Shown here: positions 1-64,000 of the stretch, in pieces
Numbering within the stretch: position 1 is the stretch's first letter
Layout: every line of letters begins with the position of its first letter
Source of the DNA: Ischnura elegans
Lineage: Eukaryota > Arthropoda > Insecta > Odonata > Coenagrionidae
Reading direction: 5' to 3'
Length of the DNA: 64,000 bases
Assembly: GCF_921293095.1 (NCBI RefSeq)
Contig: NC_060247.1
Span: forward strand, 108,767,111-108,831,110
Program-made: the position numbers and the translations under genes
The notes under the pieces: model-generated
Seen by the model: the letters and a program-made list of their open reading frames with translations, nothing else
Told to the model about the DNA's origin: nothing
Databases searched by the model: none

Positions 1-29
1 TTGGCTAAAGCCTGATTTGGCTATATGAA

Positions 30-607
30 AATCCGGCCCTGGCTACATTGCATCTACCTAATACGCTGGGGTGATTGGCAAGGGGTGATCAATCACCAGC
101 ATGCAATAGGATTCCCACTTGCACACCACACACGGTACGTAAAACCGCACGCATAGTAAAAAATTATGCTACCACAACCATGCAAAAGAAAAACTTGCCA
201 ACTTCTCATTAAGGTTATCTGCCAATAAACGAACATGCACACGAAACATGCTGTTAGAAATTTTGCTGTTAGAAAGTTTGCTGCAAAAAATGCTGTTAGA
301 AACGAGAAAATTCAGAAACATGCATTAAGGTATACGTAAGTTAGTAGGCTACACAATGAGTCATCTAATCTATTGGTGAGTTCTAACGCTGCCGTTAAAA
401 TGTCTAATCTTATTATTCGTGCAATAAAATACGTTCTGAATCTGTCTGATCTACAGTCTATCTCTCATTTTATTTATATGATCTGATCTACCGTAGTATG
501 TTGGCGTTCGCAAGATATGGAAAAATTTGTCAGTAAATACACTGCTCTTTAATTTATCTAATGGGTGCATATTTTTCAGTCTACGGTCTGACCGAGATTC
601 CCATCCG
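30..607 (-). mobile_element. LINE 3' end, broken copy (CR1/L2-like family A/B mixture)
   Basis: Read on the minus strand this is the end of the LINE that recurs across the window: the C-terminal coding part (SDRR-K at about 570-600), the 3' UTR with the stop-proximal block (about 300-400), and the tail with the GGTGATTGATCACC hairpin at about 85-98. The middle (about 150-300) matches a tail variant also seen at 51400-51500. The copy is diverged and has lost its 5' part; it runs into the unrelated module at 617. It is not coding. Confidence 0.75.
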
Positions 608-616
608 AGTGTACTT

Positions 617-812
617 TTGTCCACCTTTCCGCCGTTCCAGAAGCGGTCCCTTTGCCGCTCGTCTCCTGCCTTATGACGCGCCCTCTCTTTGCCTGCCTCT
701 TTACGAAAAATGGTGTCCGGGAAACGAGCGTTTTTCCTCTTCCAGAAAAGGGCCCCTCCCTTCAATCATTACTTACCTCGCTGTAGAATATTTTGCCTTC
801 TCCAAGATGACT
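617..812. repeat. ~195-bp module, copy 1 (second copy at 51521-51709)
   Basis: This block is about 90% identical by eye to 51521-51709, and nowhere else in the window. Both copies sit inside minus-strand LINE debris. On the plus strand the same frame stays open in both copies (shared segments LLPYD, EKWCPGN and GPLPSIITYLAVEYFAFSKMT), so a coding origin is possible but unproven. I do not recognise the protein. It could equally be a segment of the LINE subfamily outside the part seen elsewhere here. Confidence 0.6.
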
Positions 813-2424
813 CGGCATAAGCAGTGCTTCAATGCTCCCGCGACTCGGGAAGAAGAGGAGCGCAATTAATCACCAACTTGTAAGCTTTTACCCACGAACC
901 TTGTAATTCCATTCAGCGAGGAATGGTTATTCAAGTCGGTTTCTCAGACGAGTGGTCCACTTTTGTCATACATCTCTGACGTCTTCCTCGCGCGGATGGG
1001 CGAACCACTTTCCTGGACGTAAGTTGCATTTCATCTTGGAAAAGCTACTCTCAAACTTTTCATTGTGATTAGAGTGGAGTCATAGTCTGTTTGTAGTAAA
1101 GGAAGGACTTCTAGAAAAATGCATTGCGTTATGGTTAAAAAAAATGTTTCCGTGTATTGAGCTATATTTTACGGAAAATTGCTTTTTAGCGATAATTTCA
1201 CTAATTAGATTTTTTCCTTGATGTCAATTTTATTTTCAAAAATTTCTTTGTAAACTTCTTTTGGTATTCTAGGGTAGAAAGTATAAAATTACATTTCATG
1301 CACTCATGAATCGATAAATAGTTATTTAAAAAAATTAAAAGAAAACGCCACTTCATCGTGAGATCAGAAAATTAGTTCGGCTTCTTGATGTGATACGAGT
1401 AAGCAGAATCTGCTACACCAAAAATACGTGAGAATGGGTTAAGCTATCACCAATTATCCTGACATTGATGTGGTAGGAAAATAATACAGAAAGAAAATGA
1501 GTTTCCCTGCATTTTACGGCTACATTCCGTAAACATATAAGGAAGTGTCTTGGAAAAATCATTTTTAGTTCTGAGCTCGAGCTAGGATCCCCATAATTAT
1601 TCTATTGAACAAATTAATTAGGAGTGCTTTAGCAAAGCTTGCATTTTAAACTCCAGATAGTCAGGCTTTTATGTAGATTGATCGATTAGGGACTGGTGGA
1701 AAGGTAGAATGGCAGAGGATGGCCGCATATGATATGCCTAGGGCTGGTTAAGGTTTTAAGCTTAAGAATTATGTAAGTGTTGAAGAGTAGGTGATAAGGA
1801 AATTTGGTGGAGAACCAGTCAAACCAATCTTCGGTTTGATGATGGATAATAATGATGCATATATTAAAACATTCCGCCTGGATTTTGGAGATCCTAGGTC
1901 AAGAGTCAGAGGCTGTATGATTACATACTTACTTTGGCGGTCAAAATTCGCTTTCATTCAGGGAAAATGTAACCGTTATTCACTCTGATGACGATGAACC
2001 CAATTTTACTGTAGTCGTAAGGAACTAATCGGATCTCGGAACGCCGTTAACAAATATTAAATTCACCCGGTCAGAAACTTCGGAAAGTTTCATATAGAGT
2101 AGACAATTATCGCCTTATAATTGATCTTTTTAATTATGCTTTTGTCTATAACCTTTCGGAGACAACTTGCCGGGTTTAGATTGCTTGTTCAATTGAAGAC
2201 ATCATTCAGAGCGAGTCGGAGAACATCCTATCTTGTAGCCTCACTGTATTGTTAGGTATGGTGGAAAGGATATAATAAGAGAAATATTTTTCATAAGTGG
2301 TAGGTATAGATATTCGTTTTTTCCCCGAAGAATTGAGGAATTATTTAATACGAGCTCGCATTCGGGCAGTGACTGACCTTGCAAGGCGCACCTAAAATAC
2401 AAATGTTTTTGTATTCTGGTTATA
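813..2424. other. No recognisable feature
   Basis: AT-rich sequence. A 65-codon plus-strand frame at 1791-1988 and its minus-strand shadow show no recognisable motif. Confidence 0.5.
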
Positions 2425-2806
2425 CAGTAGAACCTCGCTTATCCAGAGTAACTGGAACCGGACACTATCAGGATAAACAAAAATCAGGATAGACCGGAAG
2501 CAATAGGAATATCAATAAGTACTGAACTGTAATAGAAAAGATACCATTTATTTATCGTGATAACGACCATAAGCACAACTCACTGCATAAAAAGGAGAAA
2601 TGTATTTACTTTTTGTTAACGAAGAAATCGCCTATCGTCCTTAGTTTTAATAATATGTGACTTTTAAACGCTGCACGATAGCGTAATAGCTTGATTACCA
2701 AAATTATTGAAATTACCTTTGGTGTTTATTTTTACTTAGAAAATTTAACCTTATTACTTTACTTTCCGTCGAATATTGGCTCAGAACTGTGGTCCAAATA
2801 ATACTG
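2425..2806. mobile_element. pogo/Tigger-like MITE (Tc1/mariner superfamily)
   Basis: The left end CAGTAGAACCTCGCTTATCC, followed by a run of the CCGGAxxCTATCAGGATAAA type, is the classic terminus of pogo/Tigger-like elements and follows a TA. The right end is less sure: ATACTGTA at 2801-2808 is the best match and gives a TA target pair. No transposase frame is present, so it would be a non-autonomous copy of about 380 bp. Confidence 0.55.
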
Positions 2807-2896
2807 TATAGGAGAAAGGCTAGGGAGCCAATGCTTGTGGGGTGTCTGTTAATGAAGTGTCAAGAGCAAAAGTTATCTTCAGGGAGGAAAAAAATG

Positions 2897-2968
2897 TTCC
2901 CATGCCGGGAATCGAACCCGGGCCTTCTGGGTGAAAGCCAGATATCCTAGCCACTAGACCACATGGGA
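2897..2968 (-). tRNA. tRNA-Glu (UUC)
   Basis: A 72-nt cloverleaf read on the minus strand. The acceptor stem TCCCATG/CATGGGA is perfectly paired, the D arm is GGTCTAGTGGCTAGGATA-like, the anticodon loop is CTTTCAC (anticodon TTC at 2933-2935, minus), and the T arm is GGGTTCGATTCCC. The discriminator base is A. A run of T follows directly on the transcript side, the normal Pol III terminator. The internal A and B boxes are intact, so it looks functional. Decodes GAA. Confidence 0.95.
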
Positions 2969-3895
2969 CTCTGGTATACAAGTGTGCTCCGTGTAAAACT
3001 GATTCTTGTGGAAATTATAATAAATTATTTATAAGTCCTCCAGGGTTAACGAAGAATATCGGTCGTTAAATAATAATATATGTGCGATACGTGTAGTGCA
3101 TGTTAAAGACATGGATTTTTCTGGGAGAACGAGTCCATAAATAAGTACCAATAAGTACCGTATTTAGTGCGATAAGTCGTTATAATATAAAATAGTTGCC
3201 TGGCATCCACACCTCTTTTTTCTGGTGTAGTTCCTCCTTTCTTGTGCTCGCCATTCACCCTCAACCCATCTCTCCTGTTCCCCAATGCGTCAATTACGTT
3301 TAATCGCGCGCCGTCGCGTGCTGTCCGTCTGCCCCCTGTTGAGGTCCGAAGAGTCTCAAAACAGCTCCCGGTGTCCGAAAGTGGATTATTGGTTCAAAAA
3401 CGGGTCCGCGCTCACGAACAACAGCAGATGTTGAGCACAATCTCCGCCACACTCTCCATTCCTTCCTCTTGAGATCCTTCCTCCTCCCGTCATTCGCTCG
3501 TTGATGGCCCGCGCGCTTCTGGTCCGCCGACCACTGTCTGCCTACGCGCCGTGTTCTTTACCTGGGCGCCGTGCGAGGGCACGAGTCAACAACAGGTGCA
3601 CTCATCCTTCCTATCCTTATTTCCAACCTGACCATTCCCCGCACACTTCCCTTGAAAATCTTGATCCCAAGTCCTTCATCTCCGCGATTTCTTCTTTTTT
3701 CACAATTTTACGTCGTTTGAAGCATGAGAAGGGCACGGAGCACCTAAAAAATTTCCAATTTTCTAAAAACCTATTCACGTTATTAATTCTACTTATTTTA
3801 AATGCTCATTCACTCCATTGTACTCAAATTCAAGTCGATTTTTGACCTCACCAGCAATTTGTCTCCAGAGTCCTCAATCCTTCGCCTTGTCCTAA
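2969..3895. other. No recognisable feature; GC-rich centre
   Basis: About 3240-3660 is richer in C and G than its surroundings and carries overlapping open frames of 76 and 114 codons in different frames. None shows a familiar domain. These frames are probably due to base composition. Confidence 0.4.
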
Positions 3896-4334
3896 GCCCG
3901 CTATTCACGGTGAATGATCGATCATGCGAATGAAATCATTCGCCGTGTAGAAAGGCCGTTTTACACTGGGCACGGAATTGCGCAGGTTAGAGCTGCATTA
4001 ATTTCTAAAATGGCGTGGAATTGCGCGAATGCATGAACGACATTAGAACAGGGGCTATTTTGCCGTCTCGCATCCACGTATTCTCGCATGTGCTCTAGCA
4101 TTTCACCGCTTTACACGACGCAATTTTGATTGCGCCTTCGCACGTACGTCCGATTGCGCAATTCCGTGTACCGTCTAAAATAGCCTTTACGGAAAAAATC
4201 GCGAATGAACCTTCACAGGCAGGGTCATTCAGTGAAAATTAGAACTAGTTCTATTTTGCTCGCATAGTCCTATGAATGATCACGTGTTCATTCAGCATGG
4301 TCATTCGCATGTACATTCACCGTGTATAGCGGCA
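3896..4334. mobile_element. Harbinger-like MITE, copy 1, with a nested MITE
   Basis: Termini GCCCGCTATTCACGGTGAAT and its inverted partner ending at 4334 match the intact copy at 23689-23913. The flanks TAA and TTA fit the 3-bp TWA duplication of PIF/Harbinger elements, with one change. The middle is interrupted by a second inverted-repeat element (3951-4188). No transposase is present. Confidence 0.7.
3951..4188. mobile_element. MITE nested inside the Harbinger-like MITE
   Basis: Terminal inverted repeats of about 34 bp: AAAGGCCGTTTTACACTGGG on the left and, inverted, AAAGGCTATTTTAGACGGTA on the right, both continuing CACGGAATTGCGCA. The uninterrupted copy at 23689-23913 supplies the empty site, which places the insertion in the stretch reading CCGTGTATGACGGAA. 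The target duplication is short and TA-containing, not resolved exactly. Confidence 0.7.
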
Positions 4335-4394
4335 TTACAAAACTTAATAAATAAACTTAAGCCTCTCCCTCGACTCTTCTCATATCTTTAATCA

Positions 4395-6178
4395 CTAGGT
4401 AAAACAGTAAAAGATGGCAGCGAACCGAGATGGTACGACGCGGAAGTGAGGAAATCATTGAGGCGACATAGAGCGTGTCATTATAAAATGAAAAAAGTCA
4501 GCACGGATTTATCCGCTAATGAACGCGAGTTAATAATTTAAAAATACAGAACGGCTAAAGCCACCACGAAGGAAGCGTTCAGGAATGCATTCACGAATTT
4601 TATAAGAAAAACACTAGTAGAGCAGTTACAAGATAACCCAAAAGGATTTTGGTCATATGTTAGGGAAGTTCAAGGTAAACGATCTACCGTATGTTCGCTG
4701 AGAAACGACAATGGAGATGTGTTGACAAACAGTTGCGATAAAGCCAATTTATTAAATCCCTACTTCAAGAGCGTGTTCACCGAGCCTTCCGAGAACTCAC
4801 CCGAGACCGTTGACAATCTCTGCATACGAAAGATGCCGCCTATTGACATTAGTACGCACGGAATAGAAAATATATTGAAATCGCTCAGTCCAAAGAACAA
4901 TCTCCGGAGAAGATAACATTCCTGTAGACGCGATTTTTCTTGATTTCAAAAAGGCATTTGATAAAGTACCCCACGGAAAGTTAATAATAAAACTGAAATC
5001 TTATGGTCTAGACGAAGATGCCATTTCCTGGATAAGAGGACTTTTGAGCGACCACGTCCAAAGAGTAGTATTAGACGGTGCAGTCTCCAATGAGGTTAGA
5101 GTCACTTCTGGCGTTCCTCAGGGTAGTGTCATTGGCCCACTCCTATTCCTTCTTTATATAAACGACATTGGAGAAGTAGTACACAGCAACTTACGATTAT
5201 TTGCAGACGACGCTGTAGTTTACAGAGAAATCCGTTCCAGCAAAGATATAGATGATCTAACGAATGACCTTGCTGCTATCCAAGCTTGGTGCGATGCTTG
5301 GCAGATAGAATTAAATTTGGAAAATTGCGTCGTAATGAATTTCTGGAAGAAGAACAACTCCCTACAACGTAGCTATATAATTAGGGGTACCCAATTAGAG
5401 ACTGTGAAATCCGTGAAATATCTAGGAGTTAGACTCAATAATGAGCTATCGTGGAATAAACATATTCGGGAAATAACCGGTCAAGCTAATCGTAAAATGG
5501 GTTTCGTTAAAAGAATAATAGGAAAGTGCGACGACAAAGTGAGAGAAATTAGCTACTTTTCCCCCGTTAGACCACATTTGGAAAACGGTGCCAGTGTTTG
5601 GGACCCTCATGAAAAAGGCTTAATAACAGATTTAGAACGCGTGCAAAGAAGAGCTGCCAGGTATGTGAAAGGTCGTTACGATAGTCTTGTTAGTGTAACT
5701 GACCTCTTAGATAAACTCGGATGGGAATCTCTGTCGGACCGTAGATTGAAAAATAGACTAAACCTTTTAGATAAATTCAAGAGCAGTGTCTTTTCTAATG
5801 AAGTTAACCATATCTTACGGACGCCAACAAACTACGGAAGACCAGATCATATAAATAAAATAAGAGAGATAGATTGCAGAACAGACATATTCCGAATGTC
5901 ATTTTTTCCACGATCAATAAGAGATTATAACGGCAGCAATAGAACTCGTAAATAGATTGCATGACTTGTAGTGTAGCCTACTAACCTATGTAAAACTTAA
6001 TGCATGTTTCTTAATTCTATTATTATTTCTAACAGCATATAGTAGTATAATTTGTTAGTATACGGGACGTTTTTTGGACGGTGTGGTGTGCATGTGGGAG
6101 TCCAATGCATGCTGGTGATTGATCACCCCCTGCCAAGCACCATAGAGGTGGCTCGCAGGGTATTATGTAGATGTAGGT
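4395..6178 (+). mobile_element. LINE family A, longest copy (CR1/L2-like non-LTR retrotransposon)
   Basis: 5'-truncated copy. It keeps the region just before the reverse transcriptase, part of the reverse transcriptase, the C-terminal region, the 3' UTR (about 5956-6110), the tail hairpin GGTGATTGATCACC near 6112-6125, and the end GGCTCGCAGGGTATTATG plus TAGATG-type units. The apurinic-type endonuclease expected upstream is absent. Short simple-repeat ends rather than poly-A fit CR1/L2-type LINEs. At its end it abuts a fragment of another LINE in reverse orientation. Confidence 0.9.
4431..5955 (+). pseudogene. LINE family A ORF2 remnant: reverse transcriptase and C-terminal domain
   Basis: Two stretches of frame remain. 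From about 4431 to 4910 there is the region preceding the RT (DNPKGFWSYVREVQGK), with a stop near 4541. Around 4900-4930 a deletion removes the first RT motifs (the expected GPDGI-type block is missing), after which AIFLDFKKAFDKVPH continues. The longest open run, from M at 5044 to the stop at 5953-5955 (303 codons), carries SGVPQGSVIGPLLFLLYIND, the catalytic FADD box at about 5200-5211, then KYLGVRLN and the family-typical ERVQRRAARYVKGRYDS block. With the RT fingers lost it cannot be active. Confidence 0.9.
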
Positions 6179-6345
6179 CATTCCATCTTAGTCTTGGTCT
6201 TCCCTGTGGGCGCCGTACTTCTGGTTGACCTCCCAACACTCTTCTTATCATGCATCCTCCTCCCTTCTAACATGAAAAAGCCACCAAAATCTCCTACCTC
6301 TTGTAACAGCCACGATAATAATCTGGTCTCCTCTACAGGTTCCTG
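6178..6345 (-). pseudogene. C-terminal fragment of a different LINE (family C)
   Basis: The minus strand reads MIRRVLGGQPEVRRPQGRPR then LRWND (about 6180-6251). This is the C-terminal signature common in arthropod non-LTR elements (…R.L.G…GRPR.RW.D…). Upstream, WWLFHVRREED is in the position of the usual FGHV.R..D motif, with a frame change between. It starts within a base or two of the end of the plus-strand LINE. Confidence 0.65.
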
Positions 6346-6468
6346 ATGTGTTTTTTTTCAGTCGTACTTATTTGAAATACACTCTGCATATGTGTTGAGT
6401 TCATTTTTTGCCTCACTAATTTATTCGAATTATTGGTAAATCGAATGGAAAAAGCAGATACTTTGTGT

Positions 6469-6773
6469 CAGGGTTGCAGCTAGGAATTAAGGCTGGGGGT
6501 GGGGGGTGGGCTAGGTGCAACTAATACCGGGGTGTGTGGGGGGTACGGAATACCCACCAGGATAAGCGGTATGTGCGAGATTAATAAATTGCGGAATTTT
6601 AAGATAAATGGTTCAAAATGGTGAGTTTTACGGATTTCTGAGAGATATTTTATTAATCCTCACACTATTATATTAGTAATATCAATCCAATTAAGTAAAA
6701 TGGATTAAGCTTAAAAATTTCTCTGAGCTCAGGAGGGGTTCTATCTCCCAAAACCCCCCTCGCTGCGCCACTG
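6469..6773. mobile_element. hAT-like MITE, ~305 bp
   Basis: Ends CAGGGTTGCAGC and, inverted, CAGTGGCGCAGC. Flanked by CTTTGTGT (6461-6468) and CTTTGTGG (6774-6781), an 8-bp duplication with one change, the length expected for hAT elements. G- and C-rich ends and an AT-rich middle. No coding capacity. Confidence 0.75.
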
Positions 6774-6820
6774 CTTTGTGGAGATCCATTATAAGATATG
6801 AAGTGGTACTACTTTGCATT

Positions 6821-6889
6821 TTCCATATAAAACTTTATTTCACCTGAGTCAATATGTAGACTCAGGTGAAATAAAGTTTTTATATGGAA
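6821..6889. repeat. Near-perfect palindrome with ~30-bp arms
   Basis: The arms read TTCCATATAAAACTTTATTT continuing CACCTGAGTC, an 8-base spacer, then the inverse (with one additional T) ending TATATGGAA. This can form a long hairpin. No terminator, tRNA or transposon end is attached. It may be a very young inverted duplication. Confidence 0.85.
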
Positions 6890-7029
6890 TAGTGCTAAGG
6901 AGTATCACTGTATATCTTCGAATTAATGGTTTATTTAAAAAGCTAAGAAATTCTATCAGGTTACTTTATTTAATACACCCACGCCTCGCTGTTCTCGCTT
7001 ATTATTACCCGGTGTGATGCGCTATTTAG

Positions 7030-7073
7030 TCTGATCCATGTCCCCACAAAACCAAGTCCTAGTTACGCCTCTG
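7030..7073 (-). mobile_element. Lone MITE end (CAGAGGCGTAACTAGG type)
   Basis: The minus strand begins CAGAGGCGTAACTAGG, a typical hAT-like terminus; a similar end occurs at 48595 (CAGTAGAGTAACTAGG). I could not find the partner end, so this may be a truncated element. Confidence 0.35.
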
Positions 7074-8490
7074 ATGAAACCCATGTTACTGAAATTTTTT
7101 CGTTAAGCCACGTATGTAGTTCCACGTATGTAATAAATACTATACATTCCCATAAAAAAAAGTAAAACGATATTTTGCGTATTGCAGATGTATTAAAAAT
7201 TATCGTAACTTTATATCGTCGTAATAGCATACCGGGGTGTCAATTTTATCCTTACCTATGCCGTAGGAAGAATTTAGAGCGGAAATTTTACATGCTACAG
7301 ACATTTTGATCGCAACTTCTATCTCAATATTGGCATTCTCTACATCATCTGTTTATTCTCATTATTTATATTAGCATTTAGTTTGGTAGACTTGATGGTG
7401 AGTGCACCTTATTAGGGGTAGATTGATCTGTCATAAATATCTGATATTTGCGACAATAAAACTATGCTCTTTGAAACAAAAATAGGAGTTACTCCATGGA
7501 TTTTATACATTTTTTCATAGAATTAATTAATATTATCGCATAGATTTCGGTGCCATTATTGCGGATGACATAATATATGGAAGTTCTGAAGGTGATTCCG
7601 AAAGTTATTATTCGAGTGCTGGGTAACCTGGTTAGTGAACAGATGTATCAGTAGATTTTTTCAGACCCACACACTCAAAAGAAAATTGTCAGTTCTACAG
7701 TACGAACCTAGTCCCCCTTAAATGCCCTGATGGAAATGATTTATTGCGAAACTTGGCACTAGTTTTATAGCCCACGCAGTGCAAACATTTTTTGTGCTCT
7801 CAAATTTTCTTATGTGGAGTACTTTTTGTTACTTCCCCCTAAAATCCGCCCTAAATTTTATATGCGTTAACCTTAATGGATAAATAATTTGTGATTACTA
7901 ACAATAGCTAGTTTTAATTTCCTATAAACATATAATTGTGGTGGTCTCGTACTTCATGGAGTGAAACATGCTAAGCGGAAGCTCATACCGCCGGCTTACA
8001 CGAGCAGTGCGTGCGTTGTGGATTTTTTCGATCACCACGAAGTGCACAAGTAGCCAGGAAAAAATACTTCGGGGGGGTTGGAAAGGGAAATGAATTTCGG
8101 ATGGGGAGGGTTGTCATAGTACTTCTTAAGACAGTACTTCCTAAGACTTTATCTTCTCAAAAATTGTGGGGAATATTCGAGTTTGAATTCTGCACGTTGG
8201 CGATAACCCACTCCTTGCAAAACAAGCTTGTGGTGGAATGCAATTTCTTTTACGCAGATGTGGGTATCTTTTAATGGGAATACTTTCTCCGCACGTTGAA
8301 ATAAAAGTTAATAGCACTTTTCCAAAATTATTTTAAAGCGTGCGAAGAGTTTCGGCTGAAAGAGCCATCGTCTGGTATCTGTCTTACACTTACGTGATAG
8401 CTCTGTGAGCCGACACTTGTCGTTCGCACTATAATTGAGGAAAATTGCAACTACCTTTTATTTCAATATGTTGAACTTTCACGAGTTTCC
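7074..8490. other. No recognisable feature
   Basis: AT-rich. The 87-codon frame at 8011-8274 has no recognisable domain. Confidence 0.5.
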
Positions 8491-8690
8491 ACCTCGGTGG
8501 CGGCGCGCCGCCAGCGGTGAAGTCCTCGCCTATCAAACCAAAGTTCAAGGAATCGAGTCCCACCTGGGTAAGGTACCCTTTGCCAGGGCATGGATGTTTG
8601 TGAACAATTATTGTTAAATGTTATAAACCCCGATGTACAGGCCGAACAGTGCTGTTCTCGGTGGTGTGTGAAATAAATAAATAAATTTGT
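8491..8690 (+). mobile_element. tRNA-derived SINE (family S1)
   Basis: The tRNA-like head CCTCGGTGGCGG… with an A-box-like AGTCCTCGCC stretch and a degenerate B box (GAATCGAGTCCC) is followed by the family body CCAGGGCATGGATGTTTGTG and a tail of AAATA units. Same family as 18858, 25371, 27558, 37007 and 39236. Confidence 0.8.
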
Positions 8691-8839
8691 CTACGTGACT
8701 ATCCATTTTTAACCACGAGCCGCCTTATATTCAACATCAAGATGAAGGGGCGAGGAAGGTGTGGAAGGGGAAGGGCGACTGGGAGGGAAGTGAATGCCTT
8801 GTCCGATCAGACTGATTTTGTTTCCATGCTTCGTTATGT

Positions 8840-8847
8840 GTTTCCGC
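8840..8847. repeat. 8-bp target site duplication, left (GTTTCCGC)
   Basis: Identical to 14895-14902 at the other end of the P-like element; the match does not extend on either side. Confidence 0.9.
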
Positions 8848-9132
8848 CATAGAGCATCTGGAGAGGGCGTTAGGTGAAAAAAGTGAAGCCAGCAGAAAGC
8901 TGTTTACCCGATGCGCTTTTGTTCGTCCGCCATATTCCGTTACCCCGCTCGCTCGTTTTCCCATAAAGGTACGTGTTAAGAAAATCACCTAATTTTCAGT
9001 ATACCGAGGCTGCTGAAGCATTCTGAAGGTATGCTGATTTTCTAGAATTCATCTTAATACTGGTATATTATTATCTCCTTTAAAAAGTGAGTATTTAATC
9101 TAGAAAACGACATGTTTATTCAACCTTCGCAG

Positions 9133-9203
9133 ATGGTTTGCTGCGCGGCTTACGGGTGCAGTAATTGCCCCGGTAAAAAGATACGTGGACTCACATTCCA
9201 CCG
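9133..9203 (+). CDS. THAP-domain first exon of P-like transposase (element 1)
   Basis: ATG at 9133 opens MVCCAAYGCSN then, after a short loop, GLTFHR. This is the N-terminal half of a THAP (C2CH) zinc finger: the Cys pair spaced CxxxxC (residues 4 and 9) and the FHR motif. A good splice donor (GTAAGT at 9204) interrupts the last arginine codon after two bases, the same place as in the second element. The second half of the finger and the catalytic RNase H-like domain were not found in an open frame. It is likely a relic; a host-captured THAP exon is less likely because the terminal repeats still flank it. Confidence 0.7.
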
Positions 9204-10869
9204 GTAAGTTGCAAAATGGTCAATTATTAGTAATATCTATATCATTGGCTTGAAGTGCATGGTCAACCTTGTTAATTGTCTATGTATGTGCCGCGTGCAG
9301 CAGGTGGACTCATGTGCGGCAGTGACTGGTTATTTGTTACTTATCCTTGTCAGTGCTAAAATTGTATTATACTATGTTGAATTTTGTCATGAGTGATAAT
9401 GCTTATCGTAATGAAGTAAGATATTTAAAAATATCCGTTCTTTTTCGGAACTCTTTTCATCCCTGCGTACCATCGCTGGTGAACATTTTTGTGTATTGAC
9501 ATAATGGTACAAAAATTTGTGTGCCAATTCGCGGTACAAGTTGTGCGATGTGAGTGAATTTCGTGCTTCATTGAACACTTGGTGTTCAGATATTAGGTCT
9601 ATTTAGAGCGGAGATACGCATGGCACTCTTAGCCACCGAAATTCGACATTAGTTAAAAATCATAACACATGTACAGGAATTTGTGGTTCTCAACCAAGCA
9701 TTGGCAAATTAATGTTGTTTTCTACAAATTGTGGAAATTAGATCTAAAATGCAAAATTGTTAAGTTATTATACTGGCCTTACGTCTGGCCTGGCGTCTCA
9801 TGTTGTGAAAGGAATGCTTAGCAATAATTCAATTATCGACCGAAAAGTTATTATGATCATTAGCGATGACCAGTAACAGCACTTACTCAGCAAAAAAAGA
9901 ACACGAACTTCTTCCTCTGTTGATGGGTTGACATACACCTTAATTGATCTTATTTAGAAATAAAATGCTTAGTCATAAAAATATTGTTGTAAAAGCATAA
10001 GTTGATATGTATTAATGAACCACTTTACATGCCCAGAATGTGTTTTTTCTTGTTTCATAGCCCATTCATGTCAACTAATCTGTTAGAAAGTGGAGGGAAC
10101 ATTCTAATTAGTTTTTGCTGAGTTACAGAAATCTCTGGTTAATATCATTTTTCATTTTGCTCTTGTTCATTTTTTTTGCTCGTAGGTGTTTTTTATATTT
10201 GTTTTTGTGATTACAACTTTGCTGAAGTAACAGCTCCTTGCTATGCTGTGATCATGCTATGATCTATGCTATGATCAAGTTGGTGCCTCTTTCATTTTTT
10301 TTCAAGTTAGTGCCCCTTTCATTGCTTCTTTGTGAATGTATTCATCATGATCAATCATGTGTTCGTCTTTTTTGCAATTTGAAAAAAATAAGTAATTACC
10401 CTGTATAAGGCGATGAAAGTTTGTGGCACATATGGTGGTTTCCTACTAACTACTCGCCCAGAACTCATGATCTGTCAATGAATTTCCCCCTTTGACTCAA
10501 CATATCTGTCTTTCGTTACAATTATCACTTCAATTTTAATCAATGTGAATAACACTCATTAAGGTTATTGCTTACGATGCAATAAACAATTTTTTAGGCT
10601 ATATGTACACTAGGTGCACGCATATGTCACACCACTACAATACATAGCAAACAAAAGTATGCACCTATTTTGTACCACACATGTGCACCATAATGTCAAG
10701 TTACTCAAATACTAGCTTGCAAAAATTCAATTTCATTACTTTCATTGTTTTGGCATTAAAGGGTGACAAAAATATTGCATATTTTAGACAACAGTAAATG
10801 GAATAGGATTATTTTGTATATGTGTAATAAATTGTTCCCAATTTGATAAGGACCAACTCTGTTTACCAC

Positions 10870-10945
10870 CAGTGTGGAAGTGCGGTGGCCTAGTGGATAG
10901 ACCATTGGGCTACTGCTTGAAGTGTGACACCTTTTGACACATCCA
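10870..10945 (+). other. tRNA-like fragment, possible SINE head
   Basis: GGTGGCCTAGTGGATAGACC resembles a tRNA D arm/A box, but the B box is not convincing and no body repeat follows. It lies inside element 1. Confidence 0.3.
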
Positions 10946-11029
10946 ACAGAAATTCATGCATTTTGTGGTGGTCAAAGAAAGTAATCAGCCCTCCTATTCT
11001 GAATATCTTGCATTCAATCACTTGTTTAA

Positions 11030-11283
11030 TTAGCGACGAACTTCAAAATGAACTCGAAATTGAAATTTCTCATTCATTGTTCTCCTGATGAAGTAGAAAC
11101 TTAAGTGATAGCATTTTTCATAAATATCTAGAGGTTTATCTTGATTGGTGATGCTAAGCATTTGATATATCACACAGATTCTGCCCATTGAAATTGTCAA
11201 ATAATTCCTATTTAGGTTTAATATAGCTAAAGAATTTATGCATATTTTTAATTGCAAGTTCAGCTAATCCAGTAGCCGATGTA
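11030..11283. repeat. P-like element internal block shared with 58340-58530
   Basis: Homologous by eye to the second element (for example CCATTGAAATTGTCAAATA, and TTTTTAATTGCAAGTTCAGC at the end). It is followed by an inverted-repeat insertion; the homology resumes at 13380. The strand and product of any coding here are unclear. Confidence 0.6.
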
Positions 11284-11756
11284 ATGAGGAACTTGCATGG
11301 GTCGTAGATTGCTCTAAAAACTATTTTGAATAAGTCAAATGGATACATTAGCTCGCAAAAATACCTTCAGTTTCTCCATTCAACATCAAAAGAAATAAAA
11401 AAATTGCGTTTAAAATCGAGAAAAATTTCTCTGAGCCGACCACTGCGCGAAGACACCCGAGCGTTGCCGAGGCCAGGCGTGACGTCATAGGTGCCTAAAC
11501 AACCGTAGGGAGTAGGGAAATACGCTGAGCGGATGGTGTAAAATTTGTTTTGAGGGAGTATTTAGCCGCTCATCGTCACTTTATTTTGTTCTGTTATTCT
11601 TGGGCAAGTTTTCCTATTGCTATTGTGCCTAGATTATTACTTGGGATATTAATAATGCGGCATCGGGATGATGAAGTACAAGCGTTTCACTTCGTGTGAT
11701 TTGGTTATCAGAAAAATGAATGATAACGTTGCCACTCGTTCAATTAGTACACCTGA

Positions 11757-11830
11757 AATTCATCTACGTCTACGTAATACCCCGCAAGCCGCCTAAAAGG
11801 CGTGTGGCATGGGGTGTTACGACACCAGCC
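11757..11830 (-). mobile_element. LINE tail, diverged subfamily
   Basis: CATCTACGTCTACGTAATAC then CCGC-GCC-CCT…GGGGTG is the LINE tail read backwards, with many changes. The tail hairpin here is GGTGT-TACG-ACACC, a compensated version of GGTGA…TCACC. Confidence 0.6.
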
Positions 11831-11877
11831 TTTTTTTAGGACACCAAAAATTGATGCCACGACCCTCATGAAATTTG

Positions 11878-13140
11878 TTAAGACAAATTATTGCTATACG
11901 TCGGCGGCAAATCGAGTTGTAAAAGAAACTTGTAATACTGGAGGATAACGATCGTAAGCTGTGCTGTTGACATTAGAGTAAGCTGTGCTGTTGAATTTGG
12001 CAACGCCGGATTAACGGAGAAGGTAGTCCTATCCGTCCTACCGTACGAATTCACTGCAAAACAGTCTGCACACAATCCACATGTGAGATCGCGAATCGGT
12101 TCCGCTGCCAACACACACGCAAGCTACAACCTATTTCAATATTAAAGGTAAATCCATAAACAATATACTAGCATATACCATAAAAATATGGTGGGAAATA
12201 GGCAAATACTCTTATCAAAAACTGGATGTCACTATCACATTCTTATATTCATCACGTACAACTTACAATAACAGAACTCGTTATGATGAATACAATTATT
12301 TATTCACTGATTTAAACCCTTAAATTAGCCCACACAGGTGACATTTCTCACTACTATTCGTTGAAATAATGGAATAACAAACTTCACACACAGTTTTTAT
12401 TTCAATAGCGTGATCGTGAAATGTCATATCTACGGTGAACAACGGAGATTAGTACGGCACTGACAATCTTTACACTACTGTTAGACATTTATCGATAGCG
12501 TAATAGCACTTTTTACAATTCAATCACGATGGAACACTGATTTGGCCGATATTTTTCAACCTTGTCAAACTTTGTGCATTACAACCACTGGCACTGTGAT
12601 TATTAGCAGTAGCTTAACGGGAGATGTCACGTTGAAAATAACATTATTTTGGCACAAAAATGTTCCTAGATGTCTCCAATCAGCGAGCAAAAGTTGCATT
12701 GACTGGAATTCACCCCATAATACAAGCACAGACAGTCCTAAACGACGAATTCTCCGGTACCTACGAATAAACTGATGAATTTATTGTATATAAAAGCTAA
12801 GCGGACATTAGTAAACATCAAAATCGTTCTAATTACATAATTAAATGAATGATATGCCGTCGATAACATCAACTTACAATTAACGTATCCCCCTTCCAAT
12901 GGCCGTGGCTCAGACTCCTACAACGATGTTATTTAGGTATTATCAAATTTTTGGTTTAACTGCTCCAGTTTTATATTTTATGCCCTTACTCAGATATTAA
13001 TATTATAAATAATGCATAATACGAGGGCTTCCAAGCCTCTATCGTCGGATATTTATCTTTAAATATAAAATAATCAACACGTCTAACAAACGAAGCTCTC
13101 ACAACTGCTGGCAACTATTACAAACAATCACAACAATAGC
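11878..13140. other. Interior of the nested element, no recognisable gene
   Basis: Frames of 78 codons (minus, 11878-12114) and 77 codons (plus, 12542-12775) show no known motif. Confidence 0.4.
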
Positions 13141-13379
13141 TTCGCGTGATGTTTAGGCTCCTTTGACGTCATCGAGGCTTCGTCGGCAGTGGCTTGGGGG
13201 GTGAGGGAGTTTTTCCCGCGCTTTAAAATTCGTTATATTTATCATTAAATATCTCGCGAAGGAAAACTCAGATTTACATGCGGTTTTCTTTGTTGTATTC
13301 AGAAAATAATTTTCTGTCCGCCTATGAAATAAAAAAAATTCATGCAAGTTCCCCATTGAGGTTGTATGAATGTACAAAC

Positions 13380-13665
13380 ATTGGAAATAATCCCGGAGGT
13401 GTGGCGGCCTTCATCATGTATTCATAATTCTCTTGCCAATCTGAATATATCTTAATAGAATTTTACATCATTCTGCCTGAGATTTATTGTGAATTTGGTT
13501 ACTTTGCATTGATTGTATAAATAATCAGTTTCAATAGCATTGTTTAATCATTCTGCAAATCTGAAAATGTAACATGGATGGGTGTGTACATTATATAAGT
13601 TGGAAAATGGGAATTTTTTCTTTTTTAATACCTCCTACAACGATTCCATTTAACACAGCTGTTAC
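13380..13665. repeat. P-like element internal block shared with 58526-58800
   Basis: Clear alignment by eye with the second element, for example TTGTATAAATAATCAGTTTC against TTGTATAAATAATAGTTTC and the run that follows. It marks where the sister copies rejoin after the nested insertion. Confidence 0.7.
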
Positions 13666-13673
13666 CCACTGTG

Positions 13674-13873
13674 CATAGGCGGATCCAGGGGGGGGGGGGC
13701 ACGGGGGCACGTGCCCCCCCCAGACTCGTAAAAATATGCTAGATTTTTAATACGGTCCATTATCATTTCGTTCGTTTTGTATGACGAGGTATCCTTGTGC
13801 CCCCCCCTGAACAAAATCCTGGATACGGCCTTGCTTGTGCCCCTCCCAGAAAGAAATCCTGGATCCGCCCCTG
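13674..13873. mobile_element. hAT-like MITE, 200 bp, nested in P-like element 1
   Basis: Ends CATAGGCGGATCCAGG and, inverted, CAGGGGCGGATCCAGG; the 8-bp duplication CCACTGTG is identical at 13666-13673 and 13874-13881. The second P-like element lacks it (around 58801), so that copy shows the empty site. Confidence 0.9.
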
Positions 13874-13881
13874 CCACTGTG

Positions 13882-14790
13882 CATGTTCGTCTGATTTCGG
13901 AGAAGGAAAATAATTTCTGATTTGTCAGCACTTGAAATTCATCAGACCCATCCTCAATTTCTTAAGACAGTATTGCTTTCATGGCAGTTTACTCGGAATT
14001 GTAAGCGAAATCTCTTTCGAGCTTGTCTCTTAGATGACATTTTACTTTCCTAATGCTCAAAATTTTCCTTTGATGAGGAAGCCCTTTTGATTAATGGCCA
14101 TGAGGTTATTAACAGTAGTTTCGGAAATGATTTACACTGTAACACTTAGATATTGAAGTTACATATCCGAAAAAAATGTCCGGCGCCAAGAATCGAAGCT
14201 TGACTTCGCTGTGTTTAAAATTTTCTCATCAATACTTTTTGTAGAGCATTCATAAGTAATGGTAGGCATGATTCCCGATGTAATGTTTTAAGTCTTGCTA
14301 AACCATATTATTTTCCTTGAATCACGATTTATGTATATTTTTGACGGATTGTTAGCCAAATAAAATCTTGTAGTGCACGCAATAGCAATTAAACGTGATT
14401 ATTATCGTAGCAGTCAGTGTCCTCCCATTCCTCTCTCGTCCATTTATCCTTTTATATTTACTTTCATAATTGAATTTGGTTTAAAACATTCTATTGTAAA
14501 TATCAGAAGTTATATACTTTAAGGGTTCACATGAATTCATCAGATATTTTTCAGCTTACAGCCGAAAATTAGTTGCTATTGTCGCAAGTGACTTGTCGTG
14601 CGTCATATTTTTAATTTGCCGCACCGTGGTTGAATCGTCTATTTAATCCAAAAGATGCATTTTTTCCGGTTTTATATTCAACAAATAATCTTCGCTCATC
14701 GGTGGGAACGGGTTTTTCCGGCTGTCAGTTGGGAAAATATTGAGTTTCCTTTGACGAATATCCCATAAGGAACCATGTATTTCTGCTTCA
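13882..14790. other. P-like element 1 3' part, no open frame
   Basis: AT-rich; no transposase motif recognised. Confidence 0.4.
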
Positions 14791-14894
14791 CCCGGGGTAA
14801 AGGAATATGGCGGACGGGCTGAAGTGCCACGCCCCCCTGGCTTCACTTTCCTACCGTGGGAGGGGTAGCTAACGCCCTCTCCAGATGCTCTATG

Positions 14895-14902
14895 GTTTCC
14901 GC
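14895..14902. repeat. 8-bp target site duplication, right (GTTTCCGC)
   Basis: Matches 8840-8847 exactly. Confidence 0.9.
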
Positions 14903-15484
14903 GAAGTGAAGCCTGAAAATATGCAATTTATTCGTTGGGCTGTGAGAGATTGCGATGACAGGGCTGCTCCGTGCGTGTCTTGGTGGAAGGCAAGGCAGGA
15001 AGGGCAGTAGTCGCCCTTGCGAGTCCTTTCCGTTGCCCCTGGCATCCGCGAAAGGTGAACGCGTCCCACGGCTATGAATGACGCAAAAGATGGTTTCTTG
15101 GAAATATTAATTTGGCCTCTTCCCTTAGCCCTATCTCTTTTGAGAGGTACTTAGGGAGCCCTCGGGAATGGGAAAGGCGAGACCCTTGGGAGAATGGGAA
15201 GTCTCAGCGGGAGGCCTCGACCGCGAGGAAGCAACGGGACCTCAACTTGAACACAAACCCCTTCGGCCATGGGGGAAGGGATAGCACAATGAGTTGAGGG
15301 TCTCCGTAATTCCTCCTGGCTACATTTCAGCCCCTTAATTACGCTTTTTCTCGGAATTCTGGACTAGTTGCTCCTTTCAGTGAGCTTAATTTGAGTGTGT
15401 GGAAAACCCTGGAGTGCTGAATGGGCAATTTCAGGGATTATCATTTCAGTGGGGATTGTGGAAACGTTCATGAGGAGAATGCAG
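14903..15484. other. No recognisable feature
   Basis: Moderately GC-rich; the 61-codon frame at 15112-15297 shows nothing known. Confidence 0.4.
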
Positions 15485-15575
15485 GAAACTGCTGTTGTCT
15501 GATGGTTGACGCTGCCCATTTGCAACCTGTCTGCACAAGCAGGTTTTCATCGAGTTGTCGATCGGATCTCTGATT
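15485..15575 (+). repeat. Direct repeat flanking the hAT-like element, copy 1
   Basis: CATTTGCAACCTGTCTGCAC and its surroundings recur, diverged, at 16780-16873, on the far side of the element at 15590-16606. Confidence 0.55.
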
Positions 15576-15589
15576 TAAAAACTTGATCT

Positions 15590-16606
15590 CAGTGGCGGAT
15601 ACAGATGGGGGGCAGAGGGGGCGCCCCCCCTTTCTGGGCCACCCGTATTGCCAAACATTGTAGAGCCACAATAGGGTGGTTTCCTATTATCTTTTTATTG
15701 CCTAAATCGAAAGATTATTACTCCTGGAGTGCGCATTTCACGCTCTTAGATTTTCGAATTACGATATCTATTTTTCGCGATTAAACGAAAAGTTAAAATT
15801 TTCAAGCGCGCGAAAACGCGACGGCTAAGTAGGAATGATGGGAAAACGTCCGTGTGACGTATTTCTGGTTCCAGCTGTCGGCGTGTGAGGTGACCTTAGG
15901 GCGAGGCTTGAGCGCTGATACGACGCAGGCTGCTAGCAGGTAGCGCTTGGCTTAAATAAGGATTATTTTTCCCCTATCAAACGAAGGAAACTTTCCGAAC
16001 GTAGGTAATTTTAATGTGTGATTATGAAGAGATGTTTCCCTGAGCTCTGTGTCTCATGTATGCATTAGTAATCTCAGACAATGTAAAACTCCTATCTACT
16101 CGTATAGAAACTAGGTCCCTGTGACGTCACGTGGAGTGGAATCGCATGGGCGCCAATCTGGCCTTTTTCAAATGCGATTAAAATTGACCGTTGCCATTCA
16201 TCTAAACTGGGATTTCTAAAATCAAATAATTTGTATATTATGAATACACTGGAATCGCAATAAATGCATTTCGTTTTCTTTGATGGAGGAAACTACCCTA
16301 TTGTAACTTTTTATGTCATAAGATGGTATTGTGTTGAATATGTAGGATCGTAGGATTTTTCTTCCTTGTAGAAAAATCTGTCTTTGCTTAAAGCTTCAGA
16401 TTTCGGCCCAGGAGAGTAACCCCGCGAGCCCGCCCTAGGGTTTCGTATCCACTGTCTTGAATATGTGTATAATCACTTTAATTAAAAATTCTGAAGCTCT
16501 TCATGTGACTTGATTATTTTTTATTACGATAAAAGTAAAGGTAACTCAGGATATCTTTTGCGCCCCCCCCCCCCCCCCACTTGAGTTTTCTCTGTATCCG
16601 CTACTG
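15590..16606. mobile_element. hAT-like element, ~1 kb, interrupted by a 2-bp-duplication element
   Basis: Ends CAGTGGCGGATACAGA and, inverted, CAGTAGCGGATACAGA; the same family as 39803-40062 and 50302-50542. The flanks (CTTGATCT left, GTTGATCT right, offset by two bases) suggest an imperfect 8-bp duplication. Without the nested piece (15673-16299) it would be about 390 bp. No transposase. Confidence 0.75.
15673..16299. mobile_element. Tc1/mariner-like non-autonomous element nested in the hAT-like element
   Basis: Inverted ends AGGGTGGTTTCCT and AGGGTAGTTTCCT. Compared with the uninterrupted relative at 39803-40062, which reads ACAATTGT, the site here reads ACAAT…ATTGT, a 2-bp (AT or TA) duplication as in Tc1/mariner. 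It is about 627 bp, with CRE-like GTGACGT motifs at 15854 and 16121. No coding frame. Confidence 0.75.
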
Positions 16607-16779
16607 CAGTTGATCTAAATGTTTTCAGAAAATTCTCAAATGTTATATAGCAAAAATATTCATCCACCATCGCCGCTTAAGCTACAAATTGAATTAAATG
16701 CGTTGGAAATTATTAAAATGATAGAAATCTTCATAGCATTTTTTATAGTATTCTTCACAGCGCAAGGTACGAATTCAGG

Positions 16780-16873
16780 CTTCTACCTGTTGCTCGATAA
16801 CGTACGCTGTACATTTGCAACCTGTTTGCACAAGCAGTTGCGTATTCAGTACCTGATCGAATCCTTGATCCGC
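16780..16873 (+). repeat. Direct repeat flanking the hAT-like element, copy 2
   Basis: CATTTGCAACCTGTTTGCAC with flanking similarity to 15485-15575. Confidence 0.55.
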
Positions 16874-16949
16874 AGACGTTAGTTGTTACTTACATTTCTC
16901 CGATGATATTTAGTACCAAAATATTTTACTTCCATCACCGCCGCTTCAT

Positions 16950-17047
16950 CTACATCTACATCTGGATAATACCCTGCGAGCCACCTCTAAGGTGTTTGGC
17001 AGGGGGTGATCAATCACCAGCATGCAGCATGCATTTGGACTCCCAAC
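16950..17047 (-). mobile_element. LINE family A 3' tail fragment
   Basis: Only about the last 100 bp of the LINE: three TAGATG-type units, GGCTCGCAGGGTATTAT (with changes), the hairpin GGTGATTGATCACC, ending in the GGGAGTCC block. A severely 5'-truncated insertion. Confidence 0.85.
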
Positions 17048-17852
17048 GGCTCCCTCCCTCATATACGGCTTGAACCACATGCCTTACAAATTTCAGGTAA
17101 AAATCCTCTTAGGTCACCTTTGTAATATTTAAACAACCTAAAAATTCTTATTCGGGCTTCTATCGGAGAATTGTTAATAATTTGAGGAAGATAAAAAGTT
17201 TTCATGTGAGCGAATGGATTAATTTAATCGTTAATATGCTGATGTTTCTCACAAGTAATGCATGAATCTTCAACGAACACTAAAAAACACAATCTTTCTT
17301 ACCTCTCTAACTCTCACTCTTTTGAGTTTTGATCGATGTTTAATACTTCTCCTCCTTGATCACTGAGAATCATAACCAATTATCTTATGAAGTAATGCCA
17401 CGGAGAATTCGCAATAACGCAGTTCATTCATATGCTTATGATTTTAGCAACGCGGCTGCTTACAAGTGTTTTTTTGTTTCAGTATGTGCGTCTATTTAAC
17501 TCCATGACAATCTTTTTGATACTGAAATAATTTTAATACAGTTACCACTAACCACAGCAGTGCAGTGACGTCATGTAAAAATTAGCAGTGCCGGAACGCA
17601 CTTGCCTTTTACTTTTTTACATGTGAAATATCACTTTGTGTTTTTTTTCATCGCAAGTCATTATTTACATTTTAATACTAAATTTTTTGTCTTACTTACT
17701 AATGCAAAAATTAGATATTTTGAGGAAACAAATTAGATAAAAGTGTTATTTGACCCTTGTTGACCAGTGCCGAAACTGTGTCCCGGTGCGTTCCGGCGCC
17801 ATGACCCATCTGCAGGAATAATTTTTATACGTAGCATCCACTTGCATATACA
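17048..17852. other. No recognisable feature
   Basis: AT-rich, no motif recognised. Confidence 0.4.
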
Positions 17853-17924
17853 TCCCGTGTGGTCTAGTGGCTAGGATATCTGGCTTTCACCCAGAAGGCC
17901 CGGGTTCGATTCCCGGCATGGGAA
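17853..17924 (+). tRNA. tRNA-Glu (UUC)
   Basis: 72-nt cloverleaf with anticodon TTC at 17886-17888. Acceptor TCCCGTG/CATGGGA has one G-T wobble and is otherwise paired. A and B boxes are intact and a T8 run follows directly. Its flanks differ from the other tRNA-Glu copies. Confidence 0.93.
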
Positions 17925-18857
17925 TTTTTTTTCAAGATGCCTAATATTTTCATCTTTTTTTACTATATGATATTGTATTTTGAAATCTTAATTGCTTTTC
18001 AAATGCCTTTAAAATCTCCAACTTCCGCTTACACTGTAAAACTTTGATGATTTTTAACCTTTGCATTGATATCACGAAAATGAATGAGTAAACTTTGTAA
18101 AGTTCACTAGTATAAAGGATAAAGCATGACCCGGGTTACATAACATAGTTAGATTTATCGATCATGCATGGATCTCATTTTATATAAAGTCCGCTGCGAC
18201 TGTAAGGACTTCTACTTCGCAACTCTTGATATTGGAATCAATTCTTAATATTACTCATGGTGAAATTATCTGCAAAGTTACTTAAGTTACTTCGTTGCTT
18301 TTACCCCACAGTCTAGAATTTTCTTGCACAATTTTTTTACCTAACGGTAATACGAGTGCTTGCGCATGTGCCAGAGGTTAAGCATCTAAAGCAATAAATC
18401 ATAAGTGAACGGTATATTTTCCTAGAAATATGGAGACGCAGAGGACGGGGTGGAATGCACTTTTTGAGGGATACCACGAGCTATTCCCTTTTTTTGGCGA
18501 CGGTGGAGAGTGCGTTGACCGCGGCGCTGTAAAACGATTCCCAAACACTTTTCCCACCCTCTAATGTTTCATTTACTTTTAGTGTGAGGCACCCTGGGCC
18601 CCATGGGTTACGGTTTCTGTGCTCCGCAGAATATGAAATGTTGAGGAAACTTATGACAATCCTGGAGCGAGGTCATAAAAAGACATGCCTTGACCACGAA
18701 ATTTTCAAGGGTCGATGAACTCCACGTTAACCAAAACCCTGTGGGCCGAGCATGGTATCCCTGGATTTTACAGGGTAAAGTAAGTGGCCAGTGGTTGGAT
18801 GAAGATTGTTTTTTTTCGCCTTTTATATTCTGTTTTAGGATGAACTTTATTGCTTTT
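17925..18857. other. No recognisable feature
   Basis: AT-rich with a GC-richer stretch around 18430-18620; nothing recognised. Confidence 0.4.
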
Positions 18858-18965
18858 TCTATTCCTTTTTTATTAATTCCTGTACCACAGAAAACAGCCT
18901 CATTGGCCTTTTACCTCGGTGTTTTTAATTTCACAATTTAGCGTACACGAACATCCATGCCTCCA
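18858..18965 (-). mobile_element. SINE S1, 3' half only
   Basis: The minus strand gives the family body (GGCATGGATGTTCGTG…) and tail region (AAAACACCGAGGTAAAAGGC-type); the tRNA head is missing. Confidence 0.6.
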
Positions 18966-18970
18966 TTTCA

Positions 18971-19234
18971 GATTCCGAATGTCTTTTTATCCACGATCAA
19001 TAAGAGATTATAACGGCAGTGTTAGAACTCAAAAATAGATTAGATGACTTGTAGTGTAGCCTACTAACTTACGTTTACTTTAATGCATGTTTCCGAATTT
19101 CATTATTATTTCTAACAGCATGTGGTAGTACAATTTGTTAATATGCGTTACGTTTTTTGGACTGTATGGTGTGCATGTGGGAGTCCAAACACCCTGGAGG
19201 AGGCTCGCAGGGTACTACTTAGATGTAGATGTAT
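18971..19234 (+). mobile_element. LINE family A 3' fragment with a deletion in the tail
   Basis: Begins in the C-terminal codons (RMSFY/FPRSI-like) and runs through the 3' UTR. The tail lacks about 40 bp, including the hairpin: GGGAGTCC is followed at once by AAACACCCTGGAGGAGG. Ends in TAGATGTAGATGTA. Confidence 0.85.
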
Positions 19235-19236
19235 GG

Positions 19237-19604
19237 TAGACGTGATCATGAAGAAAATAAAAGAAATAGACTCCATAACAGAGAGATTTAAAATGTCATT
19301 CTTTCATCGTACTATTAAGGATAGTAACGTTGTCTCATTAATAGCATTAATGGCGTCACTCGCTAGGATGACACATTGCATGTTTTTTTTCATAGTTCTA
19401 ACCTTGAATGTCTTTGCTATAGGAATTACTAACCATTGGCATGTTTTTTCCCATGAATTTGCATGTGTGTTTTGCTTGTATGCGTAATATTTCTATGACC
19501 GTGCAGAGTGCATGTGGCGTTCCCCTTGCATGCTGCTTGTTAGTGATTGGTCACTCCCTGCCAAATATCCTAGAGGTGGCTCGCAGGGTATGTAGATGTA
19601 GATG
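19237..19604 (+). mobile_element. LINE family B 3' fragment
   Basis: Related to family A at the C-terminus (ITERFKMSFFHRTIKDSN) and in the last 80 bp, but the 3' UTR differs (GGAATTACTAACCATTGGCA). The same UTR occurs at 40080-40350. The tail hairpin is AGTGA-TTGG-TCACT (19542-19555), a compensated pair change relative to family A. Confidence 0.8.
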
Positions 19605-19612
19605 CCCTGGAT

Positions 19613-20192
19613 ACATCTACATCGACATAATACCCTGCGAGCCACCTCTAGGGTGTTTGGCTGGGGGTGATCAATCACCAGCATGCAGCATGCATTTGGA
19701 CTCCCACTTGCACACCACACCGTCCAAAAAACGTCCCGTATACTAACAAATTATACTACTATATGCTGTTAGAAATAATAATAGAATTAAGAAACATGCA
19801 TTAAGTTTTACATAGGTTAGTAGGCTACACTACAAGTCATGCAATCTATTTATGAGTCCTATCGCTGCCGTTATAATCTCTTATTGATCGTGGAAAAAAT
19901 GACGTGCGGAATCTTTCTGTTCTACAATCTATCTCTCTTATTTTATTTATATGATCTGATCTTCCGTAGTATGTTGGCGTCCGTAAGATATGGTTAACTT
20001 CATTAGAAAAGACACTGCTCTTGAATTTATCTAAAAGGTTTAGTCTATTTTTCAATCTACGGTCCGACAGAGATTCCCATCCGAGTTTATCTAAGAGGTC
20101 AGTTACACTAACAAGACTATCGTAACGACCTTTCACATACCTGGCAGCTCTTCTTTGCGCGCGTTCTAACTCTGTTATTAAGCCTTTTTCAT
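19613..20192 (-). mobile_element. LINE family A copy, tail to tail with the previous LINE
   Basis: The tail starts 9 bp from the end of the plus-strand copy, so two LINE tails converge. The coding part (96 codons in frame, 19846-20136, GRYDSLVSVTDLLDKLGWES) runs back to ALERVQRRAA-type sequence at 20190, where a SINE-like head begins. Little diverged, so fairly young. Confidence 0.9.
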
Positions 20193-20195
20193 GAA

Positions 20196-20275
20196 AACTG
20201 ATAGAGTCACCCTACCCACGCGGGACTCGACCCCGCGACATCTTGTGTGGTGGGCAAGGGCTTTACCCAGCCGCC
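20196..20275 (-). mobile_element. tRNA-derived SINE head
   Basis: The minus strand reads CCGTGGCGGCTGGGTAAAG…, then GTCGCGGGGTCGAGTCCCGC, a good B box. Similar to the S1 head. It cuts off the LINE copy at 20192. Confidence 0.6.
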
Positions 20276-20299
20276 ACGGAAATTTATGTTGTGCACTAG

Positions 20300-20370
20300 T
20301 TAGGCGGCACCCGGAATACATGACAACCGTATGGAATCCGGTAGAGAAGTATTTACTCTGTGAACTAAAT
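20300..20370. repeat. Short dispersed block, also at 29095-29160
   Basis: CCGTATGGAATCCGGTAGAG and the following AAGTATTTACTCTGTGAACT match ATATGGGATCCGGTGCAGAA and AATACTTAATCCGTAAACTC. Family unknown; it lies behind the SINE head. Confidence 0.55.
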
Positions 20371-20445
20371 AAAATATCGACCAACAACAAATTTTATAAT
20401 TGGGATACAGGTTAACGGCTGGTGTAGAAGCGGCTGTACATGTTT

Positions 20446-20495
20446 TCAGGGGCGAATTACGAGAGGATATTCAGGGGCGAATTACGAGAGGATGT
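20446..20495. repeat. Two tandem copies of a 25-bp unit
   Basis: TCAGGGGCGAATTACGAGAG plus GATAT, then the same unit again with one change. Only two units. Confidence 0.85.
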
Positions 20496-20682
20496 TGTGG
20501 GTAAGGTGACAATTAACCACCTAACCTCCCGTAGTCCGTAACTTCTGAAATACCACAAAAATTGACATTTTCAAGGGACTCTTTAACGCAAGCGTCTGTT
20601 AGATTTTTTGTCACAAATGTAAGGAGTTAAACTTGTCTGTGAATTTCTCCATTTTCCGGGTTATCGCCGCGTTTCGTGGTCA

Positions 20683-20731
20683 GAGGTGACGACTGTTTCG
20701 CCAGGATTCCACCAAGCGTCTTCAGGTCGAA
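20683..20731 (-). ncRNA. Hammerhead-like motif 1
   Basis: Minus strand: CTGAAGA (20719-20725), one spare C, stem GCTTGG/CCTGGC around TGGAAT, then GAAAC (20695-20699) and AGTC. Flanking GAC and GTC can pair as a short helix I. It lies in a non-coding repeat (about 20640-20780) with no other recognisable part. Self-cleavage is not shown. Confidence 0.5.
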
Positions 20732-20789
20732 GTGGTGCTTTCGGTGTTTTTGCCGCGTGTATATAGCTCTCTAAGTTAAACATGTCATT

Positions 20790-21160
20790 TTTCAACCCTG
20801 AATTCAAGATCCCCTTTCCGTATTGAATAAATCGAAACCGCCTCTATGTGTTGCGAGCCTCACTCCTTTCCCAAATAACATTTATCTGCCCACCGTTCTA
20901 TTTTAGTGAAAAAACAACATCTTCTGGGGCTTTAGGGAGAAATTTCTAAAACGTTAACGCCCTGTTCCCCAAGTCTTACCCGTCAATGAATCGCAGGGAA
21001 ATTTCCCTAGAAAGGATTCTTTCGTCTTAAAAATATTACCCTGATATTTACTCTTAGTATGTATCCAATCCTAATCCAGTCAAAAGTAGACGCAGTATCA
21101 AATATCAGGTTAGTTTAGGATCAATGCATTTACAATACAATGCAATACATACACACGACT
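20790..21160. other. No recognisable feature
   Basis: Nothing recognised. Confidence 0.4.
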
Positions 21161-21164
21161 TTTT

Positions 21165-21640
21165 ACGTAACTGGCAGCTCTTCTTTGTACGCGTTCCAAC
21201 TTTTTCAAGCCTATTTCATGAGGATCGCAAACATGGCAGTGCATTCTAAATGGGGTCTAACGAGGAAGAAGGAGCTAATTTCTCCTACTTGGTCGTCTCA
21301 CTTTCATAGTATTCTTTCAACAAAACCCAATTCACGATTAGCTTGATCTGTTATTTCCCGAATATGTTACTTCCAGGATAGATGATTATTGAGTCAAACT
21401 GCGAGATATTAAACGGATTCTACGGTCTCTGTTTGTATACCCTGAATGAAATAGCTCAGCTGTGTGGAGTTAATTTTTTCCAGAAATTCATTACTACGCA
21501 TTTTTTTAAATATAACTCTAGCTGCCACGCATCGCACCATGCTTGGATTGCAGATTTGTATGCGACTTGTGAAGATGAACGCGATAAAAGGGCTGAAACT
21601 TTCAGGTTCCTTCCGATTTCTCAAATTTTCAGAGCCAGAG
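21165..21640 (-). pseudogene. Old, diverged LINE family A coding fragment
   Basis: The minus strand keeps recognisable pieces of the RT C-terminal part: a KRIL-KCD-like stretch, the EYAA-like region near 21230, and further upstream (21409-21648) SYFIQGIQTETVESV corresponding to SYIIRGTQLETVKSV of the copy at 5044. Several frame changes. Much older than the copies at 19613 or 45640. Confidence 0.75.
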
Positions 21641-21967
21641 GTTGGCAAGGTGATATCGTCCGCCTCCAGTGTCGGCTGGTTATCTTCCGCGTTTTAGACA
21701 GCTCTTTTCATTGGGAAGTGACCACCGGGTGTTTGCGGTGACGCATACTACTAGATCGGGTAGTGGGGGCCAAAAATGGCGATCGTCGACCCCTTCGGGT
21801 CTGCGATCAGAGGAACTCTTTCATTGTCCTCGTTGCCGATATCCTTATCTAGCGACGGACAAGGGTGAGATACGCTCCCCTTACTGAGGGGAAGGATCGC
21901 ATTCACCTCGTTGCTAACTTTCTGGAGCAAAGAAGGGAGATAAATGGGAGGCAAGGTTAATAGTTAC

Positions 21968-22030
21968 GTCGAAGGATTTTCCCGTCAGTTATCATTGGAA
22001 ATGAAGAGCAAAGATATCTGTCGAAGCATT
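21968..22030 (+). repeat. Diverged repeat of 22604-22662
   Basis: GAGCAAAGATATCTGTCGAAGC here and GAACAAAGATATCTGCCGAAG there, with further similarity upstream. The second copy is inside an open frame. Confidence 0.5.
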
Positions 22031-22350
22031 GTTTTTTGTGATTATGGCTTAATATCCCTCTTGCTTTGATCCCATCGAAAAGCGGAATATTATTTTGAAG
22101 GTGACTGCATAAAGGAGGCCCAATTCCATCCCATTGAAGGCTGATTTCTGTTGCCACTTCGGTCGTATTTTAAACTGTTTTAAAAAATTTCCGAGGCGCG
22201 TCGATGAGTTCAATGCGATCCGATTTTTTCCAATATAATGCAGTATAATGTTTGTAATTGCGAGGAATAGCATTAAAAATTTATTTGCCATGACCGGCTA
22301 AAATATTATAAAATTCTTGTAATGAAAAGTATATGAATAGCTTCTGCTAT
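22031..22350. other. No recognisable feature
   Basis: AT-rich; nothing recognised. Confidence 0.35.
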
Positions 22351-22425
22351 TTCCCTACTTATTCATCTAAATCTGCATAATACCCTGGAAGCCACCTCTA
22401 TGGTGTTTGGCATGGGGTAATTTTT
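22351..22425 (-). mobile_element. LINE tail fragment, decayed
   Basis: CTGCATAATACCCTGGAAGC then CACCTCTATGGTGTTTGGCA is the LINE tail read backwards; it stops before the hairpin. Confidence 0.75.
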
Positions 22426-22575
22426 CGTATTTATATCTAAAGATCTACTTTATCAAAACATAATTTTAGTTAACAACACTTGCGAGTAGCCTCTTTGAAA
22501 CACTAATCCACGGCAGTGACCTTCGTTTTCAATCATATGCAGTGGTCGAATCATCGCTGAAGGTCTACGGTTTAG

Positions 22576-22995
22576 ATGGAAGTGAACCCTAACAAGACTA
22601 ATATCAAAGGCTTTCCTCGTAAGAGATTAGTGGAAGTGAAGAACAAAGATATCTGCCGAAGCTTTTCATTTCCATGGAAACGGTTACCACTTCTTCTCCT
22701 AGTAATGGTCTGTTTGAATTTCAAAACCTTTCTGACCTTGGTTTACATCCAATCTTATGTCGGAAGAGCCAAAACCGTGCTTGATGTAATCCGTAGACCT
22801 TGCTTTCTTCCCACATCCAAATATTCCCGGAAGGAGTCCGTATCTCCTTCAAAGCAATTATTTGCCCTCTGTCATCGAGGAAGAGATGGTAGTAGCCGAG
22901 TTAAGTCACGATCGATTGCAGAATATCTTATTCCTTTCCTGCTTTTACGTTGTGACTTCATAATGATCATGTCCGAGGAAGTGTTAACAAAGTGA
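22576..22995 (+). CDS. Unrecognised 139-codon open frame
   Basis: Begins MEVNPNKTNIKG. Contains one strongly hydrophobic run (LLLLVMVCLNF, about residues 38-50) and a basic, serine-rich second half. No domain is recognised. Part of the 5' end (22604-22662) is a diverged repeat of 21968-22030. In AT-rich DNA a frame of this length is longer than usual but may still be chance; no splice signals or neighbours support it. Confidence 0.2.
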   Translation: MEVNPNKTNIKGFPRKRLVEVKNKDICRSFSFPWKRLPLLLLVMVCLNFKTFLTLVYIQSYVGRAKTVLDVIRRPCFLPTSKYSRKESVSPSKQLFALCHRGRDGSSRVKSRSIAEYLIPFLLLRCDFIMIMSEEVLTK

Positions 22996-23688
22996 CTTTC
23001 CATGCATCACATACTTGATTTTAATTTGTGGAAAAATTATATATTGTCCGCACCTCATATTACATATTTACTTGAATTGAGCTTAATGAATGCTATGAAA
23101 ATATTTACTACGATCAGTAAGGTCAGTGTTTAAGATTCACTACGTGGTGAGCCATACGAGTGGTAGAATGGTAACGAAACAACTATTCTAATTTTTGAGC
23201 GTTTTTAGGATAATCACATCTCCCGAAAAAAAACTCTCATATTGGTGGAAGCTCATTCCACCTCCATGAAGTGTGCATGTTACTTCTATTATTACATTAA
23301 TAGTAACATGTACTTACCTACAGTAAAGTATCCAGTGGTAAGCCCTGTAAACAGATTTTTTTCCCGAAATGGAATGGTAAAAACACAATCTGAAGTATAT
23401 TTCTTCCAAAATCTTGATAAGAATCGCAGTAAAAATACGAAAAGCTTCTGAGTCGTATAGGAAGTATTTTAATTAAAAGATAATGTAACCAATCAAAACA
23501 AAGTATTAGCCGATTTTTTTCGAAAATAAATAAAATTCTTTACCGAATATGTAATCGATGGTCGTTAAAATAAGATTAAACCCTAATTTTAAAATACCCA
23601 GTAGAATTTTCGATCTACCATGACGTCCCCTATTAAGCGGCCACGCCTGAAACGGTCGTTTTAACTGGAACCAGCAGTGGCTGCTTTA
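22996..23688. other. No recognisable feature
   Basis: AT-rich; nothing recognised. Confidence 0.4.
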
Positions 23689-23913
23689 AGGCCGCTATAC
23701 ACGGTGAATGATCATGCGAATTATCATGCTGAATGATCACCTGATCATTCACAGGATCATGCGAACAAAATAGAACATGTTCTAATTTTCACTGAATGAC
23801 CATGCGCATGAAGGTTCATTCGCGATTTGTTCCGTCATACACGGTGAATGATCACACGCATGTTCATGCTGAATGATCATGCGAATGAAATCATCTGCCG
23901 TGTATAGCGGCCT
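23689..23913. mobile_element. Harbinger-like MITE, intact copy (225 bp)
   Basis: Inverted ends AGGCCGCTATACACGG, exact on both sides, between TTA (23686-23688) and TTA (23914-23916). TTA is the target duplication typical of PIF/Harbinger. The interior is built of repeated TGAATGATCATGCGAAT-like palindromic units. No coding capacity. Serves as empty-site reference for the copy at 3896. Confidence 0.88.
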
Positions 23914-23951
23914 TTAGAGAGGTTTCAATCTATATTTTTTATAACCATAAA

Positions 23952-24638
23952 GTGAGCATGTGGTGCAAAAGTGGGTATAACTATTTTGTCAACAAAGTAG
24001 TCCCAAGCATCATGTTTTCTCTTTCCTCATTTGCCCCAACGACAAGAGCTAAGATTCAAGGTTCATGCGTGACTTCTATTCCTCTCTCCACCCTCGCCAC
24101 CGCCCGCAATCTTGTTTTCTCCAAAAAAGAATGGAAAATTCTGACCATCGCCTGCGCAAGGCTTTTCATCTTCGCGACGGAATCGCCGTTGGCGCCCCCC
24201 CTTAGCGACGGACAACTGCGAGGGGAGAGGAGGAAGTTGGATGGCGCGGGAGGGCAAACATGCTCCGCCGATTTGGAAACACACCCCATTCGCGGCGAAA
24301 AACATCCCCTGTCTCGCTCCCCTCCGCTCGTTTCATATTCCGCCGATGGCGCCGAGAGGCCGTGCGGTGCGACGACCTCTATCGCGAGGGAGGAGGCTTG
24401 GTACGGCGCGGCCTGGATCATTGTGATCCAGTCGCTGACTACGAAGCCAATGCGGAAATTAGCGTATCCCATTATCTCTCCAGACATATTATATATACCT
24501 ATTAATATCGCCACTTTTGGTCTATTGTCAGCCTCAGTAGCGGAGTCAGGGGCGGATTCAGGAGCGGATTCAGGGGGGGAATCACCAGGGTCATGCCCCC
24601 CCAAAGTTTATCAAAACGTTTTAATTGCTATCAGTTAA
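23952..24638 (+). other. GC-rich island with overlapping open frames
   Basis: A plus frame of 228 codons and a minus frame of 182 codons overlap almost completely, with two more of about 80. None has a recognisable domain. Mutual overlap and GC content argue that the openness is compositional. A promoter or first exon cannot be excluded. Confidence 0.3.
24535..24605 (+). mobile_element. hAT-like MITE left end with a tandem 12-mer
   Basis: CAGTAGCGGAGTCAGGGGCG opens like a hAT-type terminus; the unit GCGGATTCAGGG is present three times in a row with changes (24540-24577). No right end was found. Confidence 0.4.
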
Positions 24639-24639
24639 A

Positions 24640-25370
24640 TAGTTTTTTTTCCCTTGTATAGAAGTAAAGGGAGTGTAAATGCATGGCTAAAAATCCCAAA
24701 CGTGGGAGAAGTTAGAGTTGTAATCATAGTAGAGCTTCATAGTTCCTACTTTAAAAATGCCCATCACTCACGGGGGTGACACCATACTCCGCTGACCCAA
24801 ATCATTACCCTCCCCTAAATTTGATGCTGAATCAATCCCTGGGTGGGATAACGTCCTCGTTTGTCAACCCAGGGGTCGCAGATTCCACATGAATTAGTTC
24901 CACCGCTCAAGTGTATTTCTGGGTGTGCCTAGCTTGTCAGTTGTAAGAGATGCCTAAATATGATAAGTTAAATAAATGCTCATTTGATTTTGTTATTATT
25001 GCTATTATTTCTATCTTTTTACTTTTATTATTAATATTGTCATTATTATTATTATCATTTATTTTTAATCATTTTTTTCACTTTCTCAGTTGTTTTAGGC
25101 CAACTAGAAATATCCACCTGTCCGATCATACCCGGCCCAAGAACTCCTCACAGTCTGGTAAGTCTTTTGTAAGACTGCTTTTTGACCGAGGTTAATCAGA
25201 TTTTTTTCATTTTCCAGGTTTATAATTTATTTTTTTTATATTTTTGATACCACTCGCACCGCAGAGATTATTAATGGGTGAATACTGACTTCTTTAAAAA
25301 AAAATTTTATCGGCCAAATTTTGATATTTTAGGATTTTACGTATTTCTGTGGACTCAGCATTGTGATTCT
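24640..25370. other. No gene; TTA-rich low-complexity stretch
   Basis: About 24980-25080 is a degenerate TTA/ATT simple repeat. Confidence 0.5.
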
Positions 25371-25555
25371 ATTTATTTATTTTCATCGCCACGAAAACAG
25401 CTCATTAAAGGCCTTTACATAGGAGGAAATAACATGAAACAACGATTATAACACATAACTATACCTTGGGTTACCTAACTTACGCAGACGGGATTCGAAG
25501 CCGCGATCTTCGGTTTGGCAGGCGAGGACTTAACCCCGCCGCCACCGAGGCCGAC
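25371..25555 (-). mobile_element. SINE S1, nearly complete copy
   Basis: Minus strand: head CCTCGGTGGCGGCGGGGTTA, A-box region, B box GGCTTCGAATCCCGTC, body, and an AAATAAATA tail. The best-preserved head of the family here. Confidence 0.85.
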
Positions 25556-27557
25556 ACCTCAGTTGCTCTGCTACATCAATTATATTTGCTTTTTGTTCTC
25601 ATTTTTGGATCAATAAAACATCAGGTCTATTAAAATCTGTGGTTTGATCGGTGAATATCGGTCGATCTCTGTATAGAATATGTGTATTATTTTCTAGTGC
25701 TGCATTTGGTTGGTAATTGTATTATTGGGGGGGGGGGGTATTTTTTAAAGAGATCATAAGTATTTGCCAGATTCTGGTGGATGATTGTTCGCAAGGGTAT
25801 TTTTTTAGATGTGAACTCTCTTGATCCCCCACTGCGTTCTTCTCTCATGCCAATTTTTCCTGTCTGATGTTTGCTGCATATTTATAGCGATGTTTGCGTT
25901 TTGAAAAGGATACGCGTAAATAATTCTGAACTACCTGCCCCGAACACGTGTTTAATTCGCGCAATATGACTCACGCTTTCCAGTTTCCTCCTCGTGCGGG
26001 TTCATCAACATCCACTATCCCAGCAGCATCCATCGCAGCAAGTCCTAAACAACAGATTTCTAATGATCATTAGCTCACCGTGGGTCATTAGTCTGAGTGG
26101 CCCGCGGTTTATTTTCGCGACACCTGAATGGAACGCGGCATATGCATGTTTAGGTTCAAGCAACTGTCCACATAAACGTGCATTGTGCAAGCGTTGCGTG
26201 GTGTCCACGGACTAAAGGTCAATTCCTCGGATGTAGTACGTGCAGCCCGGATTTCAGTTCGTTGGAGTTCTTTCTCAATAAATTCCGTGTCGATTGAGGC
26301 TATATGATTTTCATTGGACGTGAATACACTTTTAACATCATGGGAAACAGGTAAAAATTTCGTTTAACAAATATTTTCAGGATTCATTCCGTCTCTGGTT
26401 CATTTTGAGATGTTTAACAGCCTATATTTGCTCAGAAGTGTTTGATAGGCATTCAAAAACGTTTTAATAAATATTTTGTTGCCATATACTACAAATTAGT
26501 TGGCATTTTTATTTTATGAAATTAATGCATAAGATAAGACTTCCATGCGATATATTGTTTCCAATTCACTTCACGCTAAATAAGGCGTTTGGTGACCATT
26601 GCCACCTCAGACCTGCACTAAAAGATAAATAGAGTCGAAGATACGGTTAATTAAATAGTAAGTACTATCATATAAGTAAAAAGCTTCGCGGAACATAATA
26701 TCGTAAAAAATTAAAACCTTAACATATATAAAAGTATTTCTTAATTTCTGATAAAAGTACCTGATAAAATAATTAAATTTCTCTTCTCCATTCGAGATTT
26801 CGATTGGCGCGAAATAAAGAATATCTGTTATAATTTATTGTTAGAGGAAGATGATAAATTTTAAAATATTACTTTTCTGTAATGTAAATATTTAAGTCAA
26901 CCTTGTGATCATTTCCATTAATAATTTATACCATGTAGTTCCTATTTAAATAAGTCTCGTGTTAATAAATAACAATAACAAATAAATAATCACCCGAAAA
27001 TTGATTTTAGATTTCAAATTAGTCTTTGCATGTTCTCTCTCTGTCAGGTTCAAACTCATCATTTGGCGCCATTGTCAGTTTTAACGTAAGTATAAATAAA
27101 AAAATCAATTTTGATAAAACTCATTATTATACAGCCAATTGGGTTTTCATTCCTCCTTGCATCTTTGAGGACTTAAAGCTCAATTCTCCCGTTTTCTACT
27201 CGATAAAATTTATTTTTATCAGTTAATGGATGCAGTTGCTGCAAAACTGTGGGCAAAAACTTTTAACGTATAATAATAACACCTTCCCTATACTCGATGG
27301 AGTTCCTACTAATTTTGTTTTGCATTTTGAGTTATCTTCAATGAGTCTTCATCGTCTGATCTATTAAATACAACTGCCGTGTATGGTTAAAGTAGAACAT
27401 CAAAAAGTTTAGTTTTAATTTAGGTTTAAATGTGCTAATATGGGTGCTAAATAATAAAGTTAGGTAAGTAAACAGGTTCAAAAACAGAATTTCGGTAATT
27501 CACCGTCCCGTGAGCTATGACCAAGGCTGATCAGGCCGCTTGTCGGCCAGACATTAG
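25556..27557. other. No recognisable feature
   Basis: AT-rich, with a run of 12 G at about 25727-25738. Frames of 66-73 codons show nothing known. Confidence 0.45.
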
Positions 27558-27925
27558 TCGGCCTCGGTGGCGGTTGAGTTCAGTCCTCGCCTGCTGGGCA
27601 ATTAACGAAGAATTAAGAGGGTCCGAGTCCCCTAGGTTTCCCCTATCCAGGGCATGAATGTTCGTGTATGTTTAATTGTTAAATTTGTTCAATACCCCGG
27701 TATAAAATGGCCAATATGAGTTGTATTCGATGGTTTAGGAATAAAATAAAATAAAAATATAAAATAAAAATGCAAAACAAAATGAAAGTATAAAATAAAA
27801 ATATAAATAAAAATAAAAATATAAATAAAAATAAAAATGTAAAACAAAATAAAAATATAAAATAAAATAAAAAATAAAATATAAAATAAAATATGAAATA
27901 AAATAAAAATATAAAATGAAATACT
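27558..27925 (+). mobile_element. SINE S1 with an expanded A-rich tail
   Basis: Head GCCTCGGTGGCGGTTGAGTT, B box GGGTCCGAGTCCCC, body CCAGGGCATGAATGTTCGTG, then from about 27735 to 27922 a degenerate AAAATAAAAT/AAATATAA array, far longer than other tails in the family. Confidence 0.85.
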
Positions 27926-28867
27926 CATTTTGTATGGTATATTATACGATTTATTGCCTAATTAGTGAGTGGACCTGTTAATGGAAGTGAGTGGATATCG
28001 CTCAATCCATCGTTGGTAAATGTTTTTCCCAGAGGAAATCGAAATCGAATCCATAACCTTGCATTTGTTATTTTCAACAAGGAACTATGATTTCTCAAAA
28101 CATAATTCTTGAGTTTTTCGTTCTCGGAATCTCTTAACCTTGAAATTAAAATGCTCATATTTCTCGGTCCCCGCTCCCTCAAATCGAGGTAGCAGCCAAA
28201 CCACGCTCCACCCTTCTCCATCGCGAAGTTACAAAACGAATGTCTACCACCCGCGAATCCAGCGTTTCGGCATTTCTTGGATAATAGCTGTGACAGACGG
28301 CCGAGTGTTATCCCTTTCCGAATACACTTATTGTTGGATTTCTCCGCGCACTGCAGTTGATATAGACTTCCTTCTGATCTTGGGCTCCCTGCCATGGGAA
28401 TATTGACTTTTGCTTTACTGTTTGCGGGATCAAGTAATTAAACAAACAATGCAGTTTCGGCAGATGCACTTAGCGGGGGTATCTTATCCCAAAGCTCCTT
28501 ATCGACTTCAATGGGGTGATCCATTTCAGTTCATGACGCATTTGAGCGCAGATAATCGTTTCTGTAAAGGAGATATGGATGGGTTATGTTTTTCGTCATT
28601 CTCAGGTTTTGGTATCTCAAGTTATCAGTCTTCTGTATCATGTTATACTCTTTATCCAGCGGTAATCTTTATATCCATGGAAGTAATTATGATTATATAT
28701 TCATTTGCGGACTCGACATCTCTGCAACATCCGTAGCTAATCCTTAGATGCGCAATACGCATCACACATATATAATTATTAAACCACAGAAAAAACTAAC
28801 TTATCTTTGAGGATGCTCGATTTGACCTCACTGTGTGTTTCATACGTCCCGCAATGGAGTGCACGAG
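27926..28867. other. No recognisable feature
   Basis: A 145-codon minus frame (27958-28395) and a 108-codon plus frame (28410-28736) have no recognisable domain. Confidence 0.35.
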
Positions 28868-28939
28868 TCCCATGTGGTCTAGTGGCTAGGATATCTGGCT
28901 TTCACCCAGAAGGCCCGGGTTCGATTCCCGGCATGGGAA
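28868..28939 (+). tRNA. tRNA-Glu (UUC)
   Basis: 72 nt, anticodon TTC at 28901-28903, acceptor TCCCATG/CATGGGA perfectly paired; same mature sequence as the gene at 2897. Followed by CATTTTTT, close to the 3' flank of that gene. Looks functional. Confidence 0.95.
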
Positions 28940-29094
28940 CATTTTTTAAGCTGTTGGCATCAGAAATTATTTTTAGCAGCAGCTTAATCTAATTTGAAGG
29001 TGGATAGTGAAGGTCAGTAAGGAATATCCTATGTTGCCAGTGGTAATTACATTAATGTTAAATTTCAATGGAGCAACGGGAAGACCTCTTACGA

Positions 29095-29160
29095 CCACTT
29101 CTAGAATGTGTAGCGAACATATGGGATCCGGTGCAGAAATACTTAATCCGTAAACTCAGG
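29095..29160. repeat. Short dispersed block, also at 20300-20370
   Basis: See the partner copy for the shared motifs; family unknown. Confidence 0.55.
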
Positions 29161-29269
29161 GGCCGTCTGGTCAGATCGGCTGGTTGGCAGTCGCCGATTA
29201 CCCTGAGATAAGTGAGCCCCCACAACGCTCGCATCCATTGTGAAGCGTAGATGAAAGGTGAAAAAAACA

Positions 29270-29580
29270 AGACTCAGATTACTCGAAACAAGAGTTTTTT
29301 TACAATTATAAAATTCTGCATTTTCATCAATTGATTTATTTACTACATACTTATTCTTAAAAAAATGTATAAAAAAATAAGTAAAATAAAAATGTGAGAG
29401 TATATACAGGAAAACCTGATGTTTTTTTTTTTAAATAGTTATTCAAAAAGGTTATTTTAGAGTTTTTTTATTTCAGTGATATTTAAGGAAATAAATCACT
29501 AAATAGATAAAATAGCCATAATACATTGTTACATTTTATTAGCTGTGAAATTCTCATTAAGAAACACTACCCGGTGTAAA
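29270..29580 (+). repeat. Dispersed repeat F, copy 1
   Basis: Collinear with 61746-62045 over about 300 bp, same orientation: shared landmarks are AACCTGATG followed by a T run, AAGGTTATTTT, TTTCAGTG, and AATACATT…TGTGAAATT. AT-rich, diverged, no ends or coding recognised. Confidence 0.6.
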
Positions 29581-29899
29581 TTCCAGAAAAAAATTTGCAA
29601 TCTCTTATAAATTGTGTCTTCCACAGGACATTAAATTGTAAGTTTTCAAAGATTTTTTCCAAGTTATGAAATCATCAAATATACTGTATCCATGTTTATT
29701 CTAATGTATCACGCATTCCCATTTAATTCGTGGATTGTGCCCCAGTGAATCAACATTATCTTTTATGCCTAATCCACCCTACTCCCTGCGTGATAACCTT
29801 TGGTTTCCTTCCCATCCTACTCCAAATTAAAACCAACCTCCACCATCCTAGATATGTTAATGGTGCAAGAGTCTGAAAATATTTAACATATGCCTAACA

Positions 29900-29942
29900 G
29901 TGCACCTGAAGATGTCATAATTTGGCGAAACCGGCTGTGCAA
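29900..29942 (+). ncRNA. Hammerhead-like motif 2
   Basis: GCAC, CTGAAGA (29906-29912), one spare T, stem GTCA/TGGC around TAATT, GAAAC (29927), then GTGC which pairs with the GCAC before the box (helix I). The cleavage triplet is not canonical (GGCT), so this copy is probably decayed. Confidence 0.45.
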
Positions 29943-29977
29943 ATCTGTCTTTGTTTCCAGGTTTCCCCCGGAAACAA

Positions 29978-30240
29978 GGTCAGATACGTTGTTTGATGCT
30001 TGAGGGTGACAATTTTACCGGAAACTCAGACATCGCCTTCAGTTTAGAAGTTCAGTTCGAACCTTACCATTTCTTCGTAATAAAATAGGCTTTCTTTCAT
30101 GCTGAAACTTAACTGGTGGAATGAATCCGAACCGCATCTGGAGTGGTTGCATTGGCTCTAAAATGTACAGGGAGGGCACATCTGACCTAAAAATACTGGC
30201 GGTATTTTCCGGCGAAAATGTCGTCCTCAGATATCAAACA
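29978..30240. mobile_element. Inverted-repeat element with ~42-bp ends
   Basis: CGTTGTTTGATGCTTGAGGG on the left and, inverted, CGTTGTTTGATATCTGAGGA on the right, both continuing GACAxTTTxxCCGGAAA. Each arm resembles a degraded CTGAGGA…GAAA core. No coding. Confidence 0.55.
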
Positions 30241-30469
30241 ACGCGGTGAAACCCCAGAAACCATAACATAATCTACTACTCGCTGTGGAAGCCTTCGTAA
30301 TAACTTTTTTGTCTAATTTTTGTATTTTCTAGCCTCATAGGCTGATTTCTTTCGTAAGTATAGAATATAGATTAATCCCATAGCTTATGTGTCATATGTA
30401 GCGTACATGCTGCGTAGTGCACGTTCGTGGTAGTAAATTTTGATCCTTTGGTGAATGTGGTAATGGTTT

Positions 30470-30525
30470 ACCCTCTGCCTAACACCTCTGTATGCGGCCT
30501 GTATGGTAATATGTAGATGTAGATA
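30470..30525 (+). mobile_element. LINE tail fragment, decayed
   Basis: CCCTCTGCCTAACACCTCTG followed by GTAATATGTAGATGTAGAT; hairpin absent. Confidence 0.6.
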
Positions 30526-30612
30526 CTTGTTCTATAGATACCAAGTAGGCTTCCGCGGAGATTATGATGATATCTGGTGATTTTCCGGGTATTCTTCCGC
30601 GTTTATCTATTT

Positions 30613-30660
30613 TGTAGGACAATATTTCGCCAACGTTCCAGTTGGCTTCCTCGGGTCCGC
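30613..30660 (-). ncRNA. Hammerhead-like motif 3a
   Basis: Inverse arm of motif 3b: stem GCCAAC/GTTGGC, GAAA, TATT, GTCC. The box reads CCGAGGA, one change from CTGAGGA. Confidence 0.45.
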
Positions 30661-30683
30661 TGAAGGGACCACTGAAGTCTTCA

Positions 30684-30732
30684 GTGGACCTGAGGAAGCC
30701 AACTGGAACGTTGGCGAAATATTGTCCTACAA
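30684..30732 (+). ncRNA. Hammerhead-like motif 3b
   Basis: GGAC, CTGAGGA (30690-30696), one spare A, six-pair stem GCCAAC/GTTGGC around TGGAAC, GAAA (30716-30719), TATT, GTCC which pairs with GGAC. A well-formed three-way core, though the usual GTC before helix I is not in the canonical place. Confidence 0.55.
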
Positions 30733-30904
30733 AATGGATAAACGCGGAAGAATACCCGGAAAAATCACCGGATATGTTCCATAGATAGGTTCACTATTAC
30801 AGGTCCTTTGGAAGACAGAAAGTCACTATCATATTTCCCCCTGCCAAACGCCCTAGAGGTTGCAGAAATGTTTCTCGGGTTTTCCACCGGTTGATGTCGT
30901 CCAT

Positions 30905-30952
30905 GTCTCCCGACGTTTCGATCCGCGACTTGCTGATCATCCTCAGGGGATC
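30905..30952 (-). ncRNA. Hammerhead-like motif 4a
   Basis: Minus-strand partner of motif 4b in the left arm, with all core bases the same and one change in the loop. Confidence 0.6.
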
Positions 30953-31059
30953 TTCCGAATGCCGTTCTTCAAAATTTTTTTGAAAATTTTGAAGAACGGC
31001 ATGAAAAAAAGAAAAAAAAGAAGAAAAAAAGAAAAAATTTTGAAGAACGGCATTCGGAA

Positions 31060-31107
31060 GATCCCCTGAGGATGATCAGCAAGTCGTGGATCGAAACGTC
31101 GGGAGAC
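31060..31107 (+). ncRNA. Hammerhead-like motif 4b, best copy
   Basis: TCCC (31062-31065), CTGAGGA (31066-31072), one spare T, stem GATC/GATC around an 11-base loop, GAAAC (31093-31097), GTC (31098-31100), GGGA (31101-31104) pairing with TCCC. This matches a type I hammerhead with minimal helix III: box CUGANGA, helix II, GAAA, cleavage triplet GUC, helix I. The one departure is the spare base between the box and helix II. Confidence 0.65.
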
Positions 31108-31230
31108 ATGGACGACATTAACCGGTGGAAAACCCGAGAAACATTTCTGCAACTGATACGCCGGGAAAACCTAAGATCATACATAGCCCTAGAGGTGGCT
31201 CGCATGGTGTTATGCAGATGTATGTATCCA

Positions 31231-32025
31231 TTGTTATTGCTGCTCTCTCTTTGGCTGAGCGTCAACCTGTGGTATTACTTAACAATAAAAATTTTCCTGC
31301 GTTCATTCCATAACACATTTCTTGACTTCTGCGTATCAATGCGTCATAGTTTCCAATTCTTTCCCAACTGTCGGCCATGGGTCGAAGGCCCTACTGTTCA
31401 GGTGAAAAACAAAACAGCGCAGTGAGGAAAAGGTTATGGATGAATAATCTTCGAACTCTTCCTGAATGAAATGTCACTCCTCAGCAGCGAAGACGGGAGG
31501 CTCTAAATCCCGAAGTTTCTGTGGCGGATATCGCTTTAATTTGCTTCTGTTATTTGCCACGTCCGCACCGGGGGCGACACTTTTCTCGAGTGCGTCTCCT
31601 CACCTCATTCAACGTTTGTGCCTCTCCTTATCGTCTCTGGAGTGGAGGAATTCACACCTACAAAGCAGCGCTTCAAAAGCGCCCGCGGCGGATTCTCATC
31701 GTTTCCAAGTCAACAATGTCGTTTATCTCTCCACTATTGATTCAAGGCAGCAAATGTACCTACCTGCCTATTCAAAACAAATAGCTGCAGCATGAGACAT
31801 TTTCCGTGCTACGACGCCTGGAGGTCCAGCGATTTTTGGATCTGTACATGCTTTATACACCTTGCTCAAAACGATGATGATCGATGTATCCTGCACTCTG
31901 GCTAGGCTGATGCTTAGAGTAAATACATGCAAGAGCGCACATTGGCTTCTGGTGACGGTTACAAGATATAACATGATAGAATTGACATCATCCGAGATCG
32001 CTTGATGGGATTATCGATAAGATCT
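31231..32025. other. No recognisable feature
   Basis: A 109-codon plus frame (31466-31795) overlaps another of 87 codons; no domain is recognised. Confidence 0.35.
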
Positions 32026-32086
32026 TCCGGTATTGTCTAGTGGTTAGGATACCCGGGAGGCCCGGGTTCGATTCCCGGTACCGGAA
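32026..32086 (+). pseudogene. tRNA-Glu-like sequence lacking the anticodon arm
   Basis: 60 nt plus discriminator. Acceptor TCCGGTA/TACCGGA is fully paired but differs from the true genes at matched positions; the D arm GTCTAGTGGTTAGGAT and T arm CCGGGTTCGATTCCCGG are intact, followed by ATATTTTT. About 12 nt, the anticodon loop and part of its stem, are missing. It cannot decode. A Glu origin is likeliest, Gly is possible. Confidence 0.8.
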
Positions 32087-32093
32087 TATTTTT

Positions 32094-32180
32094 GGGAGTC
32101 CAATTGCATGCTGCATGCTGGTGATTGATCACCCCCTGCCAAACACACAAGAGGTGGCTCGCAGGGTATTATGTACATGA
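32094..32180 (+). mobile_element. LINE family A tail fragment directly behind the tRNA relic
   Basis: GGGAGTCCAATTGCATGCTG, hairpin GGTGATTGATCACC, then GGCTCGCAGGGTATTATGTA. It starts 8 bp after the tRNA-like sequence. Confidence 0.85.
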
Positions 32181-32238
32181 TTGATGGGTCTAATCGGCTG
32201 GTTACTACGATAGCGTTTTTCACGTTCTTTATTTATTT

Positions 32239-32370
32239 CGATCGACGATTTGATTCCCGCGTTTCGGCTCACTGGGCCATCTTCTGGTACAAGACCAGAT
32301 TCTTGTACCAGGTGATGGCTCAGTGAGCCGAAACGCGTGTACGCAGTAAAACATTTTGTGGAAAAGTGCT
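32239..32370. mobile_element. Fold-back element with a hammerhead-like core (motif 5)
   Basis: Inverse arms meet around 32293-32301. On the plus strand: GTAC, CAGGTGA, one spare T, stem GGCTC/GAGCC around AGT, GAAAC (32330-32334), GCGT, GTAC pairing with GTAC. The box has lost the CTGANGA consensus (the other arm reads CAGAAGA). TTCTTTATTTATTT left and TCTTTTATTTATTT right look like a target duplication of about 15 bp. Confidence 0.55.
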
Positions 32371-32635
32371 ACGATCTTTTATTTATTTAAATGTGTCTAA
32401 CTTCCACCAATTGGAGCCTGAATCTGTTGAACTCATTTCATTCCCATTAAATTTTTAACGCGCAGGGAAAGATATATTTGTAAGCATTGACTTTGTAAAC
32501 TGTTTACATTTCCCATTGACGTTAACGATGATTTGGATTTTAGTGTTGTACTCGGCTTTTGGTCGATGCCGGCCATCATTGCAAGCGAAAAAAGTAGTCA
32601 GAGACCTCCCAATTGGCCGACTGCGATATATTTTA

Positions 32636-33440
32636 AATCTACATCTACATCTACATAATACCCTGCGAGCCACCTCTAGCGTGTTTGGCAGGGGGTGATC
32701 AATCACCAGCATGCAGCATGCATTTGGACTCCCACATGCACACCACACCGTCCAAAAAACGTCACGTATACTAACAAGCTATACTTCTATATGCTTTTAG
32801 AAATAATAATAAAACTAAGAAACATGAATTAATTTTTACATAGGTTAGTAGGCTACACTACAAGTCACACAATCTATTTACGAGTTCTATTGCTGCCGTT
32901 ATTATCTCATATTGATCGCGGAAAAAATGACATTCGGAATCTGTCTGTTCTGCAATCTATCTCTCTAATTTTATTTATATGATCTGATCTTCCGCAGTAT
33001 GCTGGCGTCCGTAAGATATGGTTAACTTCGTCAGAAAAGACACTGCTCTTGAATTTATCTGAAAGGTTTAGTCTATTTTTCAATCTACGGTCCGACAGAG
33101 ATTCCCATCCGAGTTTATCTAAGAAGTCAGTTACACTAACAAGACTATCGTAACGACCTTTCACATACCTGGCAGCTCTTCTTTGCACGCGTTCTAACTC
33201 TGTTATTAAGCCTTTTTCATGAGGGTCCCAAACACTGGCGGCGTATTCCAGATGTGGCCTAATGAGGGAAAAGTAGCTAATTTCTCTCACTTTGTCGTCG
33301 CACTTTCCTAATATTCTTTTAACAAAACTCATTTTACGATTAGCTTGACCGGTTATTTCTCGAATATGTTTATTCCACGATAGAACATTATTGAGTCTAA
33401 CCCCTAGATATTTCACGGATTCAACAGTCTCTAATTGGGA
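32636..33440 (-). mobile_element. LINE family A copy
   Basis: Complete 3' end: three TAGATG units, the GCAGGGTATTATG block and the hairpin, then UTR and coding part. Truncated 5' at about 33440. Confidence 0.92.
32907..33416 (-). pseudogene. LINE family A, C-terminal 169 codons of the RT protein
   Basis: Open frame KYLGVRLNNVLSWNKHIREI, then the QRRAARYVKGRYDS block, ending MSFFPRSI, slightly short of the stop of the 4431 copy (the frame meets TGATAATA-type sequence early). It lacks the polymerase core. Well preserved, so a fairly recent insertion. Confidence 0.9.
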
Positions 33441-34974
33441 GAATGCGTAAAATTTGAGTGTGAGGACTGAGCATTTTGGGGTACTTGAGCAATCAAATTA
33501 ACCTGCCTTATAATGATAATAATTTATTTAATCACAAAAAGTTTTGGCTGCACAAACTGGTAACAGCAAAGGAGAGGGAGCTTGGGGGGTGGTCTCCAAG
33601 GTCATAAGATCAGAATTCAGCCAACGGAAAATTACAAAACGTAATGCCGTAAAAAATAAACGCGGGAAATGTTCCATAAGTATTGATACAATATATTAAA
33701 AATACCATAAAGATTAATGTTCAATTTTTTTCTTGAGAAAGAAGCCAGTCTTTGGCAAGTGTTAACATTTTTTGAGAATTTAATTTTTTTAATTTCAGCG
33801 AGGTGTAGATTGTAAATTAAATATATTTGGCCGAATGTAGAGGAAGCAATATTTATACTAATTTAATCTTGGTCTATTTCTTACAAATTTTGACTCATTG
33901 CTTAAATTATATTTACATTTATCAGATACACTCGACATATTGCCACTTCTGGCATAGAAAAATTTAAGACTATTAATAGGTTAGTATCCAAAATCTTCCT
34001 AGTCGCAATCGCATATGCGTTAATTGAGCTGAGAAATAATTCCAAAAATGCATGTTTTCCCTTTGTTAAAATGGGGCACAATGCTTAAGGTCCGTCCTAC
34101 TGTAAAGATGGACTGATACGTAATTTTTTAGCTTTATATGGGGAATAATTATCATCACTACATTGTTATTGAGTTTAGTGTCTATATATTGAGCAGAGAG
34201 CGTGTGCTAGGGCCGTTGGTGACCGTTAAAAGCACGGAATAGATGAACGCTCGAATAACTTTATTACTGATTTAAATACTCCGTAATTACGAACTGGAAT
34301 TATTCTCGAACGATTCAAGCCCCTCCGGCCACCCATTTAATCTGTGGTACGGAATGAATACGAGTCCCATTGCTTCACGCTTCCTTGTAAAACCAATGTA
34401 AAATTAATCTGAAAGGCATGAAAACTATAAAATTCAGATGTTATCATTCTGTGCCGCGGGATTATTCAATGCGGATACGTGTGCCGAGTTCTTTCTCTAA
34501 AATAATTTATGGCGTGCGTAAAATTCTACGCTATCTGCCTTCGATTGGATGCGAGGTATTTCGAGATAAGTGGGTTTCAATGATTTTCTGGTGATTTTTC
34601 CTCCGTTATGTCATGATAGCTACACTGGTAATAAATATAATTATCAGAATTGCATCCCAAGATAGTGCTGCACTCTTCAAGGCCTTTGTGATAATGTGTC
34701 CCATCGTTTTTGCAAATGAAAAAAAAAATAATTCCAGAAATTTCTTTGCTGCGATAAACTGTGGAGCACATCCAAGAATTAATCGCTGCTCCCGATAGAA
34801 GAACTGCTTGCATTTATTTATAAATTGCCTTAATTTCGTTTATTTTGTGCCGCATTATTTCTTTTTCAATATTATTTTTTGGACTTATTTTGGCATGCAT
34901 TTCTTAGCGATGAGCCCTTTTCCTTATACAAACCTGGAATAGATAAAACCATTTCATTCTCTAACATAGGCAGC
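33441..34974. other. No recognisable feature
   Basis: AT-rich. Small frames at 34577-34813 (minus) and 34613-34798 (plus) are mutual shadows. Confidence 0.45.
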
Positions 34975-35235
34975 TTCTGGGTGAGATACGAAGTACGGAG
35001 GAGAAAGAAGGTATGGATGGAGCGAGTACTGAGCTGGGAGGGGATGTTGAAAACAGTGGTAGGGAGAAGAATGTTTCGTGAACGAGGGTAAGGAAGGAAG
35101 AGAATAACATTTTTAGATAGAATGAAAGGGAGTAGGCCTTATTGTGAATTGAATAGAGAATCTCATCAAGAAGGGCGAGACTGCAAGAATGCTTCTTAAG
35201 GACTCTATGGAAACCTACCTTAATCGTCAGAATAC
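34975..35235 (+). pseudogene. LINE family D C-terminal fragment
   Basis: KVWMERVLSWEGMLKTVVGR then, after a stop, GRKRITFLDRMKGSRPY. Homologous to the minus-strand fragment at 37262-37495; both end in GGAAACCTACCTTAATCG. This is the C-terminal motif of another arthropod LINE type, distinct from families A and C. Confidence 0.75.
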
Positions 35236-36237
35236 TTTTAAAAAGTTAGTCAATTTTCGCTTTCTATGTTTGTGTACTTGTGCTATATTATTATATGTCA
35301 CATGGAAAGGTGAGTGAATGGTGGGCATTCACAGTACCTGTAAACACCAATAAGCGTTCAACCAACTTTTTCTATTTTTTTCGATTGCCATAAAATGTGT
35401 ATCCGGGGTATGCCTCATTTTGGTAGTTAGTCTCCTACCACAAATCATCCTTGAGGTAGCTACCATGATATCACGTAGATTTATCTACTGTATGCATTCC
35501 ATATTTACTCATTTGCTACGAGAGGGTGAGCTGTAATACCATCACTTAACTAGAGCGTAACGTTATGCTAATGATTAAATGCATTACTCATTCTTAGTAT
35601 ACGATTCACTAAAATGTATACCCTCCATTGCTGTATTACTTTTTGTTTTCTAAATTGCACGTATTCATGATATAATACATGGGGACGGTATCTTAAAACG
35701 CATCAACATGCATTCTTACTTCAAAAAAGTAGCACCCTGGTATATGGAATATGACATGTCCTTTTCTCTCCGTTTACTGGAGAGACATGACTCAACATAT
35801 TGGTATATTGCCTTTCTTTTTCATATGCTGCCCAAGATTACGGATAAGATTATCCATACCTGCGGAGACAGATCAACCATCGTCACAAACGTAGACCGTG
35901 CAAAAAAGCGTACATATCAATACTACTGGGTGTATAAATCGAAAATATTAAGCAATAGCAATTACTTTAGAGACTTAACAGGCCATTTTTTACGCCGTGG
36001 TACTTTTTATGCGGTCTTTTATTGCTTTCAGGAAATATGAACTTTTGAGCACCTCCGTTCTCGAATCTATGTCCCTGATATTGCGTCCATTATCCTACTT
36101 ACTGTCTTTAGGGTCTTTCGAAATATCCTGACTTTATGTGCAAATATTTCCCCCTAAAATATATATAAAGGATTAATCCGCGATGAAAAAAGACTTTCAG
36201 AATTTAGTGATTGTTTAATGTCTGGGGAAAATAATCT
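35236..36237. other. No recognisable feature
   Basis: The 110-codon frame at 35708-36040 shows no known domain. A very decayed LINE-tail-like stretch may lie at 35440-35500. Confidence 0.35.
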
Positions 36238-36645
36238 TATCTACATAATTGCATTCGAGCCACATTTAGGCTGTTATGCATTATACGATCAACCAACAGC
36301 ATGCAACATGATCCCCACATGCTCACCCCATGCATGTATGACACATAAGTTTCCATATCCTTATAATGAAGGCAATCTGCTTATGAAGCTAGGACATGCA
36401 AAACATGCTGTTTGAAATGCTAGGAAATTTCAGAAATATGTATGAAGGAAAACTTAAGACATTAAGCTACACTACCAATCAACAAACCTATTTCTAGGCC
36501 CTAACACTGCCGTTGCAGTCTATTATCGATCGCGGAAAAAATAAATCATAAATCTATCTGCGCGACAGTGAATTCTTCTAATTTCGTTTTGATTATCTAA
36601 TTTATTGTACTGTATGGCGTTCATTAAATATGGTTAACCGTTCAG
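36238..36645 (-). mobile_element. Old LINE copy, family A-like 3' end
   Basis: Recognisable order of tail (GCATGCAACATG), UTR (AGCTACACTACCAATCAACA), the coding end (AACACTGCCGTTGCAGTCTA) and ATATGGTTAACCG, all heavily mutated. Confidence 0.65.
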
Positions 36646-37006
36646 TCCAATGTTCCCATTTGGGAACAGAATTTACAAAATTCATGAAAATTATACTTCG
36701 TGTCTATTATTACTTTTATAGCTTTTGTTATGTGAATTAAGTATGGATGTGTTTTTAATGTGAATTGCATGACTTCTGTATTCAATGGTCGTTAATTATA
36801 CCCTTTCAAAATTGGTTATTTTCATCACCTCTGTAGTGAGTACGGGGTTTAATCGATATTTTCCCTACACTTGCTCTCCGGTAAAAAATGCTCATTTATT
36901 CAAAACTTATTTTGTTAAACTTACTTCTTGGTCAAGTGTATATTTATTTTTCAAACAGAGCAAACTCTTGTGTCGTGCTTCCATTTGGGAATATGCCTGA
37001 AAACGC
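36646..37006. other. No recognisable feature
   Basis: AT-rich; nothing recognised. Confidence 0.4.
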
Positions 37007-37192
37007 ATTTATTTTATTTTTATTTCCAACTTCCCCGTAAACAGCACATAGAGGACTTTATAACGGAGGAATTAACATATCACAACACAAACATCCATGC
37101 CCTGGATAGGGACCACTTCCCCAGGTGGGATTCGAATCCACGACCTACGGTTTGACAGGCAAGGACTTTACCCCACCGTCACCTAGGCCGGC
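37007..37192 (-). mobile_element. SINE S1
   Basis: Minus strand: head GCCTAGGTGACGGTGGGGTA, B box TGGATTCGAATCCCACC, body CCAGGGCATGGATGTTTGTG and an AAAATAAA tail. Confidence 0.85.
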
Positions 37193-37261
37193 GAAATTTC
37201 AAAAAAAATTATTCGGGTTTTCATTCATAATATCTCTTTTTTATTATTATTATAGTCTTCT

Positions 37262-37495
37262 ACCGATTAAGGTAGGTTTCCATGGAGTACTAAAGAGGTG
37301 ATCTGGGAGCCTCCCTTTCCTTCAGGCACTGCCTTCTTTAATTCACTGTAAGGCCTACTCTCTTTCAATCTATCTAAAAATCCTATTCTTTTCCTTCCCC
37401 TCCCTCGTTTCCCCAACATTCTACCCTCCAACACCATTTTCAACATCCCCTCACCGCTAAGCACTAACTCCATCCAAACCTTCTGTCTAATTAGT
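37262..37495 (-). pseudogene. LINE family D C-terminal fragment
   Basis: Minus strand: QKVWMELVLSGEGMLKMVLE, then GRKRIGFLDRLKESRPYSEL and KKAVPEGKGG. Better preserved than the copy at 34975. The 278-codon open frame that contains it (37267-38103) also runs through a family A piece and unrelated sequence and is not a real protein. Confidence 0.8.
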
Positions 37496-37544
37496 TGTAA
37501 AAGAAATAGGATATGAAAATATATAAAAATCAGTTGGTAAGTTA

Positions 37545-37675
37545 GTTCGCTCTTTGAAGGTTTAATTTCGTCGTAAAATAAATTGCTCTTGAATTTACAT
37601 AAGAAGTTTAGTCTATTTTTCAATCTACGGTCTGACAGCGTTTCCCATCCGAGTAGTTCTAATATGATAATTTTT
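37545..37675 (-). pseudogene. LINE family A coding fragment
   Basis: Minus strand: LLGWETLSDRRLKNRLNFLC then KFKSNLFYDEI, the block found in all family A copies, with no tail. It is directly behind the family D fragment. Confidence 0.85.
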
Positions 37676-38388
37676 AAAATTTTACTCCAGCAATGTGGCA
37701 TTACCTCTTTTACCCTGGAGAACATAAAATAGAGAACTGTGAAAGACAGATTGGTAATCAAGTATTTTGTCGACAGCGGCAGGCTTTTCTGGTGCGCCAA
37801 ACGTGTGCCAGGTGCACGCATGTTATTTTCTCCATCCTCACTGAGATTTTGACGAAGCGTTGGGACAGATACATTCTTCTTAGCGGGATGGTGGCGTTTC
37901 AAAAAAAAAGCCAGTCTCCGTTCTCCATAGGGGAAGAAGGCTTCATCCGCCGAACAAAAGGCCACCTTAAGCATCTTTGGTGCACGGGGAGCCAGAGGGA
38001 AAACATTTCGCCGCAGAGAGAATGAGGACTTTCTTCTCTCGTCCTCACATTGGAACTGGCGTCCCGTGTATTCAGAGCAGTGGGGAGGGGGACTCACTCC
38101 CATTCAAGAATGGGAAGGGTTAGGGAAGATTAGGGCTGCCAGGCGTCAGGAAAATACCGGACATGAACTAAACGGTTTATACTTTTTCTCGGAGTCCGGT
38201 AGGAATATCTGGAAAATAATCCAAGTGCTTTACTATCGCAAATAATGTGGACGTTTAGTTTTATTATTTCATATCCGTGATTGTATAAAATTTTAAGGCC
38301 TCGATTGACCGCGAGACCAAAAAGTAAGAATAAAACCCAATCTTTTGATACTTTGTAGCACTCCACTAACTGTATTAGGTGAGGATAC
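37676..38388. other. No recognisable feature
   Basis: Frames of 110 (plus) and 78 (minus) codons are not recognised. Confidence 0.35.
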
Positions 38389-38757
38389 CTTTACTAAACA
38401 ACATAAATAAAAACTAGAACACGACCCGGGTTTCAACGTCTTAGCATCATCATCAGGTGGTTACCACTGCATATATCGCAAATCCTTAAATGCCAAAATT
38501 ATAAGTGGGAGGGGGAGTTGGAAGGCAAAGAGGAAGGGAGCGGGTCAGTTAGGGAGGGGGGAAGCCTGGTCCACCAATGCTGAAAGGATAGGGAAATGGG
38601 AGGGCAACAGTCATTCGTTTAGAAGGTTAACATCTGCGTCAAGGTAACATTTTAACATTTCGAGCTGTTCAAAGGCATTCAGCACACGTCGGTCATTAGC
38701 TAAATGCAAGGTTTTCACGTGTTCTAGTTGTTATTTATGTGGTTCAGTAAAACTTCC
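38389..38757. mobile_element. Inverted-repeat element carrying a hammerhead-like motif
   Basis: Left end TTTACTAAACAACATAAATA continuing AAAACTAGAACACG; right end inverted TTTTACTGAACCACATAAAT continuing AACAACTAGAACACG. The interior (about 250 bp) is G-rich and non-coding. Confidence 0.65.
38415..38462 (-). ncRNA. Hammerhead-like motif 6
   Basis: Minus strand: AACCAC, CTGATGA (38450-38456), one spare T, stem GATG/CGTT (two wobble pairs), GAAA, then helix III ACC-CG-GGT, C of the GTC triplet, and GTGTT pairing with AACCAC with one bulge. All parts of a type I hammerhead are present. Confidence 0.6.
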
Positions 38758-39235
38758 TCCCCTATTAAAGTTTACCAAAAAGTAAATTTTAAAACGGTGC
38801 TATCATGCGAATGATCTCTTTCACATAAATATTATTCAAATATTGTGCGTGTTTCCTTAATTGAAAACGTCAGGCAAGGTAGTGCGGAAGCGATGTTTGA
38901 CTGCTCTCGAAAAGATATGGGGTATTTAATTTTCTTTTATCGATGTAATTTTTTTTGCTCGTAAAAAATAGGAATATTGTAGTGATTTTGCTTATTGTAC
39001 ATTTAGCTGTTTACTTTGCAGCTGGATTAATGCCGACAAAGTTTTGCTCTCTTTTGTGGAAATTGTTACGGTAGTAGGTAGTCATTGAACTCTGTTTTCT
39101 AACAAAATGATTCCCAGCACAAATCATGAGATTTCTTTAGTTTCCGTGGGAATATGCTAGTAGAAGGCAATTTGCACAAACTTTGCCGATGAATAATCAG
39201 CCTAGGTCAATAAAAATAAATAGACCATTATTGAT
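38758..39235. other. No recognisable feature
   Basis: AT-rich; nothing recognised. Confidence 0.4.
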
Positions 39236-39362
39236 ATTTATTTATTTGTTTAATTTTTTGTTTAATTATTTATTGACACACCTCCGAAAACAGCACTCTT
39301 CGACCTTTACATCGGGGTTTTTGAAAATATTTAACAATCAAACGTGCACAAACATCCATCCA
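39236..39362 (-). mobile_element. SINE S1, head missing
   Basis: AAATAAATAAT-type tail region and the body (GGATGGATGTTTGTGCACGT, minus strand); the tRNA head is absent. Confidence 0.65.
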
Positions 39363-39444
39363 TTTGTTTCGGTTTTCACTACATGCTTTGCAACGTTGTA
39401 GAGTGTCCTACGCATAGAAATATTTTGTGTTAAATTCTGCTGAG

Positions 39445-39486
39445 AGCATCTGGAAACCGCTCAAACGTACCGGTTTCCAGATGCTG
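39445..39486. repeat. Small palindrome AGCATCTGGAAACCG … CGGTTTCCAGATGCT
   Basis: Arms of about 15 bp around a 10-bp spacer. TGCTGAGAGCATCTGG at its start also occurs at 40640-40655, and AGAGCATCTGG is the core of the P-like element 1 terminus. Confidence 0.7.
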
Positions 39487-39769
39487 TAAAAAGTACTTAC
39501 TGTTTTCTGTTAACTAGCATCTCTAAGTTTCCCCAAGAGTCTCGTAGAAATCACGAAAGTTACGCAGTTTACCCGTGAAGTCGCTTGAAAAAGACAGCTT
39601 TCACTAAAACCTCATGCAAATTCACTCTTGGTAACTGAAAAATAATTTCTTGTAGACATTTACTTCCATTTTGTCTTTCTCTCTACATCGACCACAATTC
39701 TCCTTATGTGTCAAAAACAATTAGAAATATGGGACCCTAATTTTGTTTATCATTTATAGTCTACATACA

Positions 39770-40350
39770 TATAGTACCCTGCGAGCCACCTCTAGGGTGT
39801 TTCAGTGGCGGATACAGAAAAAACTCAAGGGGGGGGCGCAACATATCTTGAGTTGTCTTTACTTTTATCGTAATAAAAGATGATCAAGTCACAGGCAAAG
39901 TATATGAAAATTTTATTTAAAGTGATTATAAACATGTAAAAGACAATGCCATCTTATGATATAAAAAAGTTACAATTGTGGTTTTGCAATGTTCGGTAAT
40001 ACAAGCGGACCCGCAAGGGGGGGGCGCGCGCCCCCTGCGCCCCCCATCTGTATCCGCCACTGGGGTGTTTGGCAGGGGGTGACCAATAATCAACCTGCAG
40101 CATGCTAGAGGACCGTCAATGCACAACTTACGGTCATAGAAATAAAACACACAATTATAACAAAAAATACGTGCACATTCTTGAAATTGCAAAACTCGCC
40201 AATGGTTTGCAATTCCTACAGTAAAGCCATGCAAGATAAGAACAATGAAAAAAATTAAAACATACAATGAGTCGAGCTAGCGAGTGACGCCATAAATTCT
40301 TATAATCGAGTTACACCGTTGCTATCCTTAATAATACTAGTAAAGAATGG
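39770..40350 (-). mobile_element. LINE family B copy, split by a MITE
   Basis: Minus strand: UTR of the type seen at 19237-19604 (ACCATTGGCGAGTTTTGCAA), the tail, and the TAGAGGTGGCTCGCAGGGTA end at 39775-39795. A 260-bp MITE lies between 39803 and 40062. Confidence 0.8.
39803..40062. mobile_element. hAT-like MITE, 260 bp, inserted in a LINE tail
   Basis: Ends CAGTGGCGGATACAG exact on both sides; the 8-bp duplication GGGTGTTT is exact (39795-39802, 40063-40070). Same family as 15590-16606 and 50302-50542. Gives the uninterrupted state for the nested element at 15673. Confidence 0.93.
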
Positions 40351-41092
40351 CATTTCTCTCCATAGTGTCCGAGTTACATGCGTCGAAGTTGATTTCTGAG
40401 AACGTTTTCGCGGCCTATGAAACTATGGAGAGAAGAGTAATCCAGTGCTGCGAAAGCCTCAACAACAAAAAAAAAAGAATTACAGGTTACATTTATCTGA
40501 TTTGCAGCATATTTCTTTTATTTCCATTCTCGTGATCACGATTACCATAATGCTACGGTACATAGTGCGACATTTTATCCGACATTCAATTTAATTCCGT
40601 CAAATTCCCTTTGTTTTAGAAATTTCGAGCCATATATTTTGCTGAGAGCATCTGGTAATCGTAGGGGGGATGAGGAGGGGTAAAAATGTGGGGGAGTAGA
40701 GGGGATGGATGGAAGACAAGTGGATGAGTGGGTTTGGAGGAAGGGGCGGGTGGCGGCGGCGGCGACCGGTCCTCAACAATGGCAGATTTTTGCGGAGGGG
40801 GAAGAAGGGAGTGGCTTGCGAAAGGGTGCGGTGGAAATATCGCAAATACCCCTCCCCACCTCCCGTCCCCACACACGCGCGCCCGCTCAGATCTCCGGGA
40901 AAACAGCCAGGCACTCCACCCCTTTCGACACACACACACCCTAGAAACCCTTTTTCGTGAAAGCGAATCCCCCCACCCTCGCGCGGAGCAGATGCTGCTC
41001 TGCTGCCCCCTTTCTCTCCTTGTACCCCTAAACTCCCCCTCCTTCGCACCCCCCTGTGGCTCGTGTGTGTGCGGAATGTCTTCCGCATCTAG
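40351..41092. other. GC-rich island, no recognisable gene
   Basis: 40660-41060 carries overlapping open frames on both strands (79-164 codons). None is recognised; the mutual overlap suggests base composition rather than coding. Confidence 0.4.
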
Positions 41093-41700
41093 AAATCAAC
41101 CCTTTTATCTTCTTCCTTCCTCATCCCATGGCCAGGAAGAGCGCGTGCTCCTGCTTTCCACCTTGAGTCTAGCACAGCTCCAAGTTCACAGAGCGGATTT
41201 TTCAAGCTGTTTGATGAGTTAGGCTGGCCACCTCTCCCTGAGCTGAGGGAAAAATACAAACTAAACTTCTATGCCTCGCATTTACAGATGATGTATTACG
41301 CATCACTGTTTGCGCCGCTCTTTGATGAGAAAAATTGTGAAAATTGCTGAAGATATTCGTGCACCAAAACAAAAGATGGCATTTTTTCCTCAAACAATCA
41401 CCCCTTTTCTCTTCTTCCTTCCTCATCCCATAGCTAGGAAGAGCGCGTGCGCCTGCTCCTATTTTCCACCTTGAGTCTAGACCACTAGTTTACGGAGCAG
41501 TTGGATGAGTTAGGTTGGGATCCTTTTCATAAGCAGAGGGAAAAATACAAGATAACCTTTGGAGAAAATTATATGTCTCGCATAAGCAGATGATGTATTA
41601 CACATTGCGGTTTATGTCGCACATTGATTGGAAAAAATGGAGAATATTTTTTTTTAATTTTGCATGAAACACCAGATGACATGTTTTCATCGATCAATCA
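41093..41700 (+). repeat. Tandem duplication, two units of ~303 bp
   Basis: Units begin at about 41097 and 41400: CTTCTTCCTTCCTCATCCCA, then AGGAAGAGCGCGTG, CCACCTTGAGTCTAG, GAGGGAAAAATACAA and GCAGATGATGTATTAC occur in the same order in both. Diverged by substitutions and small indels. No ends, no coding recognised. Confidence 0.85.
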
Positions 41701-42785
41701 TGGATAATACAATACACAATTATCGGTATTTTGCCTAATTCTGTGCTACTAAATTTTAAAAATCCATTCTGGCATATTAATTGTGTATTTGGCATTCGAA
41801 AGAATATTAACCTTGAATAATGATTCTTATTCTTTCTGTATGTATTCCTTAATTTTTGGATGCATAGGTAAGATTTATGGAATGGTTTAAGTTTCAAGGT
41901 TGTAGAAGTAAGTTTTTTCTCTGTTTTTTTATCTTCTGTGTTTCAGGTTCATTTTTTGCACTTAGTAATTTGTTCTCAGCCGTTCAAATCAAATTTTCTA
42001 ACATCAATTCCCTGTATTATTTCTCATAATTGCGAACGTACCTTAAGTAGAAAATCAAGACTGAAAAAATATTGCAATCAACTTGCAATCTTGATTAAAC
42101 CCGCTTAGTCTCTTAAGTTATCAGGACGTTCATGACTTCGTTTCCAAATAGTTTTTCATGGAGTTAAATGGGTGGTCTTTGTTGGTGAATGTTCACCCTG
42201 TACTAAGCGTCTTTTTGGTTGTTTGCACGCACCGCCACAGCTCCGTCACCAGTCCTCTTTCTTCTCACGCACAAATAAAGGCAGCACCCCATACTTCCCC
42301 ATTACCAACCCTCACCACACATTGGCAACCCTTCCGCGTCATCATCCTGCATCCCGGGCGATGTTTTCCTCTTTTGCTTCCCCCCCCCCCCCCCATACAC
42401 ATCGCAGCAGGCGGCTCAGCCCTTCGTCCATCACAGCTTCCTCTTCCGCAACGACCTTTTCCGCATTTGTGTGGCTCACCACCCTCACGGACTGCCCACC
42501 CCCGCGACCACTCTTTAAATGGACCAACCACCCACACAACACGCCGTCTCCACCCCCTGACTGCATCCAGATTTCATCCTCAATGTTGGGGTTCGGACAC
42601 CGTGCTGCGAGATATAAATGCTTCGTTAGGTCTGCCTGCCAAAAGAGTGGGTACTATGCCTTCCTCTGACGTGGAACCCACGACGTGGTTTATGCACTAA
42701 GTTTCAAAGTTTGAGTCAAATCAATGAATTGAACAATTAACTTTGGTAACACCGGAGCAAATTTGTATTCACCCAAGAAGAACAT
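41701..42785. other. No recognisable feature; C-rich centre
   Basis: 42230-42570 is C-rich, including a run of 15 C, with overlapping 165- and 180-codon frames that look compositional. Confidence 0.4.
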
Positions 42786-42910
42786 GGTTAGGTAGTGTAA
42801 CTGGTGGCGTACCTGACCGTCAATCCGGGGATCCGGGTTCGAATCCCGGCCTAGCAAAATGATTTTCTCATGGCGAATTTCCTCCTACGCATATATATCT
42901 AAGCACTCTT
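42786..42910 (+). mobile_element. tRNA-derived SINE (family S2), copy 1
   Basis: A tRNA-like head (GGTTAGG/CCTAGC acceptor pairing, A-box-like GTGTAACTGGTGGC, B box GGGTTCGAATCCC) is followed by a body TGGCGAATTTCCTCCTACGC and ATATATATCTA. The anticodon region is not clear, and the D arm is poor for a tRNA gene. Confidence 0.65.
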
Positions 42911-43102
42911 ACGCGGGACTGCGTACGAAGTTACTTGTTCAATGCAGCGCTTTCAAAATGCATCCGTCGCGGAATAGCGACTAAACGGGGTTTATTTTCC
43001 AACAGTGGTGGAGCACGACCTCCATTTTCTGTGCCACAGTGTGAGCTCGAAACGTCAACATCTTTTTCGGTAAATCCAGTCAGAGATTCGCCTTAGAATA
43101 AG

Positions 43103-43215
43103 ATGGTTTTTTGGTGTAAATGGTAGCATACCTGACAGGCAATGGGGAGATGAGGAGAGAAATAATTATTTCGCGGCGAATTTTATCCTTGGCGTATATA
43201 TCTAGTTAGAATAAC
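43103..43215 (+). mobile_element. tRNA-derived SINE (family S2), copy 2
   Basis: Diverged head GGTGTAAATGGTAGCATACC, then CGGCGAATTTTATCCTTGGC and GTATATATCTA as in copy 1. The B box is lost. Confidence 0.55.
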
Positions 43216-43225
43216 TAGGATTTTG

Positions 43226-45395
43226 GTTAAATCTTACTGCACTTTGTGGTTAAATATGAACCAACAAGATTTATGGTCAAATTTACTACACCGTGTAGTA
43301 GAAATAAATCTGGTTAGATATAATACGCTTTCCGGTAATTAATTTTTTGGTGAATACATTTACGGAAATATTTTTCATAAGACACTGGCTATACGTGGTA
43401 CTTGACTGGCCCCTTTGGTCGTTCTCTGAAAAAATTAAGCAGGAAACACGAGGTAACATTAAGGTACTTTTAGCCATGATTACCAAGAGTACCCATAGGA
43501 ATGTTTCAACCGGGATCAGCGTAGTAATTTTAACGATGTTTTTCAGTGTATTTTCGGTTTATCGCCTCAGGTATTTGAGCGGCTATAGTAAATAAATGTA
43601 TGCTCAAAAAATTACGTCGAGAAAAACTTGGATCTTGCGCCAATGGCTAAAGTTTTTTTTCTATGGTTTGTGTAAAATACCTACTTTTTTATGGAGTGGT
43701 GGTGTTTCATAGATTCGTTTAAAGATTATATAATTGCAGTTGAATTATCCGAAATCAACTCGCGTGAATTAATGCGTGCGATGTGTAGTACATGATCATT
43801 TCTCGCGTTCTCATATCTTGTTTTCGCATAATTTCTCCTACATACAAATGTACCTGAGATGTGTGGCTTGGATTGGTTTCATTGGCTGTAGATAAGTCGT
43901 TTTCTTGAAAGCTGTAAGGAGCATTGAATGGCTCAAATCGAATCCCTTTTGTTAGGGAAGGGGCACTAATGAGTAAAATTTATGCTTTACTAACTGCGAG
44001 ACCCATATGATTACATCGAGAGGGAAAGGCATGAGAAATGTTATAGTAGTCACCTCCAAGAAGAAAAAGGTGGGCTCTGTTTGGCCATAATCCTTAATGT
44101 AATTGCTGCAATTTATTTCCGCTCGGCATTGAATTCGTACAGTAATATAATATAAAATCCTGCATATCGTGGTCACCATGTTGCTATTTGTAGAACGTCC
44201 ATCAAGATAAATTTCTTATTCAAATTGAATTCTATGCATTCTGACTTCAGTTTTGTGGCAGTGAAATATCTCTTAATTTTCCGAGTCACTTTCTGCTCTC
44301 TCCTTCCACGATTCAACCCTTTTCCTCATGTTTTGGGGTTAAGGGTGCATTTCATCCCCTTCTCCCCTTCTCTCCTACCCCCCTCGGGCACGTGGCAGAA
44401 AACTGTTTCACTCACCCCAACGCAACCCCTTTTGCTGACCAGCCCATCCCATCAGTCAACTCCCCCCTAATGCCGCGACGGAAGACCTCCCTCTCCGCCA
44501 AGCATCAATCGCCCTGCAGCTTCCAGCCCCACCCTCCCTCGGCAATGCACCTTCCTCCCCACTATTACTCTCACACCCTCCCCTCCGTCTCCATGGTTCT
44601 CCTCGATTCGCTGCCGACAAAATGGCGGCAATGTGGCCGGTGCGTCGTAATGGCCAATGCTGACTCAGCTAGTGCGGGACGAGTTTACACTTTCCTAGAA
44701 ATCTTGATAGCATCTGTTGGAGAAGGGAGCGACAGTGACAGGACTCTCTGGGTGAGGCTCAAAATTTGAAAGAAATGGCCCATCTTATTTCGATAATAAT
44801 TTTTAAGTGTCAAAAAAATTCCAAGTTAAAGATGAAGCAAGCAATTTTCCATTAGTAAGGTATGAACTTATGAAGGTACCATGGAACTACTCATAGAAGA
44901 ATCGGAAAGTAAGGTTTTATGAATATATTGCAAATATAGTCAATTCATGCATCAAAATATTAGTTGAAATGAAATATTAAGGCATTCCTGCTCGTATAAA
45001 ATTTGAAGATTCAATCGTGATGTAGAGCATTTTTCCATATCGAAATAAATACTTTTAATTTACCAGGGTGGTAGTATAGATACAGATTGTTTTATATATA
45101 TGATAGTGGAAAATTACTAGTGTTCATTACATAATTTCAACATTCTTGCTCATGTCTATTTACCGCAATATTTTCCTTCACGTTGCATTCTCACGACACT
45201 CTGCGAAACCACATGGCTAAGATTTTTTGTGGCTGGTGGTTTTTCAGGTTGCTTTTTTGCCTTGTAACTTTTTGCACCGGTTACTGACCTGTACTTGCGC
45301 ACCTTGATGATCCATAGAGATGGATGTTGCTCCATCCTTGTAACATAAGGCCGCCATTATAACGTATCAAGATATCAAGTCTAATGTATTTGAAT
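43226..45395. other. No recognisable feature
   Basis: Mostly AT-rich; 44280-44600 is C-rich with frames of 81 and 125 codons that are not recognised. Confidence 0.45.
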
Positions 45396-45467
45396 GGCCC
45401 CATGATGTTATGGTTAGTACTCTGAACTTCGAATCCAGCGATCCGAGTTCAAATCTCTAAGGTACCT
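45396..45467 (+). pseudogene. tRNA-Gln-derived pseudogene
   Basis: Close to tRNA-Gln throughout (GTTATGGTTAGTACTCTG, GAATCCAGCGATCCGAGTTC). The anticodon loop reads CTTCGAA, so the triplet would be TCG rather than TTG. The anticodon stem has a mismatch, the T stem is broken (CCGAG against CTCTA) and the acceptor does not close. Not functional. Confidence 0.75.
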
Positions 45468-45489
45468 CGTAATTTTTTCCCACCTACCG

Positions 45490-45535
45490 TACCTACACCC
45501 TAGAGGTGGCCGCCAGCAATCACATTGATGTAGAT
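45490..45535 (+). mobile_element. LINE tail scrap
   Basis: CACCCTAGAGGTGGCCGCCA followed by TTGATGTAGAT; strongly decayed. Confidence 0.45.
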
Positions 45536-45639
45536 CAATCAGCTGGTGATTTTGAGTACCTACACATTCACTTTCAACATGGCAGCTGGTAAAAATCCAT
45601 CGCAGAATCGTGTAACTAATTAAAAGAACTAGAGAAAGA

Positions 45640-46437
45640 AGAATTAGAGACTGTTGAATCCATGAAATATCTAGGAGTTAGACTCAATAATGATCTATCG
45701 TGGAATGAACATATTCGAGAAATAACCGGTCAAGCTAATCGTAAAATGGGTTTTGTTTAAAGAATATTAGGAAAGTGCGACGACAAAGTGAGAGAAATTA
45801 GCTACTTTTCCCTCGTTAGACCACATTTGGAATACGCTGCCAGTGTTTGGGACCCTCATGAAAAAGGCTTAATAACAGAGTTAGAACGCGTGCAAAGAAG
45901 AGCTGCCAGGTATGTGAAGGGTCGTTACGATAGTCTTGTTAGTGTAACAGACCTCTTAGATAAACTCGGATGGGAATCTCTGTCGGACCGTAGATTGAAA
46001 AATAGACTAAACCTTTTAGATAAATTCAAGAGCAGTGCCTTTTCTGACGAAGTTAACCATATCTTACGGACACCAACATACTACGGAAGATCAGATCATA
46101 TAAATAAAATTAGAGAGATGGATTGTAGAACAGACAGATTCCGAATGTCATTTTTTCCACGATCAATAAGAGATTATAACGGCAGTAATAGACCTCGTAA
46201 ATAGATTGCATGACTTGTAGTGTAGCCTACTAACCTATGAAAAAATTAATGCATGTTTCTTAATTCAATTATTATTTCTAACAGCATATAGTAGTATAGC
46301 TTGTTAGTATATGGGACGTTTTTTGGACGGTGTGGTGTGCATGTGGGAGTCCAAATGCATGATGCATGCTGGTGATTGATCACCCCCTGCCAAACACCCT
46401 AGAGGTGGCTCGCAGGGTATTATGTAGATGTAGATGT
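45640..46437 (+). mobile_element. LINE family A copy
   Basis: Truncated 5' at about 45640 and complete at the 3' end: UTR, hairpin GGTGATTGATCACC (46368-46381) and TAGATG units. Among the least diverged copies. Confidence 0.93.
45655..46204 (+). pseudogene. LINE family A, C-terminal part of the RT protein
   Basis: SMKYLGVRLNNDLSW at the start, a stop in the KMGFV-RIL stretch (near 45758), then 138 open codons from 45788 to the natural stop at 46202-46204, with YFSLVRPHLEYAASVWDPHE, the QRRAARYVKGRYDS block and MSFFPRSIRDYN. No polymerase core. Confidence 0.9.
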
Positions 46438-47350
46438 AAAAAAATTTCCTGTACCTACTCCAGGTTTCTTATGAAAATCGTTCGATACACCGATATGGAA
46501 TCACCAAATGCATCAATTCCAAACTTAACGTCTTAGATATTCCTTAAATATCCATTGTAATTGTACTTTGATTAAACTTACCTTAATGCATACGATAATA
46601 GGCTAATAATTTACGTAAATTCCTCGTCATTCACCAATTTTTTAGCCAATGACAAAAATGATCATATTTTTTTGTACCGTCTTCTACCTTTTTAAACATT
46701 TGCAATTGAGGTTTAAATTAAGAATTTTATCAGAACCTTACGATCATATTTCACATTCTTTCGGAAGAGCAAATAAATCTTTGCCTTCCATTTCTATTTT
46801 CCAAAAGTACTCCGAGGGGGTGTCCCTCGCAGAACTTATTGTTTTCGTACCTCGAATGAAACGATTGGCGTCATTCATATCTCTTTGTTCGTAAATGCCA
46901 TTTCTGTTTGCTATTCCTTCTTATCACATCCTTATAATGCAAATAATTTTTGCTAAGAATCTGCGTCTATTTGATACGCTACTAGCTGTTTCCTGGGTGT
47001 AGCGCAGGCATATAAGTCTTAAGACTAGACAATCTGAATCATTCTTTCTTATTTACCTCAAAATAACTTTTTTGGTAGTTATTTTCCTCCAAGGTGCAGT
47101 GTTAGGCATTTATATTTCCTTAATTTTGCGATTATCATAAAATGTACCTTCTAGGAACCAAATTAATGTGCATATCACTGGCAATGTTTTTTATCATCTA
47201 TGAATAATATTGTTTTTTAATGCCTGCGAAAACTTTTTGTTAATACTTATGAGGTGCTTTTCAGATAGCTTACAGATAACAATGGAGATGTTTAGGAATA
47301 GATGCACTAATATGATATCAGACACGATGTGGTGGAAGTTCTTAGTATTA
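46438..47350. other. No recognisable feature
   Basis: AT-rich; the 81-codon frame at 46649 is not recognised. Confidence 0.45.
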
Positions 47351-47480
47351 GTAAAATAAGACATTGCAATATTTTCACTGGATTTTATTTTAACACGACC
47401 CGTTTCGTTGTTACAAAGTATACAACGAAACGCGTCGCGTTAAAATAAGATCCATGGTAAATATTGCAATGTCTAATTTT
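47351..47480. mobile_element. Fold-back element, ~60-bp arms, half hammerhead core
   Basis: TAAAATAAGACATTGCAATA on the left returns inverted on the right; the arms meet at GTTGTTACAAAGTATACAAC. Each arm has GAAACGSGTCG (the GAAA plus GTC side of the hammerhead-like core), but the CTGANGA box is missing. Confidence 0.6.
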
Positions 47481-48354
47481 ATTAATCATTATAAAGACAA
47501 ATATACGGAGCATTGGAGATATTCGGTGAGAGTCAGGTGCCGTTTAGCCGTAAAATTACTTTTTCAGGATAAAATTTGTCTTTAGCGGATAAGTTGTAGG
47601 TCATGTCAGCGTTTCAGGTACGATTTAGTTTGTAGCATCGTATAATATTAACCTCTGCCGCCCGAGCCTTGAAGTAAAAAATTTGGCCAAAATTCAGGAG
47701 GTTTTCGAAAATAAACACCAACAACGAGCATTTTAGTAGGCATCAGCGACTACTGGAAGCACTGCATCAACAAAACATGTAGTTCATCAAAAGTTGTTTA
47801 TTGTTTTTGTGCAAGTTTTACTGTGGTTAACTCACATACATACCACATCTCTGGGAACACTGACCTCCCCTTACATTTTGTCTTTGGAAGTAAAAATCGT
47901 GATTGATTGTATTTTGTTCAAATGCCGCAGATATAATGGGAGAGAAAGTGATTCCCTTAATGAAACCTGTAATTTACTGTCGTATATTAATTTATTCATT
48001 TAGGATTGAGTTCACCTCTTTTGAAAGGAACACTTCTCTGCGAAAAACCGTTTTTAATAAACTCTCAATAATCGATAAACTTTTTATTTTTATAAAGAAT
48101 TTTCATTTTTAGAGACAATTTCATTGTTTGGGGTGTTCGGTGGAGGTGGGTCTATAAAAAACGGATGTCAACATTGCGTGGTTGTATAAAAAGGCTGTAA
48201 CATGCAAGTAACCGGATAGAGGACTCCCGTTTATTTCGAAAATTAGATCACCGACTCATAAGGAACTTCTGAATCAATCTGCGACACTCACCCGGTTGAA
48301 GACCCCCCCAAAACCTAAGAGAAAAATAAATATTTAAAACTATAGTCTAGTTTT
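47481..48354. other. No recognisable feature
   Basis: AT-rich; frames of 69 codons are not recognised. Confidence 0.45.
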
Positions 48355-48447
48355 GACATGGGAGTCCGATTGCATGCTGCATGCTGGTGATCGATCACCT
48401 CCTGCCAAACACCCTAGAGGTGGCTCGCAGGGTATCATGTAGATGTA
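48355..48447 (+). mobile_element. LINE family A tail fragment
   Basis: GGGAGTCCGATTGCATGCTG, hairpin GGTGATCGATCACC, GGCTCGCAGGGTATCATG, TAGATGTA. Confidence 0.88.
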
Positions 48448-48539
48448 ATAACTGCATCTGCTTAAAGTTAATTTTAAGTGACAAAATGATGCAAAATTTA
48501 TTTCCAGGCATGTCATTTTTCAACAATTTTCCCGGACTG

Positions 48540-48595
48540 GTTTGGGGGATAGCTACCCCAGGACACCCCCAAGTATAATCCTAGTTACTCTACTG
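48540..48595 (-). mobile_element. Lone MITE end (CAGTAGAGTAACTAGG)
   Basis: Similar to the end at 7073; partner end not found. Confidence 0.3.
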
Positions 48596-48603
48596 TTCAG
48601 GTG

Positions 48604-48685
48604 TACATCTACATAATACCCTGCGAGCCATCTGTAGGGTGTTTGGCAGGTGGTGATCAATCAGCAGCACACAGCATTTAAGAGG
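48604..48685 (-). mobile_element. LINE tail fragment
   Basis: ACATCTACATAATACCCTGC, GAGCCATCTGTAGGGTGTTT, hairpin with changes (GCTGATTGATCACC). Confidence 0.8.
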
Positions 48686-48759
48686 ATTACCTCATTAATG
48701 CGAATCGTAGCAATTGCAATCATGAAATCGTATAGTCTTTGAATGCATAACGAATGAGC

Positions 48760-49345
48760 GGAACCTATTGATCGTGAGGGATCTCGATTGACATGACCGT
48801 GCTGTCATGAGCATGCAGTGACCATCCTTTTCGTTTGCACCCTTTTTCTCCCTCATCCTTTCGTGGGAGAAAAGTTGCGGCCGCAGTTATTTGCCAATAA
48901 CGGTTTCTCTCGCCCATGGGCGGAAGGGAGTATGAGGGGTCTGCAAGAAAGAAAGAAAGGACGGGGTGGGGCCGACGCCCTCGAAAAACCCTCGCTGCAA
49001 AAATAGAATTTCGACTCTCCTCCTCTCGCCCTCCTTCCCTTTTGCTCCCCGCCGGTGTGGTCCTAACGGGGACTCGCAAAAGATTTTCAAGAGTGTCGTG
49101 CAGCGGGCGCCTTTCGGGACGACGGTGCACTCTGGGGGTGAGGATTTTTTTCGTGGAAAAGAGAGCGGTGGGCGTTCTGTGCTGTGCGGGGCTGAAAGGG
49201 GGAAAAGGGGATGGGGTTGCTTCTTCTCCGTCCCACTCCTTCCACTGGGGTGGGGATCGCTCGGAAAACGCCCAACATCTTCGAGTACCATGCAACCCTT
49301 TCCAAGGCCGTTTTGGGAGAAATTAACTTTCACTGCCTTGCTCAA
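48760..49345. other. GC-rich island with overlapping frames
   Basis: Frames of 136-196 codons overlap on both strands (48765-49477). No domain is recognised and no splice context is evident. Could be a promoter or untranslated exon, or simply compositional. Confidence 0.35.
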
Positions 49346-49366
49346 CTTTCCTCTCGATGTATTATA

Positions 49367-49541
49367 TCCGCCATATCTTACGGACCCCAACGTACTACGG
49401 AAAATCAGATGATATAGTATGCGTAATGTTTCCATGGCCGTGCGGTGTGCATGTGGCGGTCCTCTTGCATGCTGCATTTTGGTGATTGGTCACCCCCTGC
49501 CAAACTCCCTAGAGGTGGCTCGCTGGGTATTATGAAGATTC
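49367..49541 (+). mobile_element. LINE 3' fragment with internal deletion
   Basis: CATATCTTACGGACCCCAAC (coding end) jumps to the tail (GTGCGGTGTGCATGTGGCGG), hairpin GGTGA-TTGG-TCACC, and GGTATTATGAAGAT. Confidence 0.8.
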
Positions 49542-49809
49542 CGAACTTCTTTTTTTCCACGACCAATTAAAGATTATAACGGCAGCGTTAGAACTCACAA
49601 ATAGATTAGATGACTTTGTAGTGTAGCCTACCAACTTATGTAAAACTTAAAGCATGTTTCTTAATCTTATTATCATTTCTAACAGCATATGGTTGCATTA
49701 TTTTTAGTATGTTGTGCATCTGGGAGTGTAATTGCATGCTGCATGCTGGTGATTGGTCACCCCCTGCCAAACACCCTAGAGGTGGCTCGCAGGGTATTAT
49801 GTAGATGTA
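49542..49809 (+). mobile_element. LINE family A 3' fragment
   Basis: Starts TTCCGAACTTCTTTTTTTCC (coding end), then UTR, hairpin GGTGA-TTGG-TCACC and the TAGATGTA end. Directly behind the previous copy in the same orientation. Confidence 0.85.
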
Positions 49810-50244
49810 TTATTTAAAAATTACGTTAGTGCGTATGGATGGAATTAAGCTTGAGGAAAATTTTTGAAAAAAAAATCGCGTCCTGGAATGTTCTGATCAG
49901 CACAATTTAAAAAAAAAAGAAAAACAGAAAAATGAAAACGGATAACATTCAATTAGTAATCTTCGTTAGGGCAGTATTGATTTCACGAATTTCCCAAATA
50001 TTACCATCTTTTGTGGTCCGAATAAAGAGTGACGACTGAAATCCCTGTCTAAACATTGATGCATCGAATCGAAAGAAATTTATTTTATTCTCATTTTATA
50101 ATTACAGCAGATGTTATATTACTACCTGGATTTTCTCATACGATAACGGTTTCACGCGATGAATTTTTCAATATTTTATTTTTTTAAAGATTTTTATACT
50201 GGTGTATTTTTTTCAGTGTTGTGTTGCATTGAACGACTGAAAGA
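49810..50244. other. No recognisable feature
   Basis: AT-rich; nothing recognised. Confidence 0.4.
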
Positions 50245-50582
50245 TCCTCTTGCTTGGTGCATGCTGGTGATTGATCACCCCTTGCCAAACACCCTAGAGG
50301 TCAGAGGCGGATACACATTGGGGGGCGCACCCCCTTGCGGGGCCGGCCGTATTGTCAAACGTTGCAGAACCAACTTTTTTTATATCATAAGATGGAATTG
50401 TCTCGTATATTTGTATAATCACTTTAATTAAAACTTTCTTAAACTTTTCATGTGTTATGATTATTTTTTATTACGATTAAAGTAAACGTAACTCAAGATA
50501 TCTTTTGCGCCCCCCCTTGAGGCTTTTCTGCATCCGCTGCTGCTAGAGGTGGCTCGCAGGGACTATGTAGGTGTAGATGTAT
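50245..50582 (+). mobile_element. LINE tail fragment split by a MITE
   Basis: GCATGCTGGTGATTGATCAC to CCCTAGAGGT (50301), interrupted, then CTAGAGGTGGCTCGCAGGGA (50543 on) and GTAGGTGTAGATGTA. Confidence 0.88.
50302..50542. mobile_element. hAT-like MITE, 241 bp, inserted in a LINE tail
   Basis: Ends CAGAGGCGGATACA and, inverted, CAGCAGCGGATGCAG; 8-bp duplication CTAGAGGT exact (50294-50301, 50543-50550). Same family as 39803-40062. Confidence 0.92.
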
Positions 50583-51296
50583 GCTTGGTGGCAATTCACA
50601 CTACATCCACGATTTGTGTTTGCGTTTCAATTTATTATTGCATACATCATTGCTTAAAATAATATCCAAAGTAGACGATCCAAATGTCAAGACTTTGTTC
50701 TCAAGCCAAGATTTTGCGATTTTCTCGCTCAGTGCTGCTTGATAGGAGTAAAAGGAAAAAAATTTTAGTCCTACCCTTGTTAAAGTAACTCAGGTGGCGT
50801 CATACCCCTAGCGCCGAGTACACGTATAACAGCTAATCCCAAACCAACGAGCAGAAAATAATGTGTTGGGATTCCTAGGGTTTTGGGTGATTAAGATTTC
50901 TCAATGAGCTTCAGTTTCGTCAAGTGAAAATTATTTAAAACATACTCTGCAAATTTTTTTATTACCATGTGATGCACAATTGGGTTACGTATTGTATGTT
51001 GGTGATTGCAAACACACTAGAGGAGGCTTGTTCGGTACTGTGTAGCGATTCTTAATTTCGGCCAGAACACGCTGGAACAGCGTTAGGGCACCACTCGGAA
51101 AAATTGGGCCGTGTCAAAAAAATTATCATTTTTTACGTATAGTAAAACATGATTCCTCATTGTAATTTTATAACAAGTTTTTTTATTAATCTGAATTTTT
51201 AGGGGGGGGGTGGTTTATATTTGAATATCGTGTGGGTAAAATGTGTTGGTATGCGCCCCAGTACCTAAAATTTTAAAAATTAAGCACTGCTGTGTA
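50583..51296. other. No gene; LINE tail scrap at about 50990-51045
   Basis: GTTGGTGATTGCAAACACAC and TAGAGGAGGCTTGTTCGGTA are a decayed LINE tail (plus strand). Otherwise nothing recognised. Confidence 0.45.
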
Positions 51297-51520
51297 TCCA
51301 CATCTGCATAATACCCTGCGAGAAACCTCTAAGGTGTTTAGCAGGGGGTGATAATTCAAAATAATGCAATTGGATTCCCACTTGCACATCACACGGTCCA
51401 AAAAAGTTTCAGTTACTCACGAATTATACTACCACATTCATTCAAAGGCAAAACTTGGCAAATACTCATTATGGTTTTCTGCCAATAAAGCTAGAACACA
51501 CAAAACAGCTTTTTCCATTT
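51297..51520 (-). mobile_element. LINE tail and UTR, variant also seen at 30-300
   Basis: Tail GCATAATACCCTGCGAGAAA and a variant UTR (AAAACTTGGCAAATACTCAT, CTGCCAATAAAGC) shared with the copy at the window start. Confidence 0.75.
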
Positions 51521-51709
51521 CTCCTCCGTTTCAGAAACGGTCCCTTTGCCGTTCGTCTCCTACCTTATGACGCGATCTCTCTTTGCCTGCTTCTTTACGA
51601 AAAATGGTGTCCGGGAAACGATGAACGTTATTCCTTTTCCAGTGAAGGGCCCCTCCCTTCAATCATTACTTACCTCGCTGTAGAATATTTTGCCTTCTCC
51701 AAGATGACA
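51521..51709. repeat. ~195-bp module, copy 2
   Basis: Matches 617-812; here it lies between LINE UTR and a LINE coding scrap (51715-51770, GTTTAGTCTATTTTTCAATC). The plus frame 51455-51838 stays open across it. Confidence 0.6.
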
Positions 51710-51714
51710 TCGGC

Positions 51715-51770
51715 ATCTAATAGGTTTAGTCTATTTTTCAATCTACGGTCTGACAGAGATTCCCAGACGT
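51715..51770 (-). mobile_element. LINE family A coding scrap
   Basis: Minus strand: ESLSDRRLKNRLN only. Confidence 0.75.
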
Positions 51771-54253
51771 GTAGTGCATGTAGAAGTAATTGCACAGTTG
51801 TACGTGCAACCGGTTGTGCAATTACGCTACGCGAGTAAAACGGTATTCACGCCACATTTCAATAGACTTTCTCTTAAGAAAACTACGTGTTTTGCATTCG
51901 CCGGAAGGGTCAGTCGAGTGTCAAGTTCTCAGCGCTGTCAATCTTCGTTTTTCGCCATCGCTTACGAAGGCACTGTGCAAAAATCCTCCTATATCCCTGC
52001 GTGGGAGCAGAAAGAGAACCCTTCCCACGCAACACGAATCCCTTGGGTACCTTCAACCATCTCGGCGGGATACGGACTTTCACCCAATGGGTTTCCATGG
52101 TGACGGATTGTTTTGCGCCTCCATTTTTTTTACTTGAAATTCTTTCGTCGTAACGGGAGTGTCATCTTGGGGAGAATGGTTCATTTCTGCGGTAAACAGG
52201 TCCAACCGCCCACCTTGCCCTCTGTCATTTCTTCTAGCATCCTTTCTTTACCTGCTGAACCTTTCTGTCCGGTTCATCTTCACCCCCTTTGGTTGCGTTT
52301 CCGGCATAATCTCTCCGCTCCTTTCCTGCTAAGGCTGCTGCAATCTCTTATTGTGTTCCTTTCCACCGTATTCCTCCGTTGATCCCTTTTCCCATTCTAC
52401 AGTAGCTATTTTCGTCACTTCTAGACCCCCGCGTTTGTTTACGTCATCTTTCACCGTTATTCCCACGCACATGGTGGAATAGCTTCTATTCCATGCAAAT
52501 CCATGGTGTTTATCTAAAATTACCTAATTTTACTCGGTGGTCTTTCAAAATAAGGCATCTTGTAAACAATAACGAACTATAATTGATAAATTAAACGAAA
52601 ATTTACTGAGAGTTTAATTTTCATTCTTCTCTTAAAGAAACTTAAAATATAAATTGAATTGAGTTTGAAATTTTATTTTTTTCAACTAATGTAAGTGAGT
52701 TGGTGCATACTTAGAAAAAAATTGGCATATCCAGAAGAGGACATGCGTTTGTATTCATGAACCAAAGTGCTTGAACGATTCGGTTGAAGAAAATTTAATC
52801 TAGGCATTGGCTCAGGGAATATATTCTGGTCTACATACGTTTTGGAATTTTTACTCTGGCCATTACGACAGCTGACTTGCAATTTCTTAAAATTTTTTTT
52901 GATGAAGCCCAGTTTTTTCACAGTAAAGTCGATAAGATATCGATGAATAGCACATTAAATGATACACAAAGGTAGCTTTTTCAGCGTCAGATCAGAACAG
53001 CTTTTTTCAGTGCTAGGCCGCTGATGTTGGAAATTTCATGCTGACACGAGTTATCCAGTCACGGCGAAACTTTTCCCACTGCCGTTGGAGAAGGGAGCTT
53101 TTCTGTGAGAGAACGGAAAGAAAGGAACGCAAGGCGTAAAAAGGTTGCGGGGAGAAATGACCGGTGGATATTTGCGAGTTCGGCCGTCAGGCCATAACCT
53201 ACGCTTCGCAAAGCTCTTGGCTGCAAAAAGAAAATGCATGTATAACTTCCTATAGTGGTCACACTCTCACCACGCGCCAGTTCCTGGAACGGGTCAAAGG
53301 GTTGAGAGCTATATACTGCAATTCCGTCCGGCCTGCTGGCCTACATTCCAGAAATATGAGAGGTTCCTTCGATTTTGCTTTCGTCCGGCCAGAGGCGACT
53401 CGTTGACTGGTTTAGTGCGAGCAATAAAGGCATCAGGAGGACATGAAAGCGACAGCAATTCCGTAATAAATGCAACCCTTTCCTTTCAGGCTCATTATAC
53501 GCGTATTATGCTATGTGGCACATGCGTCTGAAAGCTCCGGTCAGTGCCTCGGAGTCTCGCATCTACCTTGTTTTTCTACCCCGTGGGAGAAGTTCTTGGA
53601 AATCTCAAAAAAAAAATATTTGGCCAGTTCATGACATCGATGTGGCAAGCGATGCAAATTTGCTGGAAAATACCACAGGTAAATCTTAAAAAAAAATGAA
53701 ATTGTCGAAATCTAGGGAGCCACGGTTAAAACATAAATATGTGCCGAAAATGTACAGTACAGCATAAGCAGTAACTCTAGGAATAAGAAAAATTGTCGCG
53801 TCTATACCTAAATCTTCTTTAGATTCTGAAATGGCCAGCAATCGAATATACGACGAATATATTTTAGGAAGAAGTTGGACCACGAAAATATACTAGTAAC
53901 TATGTGCTACTTCGTAGAAATGAAGCTTTAATATGCACTTTCTTTAATTTTTAATATCAGAGGTACAAAAATATAAAATTTAAAGGCCGGCAAACATGTT
54001 TGGTTTTCTTTCCTTAACCGAGACACTTCAATAATATTGCCAAATTAAATTTAATTTGGGAAACCCTTATCAGTCGGGTGGAGACGCAAAATAAAGAATT
54101 ACCATTCAAGTGCAAAATTTCTCAAAAATTATTTAAACGCCCTTTTGAAAAGAACCCATGACCCCTCAAGTAATCTCGTATAAAGTAATTATACGTATTA
54201 TAAAAAAGTATTTATCTCAAGTAATAAATAAGCTCTCGAATCTTAAAAAAAAG
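51771..54253. other. No recognisable feature
   Basis: 51780-52400 is mixed-GC with overlapping frames of 62-115 codons; 53050-53410 likewise. No domain is recognised. Confidence 0.4.
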
Positions 54254-54325
54254 TTCCCATACCGGGAATCGAACCCGGGCCTTCTGAGTGAAAGCCAGAT
54301 ATCCTAGCCACTAGACCATATGGGA
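54254..54325 (-). tRNA. tRNA-Glu (UUC)
   Basis: Minus strand, 72 nt, anticodon TTC at 54290-54292. Acceptor TCCCATA/TATGGGA is perfectly paired, a compensated change relative to the other three genes. One G-T wobble closes the anticodon stem (CCAGA to TCAGA). Followed by a T-rich terminator (CTTTTTTTTT). Confidence 0.92.
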
Positions 54326-55310
54326 TATGGAAAAGATTGCTAATTCATATTTTAGACAACCGCAATAAAGTCAGGATGGACCGTGTGATCCTAAAGCTGA
54401 TGCAGTACTATGTCGTTTCCAACGGTATCAAGATTGCCCCTGAATTCGCACCCTAAAGGTTATTTTTACATAGTCTACGATTATAAGATATTTCGTGATA
54501 TTCGGCAAAGCAAGTTCACTTTTTTCGTCATGCATCCATAAGATTGACTGAAAGGCGGTCCATATGCAGTCATTCTTAATTATGCCTTAGAGAGACAACA
54601 AGATTCGTACATGAAAACTACATCTTAATAAATTATAATCCATTAAAACTCTCATTATTCTTTTTAGTTAAACATACGTTTTAACAATAATATTAATATG
54701 CTACTTATTATTTTGCTTTACTACCACAGAAGGCTTATGGAGAGCATTACGTATTTATGAGATTTTGAAAGAAATATGACCTCATGGATATTTCCAGGGA
54801 ATAAGTACAGTGAAAAATGGCGGGTAAAACCTTGTGTGTGACCTAGAGGAAGACTTTCATTCAAAATTTCAATTCCCAAACCAAGGAAACCATAAAAAAG
54901 TCCAATTTTTTAAATCAGCTTGCTTTTACCAATGCGACGCCCCTGTACACTGGTAATACCGTGGTAGCCTTTTACACTTCGCGGAAAAAATTTCGTTTGT
55001 AGCCTTTTTAGCTTTCGAACTTATTGTCATGACAAGACACTTGTCCAGTATCCCTCCTAGGAAACACCCTTTCCCCGCAAATTGCGCGTCCCTTTCTCTC
55101 CTCCCCCCCCCCCCCAAAAAAGCAAAGTTTTAACCCTTTCCTTGCCCACTTCGACGTCACTTACCCCTCACAACTCTTCCCCGTGGGAGTTGTACTTGAA
55201 GGGAGTGTAGCAAAACCCTTTTTGCGGAAGGAATCGTGTCCCCCACTGCGTCACTCAGAACTTCCATCCCCCCACGGGGGCCCATGACCCACATCCGGAG
55301 GACCCCCCCG
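54326..55310. other. No recognisable feature
   Basis: AT-rich, then C-rich runs near 55100 and 55250. Confidence 0.4.
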
Positions 55311-55690
55311 CAGTGGCGGATTTATGGGGGTCCACAGCCCCTTTCTCCCCCATTCAGTCAATAAATACACTAGATAAAATCCAATTTTTTGGAGGCTACC
55401 TCTTTGTACTAAAGTATTTGATTATATACTTTCCGGTTAATTTATCCACTATAACGAATTAAAATGCAAATTAGGTCCTATTAATACAGGCTTTGGTACT
55501 AATAAACGACCTACAAGTGCTTAGTACTGTCTTTTATTTGTCAATAATAGGCCTTAAACCACCGTTTTTAAGTTTTGCAAATCCTTAACTTCCTAAATCT
55601 CCAAAACCTTGTATTGATTGGGGAGTAATTCTCCAGGCGTCAGGTTTCCGCCCCCCCCCCTCTTGGTGTCCAAACCTAGATCCGCCACTG
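55311..55690. mobile_element. hAT-like MITE, 380 bp
   Basis: Ends CAGTGGCGGATTTA and, inverted, CAGTGGCGGATCTA. Both flanks are C runs, so the expected 8-bp duplication cannot be confirmed. Confidence 0.7.
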
Positions 55691-56117
55691 TCCCCCCACA
55701 TGGAACTCTTTCCGTTCTTCTTGTACGAGTTATAGTTTCCTCTCTCTACCATTGGTGACGAGGGGAAAGGAAGGAAAAGGGCCATATGCATCCTCCCATG
55801 AGGGCTGGCTTGGACAAGTGACGAAATTACGGTGCATTGAGAGGGTATGCTTTATTCCCTACTTTCGAAGTCGAAACTGCTTCCTTCCTTTCTTCCTTAG
55901 CCCATGCTAGATTTTTTTAAAGATTTAGCGGAAGATATTGTGGTGACTAAGTTTGGTCGGCGTGTTATGCAGCGGATACAAGAATGATTCATTCTTGTTG
56001 ATAGCCCTGAACGCATGATAATATGTTTCGTGTTTTAATTATCATCTTAATTAAATAGTGGTGGCATGTACATACAAATAGCTAAGTACAAGCTGGGGAA
56101 AAATTCTCACCTCTGAC
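55691..56117. other. No recognisable feature
   Basis: Nothing recognised. Confidence 0.35.
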
Positions 56118-56205
56118 ACACATCTATATCTACACATTAATCTGCAAATCACTTACAGAGGCGTTTGGCAAGGGGTGAACCATCACCAACATGCACTAGA
56201 GAATA
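56118..56205 (-). mobile_element. LINE tail fragment
   Basis: CATCTATATCTACACATTAA, then GAGGCGTTTGGCAAGGGGTG and hairpin GGTGA-TGGT-TCACC (minus strand). Confidence 0.65.
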
Positions 56206-56212
56206 CATACAC

Positions 56213-56260
56213 GATGCACCTCAGAGGTGGCTCACAGGGTATCAGATAGATATAGATGCT
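56213..56260 (+). mobile_element. LINE tail fragment, opposite orientation to the previous one
   Basis: CACCTCAGAGGTGGCTCACA then GGGTATCAGATAGATATAGATG. Confidence 0.65.
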
Positions 56261-57635
56261 TCTTGAAAATTTTTATCCGTATTTTCGGTGTATGTGTGAT
56301 GCACATATTTTCAAAGGCCGTGCCAGAGAACCTTCAGCGCCCCTTTGCCTGCCATCCTATTGTGACTTATAATTTAATAGGCATAAATTTCTTAGTAATA
56401 TGTGTATATAGTGGACGCGAGTGAATAAAATTCCAGAGCTACGCCTGTAATTTCGATAATATTACCACTAGTACTCTTTGTCACGAGTCAAAATTTTATG
56501 AATATTGTGTGCGGGATTTCAGTGGAAATATTTTGTCCATTAATTGAGTAAAAAAATCAATATTTTTTGGTATTATCATTCTATTCATACTGATTACTAC
56601 ATAGTTTATGATATAATTAGGCTGCTTCTCATGCGAGGCCCGATGCTTTGCTGAAAAGGATTTTCACTTAGCCAAATATTTGACATTGGCCTCATTGTAT
56701 CTTCGATAACGGTGCAGGACGAAGTATTTACGAAGACGGGAGGATTCATCTCACGGATATTCTCCCACTTACCTACGTCTTGAGTCGTGTGGGAGTCTTT
56801 CCGTAAAATCCAAAACTGTTAGCGATATCGTATCGTTTTGTTCGTAGAAGGATAAATATACACAAACGAAAGTTGTGAAAGTCAAATGAAATCCTTTAAC
56901 TTTGAAGGGCGGTGTGACGTGCATATTTATCATTGGCCTACATTCCGCTGGCGAAGGGAAAATAAGTAATTTCACGTCTGACCTCATAGAAATTCATGAA
57001 AATAACATGTAAAATGGTGTTACGGAGAGGTAATCGAAGAGTACGTCAGAGCTGCCGAAAAGGACGCAGTTGCGGGATATTTTTGTAAGCCGGGTTACGT
57101 AATGGAGCCGTGATGATTTTATGAAGATCCCTATCACGCACGTGTTAGGAATAAATGAAAGAATTATACTTAACTCTACTAGGAAAATCGTCGAAACATA
57201 CATGGGTTGTATTAGTGGCTGAATAAACTCTATTAAAACTATTGTTCGCTCATTAACAAAATATCAGTTTCGTATCCATAAATCTGCGCAAAAAATATCG
57301 TTTCATTTGCTGACAAACATTAATATCATCCCTGAGTACTTAACTTTTTTACCGCAACAAGAACGGCCATCATTGTTTGAGAGTCGTTTAAATGTTTGAA
57401 TTAATATTTTGAATAAGCGTCAGAGTGAACATTTGAAGACGAAGTTAATATGATTTGAGAGTCCACACATTAGAAAATGGAAAATAGTGAAGGGAATAGA
57501 TTCGACAACTTATAGGTATAAAAATTCATTCTTCCCCTGAAAGATAAATGACTAGGAATAAAGGAATGAATAGTGGGTGCTTGGTGAGAGCTAACTACTG
57601 CCACGTAACCTAAAAATTGTGGTATCTCCTACATG
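56261..57635. other. No recognisable feature
   Basis: AT-rich; frames of 65-72 codons are not recognised. Confidence 0.45.
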
Positions 57636-57766
57636 TAGTCAAACATCCTAGAGATGGCTCGCGAGGTATTATGTAGATGTAGCCACCTGATTGCATGTTG
57701 GATAGAAATACTCAATTCCTTCTGTACATCCTAGAAGTAGCTCGCTGTGTACCATGTAAGTAGATG
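57636..57766 (+). mobile_element. Two LINE tail scraps in tandem
   Basis: CATCCTAGAGATGGCTCGCG to ATGTAGATGTAG (57636-57681), and CATCCTAGAAGTAGCTCGCT to AAGTAGATGTA (57726-57767). The P-like element starts about 11 bp further on. Confidence 0.65.
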
Positions 57767-57961
57767 TACTAATTACCCAAGGTGGTAAAGGAGAGGTGGT
57801 CTCAGTTCCCTTGCCGAAGTCCTGTGACGTCACGGCAGACACCGGCCATTTTCGACGGATGAACCGCATGGGAATTCAGTTTCTTCAGCAACGAATATTG
57901 CGCTCCCTGACTAATACTGCCGATTTACTTCTCTTTTTGCGTGGTAAAAGCATCATAAAGA

Positions 57962-58038
57962 ATGCGTTGTACGGTGGCTACTTGTGGTAATAGCTCTAAC
58001 AAAGCTAAGAAGAGCGGACTTCAAATATCCTTCCATAG
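57962..58038 (+). CDS. THAP-domain first exon of P-like transposase (element 2)
   Basis: ATG at 57962: MRCTVATCGNSSNK, then LQISFH and a split arginine. Cys at residues 3 and 8 (CxxxxC) and the FHR motif match the N-terminal half of a THAP finger. A donor, GTATGT at 58039, follows AG, splitting the Arg codon as in element 1. The frame is open, but no downstream exon could be followed. Confidence 0.7.
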
Positions 58039-58339
58039 GTATGTAAATCGTTGCGTTGTTGTGATTATATTATTTGAGGCATTATTCCTATTATTAATCT
58101 AATTATCTTGAATAGTTGTGCTGGATGCTCTTCTATGCCTGATGCACTATGTCTTCTTCGTGGATTTCTTGCATAAATGCTTTTCAGCTCTTAAGCTGAA
58201 GAAGGGAAGAGTCCAGGGAAAGACTCTGTTGGCAGAAAGATCACCATCTTCGCATTAGATTAGACTGGCAGAATGTTTTCTGCAAATTGATATTGCCCAA
58301 CCTTAGTTTTCCTGTAGCACAGACTGTGAATGATGAAAT

Positions 58340-58800
58340 AGACACTCGAGTAATAGCATGTTTGGTACAAATCAAGAGGTTTTATAACGTTTGATGAGAC
58401 TGAAAATTTGGTGTACTCTGGTGCTATTCATTGAAATTGTTGAATAGTTCATTTTTTAGTTCCTCTAGTAAAGCTCACCGATTTATACAACATTTTTAAT
58501 TACAGGTTCAGCTATTCCAGTAACAATGGAAGATTTGTGGTGGCTTTCATCACGTATTCATGATTCTTTTACTAATTTGAAACTATATCAATAGATATGT
58601 TCCATCAATTACACTTGAGATTTATTTTTAATTTGCATACTTTGCATTGGTTGTATAAATAATAGTTTCAATAGCATTCTTAAATCTGAATTCTGGAAAT
58701 GTAAAATTTGCTGTTTTATGCATATTATATAAGTTTGAAATATGTGTATTGTTTTCTTTTTTAATTCCTCCATCTGTGATTTTATTTGATGCAGCTTTTA
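58340..58800. repeat. P-like element internal blocks shared with element 1
   Basis: Collinear with 11030-11283 and then 13380-13665 without the 2.1-kb insertion, and without the MITE of 13674. The two P-like elements are thus diverged relatives. Confidence 0.7.
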
Positions 58801-59874
58801 TCCATGCTCCAAATCTCTTGAAAAGCACTTATACTGCATATTAGCTTGTTGTTTGCATACCTGTTTCTGTCTTATTTTGGGTAATGATATAGTTATGGTT
58901 AACCCTTCAAATTGACCACATTTTTATCAAAATTCCTCGAATTATGTTTATTGTACTATCTTAATGGAAGTTTCCCTGAAAATTGTGTGTGGAAACCCTT
59001 CGATCTTGTTCCTCAGCTAATACTTTACCAAGTTCAAATTATTCCATATTAAGCATTGCTACTTCAGAGCCATGAAGGTAATATTAGTACTTCTAGAAAA
59101 GATTTACTCTGTTAACTATTCAAATATGTACGGAAAAACGTCCTGTAAAAACTTGACTGAAGCACGCTTATAGTTTTCCCTTCATTACCTTTTCCTTAGG
59201 AAGGAACTACTATTGGTGATTCAAATGACTCCTAAAAGAAATAATCACCGTTTGCACAAATGCATATTAATAATAAACACAAATTTACTCTTTACAATGT
59301 TAATTGCGTTAAAGTTCTACATGGTATTATGGCTAGATGGTTATAGTTAACGACAATGGTGCAGAAAATTGAAGACAGTATATAAGAATTCACTCTGGTA
59401 GGCGAGAGGGGAAGAGTTGGACTCAACAAATGCTAGTTTTTAGAAACAACTCTTAGTAGCTACGAAATTTTATCTTCATGAGTTTCTAGGATTACTTTTC
59501 AAAATGGCATTTTCAGTTGTTCTTCGGAATTTCCGCTTTTTCAGTTCGGCCAAGGCAATTCTGTTCGTAAATTCAAAAATAGCAGCCGTTCGACGTCGTC
59601 CTTTATTTATTCACTTTAAAAAATACCTTTCGTTCATGACAAGCTATTCTATTGAACGCATTCAAATGTCATACATATAAATTCCACCACCCCACAGCCG
59701 TTTCATCGACATATCTAGCCCAAAGGCGAGAATGTGAATAAATATGACAGGAAAACCCGGGCATAGCATGTTAATCCTGCCAGGCGGCTGAGCGAGGTGT
59801 CGGCCGTGACGTCACCGCCGAAACGTAAACAGCGAAGTGAGACCACCTTACTTTCTATCACCTTGCTAATTACC

Positions 59875-60101
59875 TACTTTAACTTCGACAAAGGTAGGTT
59901 CCCTGGCTATCCATTATGATGGAAAGTGCCATGAAATTATATGACATAATTCGCTGAAAATATTCATAGAAATCTGAATAAAAATTTTTAAAATTTTAAC
60001 GCCATCCCAAAGGGGTTATCTACCATGACTTCGACTTGGATAAGTTAGGTACTCTAATGATAAACAAAGATATCGTACTCTCCACTAATTTTATTTAACA
60101 A
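59875..60101. other. No recognisable feature
   Basis: Nothing recognised. Confidence 0.3.
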
Positions 60102-60148
60102 TTTAGAACACGTGTTTCAACTGCCTTGCAATCATCATCAGGGACTTT
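60102..60148 (-). ncRNA. Hammerhead-like motif 7
   Basis: Minus strand: CTGATGA (60135-60141), one spare T, stem GATTG/CAGTT, GAAAC, helix III ACAC/GTGT, triplet GTT. The AGAACACGTGTTTCAAC end resembles the element at 38389. Helix I pairing is not evident. A LINE tail starts just beyond it. Confidence 0.45.
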
Positions 60149-60156
60149 ACTATTGT

Positions 60157-60332
60157 ATATCTACACCTACATAATACCCTGCCAGCCACCTCTAGGGTAT
60201 TTGTCAGGGAGTGATCAATCCCCAGCATGCAGCATGCAATGGGATTCCCACATGCACACCACACGGTCCAAAAAGCATTACGCATACTTAAAAATTATAC
60301 CACCACATGCTGTTAGAAATAATAGTATATCA
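60157..60332 (-). mobile_element. LINE 3' fragment
   Basis: CTACACCTACATAATACCCT, GCCAGCCACCTCTAGGGTAT, a broken hairpin (GGGGATTGATCACT), GGGATTCCCACATGCACACC and the AACAGCATGTGG UTR end. Confidence 0.85.
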
Positions 60333-60459
60333 TTCGATTCGTTTTTTCACGATATCCCTCCGGAAAAAAAGTTTATACTATAAAGACTATAAGTACTCAA
60401 GTACACTGAATATAATGGAATGTATAGTTCGCCAATGTATAGAGAATCCGTGCGATATG

Positions 60460-60740
60460 GAAACGAGGTGAAACAGCATGATTCAATTGGTAGTGAGGCG
60501 TCTCGAACTTCTTTTGAGGCGTGCGCTATAAATGGCACCGAGGGAATCCTCCCCCGTGCTCTGCACGCGATGACGCACTCTCCCCCCTCCCCCAATCGAA
60601 CATTCGCCCCCTAACCACTCCGCGCCGCTCGAGTGCCCGGCAAGAGGAATCCGGAATGAGCGGCCGAATTTTTTCGCTCTTCGCCGCCACGCGCCCGTGG
60701 CGCTATTTTTAAATAATGGAAGAATCGGAGGGAATTCCAA
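60460..60740. promoter_or_regulatory. GC-rich island with a TATA-like box
   Basis: GCTATAAATGG at 60526-60536 is a good TATA box on the plus strand within a GC-rich stretch. No coding exon could be recognised downstream (overlapping frames of 63-85 codons are compositional). Speculative. Confidence 0.2.
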
Positions 60741-61745
60741 GGTTAGGATTCTCTCTGATTGTCACGTAGACACATTTCGCACCCCCGTTCCGCAGGGAAA
60801 AAGTCTCACTACATCGGCTGCTCTTATTTTTTTCCTGCCTTGTAATACTATTTATTCAAACTTTAAGAATTAATAACTGTAATAAAAAAGCCAGTCCTAA
60901 ATGATAAGTGTAGCGATTTGCTGTTTAATATTTTTTTCGGGTGGTTTATAATTTTATCGACTTATTTGGAGTAGCATACTATTTATGTGGAATACATACA
61001 TCTGTTCAAAGTTCAATTTTCATTCATTAGCATACTACTCGATGGATTTTTCGTATAGAATTTACCTGAGTCCCTGAATATTCATGGCGGCTGTTATTTT
61101 TCATTGTGAGATGAACTCTCTTTTCATGAAAGTCAATATTTTAAGAGATTATTAGTTTCTTTCAATTCAATGGGCTTACTTTAAGATGCGTTTAGATAAA
61201 CGAACACTTTAATTTGGCCTTCTTTAATCACAGCGACTCGATAATGTTGATTGTTGCCGTACTTGCGTACTTATAGCCTATTTTTCTACGTTTTAGAAGT
61301 CGTCATTAATTGAAACAATAATTTGGCGAAAGAGATTTATATCCAACATAAGAAAATGAAAACTGAAAGAACTAGCATGCCAGTTTAAAAAAACATCTAA
61401 TCATTCATCATCAAGTAATTGGTTTTCAATTGCGCTGTTGAAATGAACTGACATAATTTCAAGCAGAGCGGGTAATATTTGTTCAAAGACGACATTAAAG
61501 GCTTGCATTTGGTTTACTGTTCGGCTGTTTCGGTGTGCGGTCTCATCGGCAGTTAAGAGATCATTGTTTACGGGTTCCTTCGCTGAGTCTAGACAATCAA
61601 GGTCAACACAGAAATAAGGGTGTCAGCGTATTGGCACCAACTCTCTCCGTTAAGTGGTAGGAAGGCATGATGGTTTTGGTGAAAGATAACGTGAAATCAT
61701 TCAAATAGATATTCTCATTATTGTATCAGGAAATTATAAGTGTAA
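60741..61745. other. No recognisable feature
   Basis: AT-rich; nothing recognised. Confidence 0.45.
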
Positions 61746-62045
61746 TAAAAAAAGACAGATTGCTTGAAACTAAGTTTTTTTTCGCTTTTGTAAAACTCTA
61801 CGTTTTCATTAGTGGCTTTACATTGTGTGCACACTCAGTGTAAAAATAATATATAAAATAAAAAGAAAGAAAAAAAGTCAGAAGATAAAAGTGAACCTGA
61901 TGCTTTTTTGAAGGTGCTATACAGAAAGGTTATTTTGGAGACTTTTCAAGATTTCAGTGCAGTTTTATGGAAAGAATTCTCTAAATTATACATTATAGAA
62001 CCAAAATACATTATTAAATTGTATGAGATGTGAAATTATCTTATT
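61746..62045 (+). repeat. Dispersed repeat F, copy 2
   Basis: Collinear with 29270-29580; see that entry for shared landmarks. Confidence 0.6.
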
Positions 62046-64000
62046 TTCATAGTATTTTTTCATACGAAATTGCTATTTTCTATTAACTTTTATTTGCTAT
62101 TCTTAGAGCCATTAATGGCGTCAAAATCCATTTTCAAGCGTGCAATTTCCTAAAATTTTGCGGACGGGGACCCCCGAATCCACCAGGAAGGGGGCCCCAA
62201 CATGAGCCCCAGCTGAGAGCCCCCAATCACCCCAGACCGCCCCTGTTTTCAAGCAATGATTTGTAGCCCCAGGCAATTTACTGTAATTTAGTTTTTATTA
62301 ATTAACTTTTTTATTGAATTAAAAATAAGTTTAAAAAATAACTAATCTGATTCCTTGGGGATTCCTTAAGTAGTTTATCCTAAGTGATCTTAATTTCGCT
62401 ATTCAAATTTTGTTTCAGTACCAATTATGAAAATTCAAATGTTGATTCGAGAGTAAAATTGCTAAGTTCTTCTAGCCATAGGAAAGGTTTAGAGGCATTT
62501 AAGATTATTATCTGACTCTAAATCTTCTTTGAGACGTCCTATCGACATGTAGCAGATGTTAGGATACTACCTGTAATGTGGAAAATGGAGGAAAAATATA
62601 AATTCATTCTAAAAGTCCGGACGTGTTGGGATAAGATTTTATAATGTTTGTTTTCTGTGCGTGGGAATAACCGTTTCCCTAACCTATATTCCAATAAATA
62701 TGTATCTATTATTATTTTTTATTGTTATATATTATATTTTACTCCCTTTGTTGAATTCGGGATAAAATATGCCGACTCTGAGCTCCAATTTATATCCTAG
62801 AATTACCTCATTGGAGGAATTCTTACTCCATCCATTAATGCTAAGACAGAGATTTGCTAACCTGTGCTTAGAAAGAAGTCCTTTTTAAGGTTTTGACGGA
62901 AATAAACTTGCAATAAACTCATAATATATTCATGTTCATTAGACTTAGCCTTATTTTAACATAATTTTTCATTGATAAATGGTATATTTTGAATTTCAGA
63001 CACGTTTCAGATGATTATTGTTTAACGAGTTATTCTAATAAATATTATCCCGATAAAAACTACGGAAATGACAATTAGTCACCCGATGCTTTTTAGCCTT
63101 GGAAGATAATGATATTTCTAAAGTGAAAGCTGTTGCGCTTAAGTGTGCGGATTGAATTAGTCCAAATGACAGCTTTTAGAGCAACCAACTGTCCATTTCG
63201 CCCATGTCCAAGAATACGAATGGACGTTCTGATTTGTGAATCCAGAACTGTCATATGCCCGAAGAATCCGAACAGAAAGTGGGACGTGTAACGGCTTAAA
63301 GTTGCCTGGGGATATGGTACAGCAAAGGCCGTGTGACAGAATATTTTTCCTGTTCAAGCAAAAATACATCACATGCTTGCGCGTAACGACTTGCCCTACA
63401 TTACGACGGGAAACCGCTTAGTTCTAAACCTGATGCGACCCAAGACTTAATCTCATTAACTTTCCCCTCAATTCGGTAAAACGGGGTCCTACTTCTATTA
63501 GGATTTGCACAGTCATTAGGTTTTAATGGAAGAAGAGCTTAAGCAATGAAACCGTGAATTTACGTTTTCATAGACGGCTAAAAGATATTGAACTGGCTGA
63601 TAATAGTTGACTCATTTTTGGAAGTGTCATTTTAGCGGAAATAAGTACATCTAATCTAGGAGCCCGATTATTTTATTTAGCATTATTTTATTTCATGCTC
63701 ATGTGGATATGTTGTTGTGGTCACGAATTAAAGTTTCCCACAACGAATTTCGATACAATGACGTCATCTTCACAAAAAATGGTTGGTAAATAATAATACA
63801 GTACTGTTATATAATAATGAAGTAGGACGGTTGCCTTGAAGCAAGAAGTTTCGCCACCCAGTGGGTGAGAGAAGTAATACATAATTCTGGAGAGTTAATT
63901 GTGGGTGAAATTCTAATATAATGTAAATTAAAAATTACTACCAATTTTCCACAAACAATCATATTCTCACGGCCAATTTCAATACATTTCGTATTACCCC
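62046..64000. other. No recognisable feature
   Basis: AT-rich. 62155-62240 is a G/C-run stretch with CCCC blocks like hAT-type MITE ends but no pairable termini. Frames of 61-71 codons near 63157-63421 are mutual shadows. Confidence 0.45.

Follow-up and report, generated by a model that had tools for sequence, protein, structure and literature searches.

Minimal hammerhead motifs of Penelope-like elements in Ischnura elegans and the 5' ends of their insertions

Minimal type I hammerheads have been described in Penelope-like retroelements (Cervera and De la Pena 2014; Lunse, Weinberg and Breaker 2017). According to the sections of PMC6155905 and PMC7761336 consulted, helix III is missing from them, they lie in pseudo-LTRs and are present in thousands of dispersed copies, and cleavage as dimers has been proposed. 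For the Poseidon element of Anolis carolinensis (PAc), the parts consulted of PMC11167929 report a hammerhead with stems I and II and two internal sites at which reverse transcription starts, one 30-40 nt tail apart and 111-118 nt into the ORF. Both target strands are cleaved and extended there and unprocessed RNA is the main substrate; mutation of cleavage leaves insertion in vitro normal, and none of the reads has either end at the cut. In Adineta vaga, Penelope pseudo-LTRs, one of which bears a 31-bp tail, are inverted head to head within a target site duplication; the portion consulted of PMC3846280 explains the inverted arms by self-priming on antisense RNA.

Here, we analysed a stretch of 64,000 nucleotides of Ischnura elegans DNA (the window) together with related copies elsewhere in the genome. 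Judged from sequence, the motifs are hammerhead ribozymes of the known minimal, Penelope type, and they are probably pair-forming. This kind of hammerhead was already known; the new part of the analysis is the location of insertion starts.

Hammerhead copies in the window and their architecture

All places listed in an earlier note on this DNA were inspected, using the C of CTGA as the position of each copy. Intact copies, with CTGANGA and GAAA, lie at 20725 (-), 29906 (+), 30690 (+), 30946 (-), 31066 (+), 38456 (-) and 60141 (-), and degenerate ones at the inverse of 30690 and at 32300-32345. Counting strictly (CTGANGA, one nucleotide, at least 4 contiguous pairs and GAAA), six matches were found in the window, far above chance: 150 first-order Markov simulations gave 0.07 on average and never more than 2. 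Hammerhead-like motifs are indeed present at the places listed, two of them in degenerate form. The same strict search with the stem flush with CTGANGA or 2 nt away gave no match in the window. The pairing of helix II described for every copy holds for the six strict copies and for the stem at 32300; at 20725 it is interrupted by one T.T mismatch, due to which the strict count misses this copy.

A single Penelope-type insertion, 30860..31185, contains two head-to-head leader copies with a hammerhead in each. Its target site duplication, the 10-bp direct repeat GCCCTAGAGG, lies outside both ends, at 30850..30859 on the left and 31186..31195 on the right. The minus (left) arm has no tail and the plus (right) arm has one, and the arms (30859-30980 and 31032-31153) are 98% complementary. 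This is the sole insertion delimited in the window, and it is too short for holding an ORF. The hammerhead of the right arm (31060..31108, +) comprises helix I TCCC/GGGA, CTGAGGA, U10, helix II GATC/GATC, GAAA, the helix III half ACGT and C17, with the predicted cut between 31100 and 31101; that of the left arm is at 30904..30952 (-).

Other copies are more divergent. At 30684..30731 (+), nucleotide 10 is A and ATAT replaces the ACNGT run; a degenerate inverse copy (core CCGAGGA) lies upstream, and a 207-nt inverted repeat of 91% identity surrounds the copy. Several copies sit within inverted repeats. The type-A copy at 20683..20731 (-) has helix I CGAC/GTCG, ACAGT, C17 and the helix II mismatch, and the type-C copy at 38415..38462 (-) has the helix III run ACCCGGGT, C17 and helix I CAC/GTG. 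At 29900..29942 (+) the run has decayed to ACCGGCT, and the copy at 60103..60147 (-) carries the run ACACGTGT. Finally, 32300..32345 (+) retains helix II GGCTC/GAGCC and GAAACGCGT next to a broken core, CAGGTGAT. Single decayed copies such as this one may be inactive.

The earlier note had placed the stem flush with CTGANGA. In the window copies one nucleotide intervenes, T or C, and A at 30690. Among 85 distinct interiors (the genomic loci fetched at that stage plus the window), the stem was found at offset 1 in 32 (shuffled mean 1.9, maximum 7) versus 3 at offset 0, which is the chance level (shuffled mean 1.9). A helix II directly after A9 was therefore dropped. Helix I, previously assigned to most copies, has 3-4 pairs at 30690, 30946, 31066 and 38456 and was identified by eye at 20725; at 29906 GCAC/GTGC pairs by eye only in a shifted register, and at 60141 helix I is unpaired.

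Helix III is reduced to a loopless, self-complementary run of 4-8 nt (ACGT, ACNGT, ACCGGT or ACCCGGGT), which, being so short and self-complementary, could form a helix only between two RNAs. No helix III closed within one molecule was found among 34 copies, which were picked by core and helix II only, without using the run. A T-ending self-complementary run followed by a nucleotide other than G was present in 32 of these 34 (shuffled mean 7.9, maximum 16), and 25 combined the run with 3 bp or more of helix I (shuffled mean 0.3; mean 6.0 and maximum 13 when 5' strands were swapped among copies). The diminished helix III is thus predicted to be able to pair between two RNAs, as in a dimer-type hammerhead. 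In the 32, UH precedes the predicted cut, as in hammerheads; the core and GAAA had served as search key. Neither the self-complementary helix III nor the extra nucleotide appears in the earlier note.

For covariation, equal-length rows were aligned type by type; a MAFFT alignment of all types, with a one-column misregister between types, was left unused. In the 17 type-B rows, 10 of 11 helix I and II pairs showed changes on both sides, with 32 such cells versus 12.7 after shuffling (0/500 as high), and in the 13 type-A rows this was the case for 7 of 10 pairs. These results uphold the proposal of a selected RNA structure with covarying stems. The search of the window with type I hammerhead covariance models that had been suggested returned nothing, as Rfam hammerhead models gave no match up to E 10. 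With R1, a covariance model built from the 17 type-B rows, significant scores were obtained in the window only for two of its own building rows, the copy at 31060 (60.7 bits) and that at 30904. Weaker matches at 20683 (E 0.17), 30684 (E 0.18), 38415 (E 0.31) and 60103 (E 0.63) were intermixed with three other places, 1979, 7721 and 11079 (E 0.41-0.94), and 29900 and 32300 were not found up to E 1.

The host element

The copies fall into several subfamilies, and in several of them reverse transcriptase (RT) and GIY-YIG endonuclease sequence lies upstream of the motif. In loci L046 and L085, GIY-YIG matches precede the hammerheads by about 160 and 330 nt. Six ORFs were scanned with profile models. 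That of L060 holds both domains, with RVT_1 above the cut-off (E 9.6e-8) and GIY-YIG below it (E 0.0065); the ORFs of L053 and L020 scored just below the GIY-YIG cut-off, that of L076 matched an intron endonuclease model only, below cut-off, and those of L084 and L046 matched no RT or endonuclease model. Compared with solved structures, the L060 RT was closest to a group II intron-like RT (E 0.0024), and telomerase RT matched less well (E 0.0083). Pseudo-LTRs (99.4% identical in L046), inverted arms and a tail on one arm are also present. What had been offered as an inference, the assignment to Penelope-like elements, is supported by the upstream RT and GIY-YIG sequence and by the Penelope-type insertion ends.

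Insertion starts and the predicted cut

In a subfamily of 1,160 copies, the 5' ends of 66 were examined. The commonest 5' end, found in 26/66, lies about 14 nt before the core (-15 to -13), near the inferred transcription start. Between 4 and 5 copies (4 certain, 1 tied) start exactly one nucleotide past the bond predicted to be cut, and 54/66 extend across the cut, so cleavage is unnecessary for insertion. An inverse arm adjoins 41 of the 66. Among the 28 head-to-head junctions found genome-wide, 28 of the 56 arms have their end at the cut to the nucleotide (0.06 on average after shuffling). In a second subfamily, which differs in sequence, 6/18 arms ended at the predicted bond. Further subfamilies support cut-site ends weakly: 2/6 arms in F2, 1/4 in F6, and 5/20 in L023, where a palindrome put 7 more at -3. 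In F5, a GUU subfamily, only 9/62 arms end at the cut; leader variants were added after junctions had been inspected. The pattern of F4 was rejected, only one unrelated palindrome being found, and L125 was ruled out as a cut copy by a 3-nt insertion.

The ends of 20 junction units out of the 28 were analysed: 18 had a direct repeat no more than 1 nt from each end, and 14 had one tailed and one untailed arm; none had two alike. Both arms were cut in 6 of the 28 units, one in 16 and none in 6, with no excess of both-arms-cut over independence among these units; the association of cut arms among the 66 copies rests on 2/3 versus 0/38 units. Inverse arms that seemed, from BLAST ends, to stop at the cut on the outer side in fact extend to the untailed site.

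We read insertion ends at the cut as fossils: the RNA would have been cleaved by the hammerhead in vivo and then reverse-transcribed up to the cut end. The exact start of some insertions at the predicted cut site suggests RNA self-cleavage in the living germline. We regard as likely a whole account in which minimal hammerheads in Penelope-like leaders would pair as RNAs and cleave, a minority of insertions starting from the cut end. Transcription would start some 14 nt ahead of the core, with a TATA-like box upstream, which would place the ribozyme at the RNA's 5' terminus, and two RNAs would pair via the self-complementary stub, completing two hammerheads. Target-primed reverse transcription would have two alternative internal starts, at +85 and +118 in the subfamily studied, and proceed from one of them toward the RNA 5' end, stopping most commonly at the transcription start, with a copy of about 130 nt, and in a minority at the new 5' end made by cleavage. 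In many cases the cut target would be extended at both its ends, one per start site, and the two cDNAs joined head to head within one target site duplication.

With the hammerheads taken as given, cut-site ends could still reflect RT pausing at folded RNA. They lie within a structured region, and 23/56 junction arms have ends 1-5 nt on the 3' side of the cut; a pause, however, would be expected before helix I (+40/+41, 11/56 arms) and not after the whole 3' strand had been copied. The peak is confined to a single nucleotide (28 arms at +36, 3 at +35, 4 at +37) and recurs at the predicted bond in the second subfamily, and we consider pausing unlikely. A second transcription start is less probable still: copying up to a capped RNA end would leave an identical trace in DNA, but more than one subfamily would need a start that happens to fall on the scissile bond.

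Two readings deny the motifs this role, and we give both almost no weight. Type I hammerhead cores are also found in retrozymes, which are non-autonomous and consist of tandem repeats carrying complete type I hammerheads, a group that the earlier note had likewise brought up; this assignment is not supported, as the window holds no 150-450 bp tandem arrays, closed helix III is absent from the 34 copies, Rfam models are silent in the window, and Penelope-type ends and ORFs are present. The inverted repeats around several copies would fit chance, or a palindrome at the DNA level without RNA function; for the copies taken together, this is refuted by the excess over expectation (6 against 0.07) and by covariation of both helices.

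A joint reading of germline cutting by Penelope hammerheads, its genomic record and helix III pairing of template RNAs as the main task is more tentative, and we would place it somewhat below even chances. The ratio of cut-start to transcription-start insertions would then measure cleavage of template RNA. Helix III would hold two template RNAs together by their 5' ends, and an endonuclease/RT dimer would copy each of them from a different end of the target, so that insertions would be head to head; template pairing would be the ribozyme's main task and cleavage a second act.

Insertion 5' ends offer an RNA-free test of cleavage in any genome with Penelope elements, and they allow subfamilies with GUC and GUU cut sites to be compared. 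A search of open-licence papers, in the portions consulted, found no report of insertion 5' ends at a hammerhead cut.

Comparison with known systems

Some viroid hammerheads are exceptions to a helix II that directly follows A9; De la Pena and Flores are said to have described, in 2001, an extra A between A9 and helix II in that of Chrysanthemum chlorotic mottle viroid. The present copies resemble it in having one extra nucleotide at this place, and differ in that the viroid has A whereas 32/34 retroelement copies have T or C.

As far as the consulted sections of PMC6155905 and PMC7761336 go, the motifs and the published Penelope hammerheads are alike in type I order, missing helix III, location in pseudo-LTRs, dispersal in thousands of copies and proposed cleavage as dimers. 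They share with PAc, in the parts consulted of PMC11167929, stems I and II and two start sites, the tailed end here being 112 nt from A9; the account proposed here also has in common with PAc the extension of both cleaved target strands and a template RNA that is mainly unprocessed. Whereas no RNA reads lie at the cut in that account, a minority of genomic copies begin there in I. elegans, and the Anolis in vitro result, in the parts consulted, counts against the cleavage-linked account proposed here. Inverted head-to-head arms within a target site duplication, one of them tailed, are common to our insertions and the Adineta vaga Penelope as presented in the portion consulted of PMC3846280. 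In contrast to the self-priming model given in that portion, the pairs of start sites and the cut-site 5' ends would fit two templates copied from both target ends.

Occurrence, register and helices of the hammerhead motifs

The earlier note had described hammerhead-like motifs at several places between window positions 20683 and 60148. All of these places were inspected and the motifs were confirmed, with core and GAAA intact in seven and two degenerate; strict motif matches in the window numbered 6 versus 0.07 expected. The proposed order of CTGANGA box, stem and GAAA also held, except that the stem does not directly follow the box: a single nucleotide stands between CTGANGA and helix II, and GAAA comes after the stem. 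Among 34 distinct copies, selected by core and helix II only, 32 have T or C as the extra nucleotide and the other 2 have A. When the whole genome (1.72 Gb, 110 contigs) was searched with the pattern CTGANGAN{4,30}GAAAC, 81,487 occurrences were found, versus 18,010 for the backward control of this pattern. The loci around the first-listed matches (L001-L085), from one 3-Mb stretch, held 96 distinct matches, 35 of them with an uninterrupted helix II of at least four pairs at offset 1; allowing one mismatch raised this number to 43. If this stretch is typical, extrapolation gives a genome total of about 30,000 hammerhead-like copies.

After GAA, we found a self-complementary run with A15.1 at its start and U16.1 at its end, the middle base sometimes being unpaired. 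Counted with a non-G required directly after it, this helix III run is present in 32 of the 34 copies versus 7.9 in shuffles (ACGT 19, ACTGT 6, ACCCGGGT 3 and one each of ACCGT, ACCGGT, ATAT and ACACGTGT), and the pairing of the flanks as helix I, claimed before, was upheld by at least three pairs in 25/34 copies, as opposed to a mean of 6.0 when 5' strands were swapped among copies; for both counts, copies within one subfamily are not independent. Covariation analysis was limited to equal-length rows. Five of 17 type-B and five of 13 type-A rows did not pass the strict helix II filter and, since the remaining rows did, helix II pairing in these sets derives partly from selection; helix I pairing had no part in row selection.

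Structure and ends of the insertions

Copies are named by the window position of the C of CTGA. The 31066 subfamily was represented by its 40 best-scored matches, the window copy and 39 others. In the window, the 30946/31066 pair is a single insertion flanked by two GCCCTAGAGG. This Penelope palindrome (30859-31153) also matches the Rfam plant microRNA precursor models MIR5048 and MIR2606, with E down to 1e-22 and scores under gathering, a caution on microRNA model matches within inverted repeats.

Leader coordinates are counted from the core start, +36 being the first nucleotide after the predicted cut. A pattern fixing only +41 to +51 in both arms, and blind to arms extending to the start site, recovered 28 head-to-head units genome-wide (control 0), including L153 and L168. 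Their 56 arms start exactly at +36 in 28 cases, at +31 to +35 in 5 and at +37 to +41 in 23; with mismatch-tolerant scoring, 30/56 lie at the cut. Twenty of these units were examined (the first 20 listed, leaving out two already examined and one apparently unrelated). A direct repeat of 6-13 bp was present within 1 nt of both ends in 18 (raw count), and in 14 one arm ended near +85 and its partner near +118. One arm departed from this pairing in five units and both in one (L191), while two arms of the same kind were not seen among the 20.

In other subfamilies, mismatch-tolerant scoring placed at the cut 6/18 arms of F3 (9 distinct of 10 units), 5/20 of L023 (10 distinct of 17 units) with 7 more at -3, 2/6 of F2 and 1/4 of F6. 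For F5, 9/62 arms were at the cut (31 distinct of 41 units; exact extension, variants added afterwards). Binomial figures for arm ends are a guide only, because they assume uniform ends and independent units. One identical F5 junction occurs at ten loci (C1:49292168 and nine others), a pattern that amplification of the complete head-to-head unit would produce. Six loci of the L023 subfamily have the identical junction GGTGTAGGCCTACACC; assigning GGCC to both arms would place the two starts at the cut. The GGCC overlap may have been used repeatedly, or a single unit may have been amplified.

A pattern from the 3' part of the leader, blind to the 5' end, gave 1,160 copies genome-wide (control 0); it selects tailed arms because it spans the tail start. 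Among the first 66 listed copies, all exact matches (60 new and 6 from earlier loci), direct arms began upstream of -16 in 9, at -16 to -10 in 30 (26 of them at -15 to -13), at -9 to -1 in 8, at +1 to +35 in 7, at +36 in 5 and beyond in 7, before correction. On re-examination of the +36 tally L125 was dropped, and L128, first scored at +35, proved to be a palindromic tie at the cut; the cut copies are thus L148, L153, L159 and L168, with L128 tied. Inverse arms were seen beside 41/66 copies, 19 beginning at -16 to -10, that of L153 at +36 and that of L128 at +35; by eye, and outside the scored set, those of L148, L156 and L168 end near the cut. Units with both arms cut (2/3 vs 0/38, Fisher p 0.004) suggest that the two arms of one unit tend to be cut together, a tendency not indicated by the junction set. 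By eye, longer copies of the 31066 subfamily show a TATA-like box some 30 nt upstream of -14, as do other subfamilies at a similar distance; therefore, -14 was taken as the putative transcription start.

Host element and other features of the window

Homology between related copies often ends at +82 to +130; in L008/L057/L059 and L015/L080 it extends further, to between +250 and +980. GIY-YIG-like or RT-like sequence was seen by eye upstream, in open stretches of L053, L004, L020, L076 and L060. When six ORFs were scanned with profiles, that of L060 matched RVT_1 above and GIY-YIG below the cut-off, and those of L053 and L020 scored just under the GIY-YIG cut-off. The sole match of L076 was a group I intron endonuclease model, under its cut-off, and no relevant model matched L084 or L046. 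L046 carries two repeat copies about 2.6 kb apart and 99.4% identical. Of 2,199 candidates, 150 were scored and 149 matched the GIY-YIG family; neighbouring matches less than 6 kb apart were divergent in 16/16 pairs, and two of these pairs, both on C9, seem to be duplicates of one another.

The window also holds a reverse-transcriptase repeat, probably a LINE, at 5044-5955(+) (RVT_1, E 5e-14), 19612-20194, 32640-33439 and 45642-46438; several copies of it, 94-97% identical, occur in both orientations. Two diverged copies of a sequence lie about 300 bp apart at 41094-41639(+), partly related to 5702-5765 and 45951-46014. Four near-identical tRNA-Glu (TTC) copies at 2896-2968(-), 17853-17924(+), 28868-28940(+) and 54253-54325(-) are accompanied by two tRNA-like sequences, one called tRNA-Asp, at 32026-32086(+) and 42786-42857(+); tRNA-Glu may be amplified in the I. 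elegans genome.

Reading of the ends and likeness to PAc

Insertions that end at the start site or at the cut are expected if reverse transcription ran off two different RNA 5' ends. We infer a hammerhead role in template pairing. PAc, the Poseidon element of Anolis carolinensis (PMC11167929), has two RT start sites and a tail, which the two insertion arm ends (+85/+118) resemble, and unprocessed RNA is dominant in it, as it would be for the 31066-type insertions on this reading. The minority of processed RNA that we propose here, from the insertion ends, goes beyond the PAc picture.
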